Part shown: positions 1 through 64,000 of the stretch, one piece after another
Position numbering within the stretch: the stretch's first letter is position 1
How the letters are laid out: every line of letters starts with the position of its first letter
Assembly: GCA_947166105.1 (NCBI GenBank)
Contig: CAMVCZ010000001.1
Location: 124,001 to 188,000, forward strand
DNA: 64,000 nt
From: an uncultured Bacteroidales bacterium
Lineage (GTDB): Bacteria; Bacteroidota; Bacteroidia; Bacteroidales; F082
Direction of reading: 5' to 3'
Notes under the pieces: model-generated
The model's input: only the letters and a program-made list of their open reading frames with translations
Databases searched by the model: none
Told to the model about the DNA's origin: nothing
Translations under genes and position numbers: made by a program

Positions 1-1178
1 GCCTTTTCGTAGTCGCCGAGGACGTAATAGACAACGCCTATATTGTTGTATGAGTGAGCCACATCGGGATGCTCCTCGCCGAACACCTTTTTACTGATGG
101 CGAGTCCCTTGTTTGCGTACTCCAAGGCCTTTTCGTAGTCGCCGAGGACGTAATAGACATTGCCGATGTAATTGTAAGACGACGCCCCTTTACCGCTTTG
201 TTCCCCATATTGAACGATGGACCATCTCAATGCTCTTTGGAAATAGGATAAAGCTTTGTTGTAATCCGCGATATAATAATTATAACACACCCCCGACTCC
301 ATCTGCCATTCAACATTTGTCGTATCCAAACTCGCCCGCAATTCAAGGTAATACGCTGCCGTGTCGTTCATGTGTTGTGCTGCAAAGGTCTCGTAAAAAC
401 TGTAGCAGCGACGAGCCAATTCCTCTATGTCGGCAGCATGAACTGCCTTGGCTTGGTTGAGTTGGGCTTCCTGCTCTTGGATGGCTTGGCCCTTGCGCAG
501 TTGGGCTTCCACCTGTTGGGAAACATCGCCTTTGGTTTTTAGCAGCGAGTCGGCCTTCACCAACTCACCGTTCTCGATGCAATAGGACACTTGGCGGTAG
601 AACTCGTCCAATTGGTCGTAGTCCAACTCGGAGTAGCGTTTGGCCATGTCCTTGATGAGCTGCTCGTTGTTCTCTTGGTCTTGGTAAAGCTTCTGCAAGG
701 CTTGGCGGTATTCTTCTTCTGAGATTTGCTGTTGCTCTTTCAAAGCTTCAATCTCATCCTCGCGTTCTTGGAGTTGTTTTTGCAGGTTGCGGCGTATCTT
801 TCGCTCGGCGTTCAATTTGTCCTGCAACTGTTGCTCAGGGGTCTCCATCACAATATAGAGTGGATTGATGGAGTAGTTGTAGGTTTTTGGGCAGGCATCC
901 ATGTCAACCAACTGATAACCTTTCTTCTTAACAGAATCCAAACGGAATTGTTGTTCAGTGACAGGGAAGGAGAATGTGCCGTCGTCTGTGTTCACTAATA
1001 CCGTGGTTCTACCTTTAATTGAAACCGTTGCCCCTTTTAGGCCCTGGCCAGGAATAAGCTGGCCATTCATCATACGGCCTTTTGTTTTTACATAGCCTTG
1101 TTGGGTTTGTGCTGTAACTCTGAGGCCTGTCAGCATGACAATTAATAGTAACCATGTTCTTAAATAGACTTTGTTCAT
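1..1178 (-). CDS. TPR-repeat protein with N-terminal CarboxypepD_reg-like domain (partial, cut by left edge)
   Basis: The reading frame is open from an ATG at 1178 to the left edge. Residues 1 to about 23 are a signal peptide ending near VTAQ. A beta-sandwich stretch of the carboxypeptidase-regulatory type follows (GRMMNGQLIPGQGLKGATVS... up to about residue 90). Next is a glutamine- and glutamate-rich coiled coil (about 105-160), then tetratricopeptide repeats. The last visible repeats have a 42-residue period (YNNIGVVYYVLGDYEKAL), the kinesin-light-chain type of TPR. The corresponding DNA repeats at 2-50 and 128-176 are nearly identical. The protein is probably exported and acts by protein-protein contact. 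Bacteroidota relatives often continue into a histidine kinase or LuxR-type helix-turn-helix, but that part lies outside the window. Confidence 0.85.
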   Translation of the reverse strand, partial: MNKVYLRTWLLLIVMLTGLRVTAQTQQGYVKTKGRMMNGQLIPGQGLKGATVSIKGRTTVLVNTDDGTFSFPVTEQQFRLDSVKKKGYQLVDMDACPKTYNYSINPLYIVMETPEQQLQDKLNAERKIRRNLQKQLQEREDEIEALKEQQQISEEEYRQALQKLYQDQENNEQLIKDMAKRYSELDYDQLDEFYRQVSYCIENGELVKADSLLKTKGDVSQQVEAQLRKGQAIQEQEAQLNQAKAVHAADIEELARRCYSFYETFAAQHMNDTAAYYLELRASLDTTNVEWQMESGVCYNYYIADYNKALSYFQRALRWSIVQYGEQSGKGASSYNYIGNVYYVLGDYEKALEYANKGLAISKKVFGEEHPDVAHSYNNIGVVYYVLGDYEK

Positions 1179-1226
1179 AAGATTTTTTCCTCTATCGTTT
1201 TTGACTTATTTGTCAGTTCATCGCTG

Positions 1227-1234
1227 CAAAGTTA
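1227..1234 (-). promoter_or_regulatory. -7 box (TAACTTTG) of the TPR gene
   Basis: On the minus strand this reads TAACTTTG, matching the Bacteroidota TAnnTTTG box. It lies about 49 nt upstream of the TPR start codon and is divergent from the next promoter. Confidence 0.5.
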
Positions 1235-1266
1235 TAAAAAAGTGTACGCAACCCAAAACTTTTTCC

Positions 1267-1274
1267 TATTTTTG
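1267..1274 (+). promoter_or_regulatory. -7 box (TATTTTTG) of the DUF5606 gene
   Basis: TATTTTTG fits TAnnTTTG and sits 26 nt before the ATG at 1301. No clear TTTG box is seen at -33. Confidence 0.5.
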
Positions 1275-1300
1275 CAGCCGTTTTTGAAAATGAATGAACT

Positions 1301-1753
1301 ATGGATTTGACTAAAATTGTATCAATATCTGGCAAACCGGGACTGTATGTGATTAAGTCTCAGGCTATTGGAAGGATTATTGTTGAATCGGTTGCCGAGG
1401 GTAAATGTGTTCCCGCTTTCGCCCGCGACCGCATGAGTTCCCTTGAGGAAATCTCTATCTTCTCCACCGACGAGGACCGTCCGCTGAAGGAAGTCTTCAA
1501 AATGATTCATGACAAGATGGGCGACAAGGTCGATTTCGATTTCAAGAAGGCCTCAAATGACGAGTTGCGCGAGAAGTTCGCCTTCGTCATGCCCGACTAT
1601 GATGAGGATGCCGTGTATCCTTCCGACATGAAGAAAGTGTTTCAATGGTATCAGATGCTGAATGACAAAGGTATGCTCGACTTCACCGAGGAAACCGAAG
1701 CTAAGCCAGAGGAAGAAGCGGCAAAGCCTGAAACCCAAGAAAACGAAAAGTGA
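1301..1753 (+). CDS. DUF5606 family protein
   Basis: 150 residues. The N-terminal 85 residues (MDLTKIVSISGKPGLYVIKS, then a conserved segment ending ...DKVDFDFK) match my memory of DUF5606, a small cytoplasmic family confined to Bacteroidota with no known function. The C-terminal tail (about 125-150) is rich in Glu, Lys and Pro and probably disordered. The gene has its own promoter and is followed by a strong terminator, so it is likely monocistronic. There is no signal peptide or membrane segment. Confidence 0.8.
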   Translation: MDLTKIVSISGKPGLYVIKSQAIGRIIVESVAEGKCVPAFARDRMSSLEEISIFSTDEDRPLKEVFKMIHDKMGDKVDFDFKKASNDELREKFAFVMPDYDEDAVYPSDMKKVFQWYQMLNDKGMLDFTEETEAKPEEEAAKPETQENEK

Positions 1754-1775
1754 TTTTATTAGTTTATTCTTGAAG

Positions 1776-1798
1776 AAGCTGCTTCGGCAGCTTTTTTT
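1776..1798 (+). terminator. Rho-independent terminator with UUCG tetraloop
   Basis: A perfect 7-bp stem AAGCTGC / GCAGCTT closes on the very stable TTCG tetraloop and is followed by a T run. It ends the DUF5606 transcript. The next promoter box begins two bases later. Confidence 0.9.
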
Positions 1799-1799
1799 G

Positions 1800-1807
1800 T
1801 ATATTTG
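1800..1807 (+). promoter_or_regulatory. -7 box (TATATTTG) of pyrK-pyrD
   Basis: TATATTTG matches TAnnTTTG exactly and lies 22 nt before the pyrK start. It abuts the T tract of the preceding terminator, which would double as the upstream promoter region. Confidence 0.6.
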
Positions 1808-1829
1808 TGGCGCGTAAAGGTTCAATCAC

Positions 1830-2594
1830 ATGACAAAACAGATTGCAGACTTCAAATTAGTTGAAAAACAAGACTTTAGCCGCTCCGTGTTGTTGCGGTT
1901 GCGTTCCGACCAGCCTCTGCCAGCTATTCAGCCCGGACAATTTGTGCAGGTGCGCGTGGACGACTCACCAAGCACCTATCTTCGTCGCCCGATTTCCATC
2001 CACGATGTTGATTTCCAGCAAAATGAAATATCGCTTTTGGTGCAACAGGTGGGCGAGGGGACACGACATCTCGCACAGGCAAAGGAAGGAGATGTTATAA
2101 ATATGGTGTTCCCTTTGGGCAATGGATTCACCTGCCCCGAAGTAGGGGAGAAGGTGTTGCTCGTTGGGGGCGGCATCGGCATTGCACCGCTGTTTTATTT
2201 CGCCAAAGTGCTGAAAAAAAATGGGATAAATCCTTCTTTGCTCTTGGGCGGAAAAACGGAAACCGACTTGCTCCGTTTGTCTGATTACCAGCAACTTGGA
2301 GAAACTTTCGTGACCACCGAAGACGGCTCATTGGGTGAGAAAGGTTTTGTTACCATGCACTCCATTTGGCAAAAGCAGAACTTTGACAAAATCTATGTTT
2401 GTGGCCCGAAGCCTATGATGAAAGCCGTGGCGAAATTGGCCGACGAAAAAAGCATTTGGTGCGAGGTTTCGCTCGAAAATTTGATGGCTTGCGGATTAGG
2501 TGCTTGCCTCTGCTGCGTGGAGGACACCGTTGACGGAAACGTGTGCGTCTGCAAGGAAGGACCTGTTTTTAACACAAGGAGGTTGAAATGGTGA
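1830..2594 (+). CDS. pyrK: Dihydroorotate dehydrogenase B, electron transfer subunit PyrK
   Basis: 254 residues, normal for the family. PyrK passes electrons from the PyrD flavin to NAD+ in the fourth step of de novo pyrimidine synthesis. The FAD-binding motif RPIS is at 53-56 and the nucleotide-binding loop GGGIGIAPL at about 113-121. The C-terminal [2Fe-2S] cluster ligands fit Cys221, Cys226, Cys229 and Cys241 (CGLGACLCC...[10 protein letters not shown]). The stop overlaps the pyrD start by 7 nt, so the two subunits are translationally coupled. The preceding promoter and terminator isolate the pair as an operon. Confidence 0.96.
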
Positions 2595-3502
2595 ACACGA
2601 CGATAGATTTGGGTCACGGCTTGGTGCTGCGCAACCCCGTGATGACGGCCTCGGGCACCTTCGGCTACGGCGAGGAATACACCGATTTCGTTGATTTGTC
2701 GCAACTTGGCGGCATCATCGTGAAGGGAACGACTTTGCATCCGCGCGAGGGCAATCCCTATTCGCGCATGGCTGAAACTGCTTCGGGGATGCTGAACTGC
2801 GTCGGACTGCAAAACAAAGGAGTTCAATACTTTATCGAAACGATTTATCCGCGCATCAAGGATTTCGATACCAATGTGCTGCTTAACCTCTCTGGCTCCT
2901 GCTTGGAAGATTACGTGAAAGGCGCGGAGATGGTGGATGCTTTGGACAAGATTCCCGCCATTGAGTTGAATGTGTCATGCCCCAATGTGAAACAAGGCGG
3001 TATGGCTTTCGGTGTGACTTGTGCAGGTATTTCTCAGGTTGTTTCGGAAGTTAGGAAAGTGTATCATAAACACTTGATGGTCAAGTTGTCGCCGAATGTG
3101 ACCAACATCGCCGAAATCGCCATGGCAGCCGAGGCCGCTGGTGCAGACTCGGTTTCGCTCATCAACACTTTGATGGGCATGGCCATTGACGCGGAGAAAC
3201 GCAAGCCAAAATTGTCTGTTATAACAGGCGGATTGTCAGGGGCTTGCGTAAAACCTGTGGCCTTGCGCATGGTGTGGCAGGTGGCCAAGGCGGTGAAGAT
3301 TCCCGTAGTGGGCTTGGGCGGCATTTCCAACGCCACTGACGCCGTAGAGTTTATGCTCGCCGGTGCCTCAGCCATCGAAATCGGGACGGCCAATTTCATT
3401 GATCCAGCGGTTTCCGAAAAAGTTGCCTATGGCATAACCGACTATTGCGAAAGGCATGGTTTTGAGCGCATTGCTGATTTGACAGGTGCTTTGGAGTGTT
3501 AG
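2588..3502 (+). CDS. pyrD: Dihydroorotate dehydrogenase B (NAD+), catalytic subunit PyrD
   Basis: 304 residues, class 1B length. It oxidises dihydroorotate to orotate with FMN and hands the electrons to PyrK. The N-terminal motif [13 protein letters not shown] is present. The class 1B catalytic base is Cys131 in NVSCPN (class 2 enzymes carry Ser). Phosphate-binding glycines of the barrel lie in VGLGGI near 240. The start overlaps the end of pyrK. The next gene, an AAA ATPase, seems unrelated and has its own promoter element. Confidence 0.97.
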
Positions 3503-3536
3503 AATAATACTGTTGATTGAAATTTTTTTCTCCATT

Positions 3537-3568
3537 TATTAATTTTTGGGCAAATAGTTACTATAAGT
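3537..3568 (+). promoter_or_regulatory. Island promoter copy a (divergent version of conserved-spacer promoter)
   Basis: The stretch AATTTTTGGGCAAATAGTTA followed by CTATAAG aligns with the promoter repeated through 6.1-16.2 kb (GAATTTTCGCCAAAAAGTTT then CTATATT). It is the most divergent copy. The downstream leader, ending GGATACCTATGGAAAA, is also repeated near 7490. Confidence 0.55.
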
Positions 3569-3597
3569 ATCCTAAACCACTAAACTTAAGGATACCT

Positions 3598-5262
3598 ATG
3601 GAAAAGAAAACCACCACCCCAAAAACACAGAAAAAGAAGAACTACACACTTTTAGAAGCCATCGAGACCGTCGCCGAAAGCTCTAAAGACTCCAAGATGA
3701 GTCCCGACTTCTTGAAAGCCTCAGCTTCCGAAATCAAGTTTCTCGCTGAACAATACGGCATCAGCGAGCGGCAGGTCGTCATCTTTGCCATCTGTATGGA
3801 TGAAGGTCCTTATCGCGTGGATTACCGCGACTTGGCCCGTCACCTCGACCTTGGCAACATCGCCGTGCTGGCTTTTGCCAAAGACATCGATGCGCTTGTA
3901 CACCGCCGCTTGCTGCGCTACCGTGACGTGAAGGATGAGGACGACTTTGACGTGCCTGCTGCCGTCATCCGTTGCCTGAAACACAACGAAGTGTATCAGT
4001 TGCCCATCCACAAGGGCCTTGACTGCGCGGGTGTGTTTGAGGTGCTGAACCAATGGTTCGACGACCTCAACGACGATGCCATCGGTCCTAAGGAACTAAT
4101 CGAAGAGATTCACAAGCTGTTTGACGACAACCCAAAGGTGGCCTTCGGACAAAAGGTGAATCAACTCCGTCTTGATGAAACTGAGGAACTCCTCCTGATC
4201 AAGTTCTGCTATTATCTCATCTGCAATGACGACAACGACATCCGTTTCAACCAGATGGAAAACGTCTTCTACAGCACCGCCGACTTCAACAACGCCAAGG
4301 CCGCTTTGCGCAGCGACAGTCACACGCTTCAAACGGCCAAACTTATCGAGTTCCGCTGCGAGGATGGCATTGTCAACAATACGCAATTCAAACTGACAGA
4401 GGAAGCCAAGCGTGATTTGCTTGCCGAGCTGAAAATCACCACCACGGAGGAACACCTCGCCGATGTGATTGGTCCGGACAAGCTCACGCCCAAGACCATG
4501 TTCTACACCGAGACCGTTCAGCAACAGGTGGAGGAACTCAACCGGTTCTTTGAGCCGGAGCAATATGCCAAAATCCGTGAGCGCATGCAGCAGCGCGGTT
4601 TCCGACAGGGCTTCACCTGCCTATTTCATGGCAGTCCGGGCACGGGAAAGACCGAGACCGTCTATCAGTTGGCCCGCCTTACGGGACGCTCCATCATGAC
4701 CGTCGACGTGCCGAGCATCAAGAGCAAGTGGGTGGGCGACTCGGAGAAGAACATCAAGGCCCTGTTCGACCGTTACCGCAGCCTCGTGCAGCGTGCCGAG
4801 AAAGCCCCCATCTTGCTCTTCAACGAGGCTGACGCCATCATTGGCATTCGCAAGGCCGGCGCTGAAAACGCGGTGGACAAGATGGAGAACACCATCCAGA
4901 ACATCATCCTACAGGAGATGGAGACCTTGGACGGCATCATGATTGCCACCACCAATCTCACCGAGAACCTCGACAGCGCTTTCGAGCGCCGTTTTCTTTA
5001 CAAAATCGCCTTCGAGAAGCCCGATGCCATAGTGCGAGGCAAAATCTGGCAACAGATGATTCCCGAACTTTCCGATGCCGATGCCACCACCTTGGCCGAG
5101 CATTTCGACTTCAGCGGTGGACAGATCGAGAACGTGGCCCGCAAGTACGCTATCAACAGTATTCTCTACGGCAACGACACCGAGATGCTTCCCATCCTGG
5201 AAGACTACTGCCGCTGCGAGCAGCTGAACAATAACATTACCCGAAAGAGGATTGGGTTTTAA
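3598..5262 (+). CDS. AAA family ATPase (classic AAA domain at C terminus)
   Basis: 554 residues from the ATG at 3598. An upstream ATG at 3517 in the same frame would translate the promoter element, so I reject it. The N-terminal 300 residues are unrecognised, charged and probably helical. The AAA domain holds Walker A GSPGTGKT (about 345), a Walker B-like ILLFNEAD (about 402) and a probable arginine finger in FERRF. The usual Walker B Asp is Asn (FNEAD), while the following Glu is kept. This architecture suggests a remodelling ATPase. The substrate is unknown, and there is no signal or membrane segment. Confidence 0.8.
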   Translation: MEKKTTTPKTQKKKNYTLLEAIETVAESSKDSKMSPDFLKASASEIKFLAEQYGISERQVVIFAICMDEGPYRVDYRDLARHLDLGNIAVLAFAKDIDALVHRRLLRYRDVKDEDDFDVPAAVIRCLKHNEVYQLPIHKGLDCAGVFEVLNQWFDDLNDDAIGPKELIEEIHKLFDDNPKVAFGQKVNQLRLDETEELLLIKFCYYLICNDDNDIRFNQMENVFYSTADFNNAKAALRSDSHTLQTAKLIEFRCEDGIVNNTQFKLTEEAKRDLLAELKITTTEEHLADVIGPDKLTPKTMFYTETVQQQVEELNRFFEPEQYAKIRERMQQRGFRQGFTCLFHGSPGTGKTETVYQLARLTGRSIMTVDVPSIKSKWVGDSEKNIKALFDRYRSLVQRAEKAPILLFNEADAIIGIRKAGAENAVDKMENTIQNIILQEMETLDGIMIATTNLTENLDSAFERRFLYKIAFEKPDAIVRGKIWQQMIPELSDADATTLAEHFDFSGGQIENVARKYAINSILYGNDTEMLPILEDYCRCEQLNNNITRKRIGF

Positions 5263-5302
5263 TGCTTTTAAGTGTTTGATACATAAATACGGCAAAAAAC
5301 AC

Positions 5303-5333
5303 TTTGAGAACTAAAATAATAGTTGTATTTTTG
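5303..5333 (+). promoter_or_regulatory. Canonical promoter of the acidic hypothetical gene
   Basis: TTTG at 5303-5306 and TATTTTTG at 5326-5333 are separated by 19 bp, the spacing expected for the Bacteroidota primary sigma factor. The leader to the start at 5427 is about 85 nt. This promoter lacks the conserved spacer of its neighbours. Confidence 0.7.
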
Positions 5334-5426
5334 CATATGTTATTATCAATAAGACTGAATCCTCAGAAACAAATAACAAGTCCATAATATATAATATCGT
5401 TATTAATAAGTATAAAATCATCAATA

Positions 5427-5924
5427 ATGAAAAAAGTTTTTCTAAACCAAAAAGAAGCCCTCATCGAAGAGTACAAGGAATGTGATGAGGCAACAAAAGC
5501 AGTTGTGGCAAAATTAAACCATTTGTATGCTGAACAGATTATGGACATCATGAAGAGTCATGATGTTAAAGAGATTATCCTTTATGATGAGTCGATGGGG
5601 GAATACTTCCCCGAATTTGAGGAAAACTATAGAGACTATGATGAACAACGGTATTACACTTTTTCTCGTGAGGATGGCGAGATGGAGTATTGGATTTGTC
5701 GTTTGGCCATCATCGACGATGAACTGAAGATGCGCGTGCAAGTATGGGATGAATCTTCCGATGAATACGAAGAGGAAGAAGAAGAGTGGCGCGACTTCAG
5801 TGAAATAAACGCAATAGAAGACTTGGAGACCAAAGAGGTTCTCATTCGTTATTTGGAAGAAAGTGACGAAGCCTTCAATGTTGTTGAAGAGCATCCGGAA
5901 TTGTTGGCATTGGAGGAGGAATAA
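5427..5924 (+). CDS. Acidic hypothetical protein
   Basis: 165 residues, not recognised. The N-terminal half (about 1-55) is probably helical. The middle mixes aromatic and acidic residues (YFPEFEENYRDYDEQRYYTF), and residues 110-125 are a run of Glu and Asp. There are no transmembrane segments or signal peptide. The acidic composition would suit a DNA-mimic or inhibitor role, but that is speculation. It is the only gene in this stretch with a canonical promoter. Confidence 0.7.
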   Translation: MKKVFLNQKEALIEEYKECDEATKAVVAKLNHLYAEQIMDIMKSHDVKEIILYDESMGEYFPEFEENYRDYDEQRYYTFSREDGEMEYWICRLAIIDDELKMRVQVWDESSDEYEEEEEEWRDFSEINAIEDLETKEVLIRYLEESDEAFNVVEEHPELLALEEE

Positions 5925-5970
5925 TTACGAATCATTGTGTCAGCCACAATTTGAAGATAAGGCTTGAAAG

Positions 5971-6057
5971 ATGATTGCCGAGGAACAGGAACGGTTGCAA
6001 ACCCGCATTATCCGAAGCATCATTGAGGGGAACATCAAGATTAAAGCGAAGAAATGA
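5971..6057 (+). CDS. Possible 28-residue small ORF
   Basis: ATG at 5971 encodes MIAEEQERLQTRIIRSIIEG and ends IKAKK. Its stop overlaps the ATG of the sigma-like fragment (ATGA), an arrangement typical of coupled genes. The sequence could form one amphipathic helix. It may be a relic of a gene that once preceded the sigma-like gene. No homologue is recognised. Confidence 0.3.
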   Translation: MIAEEQERLQTRIIRSIIEGNIKIKAKK

Positions 6058-6140
6058 TGGAAATTGAAAACTTAGACAAATTCCCACAAGAGATCGGCCG
6101 TGCGCCATTGCTGACGAAAGGAGAACTTTTTTTCCTGTAA
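6054..6140 (+). pseudogene. N-terminal fragment of a truncated sigma-70-like gene
   Basis: The 28 codons encode a peptide starting MMEIENLDKFPQEIGRAPLL. It matches the first 25 residues of the sigma-like protein at 16481 (MRIETIDKFLQEIGRVPLLT), the sigma region 1.2 signature. The frame stops directly at the next promoter copy, as if the rest had been replaced by a promoter-gene cassette. Confidence 0.7.
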
Positions 6141-6176
6141 TTTTTGAATTTTCGGCAAAAAGTTTCTATAATTATG
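6141..6176 (+). promoter_or_regulatory. Island promoter copy b
   Basis: TTTTTGAATTTTCGGCAAAA followed by AGTTTCTATAATTATG. A TTTG box is followed by a 20-bp conserved spacer and a TATA-type -7 box. It starts immediately after the stop of the sigma-like fragment and serves the gene at 6199. Confidence 0.75.
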
Positions 6177-6198
6177 TCGAAACCAATAAATATACAAT

Positions 6199-6477
6199 AT
6201 GAATACTGATCCACTTGCAATAGAACTCCCCAGGCCGAGAACAGGGCTGGATGCCGTCTATGACGGAAAGGTAAGGGAACTCCTCAAGACCTACAACCAC
6301 CTCGAGTCGCCGAGTGTCTTTATCAAGAGGCTTGTCGCCGTTTACCAAGAAGCCTATGGTGTCGAGGGCAAAATGACTAGAGAGTTGCAGGAGGAGGCCA
6401 TTGCTCACCTTTCGTTCGAGAATTTAGAACAGCTCTATATCAAAGTTGGCAATGACGAGGAAAAAGAAAGCGATTGA
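6199..6477 (+). CDS. Hypothetical protein, first gene of a two-gene unit
   Basis: 92 residues, not recognised, probably all-helical (LLKTYNHLESPSVFIKRLVA). There is no signal peptide or membrane segment. Its 3' end overlaps the next gene by 26 nt in another frame, so the two are co-transcribed and possibly coupled. The size and overlap recall antitoxin-like or immunity-like small partners of a larger protein, but nothing in the sequence proves this. Confidence 0.7.
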   Translation: MNTDPLAIELPRPRTGLDAVYDGKVRELLKTYNHLESPSVFIKRLVAVYQEAYGVEGKMTRELQEEAIAHLSFENLEQLYIKVGNDEEKESD

Positions 6478-7402
6478 ATTGATTCTCGACCAATGCCGTG
6501 AATTGGAGCACATCCACCGCACACATATTGTGAATGGCCATTATGAGCGATGCTTCATTTCAAGGCCAATGGCAGGACTTCCTGACGGCGTTGAGATAGT
6601 GATCGATGGAGAAGAGGACGATGAACTTTCCGCCAACACTCCGCATTTCCATATACGAGTGGGAGCGAGGAATTACGGAAAACTGAGCGACAGCAAGTCC
6701 CAACGGATGGAATTAGAGGTGTATATCAAGGATATTCACAAACTGAATGTGTGGCGTAGGGAAGTGACAGTATTTGTGGGTTTTCAGGTATTATCCAGAG
6801 TCCGCAGGGAAGTCCGCAAATGGTTAGACATGAAAAACCCGTCATTTGAGGGCTATACCAACTGGCAGGTTTTAGTCCATTTTTGGAATGTCAACAACCC
6901 ATCGCACAGAATCCAACAGGAGTATGCTGAAAGCAAGGGGCGTCCCAATGAAATATCGACAAATGGCTCACACGGCGACTCGTTCCTGCTCGTGGTTGAG
7001 AACGAAAATGATTACCGAAAGGTTTACGACTATTGGAGGTCGGAGTATAACCCGACGGACTATTTCGACGATGAGAATATTTTCCAGCCGCTCCCCGATT
7101 CTCAATCTTTTTGGTGGTATGCCAACAGCGTTGGATTGCACGACGAAGAAGATGACTATTGCTATGCGGGGAAAGCTTATGAGACAATCCAGACCTTAGT
7201 CAAAACCTTCCCTGATGTCATGTTTCGCAGAATAAAGATTACCCACAACAAAGAAACAGACAGAATGCTTTGTCATGCTGTCCGGCATGGAGGTTCGTTG
7301 GATGAGGAACTATGCCTGTCCGACTTGGTTGTCAGACATAGCGATTACGGTGATATTTGGAAAAACTGCAAATCATTCTATGCCGAACAAAAAGAGTTTT
7401 AG
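6452..7402 (+). CDS. Hypothetical protein
   Basis: 316 residues from the ATG at 6452; a TTG at 6446 is less likely. Not recognised. The N-terminal 120 residues alternate basic and acidic stretches with a hydrophobic core (VTVFVGFQVLSRVRREVRKW). The C-terminal half is rich in Asp, Glu, Tyr and Trp (SEYNPTDYFDDENIF, FWWYANSVGLHDEEDDY). It has no signal peptide and no obvious catalytic motif. It overlaps the preceding gene and ends just before promoter copy c. Confidence 0.7.
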   Translation: MTRKKKAIELILDQCRELEHIHRTHIVNGHYERCFISRPMAGLPDGVEIVIDGEEDDELSANTPHFHIRVGARNYGKLSDSKSQRMELEVYIKDIHKLNVWRREVTVFVGFQVLSRVRREVRKWLDMKNPSFEGYTNWQVLVHFWNVNNPSHRIQQEYAESKGRPNEISTNGSHGDSFLLVVENENDYRKVYDYWRSEYNPTDYFDDENIFQPLPDSQSFWWYANSVGLHDEEDDYCYAGKAYETIQTLVKTFPDVMFRRIKITHNKETDRMLCHAVRHGGSLDEELCLSDLVVRHSDYGDIWKNCKSFYAEQKEF

Positions 7403-7437
7403 TGATGCCCTGTCGAGGCTAATAATTTTGTTGCCAT

Positions 7438-7471
7438 TTCTGAATTTTCAGCAAAAAGTTTCTATATTATC
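7438..7471 (+). promoter_or_regulatory. Island promoter copy c
   Basis: TTTCTGAATTTTCAGCAAAA then AGTTTCTATATTATCC. The spacer matches copies b and i closely. The following leader repeats that of the AAA ATPase gene at 3598. Confidence 0.75.
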
Positions 7472-7496
7472 CTGATCTTCTAAACTCGAGATACCT

Positions 7497-7544
7497 ATGG
7501 AAAAGGAAAACACCACACACCAAGGACACTTTAAATTACTCTAA
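7497..7544 (+). other. 15-codon mini-ORF copied from the start of the AAA ATPase gene
   Basis: ATG at 7497 encodes MEKENTTHQGHFKLL and then stops. Its leader and first codons (GATACCTATGGAAAAG, then AAAAC.CCAC) closely match those at 3591-3620, which start the AAA ATPase. The stop lies 2 nt before the ATG at 7547. It is either a relic of a duplicated gene start or a leader peptide coupled to the next gene. Confidence 0.45.
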
Positions 7545-7546
7545 AA

Positions 7547-8257
7547 ATGAAAACGAAAAAAGATGTGTTGAATGCTGTCGTCAAGTCTTTTCCCGTTTAT
7601 GAAGTGCAACAGATTTGTCTAGATGGCCGTCGCTATCCTCGACGCCGGATCAGTTTGCAGCGTGTTGGCTTTTACGACACCAAAGAGCATGGGGAGGAGG
7701 CGATGCGCGAGCTTTTGGAAACAGAGAAAAAGAATTATGAGGCGAGAGGGTTGGACTATCACGACGATTGTCTCGGCTATTTTTTATTTGAGTTGTTGGT
7801 TCATGACAAGCCCTCTTCGTATTATTGGAACGAGCGTCCTTGCAAGTGTTATTCATTCACTGCTGATGGTAAATTGAATGATTTTGTTGCGCTGGATGAA
7901 TTCGGATGGTATCGTGGCCGTAAAACAGAAGATATCCGTTTCAAGGTTGGGGACATCGTCGAGGTCGTTGACGACGGCGTTGCTGAACTAGTGATTATTG
8001 GAGGCTTACCGATGACCAAAGAGTATTACCGTTACTTGGAAGAGAACGAAGAAGAATGTGAACATCCTAGCCAATTCCTCAACGAAAGCGATGACTGCTA
8101 CCTTGTCTATCCCGTGGATGGAGAAAAGGGGGTACACTATCATCCACAGTGTTATAAGGTCTTCCCTCCAACACGTCCTGTCTCCGCCCGTATCACTGCG
8201 CTGCTGAAGGCCAGACTTGCTATGGAATTGCCAGCAGGGAAGAAGCCTGAGAAGTAA
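7547..8257 (+). CDS. Hypothetical protein
   Basis: 236 residues, not recognised. Residues 10-35 (YEVQQICLDGRRYPRRRISL) are basic. Around 130-150 there is a beta-rich stretch (FKVGDIVEVVDDGVAELVII) resembling small SH3-like or KOW-like barrels. Several Cys, His and Tyr residues lie between 175 and 215, without a clear metal-site pattern. There is no signal or membrane segment. It is transcribed from promoter copy c and followed by a strong terminator. Confidence 0.7.
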   Translation: MKTKKDVLNAVVKSFPVYEVQQICLDGRRYPRRRISLQRVGFYDTKEHGEEAMRELLETEKKNYEARGLDYHDDCLGYFLFELLVHDKPSSYYWNERPCKCYSFTADGKLNDFVALDEFGWYRGRKTEDIRFKVGDIVEVVDDGVAELVIIGGLPMTKEYYRYLEENEEECEHPSQFLNESDDCYLVYPVDGEKGVHYHPQCYKVFPPTRPVSARITALLKARLAMELPAGKKPEK

Positions 8258-8279
8258 GAATTGGGCTATACTGATAAAT

Positions 8280-8317
8280 GTGGCGCAGATCTTTTATGGG
8301 ATGGCGCCACTTTTTTT
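8280..8317 (+). terminator. Rho-independent terminator
   Basis: The stem GTGGCGC (8280-8286) pairs with GCGCCAC (8304-8310) and is followed by seven T. The T run is also the start of promoter copy d, so terminator and promoter share bases. Confidence 0.85.
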
Positions 8318-8348
8318 GAATTTTTTGCCAAAAAGTATCTATATTATG
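8312..8348 (+). promoter_or_regulatory. Island promoter copy d
   Basis: TTTTTTGAATTTTTTGCCAA then AAAGTATCTATATTATGC. It is nearly the same as copy i at 16145, including the downstream GCTGTAAC. Confidence 0.8.
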
Positions 8349-8374
8349 CTGTAACAATAAAATACGAAACGACA

Positions 8375-9202
8375 ATGAGAACATATTTGCAACAATTCTT
8401 TCCATGCCTGGAAAACAGACACGTCTATCCCTATCGTGTTGTCTATCCGATGATGTTGGAGCATATCGATTTTGCACCCATCACCATCCTTTATGGCAAC
8501 AATGGTAGTGGGAAATCCACACTGCTGAATGTCATGGCCCAGCATCTTGGCCTTAAGAAAATGACATTAGGCAACGACAATGAGTATTTCGAAGGATACG
8601 TGAAAAAGTGTTCTTCATGTATTGATGATGAAGGGCTTCCTGAAGAAAGTTCGTTTATCCGGAGCGAGGACATCATGGTGAAAATTGCCAAGCAACGGAA
8701 ACTTTACGCTGAAATTAAAAATGAAGTCTTTTCAGACAAAGAAATAGAAAAAATGAGTGATTATGGGATAAGCGAGAACCTATATGAAAAAGCGCTGACA
8801 GATCCCGAGTCAGTGAATGCAGCGGATTACGCCCTCCTGAGTCGATTGGGGGATTTTCAAAAAGCCCGATTGAAGTTGGACAACAGCGAAGCCACCTCCA
8901 ACGGGGAAACGGCTTTGGAGTATTTCAAGGAACATCTTTTTGATGAGTCGTTCTATCTGCTTGATGAACCTGAGAACTCCATGGCTCCTGCATTTCAGCA
9001 ACAACTGGCCCAGCATATCGAATTGCTGGCGCGATTGGATACTCAATTTGTCATTGCCACCCATTCGCCTTTCCTGCTTGCCATACCCAGTGCAAGGATT
9101 TACGACCTCGATGCCCGCCCATCTACTGAGAGGGAATGGTATGAGTTGGATAACAAGAAGGCTTACTATCGGCTTTTTAAGCAGTTTGAGGATCGTTTTT
9201 GA
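8375..9202 (+). CDS. ABC/SMC-like AAA ATPase (AAA_21/AAA_15 type)
   Basis: 275 residues from the ATG at 8375; the frame extends upstream to a TTG at 8261 but that would translate the promoter. Walker A is GNNGSGKST, the ABC signature is a degenerate SNGET, Walker B is LLDEPENSM, and the H-loop is in ATHSPFLLAIP. There is no transmembrane or substrate-binding partner, so this is a soluble ATPase of the kind often found beside nucleases in defence loci (OLD- or PARIS-like arrangement). Here the next gene is a PD-(D/E)XK nuclease candidate, but with its own promoter-like sequence. A defence role is inference only. Confidence 0.85.
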   Translation: MRTYLQQFFPCLENRHVYPYRVVYPMMLEHIDFAPITILYGNNGSGKSTLLNVMAQHLGLKKMTLGNDNEYFEGYVKKCSSCIDDEGLPEESSFIRSEDIMVKIAKQRKLYAEIKNEVFSDKEIEKMSDYGISENLYEKALTDPESVNAADYALLSRLGDFQKARLKLDNSEATSNGETALEYFKEHLFDESFYLLDEPENSMAPAFQQQLAQHIELLARLDTQFVIATHSPFLLAIPSARIYDLDARPSTEREWYELDNKKAYYRLFKQFEDRF

Positions 9203-9229
9203 AATTATTGTCAACAATTTCTATCTTTG
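9198..9229 (+). promoter_or_regulatory. Promoter of the nuclease gene (copy e, divergent)
   Basis: TTTG at 9198-9201, a 20-bp spacer, then TATCTTTG at 9222-9229. The spacer (AAATTATTGTCAACAATTTC) keeps the end AATTTC and the length of the island spacer but loses the AAAAAGT core. It overlaps the stop of the preceding gene. Confidence 0.65.
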
Positions 9230-9295
9230 CAAGGCCAAAAGAATTAATAAATAGGTTAAGTAAATAGTGTATATAGTTAATAATCATTGTAGTAT

Positions 9296-10462
9296 ATGGA
9301 ACTGGATAGTCAAAACGACCTAAAAGTGGTTAGTTACAACGACGACAAGGAAGCCTTGTTGAAATTTATGCAAGACTCAGATTGTCTCAACGATTTATCA
9401 AAATGGACGAAAGAGTTTAATATGTTTGACGTGCTTAAGATTTCTCGGACAGAAATACGTCATAGTAATATACTTGGGTGGTTGCTTGATCCGAATGAAA
9501 ATCACGGTCTGGGTGATTCTTTTCTTTACGGAATCGTTTCAAAACTGTCACATGACATGGACAACCATTCCGCTCTTCAATTTTTGAGTTCTGACTTATA
9601 CTCATTTAATGTTTACCGAGAATGGAACCATATAGATATACTTCTCGTTTCTCATCAAGATAAACTTGTCATAGCCATAGAGAACAAAGTCGGCTCTCAT
9701 GAACACAATTCGAATGGAAACGAAAAATCCCAATTAATTACCTACAAAGAGAAAATACAATCACAATTCAGCGATTATAATAGGATTTTTGTCTATTTGA
9801 CGCCAGAAGGAGAAATACCTACCGATGATGAATGGATGGTTTTGGAGTATGCTGATGTGATAGCCATTTTGGAAAAGGTTTATAAACCAAAAGAAAGCTT
9901 ATTGGGATTTGAAGTGTCATTGCTAATCAGAAATTATATCAATAATGTAAAAAAGAATGTCATCATGGATCAGGAATTAATCAACCTTTGTAATACAATC
10001 TACAATAAACATCGTAGAGCGTTAGACCTTATTTTTGAAAATCGAGATGATACGGTTTCTCAAACATCGAACAACTGTAGGAATGTTTTAGCATCAATAC
10101 CCAAGATTAGTATTGACACATCATCAAAAAGTAAATCCTATCTAAAATTCAGGACGGAAGGATTGAAGCGCCATTTTGAGGGCATTGATCCTAATTATTA
10201 TTACTACCAGTTTGAAATAAAGCAAGACCATATTTCCATTATGTTGGAATACCATAAGGAAAAGGAGGAGGAATTGAGTAATGAAGTCCATGACGCGATG
10301 ATGAAAGTCAGAGGATTGTTTCCTAAACATAGGAACTTCCCTAAGGAAAACAATTGGGTTTGGCATAGAGTATGGACAGAGAAGACAGATGATTTGAATG
10401 ACGAAAAATGGGTGAGGGAAAAGATTAAAAAACTAATGAATTTGGACGGGAGCGGTGAATGA
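9296..10462 (+). CDS. PD-(D/E)XK nuclease superfamily protein (PDDEXK_4-like)
   Basis: 388 residues. The N-terminal half contains the signature of the PF14281-type family: ILGWLLDPNENHGLGDSFL, then a core with the acidic residue in HIDILLV (about 118) and the E-x-K pair in AIENKVGS (about 130-134), followed by QLITYKEKI. These residues suit metal-dependent nucleic-acid cleavage. The C-terminal 150 residues are a lysine-rich, unrecognised domain. Base composition is visibly more AT-rich than the flanking housekeeping genes, which suggests horizontal gain. A similar protein lies at 14583. Confidence 0.8.
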   Translation: MELDSQNDLKVVSYNDDKEALLKFMQDSDCLNDLSKWTKEFNMFDVLKISRTEIRHSNILGWLLDPNENHGLGDSFLYGIVSKLSHDMDNHSALQFLSSDLYSFNVYREWNHIDILLVSHQDKLVIAIENKVGSHEHNSNGNEKSQLITYKEKIQSQFSDYNRIFVYLTPEGEIPTDDEWMVLEYADVIAILEKVYKPKESLLGFEVSLLIRNYINNVKKNVIMDQELINLCNTIYNKHRRALDLIFENRDDTVSQTSNNCRNVLASIPKISIDTSSKSKSYLKFRTEGLKRHFEGIDPNYYYYQFEIKQDHISIMLEYHKEKEEELSNEVHDAMMKVRGLFPKHRNFPKENNWVWHRVWTEKTDDLNDEKWVREKIKKLMNLDGSGE

Positions 10463-10477
10463 AGCCGCTCCACTTTT
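10449..10477 (+). terminator. Rho-independent terminator overlapping the nuclease stop codon
   Basis: GGAGCGG (10449-10455) pairs with CCGCTCC (10465-10471), followed by ACTTTTT. The stem includes the last codons of the nuclease gene, a compact arrangement repeated in this island. Confidence 0.8.
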
Positions 10478-10488
10478 TGCTTGTAATA

Positions 10489-10519
10489 TTTGAATTTCCC
10501 GCAAAAAGATTTTATATTA
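10489..10519 (+). promoter_or_regulatory. Island promoter copy f
   Basis: TTTGAATTTCCCGCAAAAAG followed by ATTTTATATTAA. It keeps the TTTG box, the GCAAAAAG core and the TATATT box. Confidence 0.75.
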
Positions 10520-10543
10520 ACCGGTAATCATTATTTTTGAATT

Positions 10544-10939
10544 ATGGAAAACAACGACAACATCAAAAGATTCAAATGGAGCAAAGTTTATTTGCTTCAG
10601 CAGAAAGGGAAAGGCACGAAGTTTTTTTACCCTGTGAAAAGAACTGAAAAAATCATCACCTTCGAATATCGCCTTACTGCCGGAGGAGAACTTCAAACAT
10701 TGCAGGCCTTCGTTTTCGTTCCAGAAGGATGTGACTATGAGGCGGCAGGACCTATCGAATGGAATGGAGGAAAAGTGTTTCTCGAAGCCAACCGCTGCAT
10801 TGAAAGAGGCGGAAAGGGGCGAACAAACGAAAACGGTGACCACGAAACGCTGATTGGAAACAAATGGGTTAAAACCGAAGAGATGCGTGATGCGTTAAAG
10901 GCAATGGACGAGGAGTTTTTGAAGTGTCTTGAAAAATAA
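10544..10939 (+). CDS. Hypothetical protein
   Basis: 131 residues, not recognised. The N-terminal 40 residues are basic with aromatic residues (KRFKWSKVYLLQQKGKGTKF). The middle seems to be a beta sheet (IITFEYRLTAGGELQTLQAF). There are no membrane segments. It sits alone between promoter copies f and g, so it is probably monocistronic. Confidence 0.7.
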   Translation: MENNDNIKRFKWSKVYLLQQKGKGTKFFYPVKRTEKIITFEYRLTAGGELQTLQAFVFVPEGCDYEAAGPIEWNGGKVFLEANRCIERGGKGRTNENGDHETLIGNKWVKTEEMRDALKAMDEEFLKCLEK

Positions 10940-10945
10940 AGTCCC

Positions 10946-10985
10946 TTTTTGGGAATTGTCCGCCAAAAGTTTCTATATTTTTTTG
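10946..10985 (+). promoter_or_regulatory. Island promoter copy g
   Basis: TTTTTGGGAATTGTCCGCCA then AAAGTTTCTATATTTTTTTG. The preceding GTCCCTTTTTGGGA can form a short hairpin that may terminate the upstream transcript. Confidence 0.7.
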
Positions 10986-11009
10986 TGAAAACATTAAAAA
11001 GCAAAGATT

Positions 11010-11330
11010 ATGCGTATTGACCAAACAAACAACATTATTTATTTCGACAACGATGAAGAGTTCTACAATTCTTGCGTGGAGTCCTATTCTGTGAACAGAA
11101 GGGTTCGTGACCAGCGTGTCAGGAAAGCCGGTTGGAACTTTAGCGATTGGTATCAGAGCCATGTCAACGATGCCACAAAGATTGTCATACTTGACGATGA
11201 TTCGACCATTCTGCGCCGTGGCGGCATGGTTGCTGGCCGTGCGGGAATAACCAGAAAAATCAACGCCTACCGAGTCAATCCTGTCGAGCCTGATGACCCT
11301 GAATTGCTGATAGAGGTAGGGGATGCTTAA
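11010..11330 (+). CDS. Hypothetical protein, paralogue of the 66-residue protein at 15832
   Basis: 106 residues. The segment IIYFDNDEEFYNSCVESY aligns with LLFESDEEFENFCVATF of the protein at 15832, and FSDWYQSHVNDATKIVILDD aligns with YSDMYKKCIDEGKSFVIKD there. The shared pattern implies a common small fold of unknown role. The C-terminal 30 residues (GGMVAGRAGITRKINAYRVN) have no counterpart in the shorter paralogue. No signal peptide is seen. Confidence 0.7.
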   Translation: MRIDQTNNIIYFDNDEEFYNSCVESYSVNRRVRDQRVRKAGWNFSDWYQSHVNDATKIVILDDDSTILRRGGMVAGRAGITRKINAYRVNPVEPDDPELLIEVGDA

Positions 11331-11353
11331 TATGCTCCCAACCAGTTAAAACA

Positions 11354-11386
11354 TCTCATGTGCGGTAAAAGTTTCTATATTTGAAG
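11354..11386 (+). promoter_or_regulatory. Island promoter copy h
   Basis: CTCATGTGCGGTAAAAGTTT then CTATATTTG. The -7 box TATATTTG is the best match to the primary-sigma consensus among the copies, while the upstream TTTG box is weak. Confidence 0.7.
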
Positions 11387-11410
11387 AGTTATAATAAAAT
11401 CAACCTATTA

Positions 11411-11436
11411 AACCTCGCGATGTAAAGGGCGATCGC
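11411..11436 (+). repeat. Leader element L1
   Basis: AACCTCGCGATGTAAAGGGC then GATCGC, 10 nt before the start at 11447. The core CCTCGCGAYGTAAA recurs at 13487 and 15795, each time just before a start codon. Confidence 0.7.
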
Positions 11437-11446
11437 AAAAAAAATA

Positions 11447-11899
11447 ATGGAGAAGAAAAATGAAGTTTTGCGCAAACGCATTTTACCAGTTTTGTTGTAT
11501 TGCCAAGCAAATAAAGGCGACTTGCAATTGTATGATGAATGGGCAAAACATAACGATGCTAACAAGAAGTTGTTTTATGCCTATTATTCAGGTTTATTTA
11601 GTCGTATTTTGTTTTTATTGGAAAGTGAGAGACTGCATAGTCAATTTATTGAAGATTGCAATCATTTATTGGACAAGTACAACTGGTTTGATGTTCAGGA
11701 CAAGGACATCGAATTGTGTTGCTCGACTATAGATAACGGTTGTGAAGTACCCTATGCGATTGATGAAATACCCGCAGTTGACAATGCTATATGGAACTAT
11801 CATTCGTTTGGTAATGATGCGTTTTGCTGGAAAACCGACGGTCGTAGTTGGACATTCGCTGATGTAAGGGGTAGTATGCGTGTTTCTGAAGAGAATTAG
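11447..11899 (+). CDS. Hypothetical protein
   Basis: 150 residues, not recognised. The first 90 residues look helical (LRKRILPVLLYCQANKGDLQ, then LFYAYYSGLFSRILFLLES). The second half holds several aspartates and tryptophans (WNYHSFGNDAFCWKTDGRSW). There is no signal peptide, and the hydrophobic stretches are too short for confident membrane spans. It precedes the DUF2779 gene by 14 nt, so the two are probably one operon under promoter copy h. Confidence 0.7.
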   Translation: MEKKNEVLRKRILPVLLYCQANKGDLQLYDEWAKHNDANKKLFYAYYSGLFSRILFLLESERLHSQFIEDCNHLLDKYNWFDVQDKDIELCCSTIDNGCEVPYAIDEIPAVDNAIWNYHSFGNDAFCWKTDGRSWTFADVRGSMRVSEEN

Positions 11900-11913
11900 T
11901 AATCTGAAAGAAT

Positions 11914-13446
11914 ATGCCCAAATCCCTCTCAAAATCCCGCTACACCGCCTTCTGCCAATGCCCAAAGAACCTTTGGCTGAAAGTGTATAAACCCGAAGAG
12001 GCCAAAGACGACCCGGCTTTGGAAGCCCGCTTCGAACAAGGCAATGAGGTCGGCGACCTCGCCATGGGACTCTTCGGTCCCTACAAAGAAGTGACCGTCA
12101 AAAACCCGGACGGCAGCCTTGACCTGACCACGATGTGCGCCCTGACGCAACAGTATATGGACCAAGGCGTGGAGAATATCTGCGAAGCCTCCTTTGCCCT
12201 CGATGGCCATTACTGTGCCGTCGACATATTGCGCCGCAACGGCGATGGCTGGGACATCTACGAGGTGAAAAGCTCAAGTTTCCCGGAGTGTGAAGGAGAG
12301 GAAACAAAGTTGGAGAAATATGCGCCCGACATCGCCTATCAGAAGTGGGTGCTTACACAATATGGTGTCATAGTCGTCAATACTTATTTGGTGTGCCTCA
12401 ACAGCAGTTATGTAAGGCATGGCGAGTTGGACATCAAGAGTCTGTTTGTCACCATTGACATGCACGATTTGGTTGAGAACGAATACCTGAAAGTGCCTGT
12501 ACAAAGCAGTCAAGCCTTGAAGATCTTGGGCATGAATGACGAACCTGACATCGACCTCTCCGAACACTGCATGAAACCTTACACCTGTGCCTTCTTCGAC
12601 TACTGCAAGCGGCAGCATGGCGTGCCCGAGGACGAGCCAACGGTTTTCGACCTCTATCGCATGAACTTCTCGAAGAAGCTGGAACATTATCATGCCGGTC
12701 GCATTGTGTTTGAGGACCTGCGCAACGAAAAGCTGAGCGACAAGCAGCAGATGCAGGTGGAGTGTACGCTGAATCAGAAGGAGCACATCAATGTTGATGG
12801 CATCCGCGAGTTCCTTTTCAACTTAAGCTATCCGCTCTATTTCCTTGATTTTGAGACCTTGCAGCAGGCCGTTCCTCAGTTTGATGGTCAAAAGCCTTAT
12901 CAGCAAATCACCTTCCAGTACTCGCTCCATATCAAGGAGAGTGCTGATGCGCCTTACCAACACAAGGAGTTTCTGGCACCGAGCGACGGCACTGACCCGC
13001 GCCGCGCCGTGGCCGAGCAACTTTGCAAAGACATCCCGATGAGCGTCTGCATCTTGGCTTACAACAAAGGCTTCGAGTGCGGTCGCATCAAGGAACTGGC
13101 AGCGTTGTATCCCGACCTCGCCGTTCATCTGATGAACATCCAAGAGCATATCCAAGACCTGCTCACGCCATTCCAGAGCGGCTACTATTACGTTCCCGCC
13201 ATGGGTGGTTCATTCAGCATCAAGAGTGTGCTGCCACCCCTGTTCCCTGATGATCCGAGCCTCGACTACCACAACCTTACAGGCGGTGTCCAAAACGGTG
13301 GTGACGCGATGACCATCTTCCCGAAAATCCAACGCATGCCGCCCGCTGAAGCCAAAGCCGCCTGCGAAGCCCTGCTCCGCTATTGCGAGCTTGACACTTG
13401 GGCGATGGTGAAGGTTTGGGAGAAGCTGGTAGCTGTGTCCAAATAA
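11914..13446 (+). CDS. DUF2779 protein: Fe-S PD-(D/E)XK nuclease plus DEDD-type exonuclease-like domain
   Basis: 510 residues. The start SKSRYTAFCQCPKNLWL and the cysteine group CMKPYTCAFFDYC (about 213-225) resemble the four-cysteine Fe-S cluster of Cas4/AddB/Dna2-like nucleases. Between them lie the acidic residue in CAVDIL and the E-x-K of IYEVKSSS (about 110-117). The second half begins LYFLDFETL (about 310) and ends YCELDTWAMVKVW (about 490), the acidic positions of a DnaQ-like DEDD nuclease. I recall this architecture as DUF2779 (PF11074). The role is probably nucleic-acid processing, and defence is plausible but unproven. Confidence 0.8.
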   Translation: MPKSLSKSRYTAFCQCPKNLWLKVYKPEEAKDDPALEARFEQGNEVGDLAMGLFGPYKEVTVKNPDGSLDLTTMCALTQQYMDQGVENICEASFALDGHYCAVDILRRNGDGWDIYEVKSSSFPECEGEETKLEKYAPDIAYQKWVLTQYGVIVVNTYLVCLNSSYVRHGELDIKSLFVTIDMHDLVENEYLKVPVQSSQALKILGMNDEPDIDLSEHCMKPYTCAFFDYCKRQHGVPEDEPTVFDLYRMNFSKKLEHYHAGRIVFEDLRNEKLSDKQQMQVECTLNQKEHINVDGIREFLFNLSYPLYFLDFETLQQAVPQFDGQKPYQQITFQYSLHIKESADAPYQHKEFLAPSDGTDPRRAVAEQLCKDIPMSVCILAYNKGFECGRIKELAALYPDLAVHLMNIQEHIQDLLTPFQSGYYYVPAMGGSFSIKSVLPPLFPDDPSLDYHNLTGGVQNGGDAMTIFPKIQRMPPAEAKAACEALLRYCELDTWAMVKVWEKLVAVSK

Positions 13447-13486
13447 GCAGAATAAATAAAGAATTAACAAAGTGCTAATCCATAAA

Positions 13487-13517
13487 AACCTCGCGACGTA
13501 AAAAGGTAATCGATAGC
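13487..13517 (+). repeat. Leader element L2
   Basis: AACCTCGCGACGTAAAAAGG then TAATCGATAGC, ending 7 nt before the BspA-like start. It shares the CCTCGCGAYGTAAA core with L1 and L3. No island promoter copy precedes it. Confidence 0.7.
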
Positions 13518-13523
13518 TAACCT

Positions 13524-14531
13524 ATGGCAAATTATAAAGTGAAAAACGGTGTTGGAATCATTCCGAAAGGAAAAACGACAGTTGGATTTCCTGCTTTCGA
13601 AGGCCGCACTGATTTGACGAGTGTCATTATCCCCGAATCCGTGATGAGGATTGGAGAATCCGCCTTTGAAGGTTGCACGGGCCTGACAAGCGTCATTATC
13701 CCCAACTCGGTGACGATGATTGAAGAACGTGTCTTCAAAGATTGCACGAGTCTAGCAAGCATCGTCATCCCTGATTCTGTGAGAGCGATTGGAGAAAGCG
13801 CCTTTGAAGGCTGCACAGGCCTGACAAACATCGTTATCCCCAACTCAGTGACGACGATTTATGAACATGTTTTCTTTGGTTGCACAGGTCTGACAAGTGT
13901 CGTCATTCCCGATTCGGTAACTCAGATTAGGACAGGGGCCTTTAAAGGTTGCACGGGTCTGACAAGCATCATTATCCCCGACTCCGTGACGGATATTTGG
14001 GAAAACGCCTTTGAAGACTGTATAGGGCTAAAAAACATTGTCATCCCCAGTTCGGTGTCGGTGATTGGAGAGAAGGCCTTCTATAAGTGTACAGACTTGA
14101 CGAGCATCGTTATCTCCAATACAGTGACGGAGATTGGAGAATTTGCTTTCGGAGGCTGTCCAGAACTGAGCCGCATTGTTGTTGCTGAGGGAAATGTATT
14201 GTATCTTCCTACAGACGATGGCAATTCCCTCCTTCGGCGAGATGCTAAAGGCTACATATTGTGTTTAGGATGCAAAAACACAATAATTCCTGACATAGTG
14301 ACAAAGATTGGAGTAGGAGCCTTTTATGGTTGCACAGGCCTAACAAGCATCGCTATTCCCGATTCGGTGAAGGAGATTGAAGAAAGTGCCTTTGAAGGTT
14401 GCACCGCACTAAAAACCATCTATGTTCCTCCCAAGAAGGCTGACTACTACAAGAAGCGCCTTCCCGAAGAGCTGCACCGACTCATCGTGGAACTGCCTGA
14501 GGAGAAGTCGGAGAGTATGGCGGAGAAGTGA
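13524..14531 (+). CDS. BspA-type leucine-rich repeat protein (LRR_5)
   Basis: 335 residues made of about ten 23-residue repeats (IVIPDSVRAIGESAFEGCTGL and variants) spanning residues 20-310. This is the TpLRR/BspA type that forms a solenoid for binding proteins or surfaces. A short irregular segment (about 215-255) interrupts the solenoid. Unlike most BspA proteins, it has no signal peptide, lipobox or C-terminal sorting domain, so it is probably cytoplasmic. The start follows leader element L2 and the gene is followed closely by a nuclease gene. Confidence 0.9.
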   Translation: MANYKVKNGVGIIPKGKTTVGFPAFEGRTDLTSVIIPESVMRIGESAFEGCTGLTSVIIPNSVTMIEERVFKDCTSLASIVIPDSVRAIGESAFEGCTGLTNIVIPNSVTTIYEHVFFGCTGLTSVVIPDSVTQIRTGAFKGCTGLTSIIIPDSVTDIWENAFEDCIGLKNIVIPSSVSVIGEKAFYKCTDLTSIVISNTVTEIGEFAFGGCPELSRIVVAEGNVLYLPTDDGNSLLRRDAKGYILCLGCKNTIIPDIVTKIGVGAFYGCTGLTSIAIPDSVKEIEESAFEGCTALKTIYVPPKKADYYKKRLPEELHRLIVELPEEKSESMAEK

Positions 14532-14582
14532 GGAAGAAATAACTTGTGAAAACAAATTTGTAATAGATAAACTAATAACAAC

Positions 14583-15782
14583 ATGGAAAAAGTTTTACAA
14601 AAAATTGAAGATGGATTGATGAATTCTCCTTTATTCCATCTTTCATTGACTAATAAGGAGCTGTTTCATAGTAATTTTCTGGCTTGGTTTGGGAATACTT
14701 ATAAAAATGAATTCAAAGTCCTTATCAATGAATTGCTTGACCCGGATGCCTGGCCAAAAGGTTTACAAGAATTTAGTATTGACAGGGAATATGACCATTT
14801 TGACTTATGTGTAAGGGAGTTGAATAATGGGGAATTGGGCAATCCAAGAATTGTCATTGAAAACAAGGTCAAAAGTGTTCCAACTAAGGAACAGTTGGTT
14901 GGTTATAGCGAGAAAGATAGTGTTAAAGATTGCAATTTGTTTATCTTGTTGACTATGACCTTAATGGAGACTCCTGAGAAATGGAGGATTATAACTTATA
15001 AAGACTTATCCGATAAATTGTCAAAAATCAATCTTCCCGATTTGTATCATTCTGAATTAAAGAAAGACTATTGTGATTACATTGCTAATCTTCAATCTGT
15101 TATTGAGTATTTTGACAAAAAAAATAGTTATTACTCAACTGCCGATGAAGATAAATTAATGAAAGAATTGGGAATACATGATATATGTGGAAAGCGAAAA
15201 GTTCAAATATCTTATTACAATCTTGTAGAAAAATTAAAACTAAGTGGTTATAATGTTGTCAATAAAGAGTCTGATTTGACAAATAACAATAGTATGGTCG
15301 GATGGGGATTCACTAATTCACAACCACTTATTGAGGTAAAGCTAAAAGCTGGAAATGATAATATTTTTATTCAGATTCAAGGTAAGCAGTATCGACATGC
15401 GGTAGAGTATTTTGATGAAAAAATAGGGGATAGAATAATACATATTTCCCAACAAACGAATAAAAAAAGGCCTGTTGATTATAAACCATCCGAAAAAGGT
15501 CTAAAATATTTGCTTGAGAATTATAGTTACATTTTTACTTCTTTTGATGGCAAGTGCCAACCAATGAATTATCCATCTGAACTTGTTAACAGACAATTTG
15601 GACAAACAAATGGATATTGTAAATACTGTAATGGGAAGCAAATAAAAGGTAAAATCAGTTGCTTTGTGCACCAATGGATCGAAATACCCCAAAACACTAC
15701 AATGGAGAATCTTGTTACCCTGATTGTTTCAGATGTAAATAATATGATAAAGAAAAGAAACGAAGCAATTCAAAAAAAATAG
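14583..15782 (+). CDS. PD-(D/E)XK nuclease superfamily protein
   Basis: 399 residues. Motifs line up with the family of the protein at 9296: LFHSNFLAWFGNTYKNEF at the N terminus, then the acidic residue in YDHFDLCV (about 80), then RIVIENKVKSVPTKEQL with the E-x-K pair (about 97-99). The C-terminal half is unrecognised and contains a CKYCNGKQIKGKISC segment, a possible zinc-binding pair of cysteine couples (about 341-357). The gene is markedly AT-rich. It lies 51 nt after the BspA-like gene, likely in one transcript. Confidence 0.78.
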   Translation: MEKVLQKIEDGLMNSPLFHLSLTNKELFHSNFLAWFGNTYKNEFKVLINELLDPDAWPKGLQEFSIDREYDHFDLCVRELNNGELGNPRIVIENKVKSVPTKEQLVGYSEKDSVKDCNLFILLTMTLMETPEKWRIITYKDLSDKLSKINLPDLYHSELKKDYCDYIANLQSVIEYFDKKNSYYSTADEDKLMKELGIHDICGKRKVQISYYNLVEKLKLSGYNVVNKESDLTNNNSMVGWGFTNSQPLIEVKLKAGNDNIFIQIQGKQYRHAVEYFDEKIGDRIIHISQQTNKKRPVDYKPSEKGLKYLLENYSYIFTSFDGKCQPMNYPSELVNRQFGQTNGYCKYCNGKQIKGKISCFVHQWIEIPQNTTMENLVTLIVSDVNNMIKKRNEAIQKK

Positions 15783-15794
15783 ATTATTGTTAAC

Positions 15795-15821
15795 GACCTC
15801 GCGATGTAAAAGGCTAATAGC
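15795..15821 (+). repeat. Leader element L3
   Basis: CGACCTCGCGATGTAAAAGG then CTAATAG, ending about 10 nt before the start at 15832. It is the third copy of the CCTCGCGAYGTAAA leader. Confidence 0.7.
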
Positions 15822-15831
15822 ATTCTTGATT

Positions 15832-16032
15832 ATGATTGAGAAAGACAATCGTTTGTTGTTTGAATCCGACGAAGAGTTTGAGAATTTTTGCGTTGCTACT
15901 TTCGTTGTTGTAAAGCAAGACGAAAAAGGGAATTGCTTTATTGAAGGAGATTATTCCGACATGTACAAAAAATGCATCGACGAGGGGAAGTCTTTTGTGA
16001 TTAAAGACAGAGATTCTCAAGTGTATAAATGA
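15832..16032 (+). CDS. Small hypothetical protein, paralogue of the protein at 11010
   Basis: 66 residues from the ATG at 15832; a longer frame from a TTG at 15787 would translate leader element L3, so I reject it. The first 60 residues align with the protein at 11010 (shared pattern LLFESDEEF...FCVATF and YSDMYK...FVIKD). The role is unknown. It has no membrane or signal segment. Confidence 0.65.
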   Translation: MIEKDNRLLFESDEEFENFCVATFVVVKQDEKGNCFIEGDYSDMYKKCIDEGKSFVIKDRDSQVYK

Positions 16033-16144
16033 GGATGCGTTACAAAACGAGTTCCTGTTCAGGGTACAAATCGCACCACTTTGGTGCAGCTGGTAGTGCA
16101 AAACTTGGAGCCATACTTTGGAGAATTTTTTGAATAATTCAGAT

Positions 16145-16186
16145 TTTTTTTGAATTTTCGCCAAAAAGTTTCTATATTATGCTGTA
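16145..16186 (+). promoter_or_regulatory. Island promoter copy i
   Basis: TTTTTTTGAATTTTCGCCAA then AAAGTTTCTATATTATGC and GTAACC. It is nearly the same as copy d at 8312. A hairpin GCACCA/TGGTGC lies upstream at 16073-16087. Confidence 0.8.
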
Positions 16187-16208
16187 ACCAAACAAAAACA
16201 GCATCAAT

Positions 16209-16433
16209 ATGAACACAACTATCAAAACCGCCTCAGAAAAACAATTCACCCAAATCCGTTGTTTCGTCAAGAAAAACAAAATCTACAACTCCATCACTGA
16301 GGAAAACGGGCTCTATTCCATCACCCTCTTCGGACTCAAATCCAAAGACCTCGAAAAGTTCCTCAAGGACTTCATCAAGACCAACCACCTCACCAAAGTT
16401 CAGCCGCAGGAGCCTTTGGCTCTTGCTGCCTGA
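16209..16433 (+). CDS. Small basic hypothetical protein
   Basis: 74 residues, lysine-rich, not recognised. The sequence suggests an alpha/beta mini-fold (KQFTQIRCFVKKNKIYNSIT, then SKDLEKFLKDFIK). The tail (QPQEPLALAA) seems flexible. It is the first gene after promoter copy i and precedes the sigma-like gene by 48 nt, probably in the same transcript. Confidence 0.65.
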   Translation: MNTTIKTASEKQFTQIRCFVKKNKIYNSITEENGLYSITLFGLKSKDLEKFLKDFIKTNHLTKVQPQEPLALAA

Positions 16434-16480
16434 GTATAATGATTTATTAAAAAAGGACAACAACGATAAAACTGAATACC

Positions 16481-16810
16481 ATGAGAATTGAAACCATAGA
16501 CAAATTCTTACAAGAGATTGGCCGAGTGCCATTGCTAACGAAAGAAGAAGAATTAGCCCTCCTCAAGGCTGTGCAGGAAAAAGGGCAAGACTGCGATGAG
16601 ATGGAACAACTGTGCCAATCGAACATGAGGTTTATGGTGTCGTTGGTCAGCCAGTATCAGCAACGCGGACTGACGCTGGAAGAACTGATTACCATCGTTA
16701 TTGAAGGCATGAAAAAGGCTGCTCTGACCTGCAATTTGAATGGTGACGTTAAATTCCTCCATTATGCCGTTTCAGTAATGCGACAGTGTTTGGAGGAAGC
16801 ATTTGAGTGA
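16481..16810 (+). CDS. Truncated sigma-70-like protein (regions 1.2 to 2 only)
   Basis: 109 residues. IDKFLQEIGRVPLLTKEEE (5-23) matches sigma region 1.2, as in RpoD-type DKYLQEIGREDLIT. QLCQSNMRFMVSLVSQYQQR (about 46-65) and LTLEELITIVIEGMKKA align with regions 2.1-2.2, and FLHYAVSVMRQCLEEA aligns with FISYAVWWIRQSI. Everything after region 2 is missing, and the core-binding NEGNLGL of region 2.2 has changed to IVIEGMK. It cannot recognise a -33 box alone. It might bind RNA polymerase as a competitor or co-regulator, or be decaying. A 28-codon piece of a second copy lies at 6054. Confidence 0.7.
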   Translation: MRIETIDKFLQEIGRVPLLTKEEELALLKAVQEKGQDCDEMEQLCQSNMRFMVSLVSQYQQRGLTLEELITIVIEGMKKAALTCNLNGDVKFLHYAVSVMRQCLEEAFE

Positions 16811-16874
16811 ACTTGAAGTTTTTTTGGCGATGATATTGAAGTGCTGAATTATTGAGAAGAGGAAGCCACTAAAC

Positions 16875-16917
16875 AAAAATAGTAATAGCCGTTACCGTAA
16901 TGGCAATTACTATTTTT
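16875..16917. repeat. Double palindrome E1
   Basis: The outer arms AAAAATAGTAAT and ATTACTATTTTT are perfect 12-bp inverted repeats. Inside are two head-to-tail dyads of the form GTAAT-N4-RTTAC. The A and T runs at either end could also make it a bidirectional terminator for the operon upstream. Confidence 0.8.
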
Positions 16918-16950
16918 ATGTAAAAATCGAAGAAAAATTTGTGCAAACGC

Positions 16951-16980
16951 TTGCAGTTCCGAAAATTATGCGTACTTTTG
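16951..16980 (+). promoter_or_regulatory. Promoter of the ATPase-nuclease gene at 17050
   Basis: A TTG box at 16951 and TACTTTTG at 16973-16980 are 19 bp apart. Palindrome E2 lies directly on the expected transcription start, an operator-like position. Confidence 0.65.
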
Positions 16981-16986
16981 CAGAAT

Positions 16987-17020
16987 GGTAATGAGTATTA
17001 CCGTAATGATGATTACTATT
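16987..17020. repeat. Double palindrome E2 over the transcription start
   Basis: GGTAATGAGTATTACC and GTAATGATGATTAC, two perfect dyads placed end to end. The placement at about +1 to +35 suits repression of the gene at 17050. Confidence 0.8.
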
Positions 17021-17049
17021 TGTTGAAACAACTCAAAAACTGATGAGGT

Positions 17050-18366
17050 ATGAAGTTCTACAATCGTGAAAATGAAAAGGCGCAACTCTATAAAGTGCTG
17101 AAACAGAGCAAGAAAGAAGCACAAATGACCGTGCTGATGGGTCGCAGGCGCATTGGCAAGACCGAACTTTCGTTGCAATGTGGAGACGAAAAAGTGCTCT
17201 ATTTCTTCGTCGGAAAGAAGACGGAACAACTGCTTTGCCACGATTATTTGGAAGAAATCAGTTTCAAATTGGGCGTTCCCATCATTGGGCAACTTTCCTC
17301 GTTTTCGGAGGTTTTCAGGTATGTGCTGCAACTGGCTGAAAGACAGCCTTTCACGTTGGTTATCGATGAGTTCCAGAACTTCCTAAAAATCAATCCTTCC
17401 GTGTTCAGCGATATGCAGCGCGATTGGGACTTGCACAAGCGCACGAGCCACCTCAATCTGATTATCAGCGGCTCGGTGTTCACGCTGATGAAACGGATTT
17501 TCGAGGACTACGAAGAGCCGCTTTTCGGTCGCGCTACAGAACGGCTATTGCTTAAGCCCTTCTCAACCAACGTTTTGAAGGAAATATTGGCCGACTACAA
17601 TCCCAATTACACACCCGAGGACTTGTTGGCCTTGTTCAGCATCACGGGCGGCGTTCCGTGGTATGTTGCGCTTTTGCTCGATAAAGGTTATGTCACTAAA
17701 GACCAAATGCTTACCGCCTTGACAGAGGAAAATTCACCTTTCATCAACGAGGGCAAAAACATCCTCATTGAGGAGTTCGGCACCGACTATGTCACTTATT
17801 TCTCCATCTTGACCTGCATTGCGGGCGGACTGAAAACCCGTGCCGAGATTGAAGGCGAGTTGGGCATCGGCAACATCGGGAGTTATTTGGCGCGGTTGGA
17901 GAATTATTACAACCTCGTCAGCAAGTCGCTGCCCATTTTCTCGAAGGAAAACAGCAAGAAAATGCGCTACCAACTCAACGACTGCTTCCTGATTTTCTGG
18001 TTCCGCTTCTTCTACAAGTATCAGGCACTTGTCGAAAATCGTGCGTTGAAGTCGCTGGAAACCATTATCTTGCGCGACTATAGCACGGTTTCAGGCTTTA
18101 TGATGGAGCGTTATTTCGCCCGCAAGTTTGAGGAGGAAGGCAAGTACATCATCGGCAAGTGGTGGGACCGCAAAGGAGAGAACGAGTTAGACCTCATCGT
18201 GGCCGACCCCATCAAAAAGAAGGCTTGGGTTTATGAACTGAAGAAGCAAGGCGAGCGTTTTGAGGCCAAGGTTTTGAAGGAAAAAGTGAAGGCAATGGTG
18301 GCCCAAACGCCCGAGTTGGCAAAAATGAGATTGCATCTTGGTTCTTTGACTCTCGAAGATGTGTAA
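17050..18366 (+). CDS. Archaeal-type ATPase (ATPase_2/DUF234) with C-terminal PD-(D/E)XK-like domain
   Basis: 438 residues. Walker A is GRRRIGKTEL (about 31-40), Walker B is LVIDEFQNF (about 108), and SGSVFTLMKRIF is the sensor region. Residues 215-330 contain a winged-helix-like segment (ITGGVPWYVALLLDKGYVTK). The C terminus carries GENELDLIVADP and WVYELKKQ, the D and E-x-K of a PD-(D/E)XK fold as in the DUF234 family. Substrates are unknown. It is flanked by double palindromes E1/E2 and E3, and it shares its architecture with the genes at 26704 and 61376. Confidence 0.85.
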   Translation: MKFYNRENEKAQLYKVLKQSKKEAQMTVLMGRRRIGKTELSLQCGDEKVLYFFVGKKTEQLLCHDYLEEISFKLGVPIIGQLSSFSEVFRYVLQLAERQPFTLVIDEFQNFLKINPSVFSDMQRDWDLHKRTSHLNLIISGSVFTLMKRIFEDYEEPLFGRATERLLLKPFSTNVLKEILADYNPNYTPEDLLALFSITGGVPWYVALLLDKGYVTKDQMLTALTEENSPFINEGKNILIEEFGTDYVTYFSILTCIAGGLKTRAEIEGELGIGNIGSYLARLENYYNLVSKSLPIFSKENSKKMRYQLNDCFLIFWFRFFYKYQALVENRALKSLETIILRDYSTVSGFMMERYFARKFEEEGKYIIGKWWDRKGENELDLIVADPIKKKAWVYELKKQGERFEAKVLKEKVKAMVAQTPELAKMRLHLGSLTLEDV

Positions 18367-18401
18367 TCGATTGAAAATCAAATTATTTCTGCTTGAGTTT
18401 G

Positions 18402-18440
18402 AAAATAGTAATGGCCATTACCGTAATGGCTGTTACTATT
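18402..18440. repeat. Double palindrome E3
   Basis: GTAATGGCCATTAC followed by GTAATGGCTGTTAC with AAAATA and TATT flanks. It lies between the convergent ends of the ATPase gene and murB, mirroring E1 on the other side of the gene. Confidence 0.8.
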
Positions 18441-18461
18441 TCACTTTTCGCCACAATTTAA

Positions 18462-19499
18462 CTAAACAAAATTGACCTCCGGGCTAATCCGAATCCCGAA
18501 CTTGGCCTCCACGGAATCTTGGATTTTTCGGGCAAGTTCCACGATGTCGTGGCCATTGCCGCCGCCGTAATGCACGAGGACGAGGGCTTGTTTGTCATAA
18601 ACTCCAACGTGCTCGTTGCGCCAGCCTTTCCAACTGGTTCTTGAGCTTGTCGAAGGGCCAGCCTGCTCGATGAGCCATCCGGCGGGGACTTTCACCTTGC
18701 CATTAGGCTCGTCATAATGTGGAATGTTTGAAAACTCTTTTTGCAAAGCTGCAAATTGCGCCGCCTCAATGACTGGATTCTTGAAAAAACTGCCCGCGCT
18801 GCCAATCTGCTTTACATCAGGCAGTTTGGTGTCGCGGATGGCGCAAATGGCATTGTGGAGTTGCTGCAAGGTCGGGTTTACGATGCCGTTTTGCTCCAAA
18901 TAGGCTTTGATGTTGCCGTAATCGAGGTGGAGTGGTGCGTTTTTTTTCAACAAGAAGTCCACCGAAGTGATGATGAATTGGCCTTTCAGTTCGTTTTTGA
19001 AAATGCTTTCACGGTAGCCGAAACGACATTTTTCTTTGTCGAAAACCTTGGTTTTTCCCGTTTCCAATTCAAAGGCTTCGCATTGCAAGAAGCTGTCTTT
19101 CAATTCCATACCGTATGCACCAATGTTTTGCACGGGTGCTGCACCCACTTTTCCGGGAATGTGGGCAAGGTTCTCCAAACCATACCAACCTTTGCAGACC
19201 GTAAACTTCACGAAATCAGGCCAATCCTCGCCCGCTTGGGCGCGGATGACGACCTCGTCCCCGTCCTCGCGAAGGATTTCGATGCCTTTCGTGTTGATAT
19301 GAACCACAAGGCCGTCAAAAACATCGTCTTGAAACAAAACATTGTTGCCGCCGCTCAAGACAAGATGCTTTTCTTGCTTGAAAACATCGGTTGTAATCAA
19401 TGCTTCAAGTTGCTGAATGTCATTGATTTCAACGAAATATTTCGCTACGGTATTGAAGCCGAAGCTGTTATACTGCTGGAGGTTGAAGTTGTTTTTCAT
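18462..19499 (-). CDS. murB: UDP-N-acetylenolpyruvoylglucosamine reductase MurB
   Basis: 345 residues from the ATG at 19499. MurB reduces UDP-GlcNAc-enolpyruvate to UDP-MurNAc in the cytoplasm, with FAD and NADPH. The N terminus (LQQYNSFGFNTVAKYF), the FAD-binding stretch LVLSGGNNVLF, the IPGKVGAAPVQNIGAYG loop, the catalytic serine region GSAGSFFKNP and the C-terminal ISPEVNFV (catalytic Glu) are all present. An in-frame 24-bp insertion adds PSTSSRTS between WLIEQAG and WKGWRNEHVGV, a region normally without a gap. A TATTTTTG box lies only 5 nt upstream of the ATG. Confidence 0.95.
   Translation of the reverse strand: MKNNFNLQQYNSFGFNTVAKYFVEINDIQQLEALITTDVFKQEKHLVLSGGNNVLFQDDVFDGLVVHINTKGIEILREDGDEVVIRAQAGEDWPDFVKFTVCKGWYGLENLAHIPGKVGAAPVQNIGAYGMELKDSFLQCEAFELETGKTKVFDKEKCRFGYRESIFKNELKGQFIITSVDFLLKKNAPLHLDYGNIKAYLEQNGIVNPTLQQLHNAICAIRDTKLPDVKQIGSAGSFFKNPVIEAAQFAALQKEFSNIPHYDEPNGKVKVPAGWLIEQAGPSTSSRTSWKGWRNEHVGVYDKQALVLVHYGGGNGHDIVELARKIQDSVEAKFGIRISPEVNFV
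18633..18656. repeat. 24-bp repeat-like insertion inside murB
   Basis: On the coding strand the insert reads CCTTCGACAAGCTCAAGAAC then CAGT. GCCCTTCGACAAGCTCA resembles half of a palindromic element that I recall as widespread in Bacteroidota. It preserves the frame and adds eight Ser/Thr-rich residues. Confidence 0.65.
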
Positions 19500-19504
19500 A
19501 GGGG

Positions 19505-19512
19505 CAAAAATA
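19505..19512 (-). promoter_or_regulatory. -7 box (TATTTTTG) of murB
   Basis: On the minus strand TATTTTTG ends 5 nt before the murB ATG, so the transcript may be leaderless or nearly so. Confidence 0.5.
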
Positions 19513-19553
19513 CACAATAGAATCGTAATAATTGAGGTTTAAGGAAAACTTTG

Positions 19554-19561
19554 TACCTTTG
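19554..19561 (+). promoter_or_regulatory. -7 box (TACCTTTG) of the GT4 gene
   Basis: TACCTTTG ends 4 nt before the ATG at 19566. As with divergent murB, the message would be essentially leaderless. Confidence 0.5.
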
Positions 19562-19565
19562 CCGT

Positions 19566-20687
19566 ATGAAACGCGCCATCGTATCGGTTATTAACGACTT
19601 GGTTACTGACCAGCGGGTGAACAAGTCGTGCTTGGCCTTGCAAAAGGCTGGGTATGAGGTGCTTTTGGTTGGAAGAAAGCAACGAAAAAGTCCGCCGATG
19701 GACGAAAGACCTTACGGCACGAAAAGAATGAAACTGCTTTTCGAGAAAGGACCGCTTTTCTATGCCGAATACAACATTCGCCTGTTTTTCTTCCTGCTGT
19801 TTCATCGCGCCAATCTTTTGCTTTCCAATGACTTGGATACAGTTTTGCCCAACTATTTCATTTCGCGTTTGAAGGGTAGCAAAATGGTATTCGACAGCCA
19901 CGAATATTTCACCGAAACGCCGGAATTGATCGGGCGGCCCAAGGTGCAGCGCGTTTGGAAACGAATCGAAGGCTTCGTGGTGCCCAAGTTGGACGAAATG
20001 ATTACGGTTTGCGACAGCATCGCCGACCTTTTCCGTGAGAAATATGGTGTCAAAGTTCTCGTTATCAGGAATATACCGCCACGAAAGGCTTTGCCACCGA
20101 AAGGCGACAAAACGGCTTTGGGATTGCCCGCCGACAAACACCTATTAATATTGCAAGGTTCAGGCATCAACATCCAGCGCGGGGCCGAGGAATTGGTGCA
20201 AGCGATGACGCTTTTGGACGACTGTTTCCTGATGATTATCGGAGGCGGCGACGTGTTGCCTATCTTGAAACAAATGGTTGAGGAACAGAATATTACAGAC
20301 CGTGTGCGCTTTTTCCCGAGGATGCCTTACCAACAGATGATGGCTTACACGCAATTGGCCGAATTGGGCTTTTGTTTGGACAAAGACACCAACCTTAATT
20401 ACCGTTTCAGCCTGCCCAACAAATTGTTCGATTTCATCCAAGCGGGCGTTCCGATTGTAGCTTCGCATCTGACTGAAATTGAGAAGATTATCCGTCAATA
20501 TGACATTGGAACTTTCATTGAAAACCACGAACCGGCGACTATTGCGGCGACCATCAAAGAGGCCTTGTCGGATAAGGATAGGTTGGCTGTTTGGAAGCAA
20601 CATTTGGCGGTTGCAGCACAGGATTTGTGTTGGGAAAATGAGGAGAAGAAACTGCTGCCGATTTATTTGGGAACCAAGGAGGAATAG
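19566..20687 (+). CDS. Glycosyltransferase, GT4-like
   Basis: 373 residues from the ATG at 19566. The fold looks like GT-B: an N-terminal Rossmann half (RAIVSVINDLVTDQRVNKSC) and a C-terminal half with LPADKHLLILQGSGINIQRG and the nucleotide-sugar motif region NKLFDFIQAGVPIVAS, where GT4 enzymes place their E-x7-E or equivalent residues. It probably transfers a sugar in cell-surface glycan synthesis; donor and acceptor are unknown. There is no signal peptide. The GT2 gene at 20696 is convergent. Confidence 0.85.
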   Translation: MKRAIVSVINDLVTDQRVNKSCLALQKAGYEVLLVGRKQRKSPPMDERPYGTKRMKLLFEKGPLFYAEYNIRLFFFLLFHRANLLLSNDLDTVLPNYFISRLKGSKMVFDSHEYFTETPELIGRPKVQRVWKRIEGFVVPKLDEMITVCDSIADLFREKYGVKVLVIRNIPPRKALPPKGDKTALGLPADKHLLILQGSGINIQRGAEELVQAMTLLDDCFLMIIGGGDVLPILKQMVEEQNITDRVRFFPRMPYQQMMAYTQLAELGFCLDKDTNLNYRFSLPNKLFDFIQAGVPIVASHLTEIEKIIRQYDIGTFIENHEPATIAATIKEALSDKDRLAVWKQHLAVAAQDLCWENEEKKLLPIYLGTKEE

Positions 20688-20695
20688 CCTTTCGC

Positions 20696-21595
20696 CTACT
20701 CAATCGAGAGGAAATAGCCTAATTTGTAAGCATTTAGCCATCCGATTTTGGGCTTTTTTCCAGTCAGGTTTTGACGTAGCCGTTTCGCTGTTTTTTTGAA
20801 AACAAAACGTGCCAAAGACAGCAATCCCGTTTTTTTAATCACATTGGCAGTTGAAAGCAAAGGTGAATATTCGGTCAATTCATTTTGCATTTCGTGGAGC
20901 GTGTGCATAGCGTCCTCTAACTTGGCTATGTATTTTTCGTTGGACTCAAATTGCATCATAACAACTATATTGTCAATGTGTTGAATACTGATTTTGGCAT
21001 CGCACAAGCGTTTCCCAAATAGTACATCCTCATAGCCGTATTTGGCAATGGTCTCATCAAAAGGATGGGCCAGCATCACCTCGCGCCGAGCTATGAAATT
21101 GGTGGTTCGGAAACTTTGGTAGGGATGCGTTTGCCGTTGTTGGGCAGTGTGCTGAGGGGCAATTTTTTTCTCGTATTTGTAGCGAAGATTGTGGATTGAA
21201 AGAGATTCGTTTTGGTCGATGGCGATACCGCCGTTCACCACTTGGGCTGTGTCTGCCAAAAGATAGTTTTTGATGAAATCCTTATCGGGGAAGCCCACGT
21301 TGCAATCGAGGAAAAGCAGCCATTCGTATTGTGCTTGTCGGGCGAGGAAGTTCCGATTGGCGGCTCGGCCAAGGTTCTCATCGTGTCGAATCAAGGAACA
21401 ATGCGTTATTTCATTGATCAATGCGTTTTGTCGGAGCGATTCCTCGTCGGTGGAGGCATCGTCGGAAACGATGATTTCGAATTGAAGTCCTTCAATGCTT
21501 GAAGCCATCTGATGCAATTCGCGAACTTGTTTCAGGCAAATGTCGTTGCGTGTTGGAATCAGTATGGAAAGTTCTTGAATCATAAGCACTTTCAT
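20696..21595 (-). CDS. Glycosyltransferase family 2 protein
   Basis: 299 residues from the ATG at 21595, which overlaps the ftsE stop (ATGA). The N terminus (LSILIPTRND), VSDDASTDE (UDP-binding aspartates) and LLFLDCNVGFP (DxD-equivalent DCN) define a GT-A fold. A later segment (YGYEDVLFGKRLCDAKISIQ) carries the ED motif often seen as the catalytic base. It is probably a glycan synthesis enzyme. Coupling with ftsE is positional and does not by itself indicate a division role. Confidence 0.87.
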   Translation of the reverse strand: MKVLMIQELSILIPTRNDICLKQVRELHQMASSIEGLQFEIIVSDDASTDEESLRQNALINEITHCSLIRHDENLGRAANRNFLARQAQYEWLLFLDCNVGFPDKDFIKNYLLADTAQVVNGGIAIDQNESLSIHNLRYKYEKKIAPQHTAQQRQTHPYQSFRTTNFIARREVMLAHPFDETIAKYGYEDVLFGKRLCDAKISIQHIDNIVVMMQFESNEKYIAKLEDAMHTLHEMQNELTEYSPLLSTANVIKKTGLLSLARFVFKKTAKRLRQNLTGKKPKIGWLNAYKLGYFLSIE

Positions 21596-22269
21596 TCCAT
21601 TTCGGAACAAATCACCGTCCCGTTCTTGCAATTGGCGATGCGTGAAGGATATTTCTGCATCAAAGTGTAGTTGTGCGTGGCCATCAGCACGGCTTGACCG
21701 TTCTCGCTGATGCGGCGCAAGAGTTTCATCACTTCAAGGGTGGTGTCGGGGTCGAGGTTGCCGGTAGGCTCGTCGGCGATGATGACATCGGGGTCGTTGA
21801 GGAGGGCGCGGGCGATGGCAACGCCTTGTTGCTCGCCTCCTGACATCTGGTGCGGCATACTTTTGCGCTTGTCGCTTAGCCCGACTTTGGCCAAAACCTC
21901 ATCAATTCGGCGCGAAATCTCGGCTTTTTCTGTCCATCCCGTGGCACCCAGCACAAACTCCAAGTTTTTCTCCACGCTGCGGTCGAAAAGGAGTTGGAAG
22001 TCCTGAAACACAATGCCGATTTTGCGCCTCAGATAGGGAATGTCTTTCTTGCGCAAGTGGGTGAGGTCGTAGCCAGCCACGTTGAAGTAGCCGTCGCGGG
22101 CGGGCAATTCGCCGTACAAAGTCTTTAATAGTGAGGACTTTCCGCTTCCCGTGCGACCGATGAGATAGATGAATTCGCCTTTGTTCAAGGTGAGGTTCAC
22201 GTTGGACAAAACGAGGTTCTCCCTCTGGAAAATGGAGGCGTTTCTGATTTCTATGATGGGTTCTGACAT
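21592..22269 (-). CDS. ftsE: Cell division ATP-binding protein FtsE
   Basis: 225 residues. FtsE drives FtsX to control septal peptidoglycan hydrolases. Walker A is GRTGSGKSS, the Q-loop lies in [11 protein letters not shown], the signature is [16 protein letters not shown], Walker B is [12 protein letters not shown] and the H-loop is MATHNY. The usual Arg after the signature (EQQR) is Gly here. No ftsX lies next to it; the adjacent coupled gene is a GT2 glycosyltransferase. LolD/MacB-type ATPases are close relatives, but the N-terminal [18 protein letters not shown] and overall length favour FtsE. Confidence 0.85.
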
Positions 22270-22381
22270 TTATTGATTTAAGATTTCAAATTTCAAGATT
22301 TCAAGATTTCTCGGCTGCCACGGTGTGACAGCCCTACAATTCTCAACTCCCAACTATCAACTGTAAACTATCAACTGCAAA

Positions 22382-23167
22382 CTACCAGCTTCCCGAGGCG
22401 CCGCCGCCGCCGAAACCGCCGCCGCCAAAGCCACCAAAGCCTCCACCGCCAAAACTGCCGCCACCACTACTTCCTCCAAAACTGCTACCGCCGAAGCCGC
22501 CCATCGGAATCCAAATGGTGCGGGTGCCGCCGCCGGAATAGTTCTGGTTGCCATTGCTGGAGCGGAAAATGAGGATGAGAGCAATCATAAAAATGAGGAT
22601 AAGCCAAATGGGTATGCCTTCGTCGCCATTGGTGTATTCGTCTTGGGTAAACTTGCCCGAACAGAGGTCCATAATGACATTGACGGCGTTGTCGATGCCC
22701 GTGTAGTAGTCGTCTTCCTTGAAGGAGGGAATCATCTCCTTTTCGATGATGCGCTTGGCCGTGGCATCGGTGACATATTCCTCGATGCCGTAGCCCGTGT
22801 TGATGTTCACTTGGCCGCGCTCGCTGCCTTTCTTGGGCTTCACGAGGATGACCGCGCCATTGTTTTTGCCCTTTTGTCCCACGCCCCAACTGTGCCCGAT
22901 TTCAGTGGCATACTGCTCCACGCTGTAGCCCTGAAGGTCGTCGACAAGGAGGACGAGGATTTGAGTCGAAGTGCTGTCGTTATAGGCCACTAATTTATGC
23001 TCTAAAATATTGACTTGGTGGGCGGTAAGCGTACCCGTGTAGTCGTTCACCAATCGTGGCGGGTTGGGCGGACTCGGCAATTGGGCTTTCAGCGTTGTGC
23101 CGAAAGTGAGCAAAACGAGAAGTAAACCGAATAAAAGGGTAAGTTTATGTCTATCAATTGTTTTCAT
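22382..23167 (-). CDS. TPM-domain membrane protein with Gly/Ser-rich tail (YgcG-like)
   Basis: 261 residues from the ATG at 23167. A signal peptide (LTLLFGLLLVLLTFGTTLKA) is followed by the TPM domain (LVNDYTGTLTAHQVNILEHK to about residue 165) with the conserved GIEEYVTDATAKRIIE region. A transmembrane helix (IWLILIFMIALILIF) precedes a tail of Gly, Ser and Phe. TPM proteins of this shape are thought to help membrane protein or photosystem quality control in other groups, and the bacterial role is unclear. It overlaps the preceding TPM gene by 14 nt, so they form one operon. No lemA gene, a common partner, is visible. Confidence 0.88.
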   Translation of the reverse strand: MKTIDRHKLTLLFGLLLVLLTFGTTLKAQLPSPPNPPRLVNDYTGTLTAHQVNILEHKLVAYNDSTSTQILVLLVDDLQGYSVEQYATEIGHSWGVGQKGKNNGAVILVKPKKGSERGQVNINTGYGIEEYVTDATAKRIIEKEMIPSFKEDDYYTGIDNAVNVIMDLCSGKFTQDEYTNGDEGIPIWLILIFMIALILIFRSSNGNQNYSGGGTRTIWIPMGGFGGSSFGGSSGGGSFGGGGFGGFGGGGFGGGGASGSW

Positions 23168-23597
23168 AGGAGATTTCGTCGGGGATTTCGTTAACATCGT
23201 CGGATTGGTAGGGGAAATAAGTCTTGAGTTTTTCGCCGCAGCGCATAATGCCTTGCACAAGGCCATCGGCGAAACGGCCTTCGCGGAAATGGCTCAACAT
23301 CAGGTCTTTCACATCGTTCCAGAAGTTGTCTTCCACCACATTGTTGATGCCTTCGTCGCCGAGGATGGCAAACTTGTGGTCGCGGACGGCCAAATATATG
23401 AGTACACCGTTGTGCAATTGGGTCTCGTTGAGTTTCAATTTGTTGAAAACCACCAGACTGCGTTTTTCCACATCGCCTCGGCAAAGGTTTTCGATATGCA
23501 CTTTTATTTCGCCCGAGGTGTTCAGTTCGGCCTGCTTGATGGCTTCCACCACGCGGCGGTCTTCCTCGCGGTTCAGTATGTTGATGGCGTTTGACAT
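23154..23597 (-). CDS. Soluble TPM-domain protein
   Basis: 147 residues from the ATG at 23597. Almost the whole length is a TPM domain (NREEDRRVVEAIKQAELNTS at the start, LAVRDHKFAILGDEGINNVV in the middle). There is no signal peptide or membrane segment, so it is probably a cytoplasmic or membrane-associated partner of the following gene, with which it overlaps. Confidence 0.88.
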   Translation of the reverse strand: MSNAINILNREEDRRVVEAIKQAELNTSGEIKVHIENLCRGDVEKRSLVVFNKLKLNETQLHNGVLIYLAVRDHKFAILGDEGINNVVEDNFWNDVKDLMLSHFREGRFADGLVQGIMRCGEKLKTYFPYQSDDVNEIPDEISYENN

Positions 23598-23614
23598 AAT
23601 CGTTCTTTTGACCG

Positions 23615-23622
23615 CAAAAATA
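23615..23622 (-). promoter_or_regulatory. -7 box (TATTTTTG) of the TPM operon
   Basis: On the minus strand TATTTTTG ends 17 nt before the ATG at 23597. Confidence 0.5.
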
Positions 23623-23711
23623 GTCATTTTCCGCAAATTCGCATTTCATCCTTGCCATTTCGTGCTTTTTTTCGTTTCTTTGCAGTCTCAAACAACTAAA
23701 ACAGAATCGAT

Positions 23712-24398
23712 ATGAACAGAACTTTGAAGGCGACAGCAGCCATAATGCTGATGATGGTTGCCGCAAGTTGCAACAAGCCAAATGAACCTGTTGACCATAG
23801 CGGAAGTCTCAATGGTCACGAGTATGTCGACCTTGGTCTCCCGAGCGGCACTTTATGGGCCACATGCAATGTGGGAGCTGATTCCATTGGTGATTATGGT
23901 GACCGTTTTGCTTGGGGCGAAACAAGCTCCAAGGAGGCTTACAATTGGCAAACCTACAAATATACAAATGATGACAAATGGGTACTCAAGTATTGTGTCA
24001 ATAATTGGAATACCCATAACGGCGAATATGGTTTTGAAGACTTACTTACTGAGTTGGAAGCCATTGATGACGCTGCAACGGTCAATTGGGGCGATGGTTG
24101 GCGCACACCAACTGTTGACGATTGGCGTGAGTTGAGGGACAATTGTTTCCATGATACGATTGTCCTAAATAATGTTCGAGGACATTTGATTAAGTCGCCC
24201 AATGGCAATAGTATCTTTTTGCCCGTTGAAGAAATTTATCCTGTTTTTGCTTATTATTGGTCAAGCACTCTTAATACAGATTATGGACCGTACTATGCGT
24301 TTATTTATCGTTTTAAATTTTTTGACAATGACCATGGAATGTCCGCAACCGAACGTTATAGGGGCTGTGCTGTAAGGCCGGTTTGCTCGGTTAAATGA
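23712..24398 (+). CDS. FISUMP-type lipoprotein (Fib_succ_major)
   Basis: 228 residues. A lipoprotein signal peptide ends in the lipobox AASC (Cys20). The domain contains YVDLGLPSGTLWATCNVGA, the FAWGETSSKEAYNWQTY stretch, NWGDGWRTPTVDDWREL and the ending YRGCAVRPVC, the hallmarks of the Fibrobacter succinogenes major paralogous domain common in Bacteroidales surface lipoproteins. It is probably anchored to the outer membrane. The biochemical role of the family is not established. A bidirectional terminator follows. Confidence 0.9.
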   Translation: MNRTLKATAAIMLMMVAASCNKPNEPVDHSGSLNGHEYVDLGLPSGTLWATCNVGADSIGDYGDRFAWGETSSKEAYNWQTYKYTNDDKWVLKYCVNNWNTHNGEYGFEDLLTELEAIDDAATVNWGDGWRTPTVDDWRELRDNCFHDTIVLNNVRGHLIKSPNGNSIFLPVEEIYPVFAYYWSSTLNTDYGPYYAFIYRFKFFDNDHGMSATERYRGCAVRPVCSVK

Positions 24399-24414
24399 TT
24401 GCTGTATTCAAAAA

Positions 24415-24448
24415 AATCCCCGCAATAGAGCCGTTGCGGGGATTTTTT
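24415..24448. terminator. Bidirectional Rho-independent terminator
   Basis: AATCCCCGCAA (24415-24425) pairs with TTGCGGGGATT (24434-24444), with A before and T after. It lies between the convergent FISUMP and htpG genes and suits both. Confidence 0.9.
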
Positions 24449-24474
24449 TGTGTGTAGAAACAATACTACAGTTA

Positions 24475-26394
24475 TTACAACTTCTCCATATTCCTCTTCA
24501 CAAACTCGCTCAAATCCTTGCCCTTCAGCAAATTCTTCGAAAGCAAGGCGAGGTCGTAGATCTGCCGAATCGTGGCTTCCTGTGCGGCTTCGTCTTTGTC
24601 CAACAGGCCAGTGATGACGGGGCTGTTGGTGTTGAGCATCAGCGTGTAGCTGTCGGGCATCGAGCCGTAGAACGACATGGGGCCGCCGCCCATCTGCTCC
24701 ATCTCCTTCATACGGCGCATCCACTCGTTTTGGGTGACCTCCACGGGTGCGGCTTCGGCGCCTTCGTTGCTGAACTCCACGTTGAACTTCACCTTGTCAA
24801 TGACCTTCTCGAAGGCGGTCTTCACGGTCTCCTTCTGCTTGTCGTCGAGGCCCGAGGCTGCTTCCGTGTCGTCCTTCACGATGAGCTTGTCGATGGTGTT
24901 GGAGTCGACACGGGCAAACATCGCGCGGCTGTCGTCGCCTTTCTCTCCTTCCTTCTGCTCGTAGGCACTGATGAAATGCGGGTCGAGGATGCCGTCCATC
25001 ATCAGCACGTTGTAGCCCTTGGCCTTGGCGTTCTCGATGTTGGTGTATTGGTCGTCCTTGTCGGTGGCATACAAATACACGAGCATCTTGTCCTTGTTGG
25101 TCTGGTTTTCCTTGATCAAGGCCTTGTATTCCTCGATGGTGTGGTATTTGTCGTCGGTGTCCTTGAAGAGGAAGAACTTCTCGGCGCGCTCGTAGAACTT
25201 CGGGTCGCTCATCATGCCGTATTCGATGAACACGCGGATGTCGTCCCAGTTCTTCTCATAGGCCTCGCGATCTTTCTTGAAGAGCTCTTCTAGTTTCTCG
25301 GCCACCTTCTTGGTGATGTAGGTCGAGATTTTCTTCACGTTTTGGTCGCTTTGCAGGAACGAACGGCTGACGTTCAGCGGGATGTCGGGCGAGTCGATGA
25401 CGCCGTGCAGCAGCGAGAGGAACTCGGGCAGGATGCCTTCGACACTATCGGTGACGAAGACCTCGTTGCAGTAGAGTTGGATCTTGTTGCGCTGGAACTC
25501 GTAGCGGTTCTTCACCTTCGGGAAATAGAGGATGCCCGTAAGGTTGAAGGGGTAGTCGACGTTGAGGTGGATGTGGAACAGCGGCTCGCCGAAGTTCATC
25601 GGGTAGAGCGTGTGGTAGAAGTCGTTGTATTCCTCGTCCTTGATGTCGGCAGGGGCTTTCTTCCACAGCGGGGCCACGTCGTTGATGATCCAGGGCTTTT
25701 CCACTTCCTTGGTCTTGGGCTTGCCGTCCTTGTCGGTCTCGCCCTCGATTTCCTCCTGCACTTTCTTTGTGCCAAACTGAATCGGGATGGGCAGGAACTT
25801 GCAGTATTTGTTGAGCAGTTCGCGGATGCGGCCTTCTTCGAGGAACTCGGCGGCATCGTCAGCGATGTTAAGGATGACGTCGGTGCCACGGTCGCCCTTC
25901 GGGATTTCGTTCATCGTGTACTCGGGGCTGCCGTCGCATTCCCAAATGACGCCGTTGGCGCCTTCTTCTTTGCAGGACTTTGAAATCAGCGACACCTTCG
26001 AGGAGACCATGAAAGCGGAATAGAAGCCCAAGCCAAAATGTCCGATGATATTGGCAGCTTCGGCTTCGCTTTGGGTCTTGAACTTGGCGATGAACTCCTC
26101 CGCGCCCGAGAAAGCGATTTGGTTGATGTACTTATCGACCTCTTCGGCGTTCATGCCGATGCCACGGTCGCGCACGGTGAGGGTCTTTTTCTTCTTGTCG
26201 ACTTCCACCTTGATGGTAAGGTCGCCTAACTCGCCCTTAAACTCGCCCGAGGCGGCCAAGGCTTTCAGTTTTTGCGTGGCATCCACGGCGTTACTGATGA
26301 TTTCGCGCAGGAAAATCTCCTGGTCCGAATACAAGAACTTCTTGATGACAGGGAAAATGTTTTCTGTCTTTACTCCAATGTTACCGGTTTGCAT
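24475..26394 (-). CDS. htpG: Chaperone HtpG (bacterial Hsp90)
   Basis: 639 residues, typical length. The N-terminal GHKL ATPase domain shows LREIISNAVDATQKL, DRGIGM and GHFGLGFYSAFM (residues about 25-125). The middle domain has the catalytic-arginine loop region (SRSFLQSDQNVKKISTYITK, about 340), and the C-terminal dimerisation domain contains a Met-rich amphipathic segment (RRMKEMEQMGGGPMSFYGSM). It folds or stabilises client proteins as an ATP-driven clamp in the cytoplasm. Acidic and lysine-rich insertions (KVQEEIEGETDKDGKPKTKE) are common in Bacteroidota homologues. It appears monocistronic. Confidence 0.97.
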   Translation of the reverse strand: MQTGNIGVKTENIFPVIKKFLYSDQEIFLREIISNAVDATQKLKALAASGEFKGELGDLTIKVEVDKKKKTLTVRDRGIGMNAEEVDKYINQIAFSGAEEFIAKFKTQSEAEAANIIGHFGLGFYSAFMVSSKVSLISKSCKEEGANGVIWECDGSPEYTMNEIPKGDRGTDVILNIADDAAEFLEEGRIRELLNKYCKFLPIPIQFGTKKVQEEIEGETDKDGKPKTKEVEKPWIINDVAPLWKKAPADIKDEEYNDFYHTLYPMNFGEPLFHIHLNVDYPFNLTGILYFPKVKNRYEFQRNKIQLYCNEVFVTDSVEGILPEFLSLLHGVIDSPDIPLNVSRSFLQSDQNVKKISTYITKKVAEKLEELFKKDREAYEKNWDDIRVFIEYGMMSDPKFYERAEKFFLFKDTDDKYHTIEEYKALIKENQTNKDKMLVYLYATDKDDQYTNIENAKAKGYNVLMMDGILDPHFISAYEQKEGEKGDDSRAMFARVDSNTIDKLIVKDDTEAASGLDDKQKETVKTAFEKVIDKVKFNVEFSNEGAEAAPVEVTQNEWMRRMKEMEQMGGGPMSFYGSMPDSYTLMLNTNSPVITGLLDKDEAAQEATIRQIYDLALLSKNLLKGKDLSEFVKRNMEKL

Positions 26395-26555
26395 ATCGAT
26401 TTGTATTTAATGATTTCAAATTTCAAGATTTGAAGATTTCTAATTTCAAATTTCAGAATTTCAAAATTGACGGGGGAGCTTTGGTCAAATTGTGTGCCAT
26501 TTGGAAAACTGACATTTTGGCAAGGAGTTGTTGCCTCATTGAGATAGAAAAATGC

Positions 26556-26693
26556 GTTTTATTCAGCGGTGAACGACCAAATCACCCTGTTCGCCGCTGG
26601 ATAAAAGCAATTTTTTGGGAAAAAATAACAGAAAAAATGTGTTTTATTCAGCGGTGAACGTATGTTTTTGTATCTTTGCCGCTGAATAAAACG
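26556..26693. repeat. Tandem 85-bp-period repeat pair upstream of the ATPase at 26704
   Basis: GTTTTATTCAGCGGTGAACG occurs at 26556-26575 and again at 26641-26660. Each is followed by its inverse (CCGCTGGATAAAAGC at 26594; CCGCTGAATAAAAC at 26679), also 85 bp apart. The second unit encloses the -7 box TATCTTTG (26671-26678), so a protein bound to its arms would cover the promoter. Confidence 0.85.
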
Positions 26694-26703
26694 ATGTTTT
26701 GTG

Positions 26704-28149
26704 ATGAATATCATTGGCAGAAAAGACGAAATTTCGGAAATTAAGAGATTGTATTCCAGTAAGATGCCTCAGTTTTTAGCGGTATATGGCCGTCGTCGTG
26801 TGGGAAAGACTTTTCTTATTGACGAGGCACTGAAGGGGAAAATCACCTTCCGCCATTCGGGATTGTCGCCCGTGGACGAGCAAAACCACAAAAACAGCCT
26901 GAAAGAACAACTGAAGCACTTTTATTTGTCGTTGCAGCGGCAAGGCATGAAGAAAAGCAAATGCCCTACCTCGTGGCTTGAGGCTTTCTTTGTGCTTGAA
27001 ATGCATTTGCAGGCCATAGATGACGGTTCGAGGCAAGTGGTATTCCTTGACGAGTTGCCTTGGATGGATACGCCGCGTTCGGGCTTTGTCACGGCTTTGG
27101 AGGCTTTATGGAACGGTTGGGGCTGCCATCGCGACAATTTCATGCTGGTAGTCTGCGGATCGGCAACTTCGTGGATTACGGACAACCTTATTAATAACCA
27201 TGGTGGCCTATACGGGAGGCTCACTTGTCAGTTGAGGCTGTCGCCCTTTACCCTCAACGAATGTGAACAGTTCTTTCACAGCAAGGGCATCCGAATGTCG
27301 CGTTACGACATCGTGCAAAGCTATATGATATTTGGTGGTGTGCCGTATTATCTGAGTCGTTTTGAGCCAACTCGAAGCCTTGCCCAGAATGTTGATAATC
27401 TGTTTTTTAAGAAGAGTTCGATTTTGGGTGATGAGTTCGACCGATTGTTTTCCTCCGTGTTTTCGAGGCCAGAGGAAATGAAGCGGATTGTGAAGGTTCT
27501 CGGCAACAGAAGGGCGGGCTATACCCAGGAGGAACTTGCAAAAGCAACAGGCCAGACTTTGGGAGGCTCATTCAGCACAATGCTTAAGGCTCTTGTCGCC
27601 AGCGATTTCATCGAGCCATACATTCCTTTCGGGAAAGGCAAACGCGAGAAACAATACAAACTGATAGACCATTTTTGCCTGTTTTACATGAAATTTGTGC
27701 AAGGCAGAAAGGAGATAGACCCAGAGTTTTGGATGCACAATGTGACTTCACAGGCGGTTTCGTCTTGGCGTGGCTTCGCGTTTGAGGAAGTTTGCTTTAC
27801 GCATATTGCACAAATCAAAAAATCGCTTGACATACTTGGCGTTTTGTCAACACAGTCGGCATGGGCAGTGAAAGGTGACGACGGGACAGAAGGTTCGCAA
27901 ATTGATATGTTGATCAATCGCAAAGACAATGTGGTGAATCTCTGCGAGATGAAGTTTTACAACGAGAAATTCACGGTCAACAAGGCCTATTACTCAAAGG
28001 TTGTTCACCGACAGAACTTGCTGGGAGAGATGATTCCACGTCGGGCTGTTGTCCACAATGTGCTGGTGACCACTGAAGGTCTGACTTACAATGAGTACAG
28101 TGGCGTTTTCCAAAATGTTGTCACCATTGATAATTTGTTTGAAAAGTAA
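26704..28149 (+). CDS. Archaeal-type ATPase with wHTH and PD-(D/E)XK-like C terminus
   Basis: 481 residues from the ATG at 26704; a GTG directly before it is an alternative. Walker A is GRRRVGKTFL (about 25-34), Walker B is VVFLDELPWMD (about 115), and CGSATSWITDNLI is the sensor. A winged-helix-like part includes YTQEELAKATGQTLGGSFST (about 280-300). The C terminus has SQIDMLINRKDN and LCEMKFY, the D and E-x-K positions of a DUF234-type nuclease fold. The upstream repeat pair covers the promoter. It shares its architecture with the genes at 17050 and 61376 but is not close in sequence. Confidence 0.85.
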   Translation: MNIIGRKDEISEIKRLYSSKMPQFLAVYGRRRVGKTFLIDEALKGKITFRHSGLSPVDEQNHKNSLKEQLKHFYLSLQRQGMKKSKCPTSWLEAFFVLEMHLQAIDDGSRQVVFLDELPWMDTPRSGFVTALEALWNGWGCHRDNFMLVVCGSATSWITDNLINNHGGLYGRLTCQLRLSPFTLNECEQFFHSKGIRMSRYDIVQSYMIFGGVPYYLSRFEPTRSLAQNVDNLFFKKSSILGDEFDRLFSSVFSRPEEMKRIVKVLGNRRAGYTQEELAKATGQTLGGSFSTMLKALVASDFIEPYIPFGKGKREKQYKLIDHFCLFYMKFVQGRKEIDPEFWMHNVTSQAVSSWRGFAFEEVCFTHIAQIKKSLDILGVLSTQSAWAVKGDDGTEGSQIDMLINRKDNVVNLCEMKFYNEKFTVNKAYYSKVVHRQNLLGEMIPRRAVVHNVLVTTEGLTYNEYSGVFQNVVTIDNLFEK

Positions 28150-28156
28150 AAATTTG

Positions 28157-28164
28157 TATTTTTG
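28157..28164 (+). promoter_or_regulatory. -7 box (TATTTTTG) of the AlbA_2-type gene
   Basis: TATTTTTG immediately follows the preceding stop codon and lies 30 nt before the ATG at 28195. Confidence 0.55.
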
Positions 28165-28194
28165 CCGTGAAAATCAATCGTGTGTGATTGTGTT

Positions 28195-30114
28195 ATGAAG
28201 GAGAAGACTATGACGGAAAGGAAATTTGATTTCAGCGAACTCAATGCCTATCGTGAAGACAATCAGTTGGAAGTGAAGGCGGCGCAGGGTGGCTTGCCGG
28301 ATGCGTTGTGGGAGTCGTACTCGGCGTTTGCCAACACCGACGGAGGCTGCATCTTGCTCGGCGTGAAGGAACACGCCGATGGCTCGCTGTATGCTGCTGG
28401 ACTGAAGGACGCGGAAAAACTCAAAATGGATTTTTGGAACGCGGTGAACAACCGCCAGAAAATCAGTGTGAACCTGATGACGGAGAGGCGTGTGCGTGTG
28501 GAAACGGTTGCTGGGAAGGACATTCTTGTGCTTGAGGTGCCTCGTGCCGACCGTTCGGCGCGGCCAGTTTTCAAAGGCTTGGATCCGCGAAATGGAACGT
28601 ATCGCAGAAACGGTTCCGGCGACTACCGTTGCTCGTTGGAGGAGGTTTCGGCTTTGTTCCGCGACGCGGCTTTGGTGACGCAGGATGCCAAGGTGCTAAA
28701 AGGGATGGATTGGTCGGTGTTTTGTTTGGAAACGATCAGGAGTTATAGGCAGTTGTTCCGCACTTCGCATCCTGACCATATTTGGAATAACCTTGAGGAT
28801 GAGGTGTTTATGCGCCGCATCGGTGCTATGGCTTTGGCTGATGATGGCACGTATCATCCTACTGCGGCGGGTTTGCTGATGTTTGGCTATGAGTATGAGA
28901 TTACGAGAGAGTTTCCACAGTATTTCCTTGATTTTCAAGAGAACAGGCAGATGTACAGAACCCGTTGGACAGACAGAATCGTTTCGACTTCTGGCGACTG
29001 GAGCGGCAATGTGTTTGACTTTGTTTTCAAGGTGGTGCCGAAGTTGACGGCTGATTTGAAGGTGCCTTTCGTGTTGAAGGGGATGAGCCGCATTGATGAC
29101 ACGCCTTTGCACAAGATTTTGCGTGAGGCGGTGACGAATACTTGTGTCCACGCTGATTTTTATGGTCGGCGCGGTTTGGTGATTCAGAAGAAGGTGGACG
29201 GTTTTGTGTTCTCGAATCCGGGCAGTATGCGTGTGTCCAAGCGTGTGGCTGTGGAAGGTGGTGTTTCAGACCCTCGCAACGGCGTGATGCTCAAGATTTT
29301 CTCTTTGGTCGATTATGGTGAGCGTGCTGGGAGCGGCTTGAGCAGCATTATGCTTGTTTGGGAGCATGTGTTTCACGCTGCGGCTAAAATTGAGGAGGAG
29401 ATGGGCATTGAGCGTGTCGTCCTGACCTTGAACAAAGACGGTCACGAACAGGATGTCAAGGCGATGTTGGAGCTTTATGACAATCCTGAAGAACTGACAA
29501 TTGTTGGATATGATACCCAAAATAACGAATTTAGTTCTGAATTTGTCGCGTGTGAGGGTCATCATGATACCCAAAAACCAGAAAATGACCCCCAAAAGCA
29601 GGGTAATGATCCCCAAAAGCCGCAAAATGACCCGCAAAAAGAGCCGGATGAACCCCATAATGATACCCAAAAGATAGAAAATGACCCCCAAAAAGTGGTG
29701 AATGACCCCAAAAATGATACCCAAAATACTAATAGTGATACCCAAAAAGGGTTAAATGACCCTCAAAATAATACCCAAAACGACAATGCTGATACCCAAA
29801 AGCAAAATAATGATACCCAAAACGAGAGAATTGATACCCAAAAAACGATGAATGACCTTCAAAATGATACCCAAAATGGCGATAATGATACCCAAAATAA
29901 TTCCAATGATACCCAATTTGATCCCCAAAGTAAAGAAATTGCATTGTTGGGTATCATCCGAGAGGTACAAACAATCAGTAAAATTGAAATAGCAAAAAAA
30001 ATGAATGTGTCTCGGCCTACGGTCAGTAGATTGTTGAATAGTCTTAGAAAACTATACCGTGTCGAATGGGTTGGTGGTACAAGAAATGGTCATTGGGAAG
30101 TGTCGGAGAAATAA
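28195..30114 (+). CDS. AlbA_2/Schlafen-type ATP-binding protein with NDTQ-repeat linker and C-terminal wHTH
   Basis: 639 residues from the ATG at 28195; 28210 is an alternative. The AlbA_2 domain covers about 1-140 (NQLEVKAAQGGLPDALWESY, SAFANTDGGCILLGV). A GHKL-like ATP-binding segment follows (LREAVTNTCVHADFYGRRGL, NPGSMRVSK). Residues about 440-580 form a low-complexity repeat of 4-8 residue units (NDTQK, NDPQK). The last 55 residues are a winged helix (ISKIEIAKKMNVSRPTVSRL). This layout suits a DNA-binding regulator or helicase-like protein. The repeat linker is unusual and probably length-variable between strains. Confidence 0.82.
   Translation: MKEKTMTERKFDFSELNAYREDNQLEVKAAQGGLPDALWESYSAFANTDGGCILLGVKEHADGSLYAAGLKDAEKLKMDFWNAVNNRQKISVNLMTERRVRVETVAGKDILVLEVPRADRSARPVFKGLDPRNGTYRRNGSGDYRCSLEEVSALFRDAALVTQDAKVLKGMDWSVFCLETIRSYRQLFRTSHPDHIWNNLEDEVFMRRIGAMALADDGTYHPTAAGLLMFGYEYEITREFPQYFLDFQENRQMYRTRWTDRIVSTSGDWSGNVFDFVFKVVPKLTADLKVPFVLKGMSRIDDTPLHKILREAVTNTCVHADFYGRRGLVIQKKVDGFVFSNPGSMRVSKRVAVEGGVSDPRNGVMLKIFSLVDYGERAGSGLSSIMLVWEHVFHAAAKIEEEMGIERVVLTLNKDGHEQDVKAMLELYDNPEELTIVGYDTQNNEFSSEFVACEGHHDTQKPENDPQKQGNDPQKPQNDPQKEPDEPHNDTQKIENDPQKVVNDPKNDTQNTNSDTQKGLNDPQNNTQNDNADTQKQNNDTQNERIDTQKTMNDLQNDTQNGDNDTQNNSNDTQFDPQSKEIALLGIIREVQTISKIEIAKKMNVSRPTVSRLLNSLRKLYRVEWVGGTRNGHWEVSEK
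29511..29932 (+). repeat. Degenerate GATACCCAAAA repeat tract
   Basis: More than a dozen copies of GATACCCAAAA and variants (GACCCCCAAAAG) at irregular 12-33 bp intervals, all in frame, encoding Asp-Thr-Gln-Lys or Asp-Pro-Gln-Lys. Variation is mostly at codon positions that keep the D-[TP]-Q pattern, so selection may act on the peptide. Confidence 0.85.
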
Positions 30115-30124
30115 AATTATCGAT

Positions 30125-30185
30125 AAATTGTCGATAAATGGCCGACATATTAAAATTGGCCGAAAAATTGTCGATAAATGGCCGA
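30125..30185 (+). repeat. Direct repeat before the methyltransferase gene
   Basis: AAATTGTCGATAAATGGCCG occurs at 30125-30144 and 30165-30184, 40 bp apart, and a partial copy lies just upstream (TTATCGATAAATTG). The second copy contains an ATG that opens the longer possible frame of the methyltransferase. Confidence 0.75.
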
Positions 30186-30198
30186 AAAAAGAAAAACT

Positions 30199-31023
30199 AT
30201 GAACGAAATCTACAACTTCTACAACAACGGTGCTGAAATTGGCCGCTTGGAGCGTGGCTTGGGTATTGTGGAATTCCACCGGACGAAGGAAATCCTGTTG
30301 CGATATATTGATAAAGGTATGGTGATTTACGACATTGGTGGCGGTATTGGGATGTATGCGGCTTGGTTAGCGAAGAAGGGCAACGAGGTTCATCTAATTG
30401 AGCTGGCCGAAAGTGCCGTGGAATATGCCAAAGCCAATATGATGCAGGATTGTCGTTTTGTTGCAGAAACGGGCAACGCCTTGCAAGTCAACCGACCGGA
30501 TGAGAGCGCGGATGTTGTTCTGCTGATGGGACCTTTGTATCATTTGCGCGATAGGGAAGAACGTTTGCAAGCACTTCGTGTAGCGTTTCGATTGTTGAAA
30601 AAAGGCGGCCTCTTGGTGGCGGCGGGCATCTCCAAGTTCAGTTCTATGACTTGGGCTTTGTCGGTGTATGGCGAGAAGAAGAACGAGAATCTCGTTGAAT
30701 TTCTTGACGACCCTGTGTTTTTCAATATGATTAAAGGTGAGATGACCACTGGCGACCACATCCGCCCGAAAGAATACCCGAAATTCATTGCGGAAGCGTA
30801 TTTCACGACTTCCGAGGAGATGAAAGCGGAAATTGCGGAAGCTGGTTTCGTAGTGGATAAAGCCATTGCAGTGGAGGGCTGCATTTGGTTCACGCCGCAC
30901 CTCGCCGAGAAATGGGAGGACAAGGCCAGCCGCGAGCGGCTTTTGGACATCGTCAGGATGACGGAAACCGAGCCTGAAATGATGGGGATGAGTCCGCATT
31001 TCTTGGTGGTGGCAAGAAAATAA
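30199..31023 (+). CDS. Class I SAM-dependent methyltransferase
   Basis: 274 residues from the ATG at 30199; the upstream in-frame ATG at 30178 lies inside the direct repeat. Motif I is VIYDIGGGIGMYAAWLA (about 34-50), the acidic residue binding the ribose is in VHLIELAES, motif II is in ADVVLLMGPLYHL and motif III in LLKKGGLLVAAGISKF. The substrate is unknown; small molecules or tRNA are both possible. It has no signal peptide. The repeat in its leader suggests a regulated or recently moved gene. Confidence 0.85.
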   Translation: MNEIYNFYNNGAEIGRLERGLGIVEFHRTKEILLRYIDKGMVIYDIGGGIGMYAAWLAKKGNEVHLIELAESAVEYAKANMMQDCRFVAETGNALQVNRPDESADVVLLMGPLYHLRDREERLQALRVAFRLLKKGGLLVAAGISKFSSMTWALSVYGEKKNENLVEFLDDPVFFNMIKGEMTTGDHIRPKEYPKFIAEAYFTTSEEMKAEIAEAGFVVDKAIAVEGCIWFTPHLAEKWEDKASRERLLDIVRMTETEPEMMGMSPHFLVVARK

Positions 31024-31055
31024 CACTTGTTTGGGATTCCAATCAAAACATTTTC

Positions 31056-31063
31056 TAATTTTG
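31056..31063 (+). promoter_or_regulatory. -7 box (TAATTTTG) of the T9SS cargo gene
   Basis: TAATTTTG fits TAnnTTTG and lies 25 nt before the ATG at 31089. Confidence 0.5.
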
Positions 31064-31088
31064 TAGGCAAAATTAAAAGAAACCGAAT

Positions 31089-33581
31089 ATGAAAAAACTG
31101 TACGCAATGATTGCGATTTGGCTTCTTGCAGGAAGTGCCTTCGCCCAAGTTCTTGTCAATGAGACTTTTGAAAATGGTAACACTGTAGGTCAAACCCCGG
31201 TGGGCTGGATTGGCGATGGCGGCTGGAAGGCTGGCATCACCATTCCTGACGACAACGAAGCCCGTGGCAGAAAGCCGCATAGCGGCGACTGGTATATGTA
31301 TGCCACCTATAACACCGACGTTTGGATTTACAAGGAAATCAATGTGACGGCTGGGAATTATTACCGCGTTTCGTTTTGGTATGCCACTTGGCACGTTGAC
31401 CACTTCAATTTGGAAGTCAAGGCAGGCGCGAGTGCCAATCCTTCTGCAATGACGGAAACAGCGGTGCCGATGATGATTGTTGATAATGAGGAGTTTGAAC
31501 AGACCTCGGGCGTGTTTCAAGCGACAAGTTCAGGCTCTTATTTTGTGGGTTTCCACAGCGTGGCCGACAATGGGCCTTGGTATTTGTCTGTCGATGATAT
31601 TATCATTGAGCAAACCTCACAGTACAATTTTGAAATTGAACAACTTACGGCTGACACTTCGGTTTATTTCGGCGAGCCAGCCTATCTGCGTTTCCGCCTG
31701 AACAACACGGGTTCGGAGGCCGACACTTATCATTTCGACAATGTTAGCACGCTACCCATCGAGTTTTTCAAGGATGGCGTCGCGGTGACGGAAGTCACGG
31801 TGCCTTACAATGGCTCGGTGGAAATGGTTGCTAAGGCCACGTTGCCGATGAACCTGAACAACAACGAAGTGGTTCACGCCACCTTCGATGTCTATCCCTC
31901 TGCTATGGCACCCTCGCAAACCGTTGATTTTTCGATTACTGCCTTGGCTCCTTTTGCCGATTTTCCATTGATGGAAGGCTTTGAAAATGACTTTGTTCCG
32001 TTTGGCTGGCAAAACAACATCACCAATGGCAATTATGCCTTCGACAGGCGTGAATCAAGTTCCACTCCGAGCGCCTTGCCTCACGACGGAAGCCAATATA
32101 TGGCCCGGTTCTATACTTATACCAATCCCGAAGGCTGCTCGGCGGAGTTGGTTTCGCCCAAGATGGAGTTGAGCGAGCACGACAATATTGTCCGTTTCTG
32201 GATGTTCCGCAACAGCAATCCCAACATCAATCGTCCCGACCGTATCAATGTGTATTACAATTCGTTGCCTTGTTCTGAAGGCGGTCAGTTGCTCGGCACC
32301 ATCCATCGCTGCACTTATATGGAACCTGTCGTGGCCGATGAGGATGATTGGTACGAACATTCCTTCACTTTCGATTGCCCTGACAATTACGGTTTTATCA
32401 TTTTCGAGGGCGTTAGCGGTTACGGTTGGGACCTCCTTATTGACGATATTTCCATTGACAATTCCTCTATCGACAATGACCCGCCTACGATAGTTTCGGT
32501 AGCGGGAAACCAGACCTACGCCGATACTGAAATGAACCTCACGTTGCGCGTCCACGATGCCTCCAATATGCCAGCGACCTTGGCGGCTACCTATACGATT
32601 TGGGGCACGACCCACGATTTGACTTTCACAAGGGCTGGCAAGAATAGGGCTAACTACGATTACACGGCCACCATTCCCGCCTACGACAACCACACTCACG
32701 GCACAATGACTATGCAACTCGTTGATGCTTTGGGAAATAGCGCAACATCGGAGGAAATCCCGATTCGTTGGGACTATCAAAGACCTTTGCTTTTTGAGAC
32801 CTTTGAGAACACCGACGGCCTGTTTGGACTTCCCGAAGGCTGGACCACCGACGGCAACCCGACTTGGTGGGATTGGACCGTGCAAGGAACGATGTATTAT
32901 ACTGACTATTATGAGAATGACTTCGTGGTGAGTCCTCATCGCGGCAGCAAGCAGGCCGTGTTGGAATGGGACAACAGCGAAAGCCCTTCGGCACAAGACC
33001 AAACCTTGATTACCCCCGTGCTGACCATCACGCGCCCGACGGTGCTCCAATTCTGGACTTGGGTGCAATACGGCACGGATGGTTATGACCATTTCGCCGT
33101 TAGGGTTTACGACACTTACAACGGCACTTGGGAGGACAAGTGGGATGCCGCCAATATGCCTTACGGACAAATCAATGCTTACAACGAGCCGATTTCCATC
33201 AATCTGGATGAATACATCGGCAAGAACATCAAGATTGGCTTCAGGGGTTACAACGACTTTGGCGAGTTTTTGGCTTTCGACTGGTTTGTTGACGATGTGA
33301 AAGTGATTCCGACCGACACTACCGATGTGAATGTGAACGAGTTGGCCGCGCTGAATCTCAATGTCTATCCCAATCCCGCAAAGAATGTGATTCGTATCGA
33401 GGCCGCCAAAAACATCCAAAATGTGCAACTGATGAGCATAACCGGTGCGCTTTTGGAGGAGAGAAAGACCAATACGCAAAGCGTGAAACTGAACCTTGAA
33501 GGCTATTCCAAGGGCATTTATATGGTTCGCATCGTGACCGAAGATGGCGTTGCAACCAAAAAGATTAACTTGGTTGAATAG
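31089..33581 (+). CDS. T9SS-secreted protein with cleaved-adhesin-type domains
   Basis: 830 residues. A signal peptide (AMIAIWLLAGSAFAQ) is followed by three jelly-roll domains beginning near 20, 290 and 570, each with FENG/FEND/FENT starts and a DDI or DDV end (YLSVDDIIIE, LLIDDISID, WFVDDVKVI). This matches the cleaved-adhesin/MAM-like family. An Ig-like stretch links them. The last 75 residues (LNVYPNPAKNVIRIEA to the end) are a type A T9SS sorting domain. The product should be exported by the type IX system and attached to the cell surface or released. No catalytic motif is apparent. Confidence 0.9.
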   Translation: MKKLYAMIAIWLLAGSAFAQVLVNETFENGNTVGQTPVGWIGDGGWKAGITIPDDNEARGRKPHSGDWYMYATYNTDVWIYKEINVTAGNYYRVSFWYATWHVDHFNLEVKAGASANPSAMTETAVPMMIVDNEEFEQTSGVFQATSSGSYFVGFHSVADNGPWYLSVDDIIIEQTSQYNFEIEQLTADTSVYFGEPAYLRFRLNNTGSEADTYHFDNVSTLPIEFFKDGVAVTEVTVPYNGSVEMVAKATLPMNLNNNEVVHATFDVYPSAMAPSQTVDFSITALAPFADFPLMEGFENDFVPFGWQNNITNGNYAFDRRESSSTPSALPHDGSQYMARFYTYTNPEGCSAELVSPKMELSEHDNIVRFWMFRNSNPNINRPDRINVYYNSLPCSEGGQLLGTIHRCTYMEPVVADEDDWYEHSFTFDCPDNYGFIIFEGVSGYGWDLLIDDISIDNSSIDNDPPTIVSVAGNQTYADTEMNLTLRVHDASNMPATLAATYTIWGTTHDLTFTRAGKNRANYDYTATIPAYDNHTHGTMTMQLVDALGNSATSEEIPIRWDYQRPLLFETFENTDGLFGLPEGWTTDGNPTWWDWTVQGTMYYTDYYENDFVVSPHRGSKQAVLEWDNSESPSAQDQTLITPVLTITRPTVLQFWTWVQYGTDGYDHFAVRVYDTYNGTWEDKWDAANMPYGQINAYNEPISINLDEYIGKNIKIGFRGYNDFGEFLAFDWFVDDVKVIPTDTTDVNVNELAALNLNVYPNPAKNVIRIEAAKNIQNVQLMSITGALLEERKTNTQSVKLNLEGYSKGIYMVRIVTEDGVATKKINLVE

Positions 33582-34875
33582 GAGAGAAGCACATAGAAAC
33601 CGTATCCCGCTCTATGCCAAGATTTTGCTTGGTATGGGGTTTGGTTTGGGTTTCGGCTTTTTGGCTATGGCCTTGCATTGGGAGGGGTTTGTGCATAATT
33701 GGGTGGCTCCGTTTGGGGCCATCTTTATGCGCTTGCTCAAACTGATTGCCGTGCCATTAGTGCTGGTGTCGCTCATTTTGGGCGTGGTCAACCTGAAGGA
33801 CATTCGGAATTTGTCGCGCATTGGGCTGAAAACCATATTGATATACGTATGCACCACGATCATCGCGGTCAGCATTGGCCTGACGATGGTTAGCCTCATC
33901 AAGCCGGGGCGAGTCTTCCCGAAAGACAAGCAAACGGAGTTTATGGAACACTTCCAGCAGACCGTTGCGGAGCGTGAAGCGCAGATGCAACAGGTGCAGG
34001 TTGAATCGCCGTTGCAGTTTGTGGTTGATATGGTGCCCGACAATATTTTCCAAGCCTTGGGCGACAATTCCAAGATGCTGCAAATCATCTTCTTCGCCTT
34101 GCTTTTCGGGGTGGCATTGATTGTGGTTGGGCCATCGAAAACGCCTTCGATCGTGCGGTTTTTCCAGCAGTTGAACCTTGTCTTGCTCAAAATCATCGAT
34201 TTCATCATGGCCTTTGCGCCGGTCGGCGTTTTCGCGCTGATGGCGGCCTTGATTGTGGACTATTCGGGCGACGCGGGCATCTTCTCCGCCTTGGGAATGT
34301 ATGCGCTGACGGTCGTTTTGGCCTTGGCGGTCATCATCTTTTTGGTCTATCCGCTCATCATGCGCTGCTTTGGCGGCAGGACGTTGAAGCAGTTCTTCCA
34401 CGCCGTGTTTCCAGTGCAGATGCTGGCTTTTTCGACCAGTTCGAGTGCGGCCACGCTGCCGTTGACGATGGAACGCACGCGGAAGCACCTCGGCGTTTCG
34501 GAGGAGGTGGCGGATTTTGTTCTGCCCGTGGGCGTTACCATCAATATGGACGGCACGAGCTGTTACCAAGCGGTGGCAGCGGTGTTTTTGGCTCAGGTGC
34601 TCGGCCTTGATTTGACCTTCGGTCAGATGCTGCTCATCTTGGCCACGGCTACGCTCTCGTCCATTGGCACACCGGGAATCCCTGGCGGCTCCATCGTGAT
34701 GCTGATGATTGTCCTCGACTCGGTGGGCATCCCGATAGAGGGTTTGGCGCTCATTTTGGGCATCGACAGGCCTTTGGACATGGTGCGCACAATGGTGAAC
34801 GTGACGGGCGACATGACCGTGGCTTGCGTGGTCGACAAGGCGAACAAAGAAAAATCGGCCGGCCCCGAGGCGTGA
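33544..34875 (+). CDS. Dicarboxylate/amino acid:cation symporter (SDF family)
   Basis: 443 residues from the ATG at 33544, which overlaps the preceding gene by 38 nt; a TTG at 33574 is an alternative. The family's N-terminal helix (RIPLYAKILLGMGFGLGFGF) is followed by about eight membrane segments. The serine-rich re-entrant loop is in AFSTSSSAATLPLTMERT (about 297-314) and the cation/substrate motif NMDGT follows near 335. It imports C4-dicarboxylates or acidic amino acids with H+ or Na+. A large loop (about 125-165) is enriched in Gln and Glu. Confidence 0.93.
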   Translation: MALQPKRLTWLNRREAHRNRIPLYAKILLGMGFGLGFGFLAMALHWEGFVHNWVAPFGAIFMRLLKLIAVPLVLVSLILGVVNLKDIRNLSRIGLKTILIYVCTTIIAVSIGLTMVSLIKPGRVFPKDKQTEFMEHFQQTVAEREAQMQQVQVESPLQFVVDMVPDNIFQALGDNSKMLQIIFFALLFGVALIVVGPSKTPSIVRFFQQLNLVLLKIIDFIMAFAPVGVFALMAALIVDYSGDAGIFSALGMYALTVVLALAVIIFLVYPLIMRCFGGRTLKQFFHAVFPVQMLAFSTSSSAATLPLTMERTRKHLGVSEEVADFVLPVGVTINMDGTSCYQAVAAVFLAQVLGLDLTFGQMLLILATATLSSIGTPGIPGGSIVMLMIVLDSVGIPIEGLALILGIDRPLDMVRTMVNVTGDMTVACVVDKANKEKSAGPEA

Positions 34876-34888
34876 CCGACCGATTTTT
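34851..34888. terminator. Terminator between convergent genes
   Basis: AAAATCGGCC (34851-34860) pairs with GACCGATTTT (34878-34887) at nine of ten positions, with A and T runs. It covers the end of the symporter gene and serves the convergent toxin gene. Confidence 0.8.
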
Positions 34889-35307
34889 TAGTCAAGGATG
34901 CAAAGCTCCTCGTAAAACTCGTGAAGCCGTTTGATTTTAACTTGTGGAAAAGGGCTGTTTTTCAACACATTGAAATGCTTGTCCTCAGTTACAATATAAT
35001 CTGCATTTGCAACTATCGCACAATCAACGAATTTGTTGTCATCAGGGTCGGTTTTGATTAAGTCAAATTGAAAATGAGCGTCGACTCGAATGACATTGTT
35101 GGCGCGTAATATGGCTTCAACAGCAATTTGGGCGGCAAGTGGTGACATGTGCGAGGCAATGATTTCCTCATATTCTTCAATGATGGCATTTGAGATGCAC
35201 AATGTGTATTTACCGAGCACAAAGTCTTCCCATACCTTGTAATAATTGCTTCTTCTTGATAAGGATTGAAGTAAGCAGTTGGTGTCAAGGACGATATAGC
35301 GATTCAT
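34888..35307 (-). CDS. PIN-domain toxin (PIN_3 type)
   Basis: 139 residues, the whole length one PIN domain. Acidic active-site residues fit Asp8 (IVLDTN), Glu44-Glu46 (EEYEEI), Asp95 (FVDCAIV) and Asp103/Asp107 (ADYIVTEDKH). PIN toxins of this type cut RNA. The start overlaps the upstream gene by 4 nt (ATGA), a typical antitoxin-toxin arrangement. Confidence 0.88.
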   Translation of the reverse strand: MNRYIVLDTNCLLQSLSRRSNYYKVWEDFVLGKYTLCISNAIIEEYEEIIASHMSPLAAQIAVEAILRANNVIRVDAHFQFDLIKTDPDDNKFVDCAIVANADYIVTEDKHFNVLKNSPFPQVKIKRLHEFYEELCILD

Positions 35308-35534
35308 AATACAGTCCTATAGGGGGTGCGCATGTGTTCGTGGGACCATCCAGCCACTTTTTCTTCGGTCAAATCGCCATTGTCCCAGAGTATGTCGATT
35401 TCCTTTTGCAAACGGGAGTTGAGGAACTGCACGATAAGGTTCTTCAATGCTGCCACATCTGCCTCGTCGGTGATGCACGAAAGCATATTCAACACCTCAT
35501 ATTGCGCGGGAGAAAATGATGTCATTTGTGCCAT
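35304..35534 (-). CDS. Putative antitoxin of the PIN pair
   Basis: 76 residues from the ATG at 35534. Helical, with FSPAQYEVLNMLSCITDEAD at the N terminus and a C-terminal segment (EKVAGWSHEHMRTPYRTVL) that may thread into the PIN active site. I do not recognise a DNA-binding fold with confidence. Position and overlap with the toxin are the main evidence. Confidence 0.75.
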   Translation of the reverse strand: MAQMTSFSPAQYEVLNMLSCITDEADVAALKNLIVQFLNSRLQKEIDILWDNGDLTEEKVAGWSHEHMRTPYRTVL

Positions 35535-35617
35535 AATCCAATTCTTTTTGTTTTCAGTGCAAAAATACACATTTTTTTGAATTTGATGAAAATTAGAAAA
35601 ACAACGAAATTACCCAT

Positions 35618-35725
35618 TGTAAACATTCTTTACACCGCTGTAAAGAACCTTTACATTTTACATTTTACGCTTAAATCTTAAATCTTTGAATATGAAATAA
35701 TTACAAGTTTGGCACGAATTATGCT
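35618..35725 (+). promoter_or_regulatory. Sigma-54 promoter 1 with twin upstream activator sites (TolC unit)
   Basis: Activator palindromes TGTAAACATTCTTTACA (35618-35634) and TGTAAAGAACCTTTACA (35639-35655) start 21 bp apart. After 55 bp comes TTGGCACG-AATT-ATGCT, with GG at 35711-35712 and GC at 35723-35724, the 10-bp gap required by RpoN. The start codon is 33 nt after the GC. Confidence 0.85.
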
Positions 35726-35756
35726 ATGCCTTTTTGCAACATTAAATATATGTGAG

Positions 35757-37109
35757 ATGAAAGCTAAACATACCTTTTTCATTTTGATGATGTCTTTTGG
35801 GGCCTTGAATATGGTCAAGGCCCAAGACACCACTACCATGACCCTCAAAGAATGTATGCGCTATGCCGTGGAGCACTCCACGAAGATGCGCATTGCCCAA
35901 GCCGACAACCGCGATGCGCAAATCGACCGGCGCGATGCCATCCTTGCGGCCTTCACGCCCACTGTGGAAGGTAGCACCTACGCCTATTCCAATTTTGGCC
36001 GCAGCATCGACCCGGAGACGAACACCTACATCAGGACGACCTCGTTCCACAACGGCTACAGCCTCTCGGCGGGCATCAACCTCTTCAACGGTTTTCAGGC
36101 CGTCAACAACCTGAAAATCACCAAGACGGCGCAACTGATGGGTCTCACCAAGGAACAACAGACCGAGGATCAAATTTGCTTGGCTACGATGGAAGCCTAC
36201 TGCAACGTGTTGTATTACACTGAAATGCAGAAAGCCCTGCAAGCGCAGGTGGTTTCGGCGGAGAAATCCGTGCAGCTGGCCACACGGCAGGAGGAATTGG
36301 GCCTGAAGTCGCACGCCGACGTGGTGCAGATGCAGAGCGACCTCGCCGAGCGGCAATATCTATTGACCCAATGCCGCAACAGCCTCAACGACGCGATGAT
36401 CACGCTGAAGGATGTGATGTTTTGGCCTATAGAGGAACCGCTGAAAATCGATGGTTTGTCGGTAGAGACGCCATATTATGACGTCTCTACAAAAACCGTT
36501 TCCGAAATGGTTGATTTTGCCAAAAACAATATGCCTGCCGTCCTTTTGGCCGAAGGCACGATGAAGAACGCCCGCCTTGCCCTCAAGACGGCCCGCTGGC
36601 AGCTGTTGCCACGGCTCTCGCTCTATGGCGGCTGGTCGACAACTTATTTCACCTATCCCGGGATGGAAGGTTATGTGCCCACGCCTTTTATGGAACAGTT
36701 GAAGAACAACAGCGGCGAGTATGTGCAACTCTCGCTGAGCATTCCCATCTTCGACCGCCTCTCGAAACATTCCAACATCGCGAAGCGGAAAAATGCTTAC
36801 GACCGCGCCTGCGCCGACTACGAGCAGACCCTCCAAACCGTGGAGGCCGAGGTGCGCCGCGCCATCGCCGACCGCGACGGCTCGGCTGACGCGCTGCGAC
36901 AGGCCGCCGTCCGCGCCGAATTGCAGGAAGAGGCATATACACTCAACGGCAAACGCTTCGAGCAGGGACTGATTTCGTCCATTGAATACCAGACCGCCTC
37001 GGGCAACTACCTCAACGCCTTGGCCGAGCACCTCAACGCGCGGCTTCAATACTACATCAAATGCAGTGTTGTAACTTATTATAGCGGAACTCCGTATTTA
37101 CAACAATGA
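35757..37109 (+). CDS. TolC-family outer membrane efflux channel
   Basis: 450 residues from the ATG at 35757. A signal peptide (FFILMMSFGALNMVKAQ) precedes two long repeats of coiled coil and beta-barrel strands: LKECMRYAVEHSTKMRIAQ (about 28-46) and the second half from DRLSKHSNIAKRKNAYDRAC. The final part (EQGLISSIEYQTASGNYLNA) is the C-terminal OEP motif. It should form the trimeric exit duct for the ABC-type pump encoded downstream. It is the first gene of the unit from sigma-54 promoter 1. Confidence 0.92.
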   Translation: MKAKHTFFILMMSFGALNMVKAQDTTTMTLKECMRYAVEHSTKMRIAQADNRDAQIDRRDAILAAFTPTVEGSTYAYSNFGRSIDPETNTYIRTTSFHNGYSLSAGINLFNGFQAVNNLKITKTAQLMGLTKEQQTEDQICLATMEAYCNVLYYTEMQKALQAQVVSAEKSVQLATRQEELGLKSHADVVQMQSDLAERQYLLTQCRNSLNDAMITLKDVMFWPIEEPLKIDGLSVETPYYDVSTKTVSEMVDFAKNNMPAVLLAEGTMKNARLALKTARWQLLPRLSLYGGWSTTYFTYPGMEGYVPTPFMEQLKNNSGEYVQLSLSIPIFDRLSKHSNIAKRKNAYDRACADYEQTLQTVEAEVRRAIADRDGSADALRQAAVRAELQEEAYTLNGKRFEQGLISSIEYQTASGNYLNALAEHLNARLQYYIKCSVVTYYSGTPYLQQ

Positions 37110-37113
37110 GTTT

Positions 37114-37286
37114 TAAACTACGGATTACACGGATGAAACGGATTGTCAACAATAGAAATGAAAGGCACAAGTGCCTAATTGTTACGGATTTCTACCAGCG
37201 GCAGCCTATCCGTACCCATCTGGACGCTTGCGTCCCAAATTTCTTCGGAAGAATATCCGTCAAATCCGTTCAATCCGTAGTTAAAC
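37114..37286. repeat. Inverted-repeat element A (about 170 bp)
   Basis: The left end TAAACTACGGATTACACGGA and the right end, whose complement reads TTTAACTACGGATTGAACGG, are imperfect inverted repeats enclosing CGTACCCATCTGGACGCTTG-like unique sequence. A second member lies at 58667. The gap between the TolC and permease genes is almost filled by it. No ORF is inside, so it behaves like a MITE or REP-type element. Confidence 0.75.
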
Positions 37287-37332
37287 AACAATCATTAAAT
37301 CTTAAATCTTTGAATCTGAAATCTCAAACAAT

Positions 37333-39678
37333 ATGAAAAGACTCACAGACAACCTCATCAAAATCCTATCGTTAGGCATAGGTCTCGCCATTGGCATCGT
37401 GCTGATTGCCAAGGTGTGTTTTGAACTTTCTTACGACAGTTTCTACAAGAATGTGGACCGAATCTACATCATTCAAACAGGCATTGAACGACAAGGCGAA
37501 TCGAAGAATTTCGGGCAAGTGAGCGGGGCGGTGGCTCCTGGCTTCAAGGCCGAGGTGCCGGGCGTGGAGGAGGCCACACGGATAACCTCCTTATTCGGTA
37601 ACAACCGCTACACGGACGAGGACGGCCATATCATCACAGGCAATTTGCGTTTGGCCGATTCCTGTTTCTTCAAGGTGTTCGACCGCCCGATATTGGCCGG
37701 CGACCCCGCGAAATCATTAGCCAAGCCAATGTGCTTGATGGTCTCGGAATCGTTTGCCGAAAAGCTCGGCGGCGTGGACGAGTGCATCGGCAGGATTATC
37801 GCCAATGAAGATGTGCCCGACCTGAAAATGACCATCGAAGGCGTGTTCAAGGACTTCCCGAAAAACGGCTCGATGGATTCAGACCTGCTGCTTTCGATGG
37901 TGAGTTATTCCAAAAGTAGCATAGAAAACTGGGTAGGTAACGACCGCTATAGGGCTTTTGTGAAATTGCAGCAAGGCGTTGACCCACAGTCGCTTGACGA
38001 TGCCATCCGCAAGATGCAGGAGACGCATCAGCCTTTGGAGGAACTGGAACAGAACGGGACGAAACTGTGGTATTATCTCACGCCTTTTGGCAAGGACCAC
38101 ATCAAGGAGTCATCGGTTCGCTCGATGGTGATTCTGCTTTCCATTGTGGCCGCGCTGCTGATTCTCATCAGTTTGCTCAACTACATCCTTATCGTCATTT
38201 CGGAGATGGTGCGTCGCGCCAAGGAAATCGGGGTGCGCAAGTGCTATGGCGCCACGGCCTTCAATATCCATTCGTTGCTGGCGCGTGAGGCATTCGTCCA
38301 TCTGTTGCTGTCGCTCGTTTTGGCGGCGGCCATCATTTTTGCTTCCAAAGGGTTGATCCAAAACCTGTTGGGCGTTCCTTTTGAGACGCTGCTCATTCCG
38401 CAAAGCGTTTGGGCCATCAGTGGGGTGCTGCTGTTCGTGCTGCTTGTTTCGGTCTTTGTGCCCGCACAGCTTTTCATGCGCATTCCCGTTTCGGTGGCTT
38501 TCCGCAACTATACCGAAAACTCGCGCCGCTGGAAAATCGGACTGCTTGGCGTTCAGGTGTTTATCAATGTCTTCGTGGCGACGATGCTTCTCATTGTGGC
38601 CTTGCAATACAAGAAGATGGTCAACTCCGACCCGGGCTACAACTACGAGAACACCTATTATATTTCAATGTACGACGGCGACCAAGCCGCACAAAGGCGC
38701 GTGGTGGAAACTTTGAGCCAAATGCCCGAGGTGACGCATACGGGCGTGGCTTATCATCTGCCGCTTTCCTACGCCAGCGGCGACAATGTATATTTGCCCG
38801 GCGACGACCGCGAGCTGTTCAACGTGGCCGACTGCTACGAAGCCACGCCAAGTTTCTATGAGATGATGGGGTTCGACTTTGTGGATGGTCGCATCCCTGC
38901 CGATTCCACAGAAGTGGCGGTGAGCGAGGCCTTTGTGAAACGGATGGCCGACTTCGCCGACTGGAGCGATGGCGCAGTGGGCAAGCAAGTGCAAATCACG
39001 GGTCACGGCAACTGGGGAATGGAGTTGGCTCCTTTCACCATTTCGGGCGTTTACCGCGACATACGCATCCATAACCTCGTGGACCTCGACACCCGCCCGA
39101 GTGTGCGCTTCTATGGCTCGCTCGACGACGGCAAGTCGTATATGCCGTATGTGGTTCTCAGGACGAACGCGAAACTCGACGAGGCTGCTATGCAAAAAGT
39201 GAACGAGGCGATTGCGACGGCCTTGGACGGCAAGCAGATGCAAATCCTGTCGTGGTCCGACCAGATGCGCTCGGCCTACGACGACAGCCGCAAGATGCGC
39301 AACACCATCTTCATCGGTGCCATTTTCGCCTTGATGATTGCCGTTTTGGGTCTTGTCGGCTTCGTTCGCGACGAGTCGAACCGAAGGAGCAAGGAGATGG
39401 CCATCCGCAAAATCAACGGCGCGACGGCTCGCGACGTGTTGCGTATCTTCGCTTGGGACGTGCTGAAACTCTCGTTGGTGATGGCGGTCTTGGCCAGCAT
39501 TGGCGCATTCTTCGTCGCCCACAGGTGGTTGGAGCAGTTTGCCGAGCGCATCGGCCTTTCGCCGCTCTATTTCGTTGCTGGGGCGGTTGCGGTTTTGCTT
39601 ATCGTTACCGTGGTGGTCGTCTTGTGCAGCAACAGGATTGCACGGATGAATCCGGTGAAGTCGTTGAAGAACAATTGA
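37333..39678 (+). CDS. MacB/FtsX-type ABC transporter permease
   Basis: 781 residues. An N-terminal transmembrane helix (LSLGIGLAIGIVLIAKVCF) is followed by a large periplasmic MacB-like domain and a triplet of helices (SMVILLSIVAALLILISLLN). A second periplasmic domain and FtsX-like helix set follow (TIFIGAIFALMIAVLGLVGF), with coupling helices RAKEIGVRKCYGA and RSKEMAIRKINGATARDVL that contact the ATPase. It ends ARMNPVKSLKNN. No ATPase domain is fused; the only MacB-type ATPase in the window is at 55392. It is the most divergent of the five permeases at the N terminus. Confidence 0.92.
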   Translation: MKRLTDNLIKILSLGIGLAIGIVLIAKVCFELSYDSFYKNVDRIYIIQTGIERQGESKNFGQVSGAVAPGFKAEVPGVEEATRITSLFGNNRYTDEDGHIITGNLRLADSCFFKVFDRPILAGDPAKSLAKPMCLMVSESFAEKLGGVDECIGRIIANEDVPDLKMTIEGVFKDFPKNGSMDSDLLLSMVSYSKSSIENWVGNDRYRAFVKLQQGVDPQSLDDAIRKMQETHQPLEELEQNGTKLWYYLTPFGKDHIKESSVRSMVILLSIVAALLILISLLNYILIVISEMVRRAKEIGVRKCYGATAFNIHSLLAREAFVHLLLSLVLAAAIIFASKGLIQNLLGVPFETLLIPQSVWAISGVLLFVLLVSVFVPAQLFMRIPVSVAFRNYTENSRRWKIGLLGVQVFINVFVATMLLIVALQYKKMVNSDPGYNYENTYYISMYDGDQAAQRRVVETLSQMPEVTHTGVAYHLPLSYASGDNVYLPGDDRELFNVADCYEATPSFYEMMGFDFVDGRIPADSTEVAVSEAFVKRMADFADWSDGAVGKQVQITGHGNWGMELAPFTISGVYRDIRIHNLVDLDTRPSVRFYGSLDDGKSYMPYVVLRTNAKLDEAAMQKVNEAIATALDGKQMQILSWSDQMRSAYDDSRKMRNTIFIGAIFALMIAVLGLVGFVRDESNRRSKEMAIRKINGATARDVLRIFAWDVLKLSLVMAVLASIGAFFVAHRWLEQFAERIGLSPLYFVAGAVAVLLIVTVVVVLCSNRIARMNPVKSLKNN

Positions 39679-39714
39679 ATATGTATTATAAACTACAGAT
39701 TGAACAAAGGAACT

Positions 39715-39961
39715 GGATGGCGCGAAGCGGGTTGTTGAATCCCCCGCCCGTTGGGCACCCCCTTTGCAAAGGGGGAAGCGCAAAGCGGCGCGGCGCAAAG
39801 CGACGAGGAACTTGGATCCGGCAGGCCCGCCCCGAAGGGGCGATACTCTATTAACCGTAGGTCGCGACCTACGGCAGCACCCCGGCAGGCCAGCCCCCGG
39901 TAGGCTTCCCCCTCTTGAGGGGGTGCCCGCAGGGCGGGGGAGTCAAAAGACCCCGGCAGGC
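39715..39961. repeat. GC-rich palindromic repeat G1
   Basis: It fills most of the 340-bp gap between two permease genes. It contains CCCCCTTTGCAAAGGGGG, GCCCCGAAGGGGCG-type and CCCCCTCTTGAGGGGG hairpins and the perfect palindrome CCGTAGGTCGCGACCTACGG. Relatives lie at 45370, 46975 and 56086. It is followed by an AT-rich tract of repeated AAATCTTAAATCTTT (39965-40012). Confidence 0.85.
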
Positions 39962-40018
39962 AAAATCTAAATCTTAAATCTTTAAATTTTGAATCTTTAA
40001 ATCTTAAATCCCTCAATT

Positions 40019-42409
40019 ATGAGCAGTTACCTCAAATTCTTAGGCCGAAACAAACTCTACACCGTCATCGAGGCGGTGGGCCTCATCATTTCCATTGCCT
40101 TCGTCATCTTGATTGGCAATTATGTGTACCAACAGTATTCCGTGGCCTACGGCAATCCCTATCGAAACAGGGTTTATGCCGTTGGAAACCAAGATTATAT
40201 GTCGCTATCGTGGTGGGACAAGGCCGTCTTTGAGGACAAGCTTCCCGAGGCTGAAGCCGTGTGCCGCATCAGCAATGCCGATGGGGATGGTTACATCACC
40301 GTTGGCGACGAACAGCCTGTCAGTGCCGTAGTTACCGAGGCCGACCCGGAGCTTTTTGAACTCTTCCCAAGCCTCATTTTGATTGACGGCAATCTCGACG
40401 AGTTCCGCCTCAAAGGGCATTGTCTTGTGTCCGAGTCACTTGCTAACGGAGCCTTCAATGGCGATGCTATTGGTAAACCGCTCAAAGTCAGTTATTTCGA
40501 TGAAAAAATTGAAGGTGTGGTTTGTGGCGTGTTTAAGGATGCCGCCAACTCGATGGTGCCTTACACCGATGTGCTTTTCAACCCCGAGTTCAATGAATTG
40601 TATGTGTCGGGTGAGCAGGAACCATTCACTTCCATTGGCTCGTATATGACTTTGATAAAAGTTTACGAAGGTACTGACCGTGAGCAATTTGCGAAAAAAG
40701 TCGAGGCGGTTGGATTGCCCAATTATTCCGACGGTTTCGTGAGTGCTATGCCGATTTACACGCTTCCGGAAGTCTTTTTCTTCGAAAACCAGTGGATGTT
40801 CAAGAAAGGCAACAAGTCGGTGTTGCAAATGTTGGCAGTGGTGGTGCTGCTGCTCTTGCTTTCGGCCATTTTCAACTATGTCAACCTCAACATGGCCCTT
40901 TCGGGAAAACGCGCCAAAGAGATGGCCACAAGGCGGCTTCATGGAGCCACGAAAGGTCAAATAGTGATGAAATATATCCTTGAGTCCGTGGCGTTTACGG
41001 CAATGTCTTTTGTTTTGGCATTCTTGGTGGCTTACGCTTTTCTCCCGATGATGAACAGTTTGTTGCATAGTGTTTCGGGCGGCGAATTTGGCATCGACGC
41101 ACCGTTTGAGCAGTTTGTTCCTGTTCGATTTGAGTGGTCTGTGGGCATTGTGGCAGCTTATCTTGTGGTGGTTGTGCTGTTGGGCACTTTGGCGGGCATC
41201 GCGCCTGCCGCCATCGCCTCGCGTTTCGAGCCGATAGACGTGGTACGTGGCACCTATCGGCTTCAAACCAAAAGGGTGTTCAGCAAGATTTTCATTGTGT
41301 TCCAAAACACCATCACCATCGTCCTGATTGCCATGGCACTGCTGATGGAGGTGCAGATGCGCCACATGATGAACCGTCCCACTAACATGCGCTCGGAGGG
41401 CTTGTATTCGTTGCAATGCTGGGTGCAGGACTATTCCGATATAGCACCGCTCATCGACCGTTTGGAGAAGATCCCAAACGCGAAAGCAGTGGGCTACGGA
41501 CGCGGCTTTGCGGGACAGTTAAACATGGGCACCAGCGTCAAAACGCCCGACGGCGAAATGGTGAACATGCAACTTATCCTTTGCGACGAGACCTATTTCA
41601 ATATGCTCGGTTTGCAGGTTGTTGAGGATTTTGGCGTACCCAAAACCAATTCGGTCTGGATGTCGAAGACTTTGGCCGAAAAACTCGCTTTGAACGACTC
41701 AACGGTGAATTATTACCCCCGACACATGCGCATCAATGGCTCTCGACCCGAGACCGTGGGCGGCATCTATGAGGACATTCCCACGCGCTCGGCGGCATCT
41801 TCTGAGCCCAACCAGTTTTCGGCAGTCATCATCGCCAAGGCGGAAGATTTGACTTGGGGAAACGGCGTAATGATTGACGTTTCAGGAGATTATAAAGGAA
41901 CAGAAAAGGCTATCATGGAGGCTTATCGCGATTATTCAGAGGAAAAGAATGGCACCTACGTGGAACCAGCCCAAAACGGCTATGTGAAGGACCTTAACAA
42001 CTTGTTGCTTCGACCTGCAAAAATGGCCATGCGCCTGCTCGAACTGTTTATGGTGCTTTCGGTGCTCATTTCCTTGCTTGGCCTTATTGCCATGAGCACC
42101 TATTACAGCGAGCAAAGCACCAAGAGCATCGCGGTGCGCAAGGTGTTTGGCGGTACGGTGGAGGGCGAGTTGTGGCGCTCGGTGAAGGACTATATGGTTT
42201 TGGTTGGCATCGCGGCGGTTGTCGGAGCGCCATTGGCCGTTTGGCTCTGCGGCAAGTATCTCGATCGTTTCGCCTACCGCATTGACCACTACGGCTGGAT
42301 TATCCTTGTGGCCGTTGTCGTCGCCATGCTGATGGCCTTCCTCTCGGTGCTCTGGCAGACCTTGAAGGCTGCGCGGACGAACCCTGCGGAGGCTTTGAAG
42401 AAGGAGTGA
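40019..42409 (+). CDS. MacB/FtsX-type ABC transporter permease
   Basis: 796 residues, close paralogue of the permease at 58894. It begins YLKFLGRNKLYTVIEAVGL with a first membrane helix at about 20-40, then a MacB-like periplasmic domain and helices near 275-295, 325-350 and 375-400. A second domain pair ends with MRLLELFMVLSVLISLLGL and GWIILVAVVVAMLMAFLSVL. Coupling motifs are RAKEMATRRLHGATKGQIV and STKSIAVRKVFGGTVEGEL. It ends ARTNPAEALKKE. It is expected to work with the ATPase at 55392 or a similar one. It is the last gene of the promoter 1 unit. Confidence 0.92.
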   Translation: MSSYLKFLGRNKLYTVIEAVGLIISIAFVILIGNYVYQQYSVAYGNPYRNRVYAVGNQDYMSLSWWDKAVFEDKLPEAEAVCRISNADGDGYITVGDEQPVSAVVTEADPELFELFPSLILIDGNLDEFRLKGHCLVSESLANGAFNGDAIGKPLKVSYFDEKIEGVVCGVFKDAANSMVPYTDVLFNPEFNELYVSGEQEPFTSIGSYMTLIKVYEGTDREQFAKKVEAVGLPNYSDGFVSAMPIYTLPEVFFFENQWMFKKGNKSVLQMLAVVVLLLLLSAIFNYVNLNMALSGKRAKEMATRRLHGATKGQIVMKYILESVAFTAMSFVLAFLVAYAFLPMMNSLLHSVSGGEFGIDAPFEQFVPVRFEWSVGIVAAYLVVVVLLGTLAGIAPAAIASRFEPIDVVRGTYRLQTKRVFSKIFIVFQNTITIVLIAMALLMEVQMRHMMNRPTNMRSEGLYSLQCWVQDYSDIAPLIDRLEKIPNAKAVGYGRGFAGQLNMGTSVKTPDGEMVNMQLILCDETYFNMLGLQVVEDFGVPKTNSVWMSKTLAEKLALNDSTVNYYPRHMRINGSRPETVGGIYEDIPTRSAASSEPNQFSAVIIAKAEDLTWGNGVMIDVSGDYKGTEKAIMEAYRDYSEEKNGTYVEPAQNGYVKDLNNLLLRPAKMAMRLLELFMVLSVLISLLGLIAMSTYYSEQSTKSIAVRKVFGGTVEGELWRSVKDYMVLVGIAAVVGAPLAVWLCGKYLDRFAYRIDHYGWIILVAVVVAMLMAFLSVLWQTLKAARTNPAEALKKE

Positions 42410-42427
42410 TTGCAAGTTTGTTTTCAT

Positions 42428-42476
42428 AGAAATTCAGCCAAAACCAATGAAAATTCTTGGTTTTGGCTGAATTTCT
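42428..42476. other. Perfect 20-bp stem hairpin after the permease
   Basis: AGAAATTCAGCCAAAACCAA (42428-42447) pairs without mismatch with 42457-42476 around a 9-nt loop. No T run follows, so it may be a mRNA 3'-end stabiliser or processing site rather than a simple terminator. The rest of the 42410-42722 gap holds no convincing gene. Confidence 0.75.
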
Positions 42477-42722
42477 AAAACAATGAATCTAATGTAAGTA
42501 TGTCATTTATAATGGTTTTATGCTTTGAGTCAGTCGTTCCGAATGTGGTCATAAGGGTGATATAAATCGAATGGCTCGGCTTGTGGATTTTGGAGCTTCT
42601 TACGGCGGCTATTTTTCGCATGATTGCTTCGGCATCGTCGCCCGACAAGGTGTATTTTTCTTATTTTGGTTGAATTTCTATGTTTTTGTGACGATTCAAT
42701 TCGCCGGTCGTTTTTGGACGAC

Positions 42723-42828
42723 TGTAAAGTATCTTTACACCACTGTAAAATCACTTTACACTTTACAAAATACTGTTTTTGTAATTTATTGGTTTTTAAT
42801 GATTTACAAATTTGGCACGGCGATTGCA
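42723..42828 (+). promoter_or_regulatory. Sigma-54 promoter 2 with twin activator sites (beta-barrel unit)
   Basis: TGTAAAGTATCTTTACA (42723-42739) and TGTAAAATCACTTTACA (42744-42760) start 21 bp apart. 53 bp later is TTGGCACG-GCGA-TTGCA, a perfect RpoN consensus with GG at 42814 and GC at 42826. The start codon follows at 42873. Confidence 0.9.
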
Positions 42829-42872
42829 ATGCCAAATGCAAGTTCAATTATCAACCTTTAAATTACAGTATT

Positions 42873-45173
42873 ATGGACAAGAAATCATTTTTCACGGCAC
42901 TGCTCATTTGCTTGGCAGTACTTGGCGCAAAGGCGCAAAACATCACAGGCCGTGTGGTGGATGAAACCGACGCGCCTATCCCTTACGCAACCGTCGTGGC
43001 GATGCAACTGCCCGACAGCACTTTCCTCGATGGCGTGACCACCGACAATGACGGTCGCTTTACCCTCGATATGGCTTGCGACCTGCTGAAAATCACCTTT
43101 GTAGGCTATGAGCCGCAGTTCGTCAGCCAGCCCAAAGGCAATCTGGGAACGCTGAAAATGAGCGTCGTTTCTTCGCAACTCCAAGAGGTGACCATTGCGG
43201 CCAAGCGACCCGAAATCACCAGCCTGCCCGACAGGACGGTGGTTGGAGTGGAAAGCACCTTGCTCTCATCGAGTGCCGACGGTATAGATATGCTTAAAAA
43301 GACGCCTGGCCTCTTGGTGGATGGGCAGAACAACCTCTCCGTCATCGGGCAAGGGTCGCCCATCGTTTACATCAACAACCGGCGCGTGTATTCGATGGAA
43401 GAGGTCTATAACCTGAACCCGCAAAACATCAAGTCCATCGAAATCATCCACAATCCGTCGTCGCAATATGAGGCCGACGCCACGGCCATCGTGAAAATCG
43501 TCACCCTGCGGCGCAACGACGACTTCTCGGTGCGCCTCGGCGGCACGGTGACCAAAGCGCGGCGTTGGAGCGAGCGTGCCTTTGCCGATGTCACCTTCTC
43601 GAAAAACAAGTTTTCGGCCAACCTCTATTACGGTTTCAACGGACGCAACACGCACACCATCAACAACGAGGACGTGATTGGCTACTCTATGATTGAACAT
43701 CGCGCCTACAGCCTCTCGGAAAATCAAGGCCACAACGCAAAACTGATGCTGGAATACGCTTTGACCCCGAAAATGACCATCGGCTTGCAGAGCAACAACA
43801 ACTTGGGCAATGGCACAAGCTTGCGCGAGCAAAGCACCCATTTTTTGGCGGGCAATCATACGGATTTCAAGACCGTGACCAACACCAACGACAAGAGCCT
43901 GCGGAGCAACAACACGCTGTTCTTCAACTACGACATCGACAGTCTCGGCCAGAACCTCAACGTGACTTTGGACTACACCTACAACCGCTATAATGACGAG
44001 GATGCTTTCCGCAACATCGTTGACGGAAGTGAGAGCCAAGGCATTTTGAACCTCAACAAAGGTTATGGCAACACGGGCATCTATGTGGGGAGTGTGGACT
44101 ATACACTGCCGTTCAGGAACGGCAAGACCACGTTCACGACGGGAGCGAAATACTCCTTGATTCAAACCGACAACCACGTTGACTTGACAGGAACAAACAA
44201 CCTATTGCAGCACTACCATTCCGACGAGTCGAATGCTGCCGCATACGCCAGCGTTGCGCACAATTTCTCCGACAAGTGGTCGGCCACCGCCGGACTGCGG
44301 TTTGAGTATGTGGATCGCCACAACTATTTGAACGACGTTCCCCAAGTGGACTACACGAAGCCCGGACTTTTCCCGAATGCCACCGTGCAATACAAGCCCG
44401 CCCAAGGCTACGCGATAGGCGCATCCTACTCGAAGCGCATCGTGCGTCCTTCGTTGGATGCCTTGAACCCCAGTATGTACATTGATTCATTGCTCATCAC
44501 CCAGGGCAACCCCAACCTAATCAACACCCATATCCATTCGGCGCAGGTTTTCGCCAGTTTCCCCATCTCACTCTCGGTGCGTTTCGGTTACAATTACCTC
44601 ATCGACCCGATTTATAGGGAACTCTACCAAAATGCCGAAAACCTTGATTTAGGAGAATCTCGTTACAGAAACGGCGACCACACTCAGAACTTTTTCGGCT
44701 CTATCTCTTGGAACGGGAATGTCACCAAGTGGTGGTATCTTTACAGTTCCGTCTATTTTGGCAGGAACTATTATGAAAAGGAGGAAGATGGTATCCTAAA
44801 GCAGAACAATAGGAACTTCGCCATGTTTAATGTCGGCAATATGCTGACCTTGCCCTACGATGTGAAATTCAATCTGAATTTCTATTACGGAACGCCTTAT
44901 CCATCGGAAGGTGTCACCGTGAAAGAACTGTGGAATCTCTCGGCCAGTTTGGAGAAGAGTTTCCTCAACAACAACCTGACCGTACGACTGAGTGCCAATG
45001 ACATATTCAACTCCATGCTCTATTGGCAACAAAGTGTCCTACGCGGCAATTCGTTGGTCTTCTTCGACAGCGATGGGCGAAACATCATGTTGAATGTCAC
45101 CTATAAGTTTGGCCAATCGAAAGTAAGGTTCAATTCGAGGTCGGTGAGTGAGGAGGAAAGGGGTAGGCTGTAA
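42873..45173 (+). CDS. Outer membrane beta-barrel protein with CarboxypepD_reg and plug domains
   Basis: 766 residues from the ATG at 42873; the frame is open further upstream, but that part would lie over the sigma-54 promoter. The signal peptide is FFTALLICLAVLGAKAQ. A CarboxypepD_reg domain (NITGRVVDETDAPIPYATVV, about 23-105) leads to a plug-like segment (LKKTPGLLVDGQNNLSVIGQ, about 140-210) and a C-terminal barrel of the OMP_b-brl_3 family. No TonB box is evident. The family resembles TonB-dependent receptors but is often seen with signalling or efflux operons. It is the sole gene after promoter 2. Confidence 0.9.
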   Translation: MDKKSFFTALLICLAVLGAKAQNITGRVVDETDAPIPYATVVAMQLPDSTFLDGVTTDNDGRFTLDMACDLLKITFVGYEPQFVSQPKGNLGTLKMSVVSSQLQEVTIAAKRPEITSLPDRTVVGVESTLLSSSADGIDMLKKTPGLLVDGQNNLSVIGQGSPIVYINNRRVYSMEEVYNLNPQNIKSIEIIHNPSSQYEADATAIVKIVTLRRNDDFSVRLGGTVTKARRWSERAFADVTFSKNKFSANLYYGFNGRNTHTINNEDVIGYSMIEHRAYSLSENQGHNAKLMLEYALTPKMTIGLQSNNNLGNGTSLREQSTHFLAGNHTDFKTVTNTNDKSLRSNNTLFFNYDIDSLGQNLNVTLDYTYNRYNDEDAFRNIVDGSESQGILNLNKGYGNTGIYVGSVDYTLPFRNGKTTFTTGAKYSLIQTDNHVDLTGTNNLLQHYHSDESNAAAYASVAHNFSDKWSATAGLRFEYVDRHNYLNDVPQVDYTKPGLFPNATVQYKPAQGYAIGASYSKRIVRPSLDALNPSMYIDSLLITQGNPNLINTHIHSAQVFASFPISLSVRFGYNYLIDPIYRELYQNAENLDLGESRYRNGDHTQNFFGSISWNGNVTKWWYLYSSVYFGRNYYEKEEDGILKQNNRNFAMFNVGNMLTLPYDVKFNLNFYYGTPYPSEGVTVKELWNLSASLEKSFLNNNLTVRLSANDIFNSMLYWQQSVLRGNSLVFFDSDGRNIMLNVTYKFGQSKVRFNSRSVSEEERGRL

Positions 45174-45208
45174 GGCTGGACTGACCTTTCAGAATAATTG
45201 TAAACCAC

Positions 45209-45316
45209 TGTAAAGTTTCTTTACACCACTGTAAAGAACCTTTACACTTTACATTTTATACTTAAATCTTAAATATTTGAATATTAAATATTTACAAGTT
45301 TGGCACGAATTATGCT
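45209..45316 (+). promoter_or_regulatory. Sigma-54 promoter 3 with twin activator sites (HlyD unit)
   Basis: TGTAAAGTTTCTTTACA (45209-45225) and TGTAAAGAACCTTTACA (45230-45246) start 21 bp apart. After 55 bp is TTGGCACG-AATT-ATGCT with GG at 45302 and GC at 45314. The first gene starts at 45682, so the leader is about 355 nt and contains repeat G2. Confidence 0.88.
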
Positions 45317-45369
45317 ATGGGGATTTTCGTTTGACAATAAATTATAAACTATGGATTATATGAATGGAA

Positions 45370-45641
45370 TGGATGACGCGAAGCGGGTTGTTGGACTCCC
45401 CCCTGCCCCCCTCAGAGGGGGACGCGCAAAGCGACGAAGAACTTGGGCCCGGCAGGCCCGCCCCGAAGGGGCGATACTCTATTAACCGTAGGTCGCGACC
45501 TACGGCAGCACCCCGGCAGGCCAGCCCCCGGTAGGCTTCCCCCTCTTGAGGGGGTGCCCGCAGGGCGGGGGAGTCAAAAGACCCCGGCAGGCCCAGCCCC
45601 GTAGGGGCGACAGCTCATAAGCAGGCGGTGTAAACCCCTGC
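45370..45641. repeat. GC-rich palindromic repeat G2 in the leader of the HlyD gene
   Basis: Same family as G1, including the palindrome CCGTAGGTCGCGACCTACGG, followed by a short CCCCGTAGGGGCGACAG element and GCAGGCGGTGTAAACCCCTG. It lies between promoter 3 and its first gene, so the transcript carries several stable hairpins. Confidence 0.85.
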
Positions 45642-45681
45642 ACAACAACAACAAGAAATCAATCAATAAAAAATCAGCGAT

Positions 45682-46953
45682 ATGGAAATCAGTTCAATGG
45701 ACAGAAAAATCGAAAAGAAAAAAGGCATCGCTCGTGCGTTCACCAAGAAAGCGTTGCCGTTTTGGGGCGGTGCTTTGCTGCTCATCTTCATCTTGTGGCT
45801 CATCTTCCGCGACGATGCCACCAAACTGCGCGTCGATGCCGACAACATCAGCATCGGGACGGTGACCTCGGGCGAGTTCAACGACTACATCCGCATCAGC
45901 GGACAAGTGGCCCCGATGACCACCATCCAAATCAGCCCCTTGGAGGGCGGCGTGGTGCAACAGATTGTCACCGAGGAAGGCAGCCGCGTCAAGGCCGGCG
46001 ATGTCATACTCATCCTCAGCAACGAGAACCTTGACATGCAAATCCTCAACGCCGAGGCCGAACTCGCCGAGAAGGAGAACATCCTGCGCAACACGATGAT
46101 CCAGATGGAGCAGCAGAAGCTGAGCCTCGAACAGGAGAAGATGCAGCTGCAGACCGAGGTGCGCCGCAACCGCCGCAGCTACGAGGCGCAGAAGGCGCTC
46201 TTCGACGATGGCCTCATCGCCCGCGAGGACTTCCTGAAGGCCGAAGAGGACTACCAGCTCAGCAACGACCGCCTCGGCCTCGTGCGCAACCGCGCCAAGC
46301 AAGACAGCCTCTACCGCTCGGTGGAAATCACGCAGATGCGCGAGAGCCTTGAGAACATGCGCATCAATATGCTGATGATTCGCCACCGCAAGGAAAACCT
46401 CACCATCAAGGCACCCATCGACGGCGAACTGGGCCTCTTGGACGTGGTGCTCGGCCAAAGCGTGGCGGCAGGCTCGAAGATTGGGCAAATCAACAACTTG
46501 GATAGCTACAAGATTGAAGCCCAAGTGGATGAGCATTACATCGACCGCGTGTCGGCAGGCTTGGAGGCCACCTTCGAGCGGCAGAGCGAGCGCTATCAGG
46601 CACAAATCCGCAAGGTGTATCCCGAGGTGCGCGACGGCAAGTTCAAGGCTGACTTCAAGTTTGTGGGCCAGCAGCCCGACAACATCCGCAGCGGCCAGAC
46701 CTATTACCTCAACCTGCAACTGGGCCAGCCCGTGGAGGCCGTGCTCATCCCGCGTGGTGCGTTCTACCAGAAGACGGGCGGCAAGTGGGTCTTCGTGGTC
46801 AGCCCCGATGGTAGCAAGGCCACGCGCCGCGACATTAAGATTGGGCGGCAGAACCCGCAGTATTATGAGGTGGTGGAAGGCTTGGTGCCAGGCGAGAAGG
46901 TGATCACTTCGAGCTATGACGGCTTCGGCGACTCGGAAGTGCTAGTATTTTGA
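45682..46953 (+). CDS. HlyD/MacA-family periplasmic adaptor (membrane fusion protein)
   Basis: 423 residues. One transmembrane helix near the N terminus (FWGGALLLIFILWLIF, about 30-46) is followed by half-lipoyl motifs (ISPLEGGVVQQIVTEEGSRV, about 90-110 and again APIDGELGLLDVVLGQSV, about 245-262). The long coiled-coil hairpin covers about 120-230 (LRNTMIQMEQQKLSLEQEKM...). The beta-barrel and membrane-proximal domains follow (LIPRGAFYQKTGGKWVFVVS). It should link the inner-membrane ABC permease to the TolC-like channel. It is the first gene of the promoter 3 unit. Confidence 0.92.
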   Translation: MEISSMDRKIEKKKGIARAFTKKALPFWGGALLLIFILWLIFRDDATKLRVDADNISIGTVTSGEFNDYIRISGQVAPMTTIQISPLEGGVVQQIVTEEGSRVKAGDVILILSNENLDMQILNAEAELAEKENILRNTMIQMEQQKLSLEQEKMQLQTEVRRNRRSYEAQKALFDDGLIAREDFLKAEEDYQLSNDRLGLVRNRAKQDSLYRSVEITQMRESLENMRINMLMIRHRKENLTIKAPIDGELGLLDVVLGQSVAAGSKIGQINNLDSYKIEAQVDEHYIDRVSAGLEATFERQSERYQAQIRKVYPEVRDGKFKADFKFVGQQPDNIRSGQTYYLNLQLGQPVEAVLIPRGAFYQKTGGKWVFVVSPDGSKATRRDIKIGRQNPQYYEVVEGLVPGEKVITSSYDGFGDSEVLVF

Positions 46954-46974
46954 ATTTTGAATTATGAATGCTGA

Positions 46975-47176
46975 ATTTGGAGTGGCGCGAAGCGGGTCTT
47001 TGGACTCCCCCCTGACCCCCTCAAGAGGGGGAAGCGCAAAGCGACGCAGAACTTGGGTCCGTCAGGCCCGCCCCGAAGGGGCGATACTCTATTAACGGCA
47101 GCACCCCGGCAGGCCAGCGTCCGGCAGGCCGTCCCCCTCTTGAGGGGGTGCCCTCAGGGCGGGGGAGTCAAAAGAC
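46975..47176. repeat. GC-rich palindromic repeat G3
   Basis: Same family as G1 and G2, but the inner palindrome CCGTAGGTCGCGACCTACGG is missing: the junction reads TATTAACGGCAGCACC. This is consistent with insertion or precise loss of a small palindrome. The outer ends are GACTCCCCC and GGGGGAGTC. Confidence 0.85.
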
Positions 47177-47226
47177 ACCAAACCAAATCAACAATTAAAC
47201 AGTTAAACAATTAAACAATCAACAAT

Positions 47227-49554
47227 ATGAAATCATTCTGGAACTTCCTAATGCGGAACAAACTCTATGCCCTCATCAACCTGTTGGGCTTGACCGTCTC
47301 GATGGCTTTCGTGCTGCTCTTGGCGGTGTATGTGCAGAAACAACTCTCCACCGATGCCTTCCAAGAGAACGCTGACAGAATTTTTGTCATCACCAACGAG
47401 GAAAGCCTCAATATGGGCTATTGGTTAGACAAGCACTTGCGCAACCAATTCCCCGAAATTGAGAAATCGTGCGCGGTTTGTAACTATTCTTTCAATGAGG
47501 AGTTTAGCATTGACGGCGAGACCGTCTATGGTAGCCTCACCTTCGCGGACTCGTGTTTCTTCGAGATGTTCAGCTACGACCTTGTGAAAGGCTCGAAGGC
47601 CGATTGGAAAATATCGGGTGACCGTTGTATGGTGAGCGAGGCGTTTGCCAACGCGCATTTCGGCGACAAAGACCCCATCGGGCGACAAATCATACTGGAA
47701 AGAAACGATGGCTACCCCATGGTGGTGTGCGGCGTTTTCAAAGACTTCGGCAACAGCATCATCAACGCGCCCGATGTGTTGGGACATGGCAATTTGATGC
47801 CGATTATCAACCCGGCCAACAATGAGCGCATGAGTAATGGTGGCGGCGGAGGTGTCTGCTTCGTGATGACTTATCCGGGTGCGGATTTGCAGGCTCGCCA
47901 CGACGACATTTTGGCTTGGTGCGAGGAAAACTTCTGGGTTTATAAGCAAAAGTATGACGAGGTGCGCATCATCCCGCTGCGTGAGGTGTATTTCCTTAAA
48001 GAAGGAGCACAGGATCATACAGCCACTGTGAGTTTGGGCAACCGCTTTTTTGTGAACCTATTATTGGCCATGTGCCTGATGCTTTTGTTGTTCGCCATAC
48101 TCAACTATTTGAATCTTTCCACTGCACTCATCGGTTTTCGCGCCAAGGAAATGGCCACGCGGAGGCTCGTTGGGGCAACAAAGGCAGGCATTTTCTTGAA
48201 AATGATAGGCGAAAGCACTGTGCTTTGTGCTTTGGCGATGGGCTTGGCGGTTCTTTTGGCTGAAGCTCTTGCGCCTGCCGCTTCTGAGCTATTGCACTAC
48301 GATATCTCGGTTTTCGGAGCGGTCAATACGGTCAATGTGTTGATTGTCATTGGATTCGTGCTTCTTTTGGGTTTCCTTACCGGGCTTGTTCCCGCTTTGA
48401 TGATTCAAAAAGTGCAGCCCATCGAGATTGTGCGCGGGTCGTTGCGGGTGAAGACCAAGACGGTTTATGGTCCTGTCATCATCGTGGTGCAGAATGCCGT
48501 GACTGTGGTGATGCTTGTTTCGGCTTTGACCCTTTACTTGCAAACGCGGCACCTGATAACCGCCGATTTGGGCTACAATACGAAAGACATTTTGGTCATA
48601 GACAATGTCTACGGCAAGACGGGCGAAATCAAGGCCTTGTTGGATGCTTATCGCGCCGAGCCGTTTGTGGAGGACGTGGGGCAAGGTGACGGTACGCCGT
48701 TGTTGGGCACCAACAATTGGACGATGGAGGTGGAAAACGGCAATTGGGTCTCGTTCCAGCAAATACAAGGCGACCAGCATTATTTCGACATCTTGGGCCT
48801 TCGCGCTAAACAGGACAACCATATCCCTGGGTCTTATTGGCTCAATGAATATGCTTTCGGCCAAATTGGGATAGACGAGACGGTGACGGAATTTAGGCGT
48901 AAAGACGGAAAAACCTATGAAATCGGTGGCATTTACTACGATTTCAAGATTTGGCCCTTGGAAATGCAGCAGTCAGCGGCCTTGATTAATAACCGAGGCG
49001 AGAATCCTGATGACAATTTTCCATGGAAATTGTTGGTAAAGACCACCGGTGACCACAAGGCGGCTCTCGACCGTTTGGAACAAGTGACGAAAGAGCTGTT
49101 TCCCGACAAGAGTTTTGAAGCGCTTTACCTTGAGGACATGATTGAAGCCTTTTTTGCTGGCGAGAGCCGTCTGCTGCGCATCGTCCTGATTTTCACTCTG
49201 CTTTCGATGCTCGTTTCGGCCTTGGGCTTGTTTGCGATGAGTTCCTACTACATGCAGCAGGAGCGTCGCGCGGTGGCGGTGAAGAAAGTGTTTGGCGCCG
49301 ACTATGGCGGCGTGTTGCGCGAGCTGGTGCTGTCGTTTATGAAATTGGTCGGCATCGCCTTCGTGGTGGGCATTCCCGTGGCGTGGTTCGTGATGCACCG
49401 TTGGCTTGAGGACTACACGCACCGCATCGCCCTCTCGTGGTGGATTTTCGCGGCGGCGGGCTTGGTGGTGGTGCTGTTGGCCTTCGTCTCCGTCATCTGG
49501 CAAAGCGTGCGCACCGCCCGCACCAATCCGGCTGCGGTTTTGAAGAAGGAGTGA
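47227..49554 (+). CDS. MacB/FtsX-type ABC transporter permease
   Basis: 775 residues. It starts FWNFLMRNKLYALINLLGL, with a first helix at about 15-35 (MAFVLLLAVYVQKQL). A MacB-like periplasmic domain, helices near 280-300 (NLLLAMCLMLLLFAILNYLN), coupling helix RAKEMATRRLVGATKAGIF, a second periplasmic domain and the final helices (GWIFA-type WWIFAAAGLVVVLLAFVSV) follow. It ends ARTNPAAVLKKE. It is the second gene of the promoter 3 unit, after the HlyD-like adaptor. Confidence 0.92.
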   Translation: MKSFWNFLMRNKLYALINLLGLTVSMAFVLLLAVYVQKQLSTDAFQENADRIFVITNEESLNMGYWLDKHLRNQFPEIEKSCAVCNYSFNEEFSIDGETVYGSLTFADSCFFEMFSYDLVKGSKADWKISGDRCMVSEAFANAHFGDKDPIGRQIILERNDGYPMVVCGVFKDFGNSIINAPDVLGHGNLMPIINPANNERMSNGGGGGVCFVMTYPGADLQARHDDILAWCEENFWVYKQKYDEVRIIPLREVYFLKEGAQDHTATVSLGNRFFVNLLLAMCLMLLLFAILNYLNLSTALIGFRAKEMATRRLVGATKAGIFLKMIGESTVLCALAMGLAVLLAEALAPAASELLHYDISVFGAVNTVNVLIVIGFVLLLGFLTGLVPALMIQKVQPIEIVRGSLRVKTKTVYGPVIIVVQNAVTVVMLVSALTLYLQTRHLITADLGYNTKDILVIDNVYGKTGEIKALLDAYRAEPFVEDVGQGDGTPLLGTNNWTMEVENGNWVSFQQIQGDQHYFDILGLRAKQDNHIPGSYWLNEYAFGQIGIDETVTEFRRKDGKTYEIGGIYYDFKIWPLEMQQSAALINNRGENPDDNFPWKLLVKTTGDHKAALDRLEQVTKELFPDKSFEALYLEDMIEAFFAGESRLLRIVLIFTLLSMLVSALGLFAMSSYYMQQERRAVAVKKVFGADYGGVLRELVLSFMKLVGIAFVVGIPVAWFVMHRWLEDYTHRIALSWWIFAAAGLVVVLLAFVSVIWQSVRTARTNPAAVLKKE

Positions 49555-49646
49555 AGCATCGACGCGAATTGAGTGAAAAGCAAAAGCCTCCCAATTCCGG
49601 TTCCAGGCGTTTGATGGCGCTTGAGGCTGGGATGGGGTGTGGTTTT

Positions 49647-50831
49647 TTATTCTTCAATCAACCGCTTCATATCTTCTTCTGGCGGCAATAGTTCGCGCAA
49701 CCTGTTCTGCATCTGTTGGTAAGTGGCTACTCCCATTGGCTTCAAATAATCTTGGAGTACATATTCCACGTATGCCTTGTCCGCTTTCTTACAGAGGATA
49801 ATCCCTACTGATGGGTTTTCTCCCGGTAGTTTTTCCTCGTCGTCAAGAACGCGGAGATAGGCTGCAAGTTGACCTAGGTAGGACGGCTTGAACTGGCCTT
49901 TCTTCAACTCCACAACCACAAGGGATTGCAACTCACGGTTGAAAAACAACAAATCTATCCAATGGTCGTGCCCTAATTTGTCGTAATGAACTTGATGCCC
50001 CTTATAGGTGAACGACTTGCCGAAAGTCATAATGAAGTTTTTGATGTTCATCACGATCTTGCTCTCTATGATCTTTTCATCCACATCTATGGGGTCGGAA
50101 ACATCAATGTCCTCCACATTGATGTAATCCAACAGGTATGAGTCCTTGAACATTTGCAATGTACGGATGGCAAGTGCTTTGTCGGGAATGGCTTTGAAGA
50201 AATTGTTGGGGAGGGCCTGACGATGGTCGTAGGTTTTCGCCTTTATTATTTCTTCAAGGTCGTCTACTTTCAAGCGCTGTTGATACGCTAATTGGATATA
50301 GTATTTCCGCTCCTCGTATTGCTCTGCATAACGTAATATGGCGACATGATGCGAGAAAGAGATGTTCAGGAAAGCGGTGACAGGGAATGTTTCGTCGTGG
50401 GTCAGTTGTAATTGACGAATCGATTTCGCCTCGGATTCAATAAGTTGTAATTCGGTAGTCGTGTCTACCGAATTTGTTGGTGGCTGTAATCCAGAATTTT
50501 CCGCTATTTCGGTAGTCGTGTCTGCCGAATTCCTTTCCAAATCTTTCCACGCTTCAAAAAACCTCCTCATCAGTTTGATGTTCTCGGCAGAAAACCCTTT
50601 CAATCCAGGAAGTTCGGCTCTCAATTGCTTGCTGATGCTGTCGATAGCTCCTGTTCCCCAAAATCCATTACGCGAGTGTTCCGAAACAAAGCGGCCAATG
50701 CCGTAATAGAGAGACAGCTGCTCATGGTTAATCATCTGTGCAGCCCGCGCTTGGCTTTTCAGGATGGCTGCTTTTATCGACTGCACAGCGTTCTTGATTT
50801 CAACATTCACTGGAAGGGGATTCTCTTTCAT
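49647..50831 (-). CDS. DUF1016/YhcG-type PD-(D/E)XK nuclease
   Basis: 394 residues. The N-terminal DUF1016_N domain includes HEQLSLYYGIGRFVSEHSR and GFSAENIKLMRRFFEAW (about 38-115). The C-terminal nuclease domain has GHDHWIDLLFFNRELQSLVV with the Asp and VELKKGQFKPSYLGQLAAYL with the E-x-K (about 285-325). Between them (about 118-145) lie two repeats with the peptide DTTTE, coded by palindromic DNA. The role is unknown; relatives occur near restriction and recombination functions. It points against the regulon genes, so it is probably a separate insertion. Confidence 0.88.
   Translation of the reverse strand: MKENPLPVNVEIKNAVQSIKAAILKSQARAAQMINHEQLSLYYGIGRFVSEHSRNGFWGTGAIDSISKQLRAELPGLKGFSAENIKLMRRFFEAWKDLERNSADTTTEIAENSGLQPPTNSVDTTTELQLIESEAKSIRQLQLTHDETFPVTAFLNISFSHHVAILRYAEQYEERKYYIQLAYQQRLKVDDLEEIIKAKTYDHRQALPNNFFKAIPDKALAIRTLQMFKDSYLLDYINVEDIDVSDPIDVDEKIIESKIVMNIKNFIMTFGKSFTYKGHQVHYDKLGHDHWIDLLFFNRELQSLVVVELKKGQFKPSYLGQLAAYLRVLDDEEKLPGENPSVGIILCKKADKAYVEYVLQDYLKPMGVATYQQMQNRLRELLPPEEDMKRLIEE
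50449..50531. repeat. Two in-frame palindromes inside the DUF1016 gene
   Basis: AATTCGGTAG-tcgtgt-CTACCGAATT at 50449-50474 is a perfect 10-bp hairpin. ATTTCGGTAGTCGTGTCTGC then CGAATT at 50506-50531 is a near copy. They start 57 bp apart (19 codons), so the reading frame is preserved. Confidence 0.8.
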
Positions 50832-50966
50832 TCTAAAGGATTTATTCTGTTGTATACACTACATGCCACTTAATACAGAGGCGTTATGGTCTGCAAAAAT
50901 AATAATATTTCCGCTACGAAATCATTCTCAAATTTAATGCATCGTTTGAGAATGTAAAAGTCGTAG

Positions 50967-51073
50967 TGTAAACTTTCTTTACACCACTATAAAGAACCTT
51001 TACACTTTACATTTTACAATAAATCGTAATTTATTGAATATTAAATAGTTACAAATTTGGCACGGCGATTGCT
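50967..51073 (+). promoter_or_regulatory. Sigma-54 promoter 4 with twin activator sites (second beta-barrel unit)
   Basis: TGTAAACTTTCTTTACA (50967-50983) and TATAAAGAACCTTTACA (50988-51004) start 21 bp apart. 54 bp later is TTGGCACG-GCGA-TTGCT with GG at 51059 and GC at 51071. The leader to 51119 closely matches that of promoter 5. Confidence 0.9.
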
Positions 51074-51118
51074 ATGGGAAAATGCGTAAAAAATATGAAC
51101 CTGTAAAATCGTAAAGCA

Positions 51119-53416
51119 ATGGGTAAAAAATCATTTCTTGTGGCATTGCTCGTTTTCGTGGCGGTGCTGGGCGCTGAGGCGCAAAACATCAGTGGGCGTT
51201 TGGCTGACGAGGACAACAACCCCGTGGCCTTCGCCAACATCGTGCTGAAACAGGCACAAAACGACAGCCTCGTGGCGGGGCTGACCTCCGACGAGAACGG
51301 AACATTCTCCGTAGATGTCAAGGAGGGGAAGTACGTCCTTATTGCTTCGGCCATCGGCTACGAGCGGCTGACCGTCCGTTGTGGGGCGACTGCCCTCGGA
51401 ACCTTGCTGATGCCCAAAACCACTGAACAATTGGACGAAGTAGTAGTTGAGGCTTCGAGGGTCACCGAAGAGGCGGGACGTTTCGTGGTGCTGCCCGACC
51501 CCAAGGAGGCGGAAGTCTCGGGTCGTGGTCTGACCTTGCTTGACATGCAGCAACTGCCTGGCTTGGAGGTGGATGTGGCCATGCAAAACATCACCATCGA
51601 CGGCGGCACACCCATCTTGCAAATCAACGGAAAGGAAGTGCCGCTCAACCGCTTCATCAATGTCAGGCCGGAGCAAATCCTGCGCATCGAGTACAGCAAC
51701 GACCCCGGCATCCGCTACCTCGACCGTAATGCGTCGGGTATCATCAACCTTGTGCTGAAGGAGTCGGACGACGGCGGAAACGTGATGGCAAGGGTGCAAT
51801 CGGCGTTCACCACAGGCTTTGTGGATGGCTACCTCATGGCAGCGCACCACAAGGGCAAGTCGGAGTTTTCGTTGCAGTACAACTTGAGTCACCGCAACTA
51901 TAAAATTGTACCTTACGAAATGACAGACAGTTATATCGCTGATGAACGCACGGTGGAGCGTTATCAGGAAATGAATTTCCCGTTCAATTACATCACCCAC
52001 AACATCACGGGTGAATACACCTACCAGCCCAACGACACCACCATGTTCGTGGCCACACTGCGTGACTACATCGACAACAACCATTGGTTCGGGACGGGTA
52101 CCATCACCGAAACTGAAAACGGGACAACCACCAAATTGGACATGAACAAGCAGACCGACAGAAAAGGCAACTCGCCGACCTTGGATTTGTTCTTCACGCA
52201 CAAGATGAGGAACCGTCAGAAAATCGAACTCAATATGGTGGGGCAATATTCACATAGTGATTATTACAACAACTTGATTTACAGGGATTCGGAGAGCGAA
52301 TGGCAATATCCTACCAAGGTGATTAACAAGGGTTACGTGATAGGCGGAGAGACCGTTTACAGCAAGCAGTTCAAGAAGGCGGAGGCCCGCGTAGGACTGC
52401 AATACCAGCACAACTTCGCGAGCAACGATTATGTGGTTTACGAAACCCAAACCGAGATGACCAAGGACAACACCTATCTTTACACCAGCATCGACGGCAA
52501 TTTGAGCGACAATGTGATGTATTCGTTGGGGACGGGTGTCAAGTTGTTCTCCGTGACCGACGGCATCGACACCAAGCGATACCTCCGTAACTTGAGCACG
52601 GCGGGCCTGTTTTGGCGCATCAATCAGCGTTGGTCGGTGACGGTCAACACGCAGTTTGTCCCTTACCTGCCTTCGTTGAGCGACATGTCGCCCGTGTTGC
52701 AGCGCGTGGACGATGTGGAGGCCATCTGTGGCAATGAGTCGTTGCGGCCTTATAACACCTTGTTCGGTGCACTGCGGTTGCGTTACAATAATAAGGGATG
52801 GTTTGCCAGTATGATTCCAAGTTATTACAGGAACTTTTCCCCCACTGTCCGCTTGTATCATTACGATCCTGACCTTGATCTTTTCGTCGGCACAAGGCAG
52901 AACACCGACTATTACCAGCGTTTTCAGTTGAAAGCCGAGGTGGGCGTAAAGCAACTATTTGACCGATTGAACATTACGCTGAACGCCAAACTGAAGAAGG
53001 AGGAAGCCAAAGGCGAGGAATTCTATCACGACAACCTCAACTTTAGCAGCGGTATCAAGGCGCAGTTTGTCTGGAAGCAATTGGTGGTCGGCTGCAACTT
53101 CGACTTCACGCCCGAATGGTCTTTGTTCGGTGAGGATTTGTCGGGAGGCGAGATGTCGCAAAGCATCTATGCCGAATACAACTGGAAGAGCCTGAATGCG
53201 AGCGTAGTATGGCATTGTCCGTTCAACAAGAAGGGCTATATGTACCAGACCAGCAACCTCTCGGCGGTGCATCCCTACAGCCATACCAACTGGACCAGCG
53301 ACAACGGCAACATGGTCGTGTTGGGTCTCACATGGAAGTTCAACTACGGAAAGGCGTTCAACAAAGGCCAGAAGACCCTTTGGAATGGCGGGTATGATGA
53401 CGGCATGGTGAAGTGA
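51119..53416 (+). CDS. Outer membrane beta-barrel protein with CarboxypepD_reg and plug domains
   Basis: 765 residues. The signal peptide FLVALLVFVAVLGAEAQ is nearly identical to that of the DUF2807 protein at 54284. The CarboxypepD_reg domain (NISGRLADEDNNPVAFANIV, about 23-100) and plug-like region (MQQLPGLEVDVAMQNITIDG, about 140-200) precede an OMP_b-brl_3-type barrel. It is a paralogue of the protein at 42873. There is no TonB box. It is the sole gene after promoter 4 and ends in a clear terminator. Confidence 0.9.
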   Translation: MGKKSFLVALLVFVAVLGAEAQNISGRLADEDNNPVAFANIVLKQAQNDSLVAGLTSDENGTFSVDVKEGKYVLIASAIGYERLTVRCGATALGTLLMPKTTEQLDEVVVEASRVTEEAGRFVVLPDPKEAEVSGRGLTLLDMQQLPGLEVDVAMQNITIDGGTPILQINGKEVPLNRFINVRPEQILRIEYSNDPGIRYLDRNASGIINLVLKESDDGGNVMARVQSAFTTGFVDGYLMAAHHKGKSEFSLQYNLSHRNYKIVPYEMTDSYIADERTVERYQEMNFPFNYITHNITGEYTYQPNDTTMFVATLRDYIDNNHWFGTGTITETENGTTTKLDMNKQTDRKGNSPTLDLFFTHKMRNRQKIELNMVGQYSHSDYYNNLIYRDSESEWQYPTKVINKGYVIGGETVYSKQFKKAEARVGLQYQHNFASNDYVVYETQTEMTKDNTYLYTSIDGNLSDNVMYSLGTGVKLFSVTDGIDTKRYLRNLSTAGLFWRINQRWSVTVNTQFVPYLPSLSDMSPVLQRVDDVEAICGNESLRPYNTLFGALRLRYNNKGWFASMIPSYYRNFSPTVRLYHYDPDLDLFVGTRQNTDYYQRFQLKAEVGVKQLFDRLNITLNAKLKKEEAKGEEFYHDNLNFSSGIKAQFVWKQLVVGCNFDFTPEWSLFGEDLSGGEMSQSIYAEYNWKSLNASVVWHCPFNKKGYMYQTSNLSAVHPYSHTNWTSDNGNMVVLGLTWKFNYGKAFNKGQKTLWNGGYDDGMVK

Positions 53417-53424
53417 GAAAAGCA

Positions 53425-53491
53425 AAAGCCTCCCCATTCCGGTTCCATGCGTTTGACGGCGCTATGGAGTGAGGAACGAGGAGGCTTTTTT
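53425..53491 (+). terminator. Terminator of the second beta-barrel gene
   Basis: AAAGCCTCC (53425-53433) pairs with GGAGGCTTT (53480-53488), followed by T. The stretch also contains ATTCCGGTTCCATGCGTTTG, which has a decayed relative after the permease at 49554 (49597-49614). Confidence 0.75.
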
Positions 53492-53554
53492 CAGAGTTCG
53501 TTTTGCGGTTTCGGAAATAATGTGTAATTTTGCATTTGCAAAAACAAGATTATA

Positions 53555-53863
53555 ATGTGCACCTATCCCATATCATTAGACGAGGGTTTGGTCATGGAGG
53601 CTGAAAATGTCTTACAGATCAACGAGTCGTTCCAAACTTGGCTGCAGCAGCAGGTCGAAATATGGCTTTTGGCGCAGGTAAAAGCCAAGAAACGGTCTCA
53701 TTCTCGTCATGGCAGGCTTTCTGATGATGAGTTGGCTGAACGGTTGAAAGACTATCCACTGCTTGAAGAAAGCGATTTTCCGAGTTTGGCAGCCGAGGAT
53801 TACGGTGTATATCTGAAATCTCGTAGCGGACAACTTCCTAAAGGATTGGAGCAATGGCTGTAA
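53555..53863 (+). CDS. Putative antitoxin-like hypothetical protein
   Basis: 102 residues, not recognised. Hydrophobic helix FQTWLQQQVEIWLLAQVKAK, then a basic stretch KKRSHSRHGR and an acidic C terminus (LEESDFPSLAAEDYGVYLKS). It precedes a short MazF/PemK-like remnant and overlaps it by 10 nt, which suggests an antitoxin. A TAATTTTG box lies about 25 nt upstream of the start. This assignment rests on context. Confidence 0.6.
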   Translation: MCTYPISLDEGLVMEAENVLQINESFQTWLQQQVEIWLLAQVKAKKRSHSRHGRLSDDELAERLKDYPLLEESDFPSLAAEDYGVYLKSRSGQLPKGLEQWL

Positions 53864-54057
53864 ACAATGTTTATCAACGCGAAATCGTGGAAGTGCCTTT
53901 CGTGTTTCCTGATGGGAAAGTGTTGCCTCATCCTGCGTTCGTTGATGCATTCAATGTGTCTGATGTGGTTTCACGGCACAATTGCTTCTTGCGTCAACCT
54001 TATTTTGTCCAATTGGTTGACAAAATCGTCGCGAATATTGTCGATGGCGACTTTTAG
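53854..54057 (+). pseudogene. Probable internally deleted MazF/PemK-like toxin
   Basis: 67 residues, about half the usual toxin length. The N terminus (VYQREIVEVPFVFPDGKVLP) has the start pattern of MazF/PemK barrels in Bacteroidales. The C terminus (FLRQPYFVQLVDKIVANIVD) resembles the last helix of the same family, and the middle is missing. It could also be a genuine small protein; the overlap with the upstream gene is kept. Confidence 0.45.
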
Positions 54058-54131
54058 CGACCTGTTTTCGACTTTTTTTCCGCAAGAACCTCAATTATAC
54101 TGAGAGAAGATTTGATGGCGTTGTAAACCAT

Positions 54132-54238
54132 TGTAAACTTTCTTTACACCACTGTAAAGAACCTTTACACTTTATATTTTACGCTAAATTGTAATTTATT
54201 GAATATTAAATAATTACAAATTTGGCACGGCAATTGCT
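54132..54238 (+). promoter_or_regulatory. Sigma-54 promoter 5 with twin activator sites (DUF2807-ABC unit)
   Basis: TGTAAACTTTCTTTACA (54132-54148) and TGTAAAGAACCTTTACA (54153-54169) start 21 bp apart. 54 bp later is TTGGCACG-GCAA-TTGCT with GG at 54224 and GC at 54236. The start codon is at 54284. An extra TGTAAA half site lies at 54122. Confidence 0.9.
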
Positions 54239-54283
54239 ATGGGAAAATGCGAAAAAAATATGAACCTGTAAAATCGTAAAGCA

Positions 54284-55198
54284 ATGGGTAAAAAATCATT
54301 TATTGTGGCACTGCTCGTTTTTGCGGCGGTGCTGGGCGCTGAGGCGCAGAAAAACAAAGTGTACAAGGCTGATACCGTAATCGACGGGAAAGGCAACAAA
54401 ACCATCACCGTGTACTCGCAAGGAACATTCGCCGAAGGCAACGGCAACGTCGTTACGCGAGACATCAACGTGACAACATTTGACGAAATCAGCATCGCGC
54501 TGCCGGCTTCGGTGACATACGCGGTGGCCGACAAGTGTTCTTGCCGCGTGACCCTCGACGAGAACCTTTTCGAGTGTGTCGACATCTACCAAAAAGGCGA
54601 TTGCCTGAAGGTGAAAATGGTCAAGACGCTGCAACAAAGCGACTTGAAACCAACCAAGTTCGTCATCGAACTCACCGCCCCGACATTGGAGGAAATCAGT
54701 TTGGTGGGCGGCGGCGACTTCAGTTTCGTTACACCGTTTGAAGCGCCGAAATTGGAAATCAACACGGCGGGCGCGTATGGCGTGTTTTTCGATGAAACGG
54801 CTACCATCGACGAGTTCGAGATGAACCTTGCTGGCGCGGGTAAGTTGGTGTGCAAGAATCTTCATTCCGACCATCTGGATTGGAATGTCGCGGGTGTGGG
54901 CAAGTTGCTGTGCAAGAACCTTATAGCCGACAATGTCGACTTGAGCGTTGCCGGTTCGGGAGGCATCGTCATCGAAGCCGGGACGGTGAAAAGCGCCGAC
55001 CTTTCCGTGGCGGGTTCGGGTTATATCGAGACCCGTTGCGCGTTGGAGTCGATGGATTACAACATCGCTGGCTCAGGCCGCATCTATTACTATGGCGACG
55101 TGAAGGTGAAAGGTTACCTAATGGGTGGCAAAATCAAGCGGATTGACTCGGAGGGTGGGAAGCCCAACAAAAAGTCCCGTAGGGACGACAGCCAATAG
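54284..55198 (+). CDS. DUF2807 (head GIN domain) protein
   Basis: 304 residues. The signal peptide (FIVALLVFAAVLGAEAQ) is shared with the beta-barrel protein at 51119. Residues about 55-290 are a right-handed beta-helix-like DUF2807 domain, starting VTTFDEISIALPASVTYAVA and followed by repeated AGxG motifs (NLAGAGKLVCKN, NVAGVGKLLCKN, SVAGSGGIVIEA). It probably lies in the periplasm or outer membrane, a common envelope-stress-type product in Bacteroidota. The last residues (KKSRRDDSQ) are coded by an intergenic repeat, so the C terminus may be non-native. It is the first gene of the promoter 5 unit. Confidence 0.85.
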   Translation: MGKKSFIVALLVFAAVLGAEAQKNKVYKADTVIDGKGNKTITVYSQGTFAEGNGNVVTRDINVTTFDEISIALPASVTYAVADKCSCRVTLDENLFECVDIYQKGDCLKVKMVKTLQQSDLKPTKFVIELTAPTLEEISLVGGGDFSFVTPFEAPKLEINTAGAYGVFFDETATIDEFEMNLAGAGKLVCKNLHSDHLDWNVAGVGKLLCKNLIADNVDLSVAGSGGIVIEAGTVKSADLSVAGSGYIETRCALESMDYNIAGSGRIYYYGDVKVKGYLMGGKIKRIDSEGGKPNKKSRRDDSQ

Positions 55199-55335
55199 GC
55201 AGGCGGTGTCAACCCCTGCCAACATCGGGTACGCCACCCACGGCAGGCCCAGTCCCGTAGGGACGACAGATAATAGGCAGGCGGTGTCAACCCCTGCCGA
55301 CAGCCAATAAGCAGGCGACGTAAGTCCCTGCATTC
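55174..55335. repeat. Short repeat cluster (GTCCCGTAGGGAC / GCAGGCGGTGTCAACCCCTG)
   Basis: GTCCCGTAGGGACGACAG occurs at 55174 and 55252, each followed by an AATAGGCAGGCGGTGTCAAC unit, with a third partial copy to 55335. Related sequence ends repeat G2 at 45596-45641. It covers most of the gap before the ABC ATPase and enters the DUF2807 coding end. Confidence 0.75.
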
Positions 55336-55391
55336 AAACGACAACAATAAAACCAACAAATAAATCGTATAACAATCAAAATCTTAAAGAA

Positions 55392-56078
55392 ATGATCAAA
55401 GTAGAAAACCTGAAGAAAGTCTTCCGTAGCGAGGACATCGAGATTGAGACCGTCGCCCTCGACGGCGTTTCGTTCGAAATCAACGACGGCGAGTTCGTCG
55501 CCATCATGGGCCCCTCGGGCTGCGGCAAGTCGACCTTGCTCAACATCCTCGGCCTCTTGGACAACCCCACCGACGGCAAGTATGAACTGCTCGGCCAGCA
55601 GGTGGGCGACCTCAAGGAAAAGGACCGCACCCAGTTCCGCAAGGGCAACATCGGTTTTGTGTTCCAGAGCTTCAACCTCATCGACGAGCTGAATGTGTTT
55701 GAGAACATCGAGCTGCCGCTGCGCTACATGAACATCCCCGCCGCCGAGCGCCGCGAGCGCGTGGAGGCCATCATGACGCGCATGGCCATCAAGCACCGCC
55801 AGAACCACTTCCCGCAGCAGCTGAGCGGTGGTCAGCAGCAGCGTGTGGCCATCGCCCGTGCCGTCGTCGCCAACCCCAAGCTCATCCTCGCCGACGAGCC
55901 TACGGGTAACCTCGATACCGCGCATGGCCGCGAGGTGATGGACCTGCTCACCGACCTCCACAAGGAAGGCACCACCATCGTCATGGTGACCCACTCGCAG
56001 CGCGATGCCGGCTATGCCGACCGCATCATCAACCTCTTGGACGGCAAGATCGTCGATGAGGTGCTTTCGCAACTGTAA
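55392..56078 (+). CDS. MacB/LolD-type ABC transporter ATP-binding protein
   Basis: 228 residues. Walker A is GPSGCGKST (about 38-46), the Q-loop is in [13 protein letters not shown], the signature is [16 protein letters not shown] (about 141-156), Walker B is [12 protein letters not shown] and the H-loop is MVTHSQ. The motif [20 protein letters not shown] is characteristic of the LolCDE/MacB group. It is the only separate ATPase of this class in the cluster, so it may serve several of the five permeases. It lies between the DUF2807 gene and two permease genes. Confidence 0.95.
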
Positions 56079-56085
56079 GAAAGTT

Positions 56086-56203
56086 TTTTGACTCCCCCTG
56101 CCCCCTCAAGAGGGGGACGCGCAAAGCGACGAAGAACTTGCGTCCGGCAGGCCGTCCCCCTCTTGAGGGGGTGCCCAAAGGGCGGGGGAGTCCGAAGACC
56201 CGA
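56086..56203. repeat. GC-rich palindromic repeat G4
   Basis: Short member of the G family with GACTCCCCC and GGGGGAGTC ends, CCCCCTCAAGAGGGGG and CCCCCTCTTGAGGGGG hairpins and no inner palindrome. It sits between the ABC ATPase and permease genes of one operon. Confidence 0.85.
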
Positions 56204-56236
56204 AACGGAAAAAAGAATAAATAAAACAACACTTTT

Positions 56237-58654
56237 ATGGCAAGATTATTCAAAAAAGGCAAGACCGTCCTCGTCTCCTCCGTCCTCAACATCCTCGGCT
56301 TGACGGCGGCCTTTGCCGCGCTTTATATCATCCTCGTGCAGGTGCGCCACGACCTCACCTACAACAAGGCCCTCAAGGACAGCGACCGCATCTATTGTAT
56401 GATGGTCGGCGACCAGTTTGCCGACTATGGCGCCTCGTCGTGGATATGCCGACCGATAGCAGAAGCCGTCATTGCGGCCTCGCCCGACGTGGAGGCTGGT
56501 GGCTGCGGCTATGTGGGCAAGAACTGCCCGACCGCCCACATTATCCTTGAAGACAACCAGCAAATGCAGGTGAGAATCGGGGCCTTCAGCGATGGAGGCA
56601 AGGATGTTTTCGGCCTCGAACTCGTGGCTGGCAACTGGAACGACTGGATCAACGGCATCACCTACGCCGTTTCGGAATCGACGGCCCAGCGCCTCGGCGT
56701 GCAGGTGGGCGACGTGGCCAAGCTGCGCAAGCAGGACTGGCGCGGCATTTCGATGGAAGACGCTGTCATCGTCGCCATCTACAAGGACATGCCCGCCAAC
56801 AGCGACGCGGCCTCTTTCGATATGTGCTACAACATCGGCAAGCAAGGTTTGGACAACTGGAGCGAATGGGGTTACAACTATTTCGTGAAACTCCGCGAAG
56901 GTGCGGACCCTGTGGCTTTCGACGAGGCCGCCAAACCCGCCATGAAAGATGCCAATATGCGCGCAAACGGCGTTGACCCCACTTCACTTTCCGAAGAGGA
57001 AATGGCGCAATGGGAGGAGTCGGTCAACAACATCAAACTCCGCCTGATGAAACTCACCGACACCTATTTTGCCAAAAACATCAACGCGCCGGGCAAGACG
57101 GGCAACCGCACCACCACGATGACCCTGTTGGCCATCGCCATTGTGGTCGTCGTCATCGCTTTCATCAACTACATCAACTTCTTCTTCGCGATGGTGCCCA
57201 TTCGCCTGCGCAACATCAACACGCGCAAGATATTGGGCAGCAGCCGTTTCTCGTTGGTGATGTCGTTTGTGGGCGAGTCGGCGACGATGGTCGTCATTGC
57301 CTTGGCATTGGCCGTGGCCGTGGTTACGCTGTTCAGGCAGTCCACCTTGGTCGCGCTCATCGACACGCCGCTCCGTTTCGGCCAAAACTGGGGCATCGCC
57401 GCCCTGACCGTCGGCTCTGGCTTGCTTGTTTCGGTGGCCGCCAGCCTCTATCCGGCCTTGTTCGCCACCTCGTTCAATCCCGCCTTCGCCTTGAAAGGCA
57501 CCCTCGGCACCACGCAAAAGGGCAAGGCCTTTCGCATAGGCTTGATTGGCTTGCAGTTCACGGTTTCCATCGCGTTGATTATCTGCGCGATATTCGTCCA
57601 CGAGCAACGTCAGTTCATGCTCAACCGCGACATGGGTTTCGACAAGGAACAACTGCTCACGGTGATGACCACGGCGAGAATAAGCTACTTGGAGCACGAA
57701 ACCACCGAAAACCGACTCAAGGCCGATGCCGCCATCAAGGATGTGGCTTGGGGCGACGGTCCGTTTGTCAAAGACGAGCGCATGGGCTGGAACCGCGATT
57801 TCAAAGGAGGCAAGGTGCATTGGCAATGCTATCCAGTTTCGTGGAACTTCTTGGATTTCATGGGAATGGAGATGGCTGATGGCCGCAAATTCACTCCCGC
57901 TGACGAGCAATCGGAGAATGGTGTGTACATCCTCAACGAGACGGCTCAGAAGATGTATGACATTCAAGTCGGCGACCAGATTCAGGGACATACCAACGGC
58001 TTGGCCGAGGTTGCAGGGATTTGCAAGGACTTCAACTATTCCGCCTTGCGCAACGAGATTGGGCCGTTTGCCTTGTATGTCTTCGGCAAGAAACCGTGGC
58101 GGCCTTGTATGCAACTGTTTGTGCGCACCGAGGCCAGCGTGGATGTCCTCGCCGTGATGAAGCGCATCCAAACCATCTTGAATGAGCTGGATCCCGACAT
58201 TGCCGCCGAGGATTACGACGTGCAGCTTTTCGACCAAACGCTGCAAAGCCAATACAAGAAGGAGCAAAACCTCTCGAAGTTGGTCACGCTGTTCACCATT
58301 TTGGCCATCGTCATCTCGCTGATGGGCGTGTTCGGCTTGGTGATGTTCGAGACGGAGCACCGCCGCAAGGAAATCGGTATCCGTCGTGTGCATGGCGCCA
58401 CGGTGGGGCAGATTCTGGCGATGTTCAACTCGCGCTTCGTGAAGATTGTGCTGGTGTGCTTCGTCGTGGCCGTGCCCGTGAGCATCGTCATTATGCGGCG
58501 TTATTTGGAGGGCTTTGCCTATCGCGTTCCGTTGCATTGGTGGGTGTTTGCCTTGGCGCTGCTGGCCGTCTTGGGCGTCACGGTGGCGGTGGTCACCCTG
58601 CGCAGTCTGCGAGCCGCCACGGTCAATCCGGTGAAGTCGCTACGGAGTGAGTAA
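56237..58654 (+). CDS. MacB/FtsX-type ABC transporter permease
   Basis: 805 residues, the longest of the five. First helix LVSSVLNILGLTAAFAALYI (about 13-35), MacB-like periplasmic domain, helices near 290-315 (LLAIAIVVVVIAFINYINFF), a second helix set and the final FtsX-type helices (LVTLFTILAIVISLMGVFGL, WWVFALALLAVLGVTVAVVT). The coupling helix HRRKEIGIRRVHGATVGQIL is clear in the second half, while the first (RLRNINTRKILGSSRFSLVM) lacks the usual K/R-E-x-A/G core. It ends TVNPVKSLRSE. It follows the ABC ATPase by 158 nt. Confidence 0.92.
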   Translation: MARLFKKGKTVLVSSVLNILGLTAAFAALYIILVQVRHDLTYNKALKDSDRIYCMMVGDQFADYGASSWICRPIAEAVIAASPDVEAGGCGYVGKNCPTAHIILEDNQQMQVRIGAFSDGGKDVFGLELVAGNWNDWINGITYAVSESTAQRLGVQVGDVAKLRKQDWRGISMEDAVIVAIYKDMPANSDAASFDMCYNIGKQGLDNWSEWGYNYFVKLREGADPVAFDEAAKPAMKDANMRANGVDPTSLSEEEMAQWEESVNNIKLRLMKLTDTYFAKNINAPGKTGNRTTTMTLLAIAIVVVVIAFINYINFFFAMVPIRLRNINTRKILGSSRFSLVMSFVGESATMVVIALALAVAVVTLFRQSTLVALIDTPLRFGQNWGIAALTVGSGLLVSVAASLYPALFATSFNPAFALKGTLGTTQKGKAFRIGLIGLQFTVSIALIICAIFVHEQRQFMLNRDMGFDKEQLLTVMTTARISYLEHETTENRLKADAAIKDVAWGDGPFVKDERMGWNRDFKGGKVHWQCYPVSWNFLDFMGMEMADGRKFTPADEQSENGVYILNETAQKMYDIQVGDQIQGHTNGLAEVAGICKDFNYSALRNEIGPFALYVFGKKPWRPCMQLFVRTEASVDVLAVMKRIQTILNELDPDIAAEDYDVQLFDQTLQSQYKKEQNLSKLVTLFTILAIVISLMGVFGLVMFETEHRRKEIGIRRVHGATVGQILAMFNSRFVKIVLVCFVVAVPVSIVIMRRYLEGFAYRVPLHWWVFALALLAVLGVTVAVVTLRSLRAATVNPVKSLRSE

Positions 58655-58666
58655 ACTATGAAAAGG

Positions 58667-58846
58667 GAACTACGAATTACACGAATGGAACGAATAATTT
58701 TGCGGCTTACGCCGCGAATGGGGACGAATTTGGTGTCGCTTTGCGTCACTGCGAGGCACGAAGCAGTCCAGATTCGTACCCATTCAGGCGCTTGCGCCTC
58801 AAATTCTCAAATCGAAATTCGCAAAATTCGTGTAATTCGTAGTTAA
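58667..58846. repeat. Inverted-repeat element B (about 180 bp)
   Basis: The left end AACTACGAATTACACGAATG and the right end, whose complement is AACTACGAATTACACGAATT, form a nearly perfect inverted repeat. It corresponds to element A at 37114, with GAATT replacing GGATT throughout. The centre contains CCATTCAGGCGCTTGCGCCT, a counterpart of the CCATCTGGACGCTTGCGTCC in A. Confidence 0.8.
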
Positions 58847-58893
58847 ATGACAGTCTTTGAATCTTGAATTTTGAATCTTTAAATCCAAAAACA

Positions 58894-61230
58894 ATGAGCA
58901 CCTACCTAAAATTCCTCTCCCGAAACAAACTTTACACCGTCATCGAGGCTGTGGGCTTGGCCGTGAGCCTCGCTTTCGTCATTATCATCGGCAGCTATGC
59001 GTGGCAGCAGTACAGCATCACGCGCGAAAGCCCCGATGCCAAAAACATCTACACCTTTGGAATGCCCAAATACACGGGCCTCACTTATGCCTTCACCGAC
59101 GAACTCATCGCCCGTGTGCCCGAAGTGGAAAAGGCTGTGCGCTATGGCGAAGGCGGTAATACATTTGTCCAATTTGAAGAAGGCCCGACCGAGGTTAAGA
59201 TGAAGTTTGTAAGTCCTGATTTCTTCGAGATGTTTTCGTATCTACGGTTTGTCGAAGGAGGTCCCGATGGCCTCGAATCGCTCTCGAATGTCATCGTTAG
59301 CGAGACCTTTGCGCGGACGCATGACCTGAAAGTGGGTCAATCCATCAGGATAGGTAGACGCGAACTTGTCATCATCGGTGTCCTTCAAGATTTCCGTAAT
59401 ACGATTTTCGTGCCTACCGATTTGATACTCAATGACAAAAGCGATCTTAACGATTTTGCGCTCAGCGATCCATACGACCATTACGGTTCCACCATCACCT
59501 TCGCGAAGTATCCCCAAGGCACCGACCCCCAAGTGATTTACGACAAGGCCGAGGCCGTTTGCAAGGCCATCTATCCCGACTTTTACGGCAAGGCTTTTTT
59601 CGACAAATTGACTGTGCGCCGCTTCGACAAACTGTTTTTCCGCGATGCCCAAGACTCGCGCAACCAGTTCGCTCGTGGAGACTTAGGCACCTTGAAGCTT
59701 TTGGCACTCGTAGGGTTGCTGCTGTTGCTTTCGGCAGTGTTCAATTATATCAATCTTTCGTTTGCCCTCACCGGAAAACGTGCCAAGGAGATGGCCACAC
59801 GCCGCTTGCTCGGAGCGCAGAAAGGCGAAATTGTTTGGAAGTATATCTCTGAATCACTGATATTTACAGCGGTTTGTTTCGGGTTTGGCCTATTGTTGGC
59901 CTATTTGTTTGCGCCTATGGTCAACACCTTGCTCAACGACCCCGATGTGCCGATTACCATCCAGATGAAGCCGATGTACCTCGTGGCTTATTTGTCAGTG
60001 ATTGTGGTGGTTGGCGTGCTCAATGGCATCATTCCGGCCCTGTTCGCCAGTCGTGTACAGCCCATCGATGTGGTGAAAGGCACCTTCCGCCGCAACACGA
60101 AGTTAGTGTTCAATAAGGTTTTCATCGTCGTGCAAAACACCTTGGCGGTCTTCCTCATTGCGATGGCCATCGTGATGGAGGCGCAATACCGCACTTCGTT
60201 GAACCGCCCAATGAATTGCAACACAAAGGATTTGCTTGTCTTGGATGTCTATGCTTATGGTGACACTCGCGAGTCGTTGGAAGCTGAACTGGAACAGTTG
60301 CCGTGTGTGAAGCGTATGGGTGCTTGCAAAGGCGTTCCAGGGTGGCCAGGTAGCGGGCAATATAGTCTCACCCGCGATGGCGAAGAGATTGCCTACCGGA
60401 TGTTCCGTATGGATACAGTGGCTTTTCAAATGCTTGGTTTTGAGAAGGTAAGCGATTATGGAGCGCCTATGTTCAACTCGGCTTGGTTCGGTGAGCGGGC
60501 CTTTGCCGCCACGGGCTTCGACGACGATTTCCACGACATCAGTCAGACTTTGTCGCAGAAAACTATAGGCTGCGAACAAGTTGCGGGCGTGATTCGCGAC
60601 TTCCCCGTCAACCGTAGCAACGCGGGCGAGGAGGATTACATCGTCGTCAGCGTGATGAAGCCGGAAGACATCGGCTGGGGTGGGCAATATGCGGCTTTCC
60701 TCATAGAGACGGTCGGCGACCAAAAAGAGGCTCGAAAGGCTATCCGCGAGGTGGTGGACGAGTGGTGCAAAGGCAAGTCGTCATTCGTGAGTGCCGACGA
60801 CTACATCGACAACTTCTACCGCGATGCCCTCAAGCCCGCCAAGAACAATATGCGCCTTTTGGAAATCTTTATGATCCTCGCCGTGGTGATTTCGCTGCTC
60901 GGTCTGCTCGCGATGAGCACCTACTACGCGGGCGAGAACGCCAAGAGCATCGCCGTGCGCAAGGTGTTTGGCGGCACCGTTGAGAGCGAGACATGGCGCA
61001 CCGTGAAGGAATATATGGTTTTGGTGGCCGTGGCCTGCGTCATTGGTGTGCCTGTGGCGGTGTGGGCGGCGCAACGTTATTTGGAGGGTTTCATCGTCAA
61101 ACTCGAAAACTACGGCTGGATTTTCGTCGTCGCTGTCGTCATCGCCCTTGTGATGGCCTTCCTCTCGGTGCTTTGGCAAACCCTCAAGGCCGCCAAGACC
61201 AACCTTGTTGATGTGTTGCAGAAGGAGTGA
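58894..61230 (+). CDS. MacB/FtsX-type ABC transporter permease
   Basis: 778 residues from the ATG at 58894; the upstream TTG at 58864 is rejected. Close paralogue of the permease at 40019 (YLKFLSRNKLYTVIEAVGLA). The first helix is at about 20-40, helices are near 275-295 (LLALVGLLLLLSAVFNYINL), the coupling motif is RAKEMATRRLLGAQKGEIVW, and the second set ends GWIFVVAVVIALVMAFLSVL. The C-terminal AKTNLVDVLQKE deviates from the usual TNP. A partial copy of its 3' end is found at 62812, on the other side of the ATPase gene. Confidence 0.92.
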   Translation: MSTYLKFLSRNKLYTVIEAVGLAVSLAFVIIIGSYAWQQYSITRESPDAKNIYTFGMPKYTGLTYAFTDELIARVPEVEKAVRYGEGGNTFVQFEEGPTEVKMKFVSPDFFEMFSYLRFVEGGPDGLESLSNVIVSETFARTHDLKVGQSIRIGRRELVIIGVLQDFRNTIFVPTDLILNDKSDLNDFALSDPYDHYGSTITFAKYPQGTDPQVIYDKAEAVCKAIYPDFYGKAFFDKLTVRRFDKLFFRDAQDSRNQFARGDLGTLKLLALVGLLLLLSAVFNYINLSFALTGKRAKEMATRRLLGAQKGEIVWKYISESLIFTAVCFGFGLLLAYLFAPMVNTLLNDPDVPITIQMKPMYLVAYLSVIVVVGVLNGIIPALFASRVQPIDVVKGTFRRNTKLVFNKVFIVVQNTLAVFLIAMAIVMEAQYRTSLNRPMNCNTKDLLVLDVYAYGDTRESLEAELEQLPCVKRMGACKGVPGWPGSGQYSLTRDGEEIAYRMFRMDTVAFQMLGFEKVSDYGAPMFNSAWFGERAFAATGFDDDFHDISQTLSQKTIGCEQVAGVIRDFPVNRSNAGEEDYIVVSVMKPEDIGWGGQYAAFLIETVGDQKEARKAIREVVDEWCKGKSSFVSADDYIDNFYRDALKPAKNNMRLLEIFMILAVVISLLGLLAMSTYYAGENAKSIAVRKVFGGTVESETWRTVKEYMVLVAVACVIGVPVAVWAAQRYLEGFIVKLENYGWIFVVAVVIALVMAFLSVLWQTLKAAKTNLVDVLQKE

Positions 61231-61233
61231 TGG

Positions 61234-61317
61234 TTCGTTCAGAAAAATGGGTCGACAAGTCAATTATTCGTTCAGAAAAATGGGTAAAAAGCAAAATATT
61301 CGTTCAGAAAAATGGGT
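61234..61317 (+). repeat. Triple direct repeat upstream of the ATPase at 61376
   Basis: TTCGTTCAGAAAAATGGGT occurs at 61234-61252, 61267-61285 and 61299-61317, with starts 33 and 32 bp apart, close to three helical turns. Two weaker relatives (TTCGTTTGGAAAAGTG at 61331, TCCGTTTGAAAAATG at 61364) continue to the start codon. Confidence 0.88.
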
Positions 61318-61346
61318 GGATTATTGCTTTTTCGTTTGGAAAAGTG

Positions 61347-61354
61347 TATTTTTG
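61347..61354 (+). promoter_or_regulatory. -7 box (TATTTTTG) of the ATPase at 61376
   Basis: TATTTTTG, with an ATTG box 20 bp upstream at 61323-61326. It lies just after the third direct repeat and 21 nt before the ATG. Confidence 0.6.
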
Positions 61355-61375
61355 CAGCGAAAATCCGTTTGAAAA

Positions 61376-62815
61376 ATGCTGAAAAGAAGAATTGAAGAAA
61401 CCCTGCGGGAATGGAAAGACACACCCGGACATTTGCCGCTTGTCATCATGGGATTGCGCCAGTGTGGCAAGACTTTTATCGTGCGGAAGTTTGCCGAGGA
61501 AAACTATAAGTATGTGTATTACATGAACTTCACCAAACAGCCCAAGCGCATTGGCGCATTCCTTGGCTCAAAAGAAGTCGATGCGATTCTTCTTGAACTC
61601 TCAGCCCAGATAAAAGGAGCCAATTTCGTCCCCGGACAAACCTGCTTCATCTTCGACGAGATCCAAGACTGTCCCGATGCCCGAACCTCCTTGAAGTTTT
61701 TCAAAGAAGACGGTCGTTTTGATGTGATTGCCACCGGCTCCCTTTTGGGCGTTCAGGGGTATGGCGAGAAGAAAAAGAAACTGAAACGGAAACGCGAGGA
61801 CGATATTCGGTTGGGGAAAAATTCCATTCCTGTTGGCTCTGAACACATTGTGCAGATGTATCCGCTTGATTTCGAGGAGTTCCTGTGGGCCAATGGCATT
61901 TCTGAAGAAGTGATTGCCTTTCTGAAAAACTGCCTGGAGAATGAAAAACCTGTTCCAATGGGGATGCATGTCGCCATGAAGGACCTCTTGAACCGTTATG
62001 TCGCCGTTGGCGGTTTGCCCGCAGCAGTGAACAAGCTGATAGAGACGGGCAACATGAGCAAGGTTGATGCCGTCCTTCGTAGGATTCTGAAAGAATATAA
62101 AGATGACATGGTGAAATATGCCAGCGACGATGACAAATCCCACATTCGCGGCTGCTTCGATTCCATTACCAAGCAATTAGCAAAGGACTACAAAAAGTTC
62201 CAATACAATCTCATCAAGAAAGATGGTCGCGCAGAGGATTACGCAGGGTCGCTTCAATGGTTGGAAGATGCCGGAATGATCCGTCGTTGTTATAACACGG
62301 AAGCGACTGGCTTGCCAATGGAAGGCAATGCCATAGAATCAACCTTCAAAGTGTATGTCACCGACATCGGATTGCTTGTCACCATGCTTGGCGGTTCTAC
62401 CCGAAACGACATTATACAAGGAAACTTGGGAGGTTTCAAAGGCGCCATCTTTGAAAACCTGATGGCTGATACACTCCACAAGAAAGAGCAGGCTTTGTAC
62501 TACTATCGCAAGGAATCGGGTATGGAATTGGACTTCCTGATTGGTTACAAGGGGGAATGTGTTCCCGTTGAAGTCAAGGCCAAGACTGCCAAGGCCAAGA
62601 GTCTTTCAACTGCACTGAAGCATCCCGACAAATATCATGTGTACCATGCCATCAAGTTCGGCGACTTCAACGTTGGGCGTGAAGGCCCTCTGTTGACACT
62701 TCCGAACTATATGCAGTTTCTCTTGGATCTCGAACCCGAAGAAATCATCTTGGAACCTATTGACACCGACAGACTTAACCGTTTGGCAAAAGAATTAAAC
62801 AATCAACAGTTATGA
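61376..62815 (+). CDS. AAA_14/DUF4143-type ATPase with C-terminal PD-(D/E)XK-like domain
   Basis: 479 residues. Walker A is MGLRQCGKTFIV (about 25-36), Walker B is CFIFDEIQDCPD (about 88-99), and the sensor is DVIATGSLLGV. The DUF4143 domain in the C-terminal half has MELDFLIGYKGECVPVEVKA, the D and E-x-K pair of a PD-(D/E)XK-like fold (about 381-400). It is a standalone member of a large prokaryotic family whose substrates are unknown. It interrupts the permease-regulator order, is preceded by triple repeats and is followed by a permease remnant. It shares its three-part layout with the genes at 17050 and 26704. Confidence 0.88.
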   Translation: MLKRRIEETLREWKDTPGHLPLVIMGLRQCGKTFIVRKFAEENYKYVYYMNFTKQPKRIGAFLGSKEVDAILLELSAQIKGANFVPGQTCFIFDEIQDCPDARTSLKFFKEDGRFDVIATGSLLGVQGYGEKKKKLKRKREDDIRLGKNSIPVGSEHIVQMYPLDFEEFLWANGISEEVIAFLKNCLENEKPVPMGMHVAMKDLLNRYVAVGGLPAAVNKLIETGNMSKVDAVLRRILKEYKDDMVKYASDDDKSHIRGCFDSITKQLAKDYKKFQYNLIKKDGRAEDYAGSLQWLEDAGMIRRCYNTEATGLPMEGNAIESTFKVYVTDIGLLVTMLGGSTRNDIIQGNLGGFKGAIFENLMADTLHKKEQALYYYRKESGMELDFLIGYKGECVPVEVKAKTAKAKSLSTALKHPDKYHVYHAIKFGDFNVGREGPLLTLPNYMQFLLDLEPEEIILEPIDTDRLNRLAKELNNQQL

Positions 62816-62878
62816 GCACCTACTATGCAGGCGAAAAACGCCAAGACCAACCCCGTGGACGTGTTGCAGAAGGAGTGA
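62812..62878 (+). pseudogene. Remnant of the 3' end of a MacB-type permease
   Basis: ATGAGCACCTACTATGCAGG matches the permease at 58894 at 60913 (ATGAGCACCTACTACGCGGG). After a CGCCAAGA junction it continues as CCAACCCCGTGGACGTGTTG then CAGAAGGAGTGATG, matching the end at 61198-61232. About 270 nt are missing between the two CGCCAAGA sites. The frame is shifted after the junction. Confidence 0.8.
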
Positions 62879-62914
62879 TGATGAAAATTATGTTTTTTCG
62901 GTAATTTTTTTCGG

Positions 62915-62922
62915 TAATTTTG
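62915..62922 (+). promoter_or_regulatory. -7 box (TAATTTTG) of the response regulator gene
   Basis: TAATTTTG ends 5 nt before the ATG at 62928, so its own transcript would be leaderless. CGGTAATTTT is repeated just upstream. Confidence 0.45.
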
Positions 62923-62927
62923 CTGCC

Positions 62928-64000
62928 ATGAATAAACTCAAATCAAAAATACTCGTCGTCGACGACAACGCCGGCATCCGGTCGGCACTGAATATCCTGC
63001 TGCCCATGCGCTTTGCCGAGGTCGAACTCATCGCCTCGCCCAAGGTGCTAATGGAGGCGATGCGCCAATTCAAGCCCGACGCGGTGCTCTTGGACATGAA
63101 CTTCGAGAGCGACACCAACACGGGCAACGAAGGCCTCTTTTGGCTCTCCGAACTCAAACGCAATTTCCCCGATGTGGAGGTGGTGCTCTTCACGGCCTAC
63201 GCCGACATTGCTCTCGCCGTGGAAGGCATGAAACGCGGCGCCTTCGACTTCGTGGTGAAGCCATGGGACAATGCCAAACTGCTCGCCACACTTGAAGAGG
63301 CTTGTAAGAGACATCGTGTTGGGACGCATTCTGTAGGGACACATCGAATGTGTCCGCCCTACACCAACGCCACGCCACCCATGCAATGGGGCAAGAGCGA
63401 GGCAATGAAGAACCTCCGTCACATGGTGGGAATGGCCGCCCCGACCGATGCCACAGTGCTTATCTTGGGCGAAAACGGAACGGGTAAGGACGTGTTGGCC
63501 AACGAGATACATCGTCTCTCCACCCGTTCGGCAAAACCGATGGTGAGCGTCGATATTGGGGCCATCACCGAGACGCTGTTCGAGAGCGAGATGTTCGGTC
63601 ATGTGAAAGGTGCCTTCACCGACGCCCACGCCGACCACATCGGCAAGTTTGAGCAGGCCAACGGCACCACGCTCTTCTTGGACGAAATCGGCAACATCCC
63701 GCTCACCCAGCAGGCCAAGCTGCTACGCGTCATCCAAAACCGCACCATCACCCGCGTGGGCGACACGAGGCCTATCCCCATCGACATCCGCTTGATTTGC
63801 GCCACCAACATGGACCTCGCCAAGATGGTCAAAGAGGGACGTTTTCGCGAGGATTTGTTCTATCGCATCAACACGATGGTGCTGCAACTGCCGCCTTTGC
63901 GTGAGCGAAAGGATGAAATCGTCTCGTTATCAGAACTTTTCATCAAGCGATATGCTGCAAAATACCACCGCACGGCCAACAGCCTCTCCGATGAGGCGAG
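62928..64000 (+). CDS. Sigma-54-dependent response regulator, NtrC family (partial, cut by right edge)
   Basis: 357 residues are visible and the frame is open to the window end. The receiver domain (ILVVDDNAGIRSALNIL) has its phosphoacceptor at Asp56 in VLLDMNF, and the conserved Lys is in FVVKPWD. The AAA+ sigma-54 activation domain shows Walker A GENGTGKD, the sigma-54 contact loop as GAFTDA (GAFTGA in the classic form; the Asp variant is common in Bacteroidota as I recall) and Walker B TLFLDEIGN. A palindromic DNA repeat is inserted in the linker. The Fis-like DNA-binding domain lies beyond the edge. It probably activates the five sigma-54 promoters in this cluster. Confidence 0.93.
   Translation, partial: MNKLKSKILVVDDNAGIRSALNILLPMRFAEVELIASPKVLMEAMRQFKPDAVLLDMNFESDTNTGNEGLFWLSELKRNFPDVEVVLFTAYADIALAVEGMKRGAFDFVVKPWDNAKLLATLEEACKRHRVGTHSVGTHRMCPPYTNATPPMQWGKSEAMKNLRHMVGMAAPTDATVLILGENGTGKDVLANEIHRLSTRSAKPMVSVDIGAITETLFESEMFGHVKGAFTDAHADHIGKFEQANGTTLFLDEIGNIPLTQQAKLLRVIQNRTITRVGDTRPIPIDIRLICATNMDLAKMVKEGRFREDLFYRINTMVLQLPPLRERKDEIVSLSELFIKRYAAKYHRTANSLSDEA
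63333..63362. repeat. In-frame palindrome inside the response regulator linker
   Basis: GTAGGGACACAT (63333-63344) and the sequence ATGTGTCCGCCCTAC form an imperfect hairpin with a short loop. It is translated as part of the receiver-AAA linker (SVGTHRMCPPYTN). A near-copy of its first half (GTTGGGACGCATTC) precedes it. Confidence 0.65.

Follow-up and report, generated by a model that had tools for sequence, protein, structure and literature searches.

A predicted local sigma-54 regulon at a putative exporter locus of an uncultured Bacteroidales bacterium

A gene cluster that appears to encode one exporter very likely forms a local sigma-54 regulon, in which the regulator encoded beside the cluster would drive five promoters. 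Sequence evidence gives this circuit good support, with binding by the regulator as a predicted step, and the five promoters probably together switch on one multi-part cell-envelope export system. A sequence-only reading had proposed a single sigma-54 activator for all five transcription units. This fits with a genome that carries rpoN, has genes for an NtrC-family regulator and a kinase adjacent to the cluster, and has the exact operator palindrome nowhere else in its assembly. It also fits with similar modules in similar gene clusters of relatives, and with operators that differ in some diverged regulator clades.

The five promoter modules lie within the window, meaning the whole 64,000-nucleotide stretch of DNA that was analysed. 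Each begins with a twin operator, located by pattern scan at the same start (35618, 42723, 45209, 50967 and 54132) as in the sequence-only reading:

35618..35655, + strand, module 1 twin operator, before tolC, TGTAAACATTCTTTACA-CCGC-TGTAAAGAACCTTTACA
42723..42760, + strand, module 2 twin operator, before OMP1
45209..45246, + strand, module 3 twin operator, before hlyD
50967..51004, + strand, module 4 twin operator, before OMP2, second palindrome TATAAA (1 mismatch)
54132..54169, + strand, module 5 twin operator, before the DUF2807 gene

The description of these operators as TGTAAA-N5-TTTACA pairs starting 21 bp apart is exact for nine of the ten palindromes, but not for the second of module 4 (50988). 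The CCRC between palindromes is CCGC in module 1 and CCAC in modules 2 to 5. The spacing, proposed to be fixed at 21 bp, is constant in this genome, but is 19, 21 or 22 bp across the family. The gap between palindrome 2 and TTGG measures 51 to 53 bp rather than the 53 to 55 bp claimed, and TTGG lies 91, 89, 91, 90 and 90 bp after the first base of palindrome 1 in modules 1 to 5. The palindrome centres fall at about -88 and -109 relative to the expected start, in agreement with the approximate -90 and -110 given earlier. A scan of the whole 3.52-Mb assembly, of the kind that had been suggested as a check, returned the twin pattern with up to three mismatches at five places, all in this locus, with no match in a backward-read control, and all nine exact single palindromes in the assembly are inside these modules.

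Downstream of each operator is a -24/-12 element. The predicted form, TTGGCACG-N4-WTGC, is matched exactly in all five modules:

35709..35724, + strand, -24/-12 element of module 1
42812..42827, + strand, -24/-12 element of module 2
45300..45315, + strand, -24/-12 element of module 3
51057..51072, + strand, -24/-12 element of module 4
54222..54237, + strand, -24/-12 element of module 5

GG at -24 and GC at -12 are at fixed spacing in all five, and also in relatives. Five of the eight exact copies in the assembly are at this locus. The genome contains one rpoN gene (PF04552 above cut-off, contig C53), on whose presence the sequence-only reading depended. TGT-N11-ACA is a common form of site for dimeric regulators, so the palindromes might instead serve a regulator that has nothing to do with sigma-54, of the CRP/FNR type or another, next to -24/-12-like sequences that are adjacent by chance. 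The -24/-12 consensus by itself is indeed not rare in the window (with 2 mismatches, 16 matches observed versus 14.7 expected, which is not above chance). However, this explanation is extremely unlikely: all five elements are exact and at nearly equal distance from the operator, 25 of 30 module loci of relatives (L015-L044) have, on one strand and 89 to 91 bp away from where the module starts, an element with at most two mismatches, and the neighbouring gene encodes a sigma-54 activator.

An IHF-like site, absent from the sequence-only reading, occupies a fixed place ahead of the promoter. The five predicted sites in the window have one mismatch each:

35679..35691, + strand, IHF-like site of module 1
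42782..42794, + strand, IHF-like site of module 2
45270..45282, + strand, IHF-like site of module 3
51027..51039, + strand, IHF-like site of module 4
54192..54204, + strand, IHF-like site of module 5

Of 42 low-redundancy spacers, 30 contain such a site with at most one mismatch, 26 of them exactly at -31, versus a mean of 6.6 and a maximum of 12 in 200 shuffles. The genome has two strong matches and one weak match to PF00216, at the level of the IHF/HU family, in which IHF subunits are not told apart.

The candidate activator and its kinase are encoded downstream of the last permease gene, from which a DUF4143 gene separates the regulator gene:

62928..64000 (gene continues to 64298), + strand, NtrC-family response regulator, predicted activator, with REC, sigma-54 AAA+ and Fis-type HTH domains
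C1:188295-189152, after the regulator and outside the window, histidine kinase

Domains PF00072 (REC), PF00158 (sigma-54 interaction AAA+) and PF02954 (Fis HTH) score above cut-off in the regulator, whose best structural matches are the NtrC-family proteins 4l4u (residues 7-456) and 1ny5, with ZraR for the ATPase/HTH part. Its sigma-54 contact loop reads GAFTDA, not GAFTGA. Across 150 loci (not deduplicated), the loop is GAFTDA in 141 and GSFTDA in nine, with the threonine retained. The regulator gene does not have a module of its own in this genome. On a simple hydropathy reading, the kinase has an N-terminal membrane helix and no evident periplasmic sensor domain; the kinases of close relatives likewise have a single N-terminal helix region, and those of more distant relatives have two close together.

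The genome has three strong sigma-54 activator domains, all of which could use the same promoters; the one at C1:187390 alone belongs to this locus. Perhaps one of the others, encoded on contigs C9 and C10, binds the twin palindromes while the adjacent regulator controls something else. This is quite unlikely, because neither contig has a palindrome at up to one mismatch, and no TolC/HlyD/MacB-type cluster was recognised in the 19 kb around either activator gene (read from lists of ORFs of at least 180 aa). Also, the modules mostly accompany close relatives of the adjacent regulator, in the same clusters, and differ in some diverged clades.

The genes that follow the five promoters are suggestive of export or efflux:

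35757..37109, + strand, TolC-family outer membrane efflux protein (OEP, PF02321; searched from 35760, start read separately)
37333..39678, + strand, MacB_PCD/FtsX permease A (Pfam), without ATPase domain
40019..42409, + strand, MacB_PCD/FtsX permease B (Pfam), without ATPase domain
42873..45173, + strand, OMP1, TonB-receptor-like beta-barrel protein (OMP_b-brl_3, CarboxypepD_reg; searched from 42843)
45682..46953, + strand, HlyD-family periplasmic adaptor (PF13437)
47227..49554, + strand, MacB_PCD/FtsX permease C (Pfam)
51119..53416, + strand, OMP2, 765 aa, probably outer-membrane (CarboxypepD_reg domains)
54284..55198, + strand, DUF2807 (GIN domain) protein, with a signal-peptide-like N-terminus resembling those of OMP1 and OMP2
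55392..56078, + strand, LolD/MacB-like ABC ATPase (domain and structure matches), the sole ATPase found in the cluster
56237..58654, + strand, FtsX/MacB_PCD permease D, ADOP-like, below that model's cut-off
58864..61230, + strand, FtsX/MacB_PCD permease E, ADOP-like, below that model's cut-off

Earlier names for these products hold for the TolC, HlyD, MacB-type and DUF2807 proteins and for one barrel protein, OMP1, but in OMP2, the second presumed barrel protein, Pfam matched only CarboxypepD_reg domains. The five permeases, of about 775 to 805 aa with FtsX domains, have no ABC_tran match, and the ATPase is a separate protein whose nearest solved structures are 5xu1, MJ0796, and LolD and MacB chains. 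Permease C has only two weak matches to solved structures. TolC, HlyD, the one ATPase and the five permeases may form one MacB/FtsX-type exporter, for which toxic peptides or envelope stress seem likeliest as substrate or signal. The 366-base leader that separates promoter 3 from hlyD gives no support for a substrate gene; it contains GC-rich repeat-like sequence, and its plus-strand ORFs reach at most 56 aa, in several frames.

The source bacterium is kin to uncultured rumen Bacteroidales. Modules occur in 45 of 75 genomes of its genus, versus 1 of 74 other genomes, and are located in like gene clusters before the same kinds of genes. Among the 46 genus genomes that have a regulator at least 74% identical among the matches listed, 38 have the 21-bp module, versus 7 of the remaining 29 (hand tally; Fisher 6e-7, figures that ignore shared ancestry). 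Three of the eight exceptions have other spacings, namely 22 bp in G083, 19 bp in G051, and 19 bp at locus L098, whose coordinates fit G121. Four draft genomes (G099, G142, G146 and G148; 97, 71, 83 and 91% complete) have true-looking modules and no close regulator among the matches listed; their regulator may be in missing contigs, or may be a fragment outside those matches. Twin-pattern matches in G047, G093, G116 and G120 (L015, L029, L030 and L032) were rejected as AT-rich, with two mismatches and no element at the proper distance.

A scan for twin palindromes with the element in loci L015-L195 gave 124 matches (not deduplicated) versus one in the reversed control. In 74 of 87 distinct modules, the distance between the distal palindrome and TGGC is 91 or 92 bp (range allowed, 86 to 96). 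Conservation of palindromes and element in this set is partly by construction, because mismatch limits (two per palindrome, three per element) selected the modules; flanks and the IHF-like site were outside the selection. In other genera, 7 of 10 loci have a 22-bp twin layout, at 103 to 104 bp, with elements at up to three mismatches in a scan run without a control.

It is also conceivable that the modules are alike merely because promoter regions were recently copied along with duplicated genes, in which case the palindromes need not function. Copying clearly occurred, as the shared block of modules 2, 4 and 5 runs past the promoter into the leader and N-terminal codons. However, copying alone is a very unlikely explanation. 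In 47 within-genome module pairs (12 of 17 scanned genomes had at least two modules), median likeness is 95% for operators, a value inflated because modules were picked by operator match, versus 73% for spacers, 58% downstream and 36% upstream. In addition, the sites recur before the same gene kinds across the genus, and the 22-bp layout occurs in other genera.

Control by the adjacent regulator is also consistent with how the operator changes among regulator clades. A scan recovered operators on the same stretch as 43 distinct regulators, and in all 32 SRPTLY regulators among them (tallied by hand) the commonest half-site is TGTAAA (30) or TGTAAG (2); because TGT was required to open both palindromes, only the inner half-site bases were free to vary. 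In some SRPTLY loci at 62 to 65% identity (L134, L146, L149, L154 and L155), one palindrome is intact and the other degenerate. SRQTLY regulators L188, L190 and L196 are accompanied by TGTCCA operators in the same layout; L190 failed that scan's filter, and its operator comes from other scans. G088 (L187) also has TGTCCA operators, and is outside the set of regulators whose tail was read. A strict rule that derives the operator from a P or a Q in the recognition helix is contradicted by L214, an SRQTLY regulator with a TGTAAA operator, and by TRQTLY regulators. Of 20 distant stretches, 10 yielded no acceptable operator, several of them being short, and the looser scan used there gave six matches in its reversed control. 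The operator change may represent one or two events only.

In the proposed circuit, the histidine kinase would phosphorylate the adjacent response regulator, which would bind the twin palindromes as two neighbouring dimers, centred at about -109 and -88. Bending of the DNA by an IHF/HU-type protein, some 50 bp before the start, would bring the regulator's ATPase to the RpoN-containing RNA polymerase at the -24/-12 element, and the promoter would open. The five promoters presumably fire together. The output would be a MacB/FtsX-type tripartite exporter (TolC, HlyD, one ATPase and five permeases, with operon extent and export role deduced from the genes), with two outer-membrane-type proteins and the DUF2807 protein made alongside.

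Systems of NtrC/ZraR type share the REC, AAA+ and Fis-type HTH domains, the upstream paired palindromes with an IHF-like site between them and the -24/-12 element. In contrast, the loop here is GAFTDA, the linkage is to a Bacteroidales exporter cluster rather than nitrogen or zinc genes, and the NtrC consensus operator differs from TGTAAA-N5-TTTACA. MacAB-TolC likewise combines MacB_PCD and FtsX domains with an HlyD-type adaptor and a TolC-type channel, but the ATPase of this locus is not fused to the MacB permease. Permeases D and E resemble ADOP duplicated permeases. Bce-type peptide detoxification modules of Firmicutes have FtsX-like permeases, a separate ATPase and an adjoining two-component system with a kinase that has no external sensor domain. 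The locus is similar in its kinase, permeases and ATPase, but its response regulator is NtrC-type, not OmpR-type, and it has TolC, HlyD, five permeases and a kinase with one N-terminal helix region. We tentatively consider a form of sigma-54 transporter-coupled sensing, possible but doubtful, in which the kinase, without an external sensor, reads the state of its own FtsX-type permeases and the NtrC-type regulator raises production of the exporter. Such a regulon would grow by placing copies of one cassette before new surface genes, the cassette comprising the twin operator, IHF-like site, promoter and leader, plus a signal peptide in three cases, and by multiplying permeases on one ATPase.

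The only relevant work found in searches of an open-licence library is a class-level study, which reported that sigma-54 promoters are enriched upstream of COG0577 permeases in Bacteroidia and called this the first evidence of a link (PMC12316311, 2025). It also cites sigma-54-dependent grpE and groES in Bacteroides thetaiotaomicron. In its passages on the link, that study gives a class-level statistic, with no activator, operator, IHF-like site or locus. To this known link, the present locus would add an activator, an operator, a likely bending site and a promoter.

These parts are legible together, and the targets are few, being five promoters at one locus. In a cultured relative, a single binding assay or knock-out would therefore serve as a test of the entire circuit. 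For DNA recognition by Fis-type domains, the altered operators that accompany diverged regulators offer a ready comparison.

Judged by its sequence features, the group of five modules noticed in the sequence-only reading is a real set of predicted sigma-54 promoters confined to one locus. All five were confirmed at their proposed positions. If read-through extends as far as the next module, they precede the following genes:

Module 1, from 35618: TolC and two MacB_PCD/FtsX permeases
Module 2, from 42723: a TonB-receptor-like barrel protein
Module 3, from 45209: an HlyD adaptor and one permease
Module 4, from 50967: a protein with CarboxypepD_reg domains, probably located in the outer membrane
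Module 5, from 54132: a DUF2807 protein, then the one ABC ATPase of the cluster and two permeases

Each module carries twin TGTAAA-N5-TTTACA palindromes with starts 21 bp apart, as described, and the proposed CCRC spacer is CCGC in module 1 and CCAC in modules 2 to 5. The palindromes had been called identical; nine of the ten match exactly, and one, at 50988, differs at a single position. No module departs from the -24/-12 consensus, and TTGG lies 89 to 91 bp from the first palindrome. The gap from the second palindrome to TTGG is 51 to 53 bp, not the 53 to 55 bp first reported, and the expected palindrome centres (-108 to -110 and -87 to -89) agree with the suggested placement at about -110 and -90.

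The proposed genome-wide scan covered a 97% complete assembly of 3,520,585 bases in 100 contigs. Allowing up to three mismatches, it finds the twin pattern at five places, all within this locus, and at none in the assembly read backward. Exact single palindromes occur nine times, always within the five modules; with one mismatch allowed there are 17 places (10 in modules, 7 elsewhere), compared with 12 in the control. The -24/-12 element is less specific than the palindromes: five of its eight exact copies are at the modules, and at two mismatches it shows no excess in the window.

The rpoN gene on which a sigma-54 assignment depends is present once in the genome, together with three strong and three weak sigma-54 activator domains, the weak ones also over the cut-off. 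One strong activator gene begins 1.7 kb past the last permease, at 62928, and extends beyond the window end. It encodes a REC/AAA+/Fis-HTH response regulator (domain search) that is most similar to NtrC-family proteins among known structures. The final part of its gene overlaps the beginning of one for a 285-amino-acid histidine kinase. This adjacent regulator is likely the activator of the five promoters. Around the other two strong activator genes, on contigs C9 and C10, open reading frame lists inspected by eye include no such exporter cluster. At 62890-62930, GGTAATTTT is repeated and TAATTTTG, which we take to resemble the Bacteroides housekeeping promoter consensus, lies directly ahead of the regulator ATG, so the regulator gene may have its own promoter.

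Named relatives are mainly uncultured Bacteroidales of ruminants, and the nearest regulator, 98% identical, is in the metagenome-assembled genome UBA4243. The module (up to two mismatches) occurs in 46 of 149 family genomes, comprising 45 of 75 in the genus and 1 of 74 outside it. Of 30 fetched loci (L015-L044), 25 have the element (up to two mismatches) at 89-91 bp, counted from the start of the module, on one strand. One further locus (L037) has it with three mismatches, and four (L015, L029, L030, L032) are AT-rich matches that lack it at that distance and were judged to be chance. Among the regulator matches listed, 46 genus genomes have a regulator of 74% identity or more, and 38 of them carry the 21 bp module, compared with 7 of the 29 for which no such regulator is listed (Fisher 6e-7, shared ancestry ignored). 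Three of these seven (G093, G116, G120) are AT-rich matches. The modules of G099, G142, G146 and G148, all drafts without a close regulator among the matches listed, look genuine and argue that the link is not perfect. Among the eight regulator genomes lacking the 21 bp pattern, G083 has 22 bp spacing and G051 19 bp, as does locus L098, whose coordinates fit a third of the eight (G121).

For 43 distinct regulators, the stretch that carries the gene also contains a twin operator. SRPTLY occurs in the helix-turn-helix of 32, whose commonest half-site is TGTAAA (30) or TGTAAG (2). At five further SRPTLY loci of 62-65% identity (L134, L146, L149, L154, L155), one TGTAAA palindrome is intact and one degenerate. 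In diverged SRQTLY members of the genus (L188, L190, L196), the operators are of TGTCCA type, with palindromes 22-23 bp apart and an offset of 91-93 bp, and two TRQTLY loci (L191, L200) have mixed TGTCTA/TTTACA sites. In a scan of ten other-genus loci, run without a control, TGTAAA-type twins were found in seven (L205, L207, L208, L211-L214) and none in L206, L209 and L210. These twins are 22 bp apart at 103-104 bp offset, about one helical turn farther out, followed by weaker elements with up to three mismatches. Because L214 has SRQTLY yet TGTAAA, the P/Q residue alone does not decide the operator. A looser operator scan gave six matches in a reversed control (0.78 Mb), so isolated weak matches are not reliable alone.

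Among 87 distinct modules, palindrome spacing is 21 bp (50), 22 bp (33) or 19 bp (4). Within a permitted range of 86-96 bp, the distal palindrome is 90-94 bp from TGGC, and 91 or 92 in 74. The IHF consensus is YAA-N4-TTGATW. A similar site lies between operator and promoter, starting 31 bp ahead of TGGC; with up to one mismatch it is found in 64 of the 87 modules (59 at -31), including all five in the window (one mismatch each). It is present in 30 of 42 spacers less than 80% alike (26 at -31), whereas 200 dinucleotide shuffles averaged 6.6 and never exceeded 12. Two genes of the HU/IHF family are clearly present in the genome, and a third match is weak.

The anticipated targets TolC, HlyD, MacB-type genes, DUF2807 and one barrel protein were recovered; the supposed second barrel, after module 4, is the CarboxypepD_reg protein. 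A domain search detected no ATPase domain in any of the five permeases, and by structure comparison the cluster ATPase is nearest to 5xu1, MJ0796, LolD and MacB chains. We read the cluster as probably a single split exporter of MacB-like type that includes five permeases. In four relatives (G041, G014, G081, G087) the order is module, TolC, HlyD, permeases, ATPase, regulator, kinase (the G014 kinase being outside the fetched stretch), with an extra module ahead of a later permease (three in G087, one in each of the others). The gene kinds are the same but their order is simpler, so the window cluster resembles an expanded, split form of this arrangement. In the fetched stretches, FtsX-type permease matches number eight clear and one weak in G028 (L157-L158) and six clear and one weak in G092 (L161-L162), each with a single ATPase.

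BceS is an intramembrane-sensing kinase. The kinases here resemble that type in having N-terminal membrane segments only (simple hydropathy scan of loci with a kinase reading frame, L177 left out because its reading frame was the wrong one): one region beside close regulator relatives (61-100% identity), and two close-set segments in more distant genus members and other genera. An attractive idea is that the kinase may be coupled to the FtsX permeases.

Likeness among the window modules begins sharply near the first palindrome. In modules 2, 4 and 5 it continues through the leader into the first codons, where proteins that otherwise differ share a signal-peptide-like start (M-KKSF...AVLGA-AQ). 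In relatives, an M-K-SF start follows the module ahead of a DUF2807 and an outer-membrane gene (G125), one outer-membrane gene (G118) or two DUF2807 genes (G110). Because promoter through signal-like start is shared in this way, copying of a promoter-plus-signal cassette is suggested. The leader from promoter 3 to hlyD (45385-45640) is full of GC-rich repeat-like sequence (for example CCCCGTAGGGGCGA, GGCAGGCC), and similar peptides can be read in the gap upstream of the permease after hlyD (46960-47200).

Two other genes lie within the cluster. A DUF4143/AAA gene (61376-62815; PADLOC candidate PDC-S01) separates the last permease from the regulator. Related genes (30-95% identical) are found at differing places and in both orientations within relatives' exporter clusters (L157, L162, L166, L170-L172, L175, L180, L183, L193), which suggests repeated insertion. 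Directly ahead of it, TTCGTTCAGAAAAATGGGT occurs three times (61230-61330). The end of the last permease (..VDVLQKE stop; 61200-61232) is echoed past the gene at 62820-62880, as if by a permease tail remnant or a flanking insertion duplicate. A YhcG/DUF1016 nuclease gene (49647-50831, minus strand; PADLOC candidate PDC-S02) lies between modules 3 and 4, and a stretch 88% identical to it is located between two G110 modules (L176 6952).

Passages of PMC12316311 describe sigma-54 promoters as enriched ahead of COG0577 permeases in Bacteroidia. Passages of PMC3162934 argue that the bacterial exterior is under sigma-54 control; its main text has no word starting "bacteroid". The mechanism is ordinary, and its setting is one for which the open-licence literature yielded no apparent description of regulator, operator or locus; clean tests are possible.
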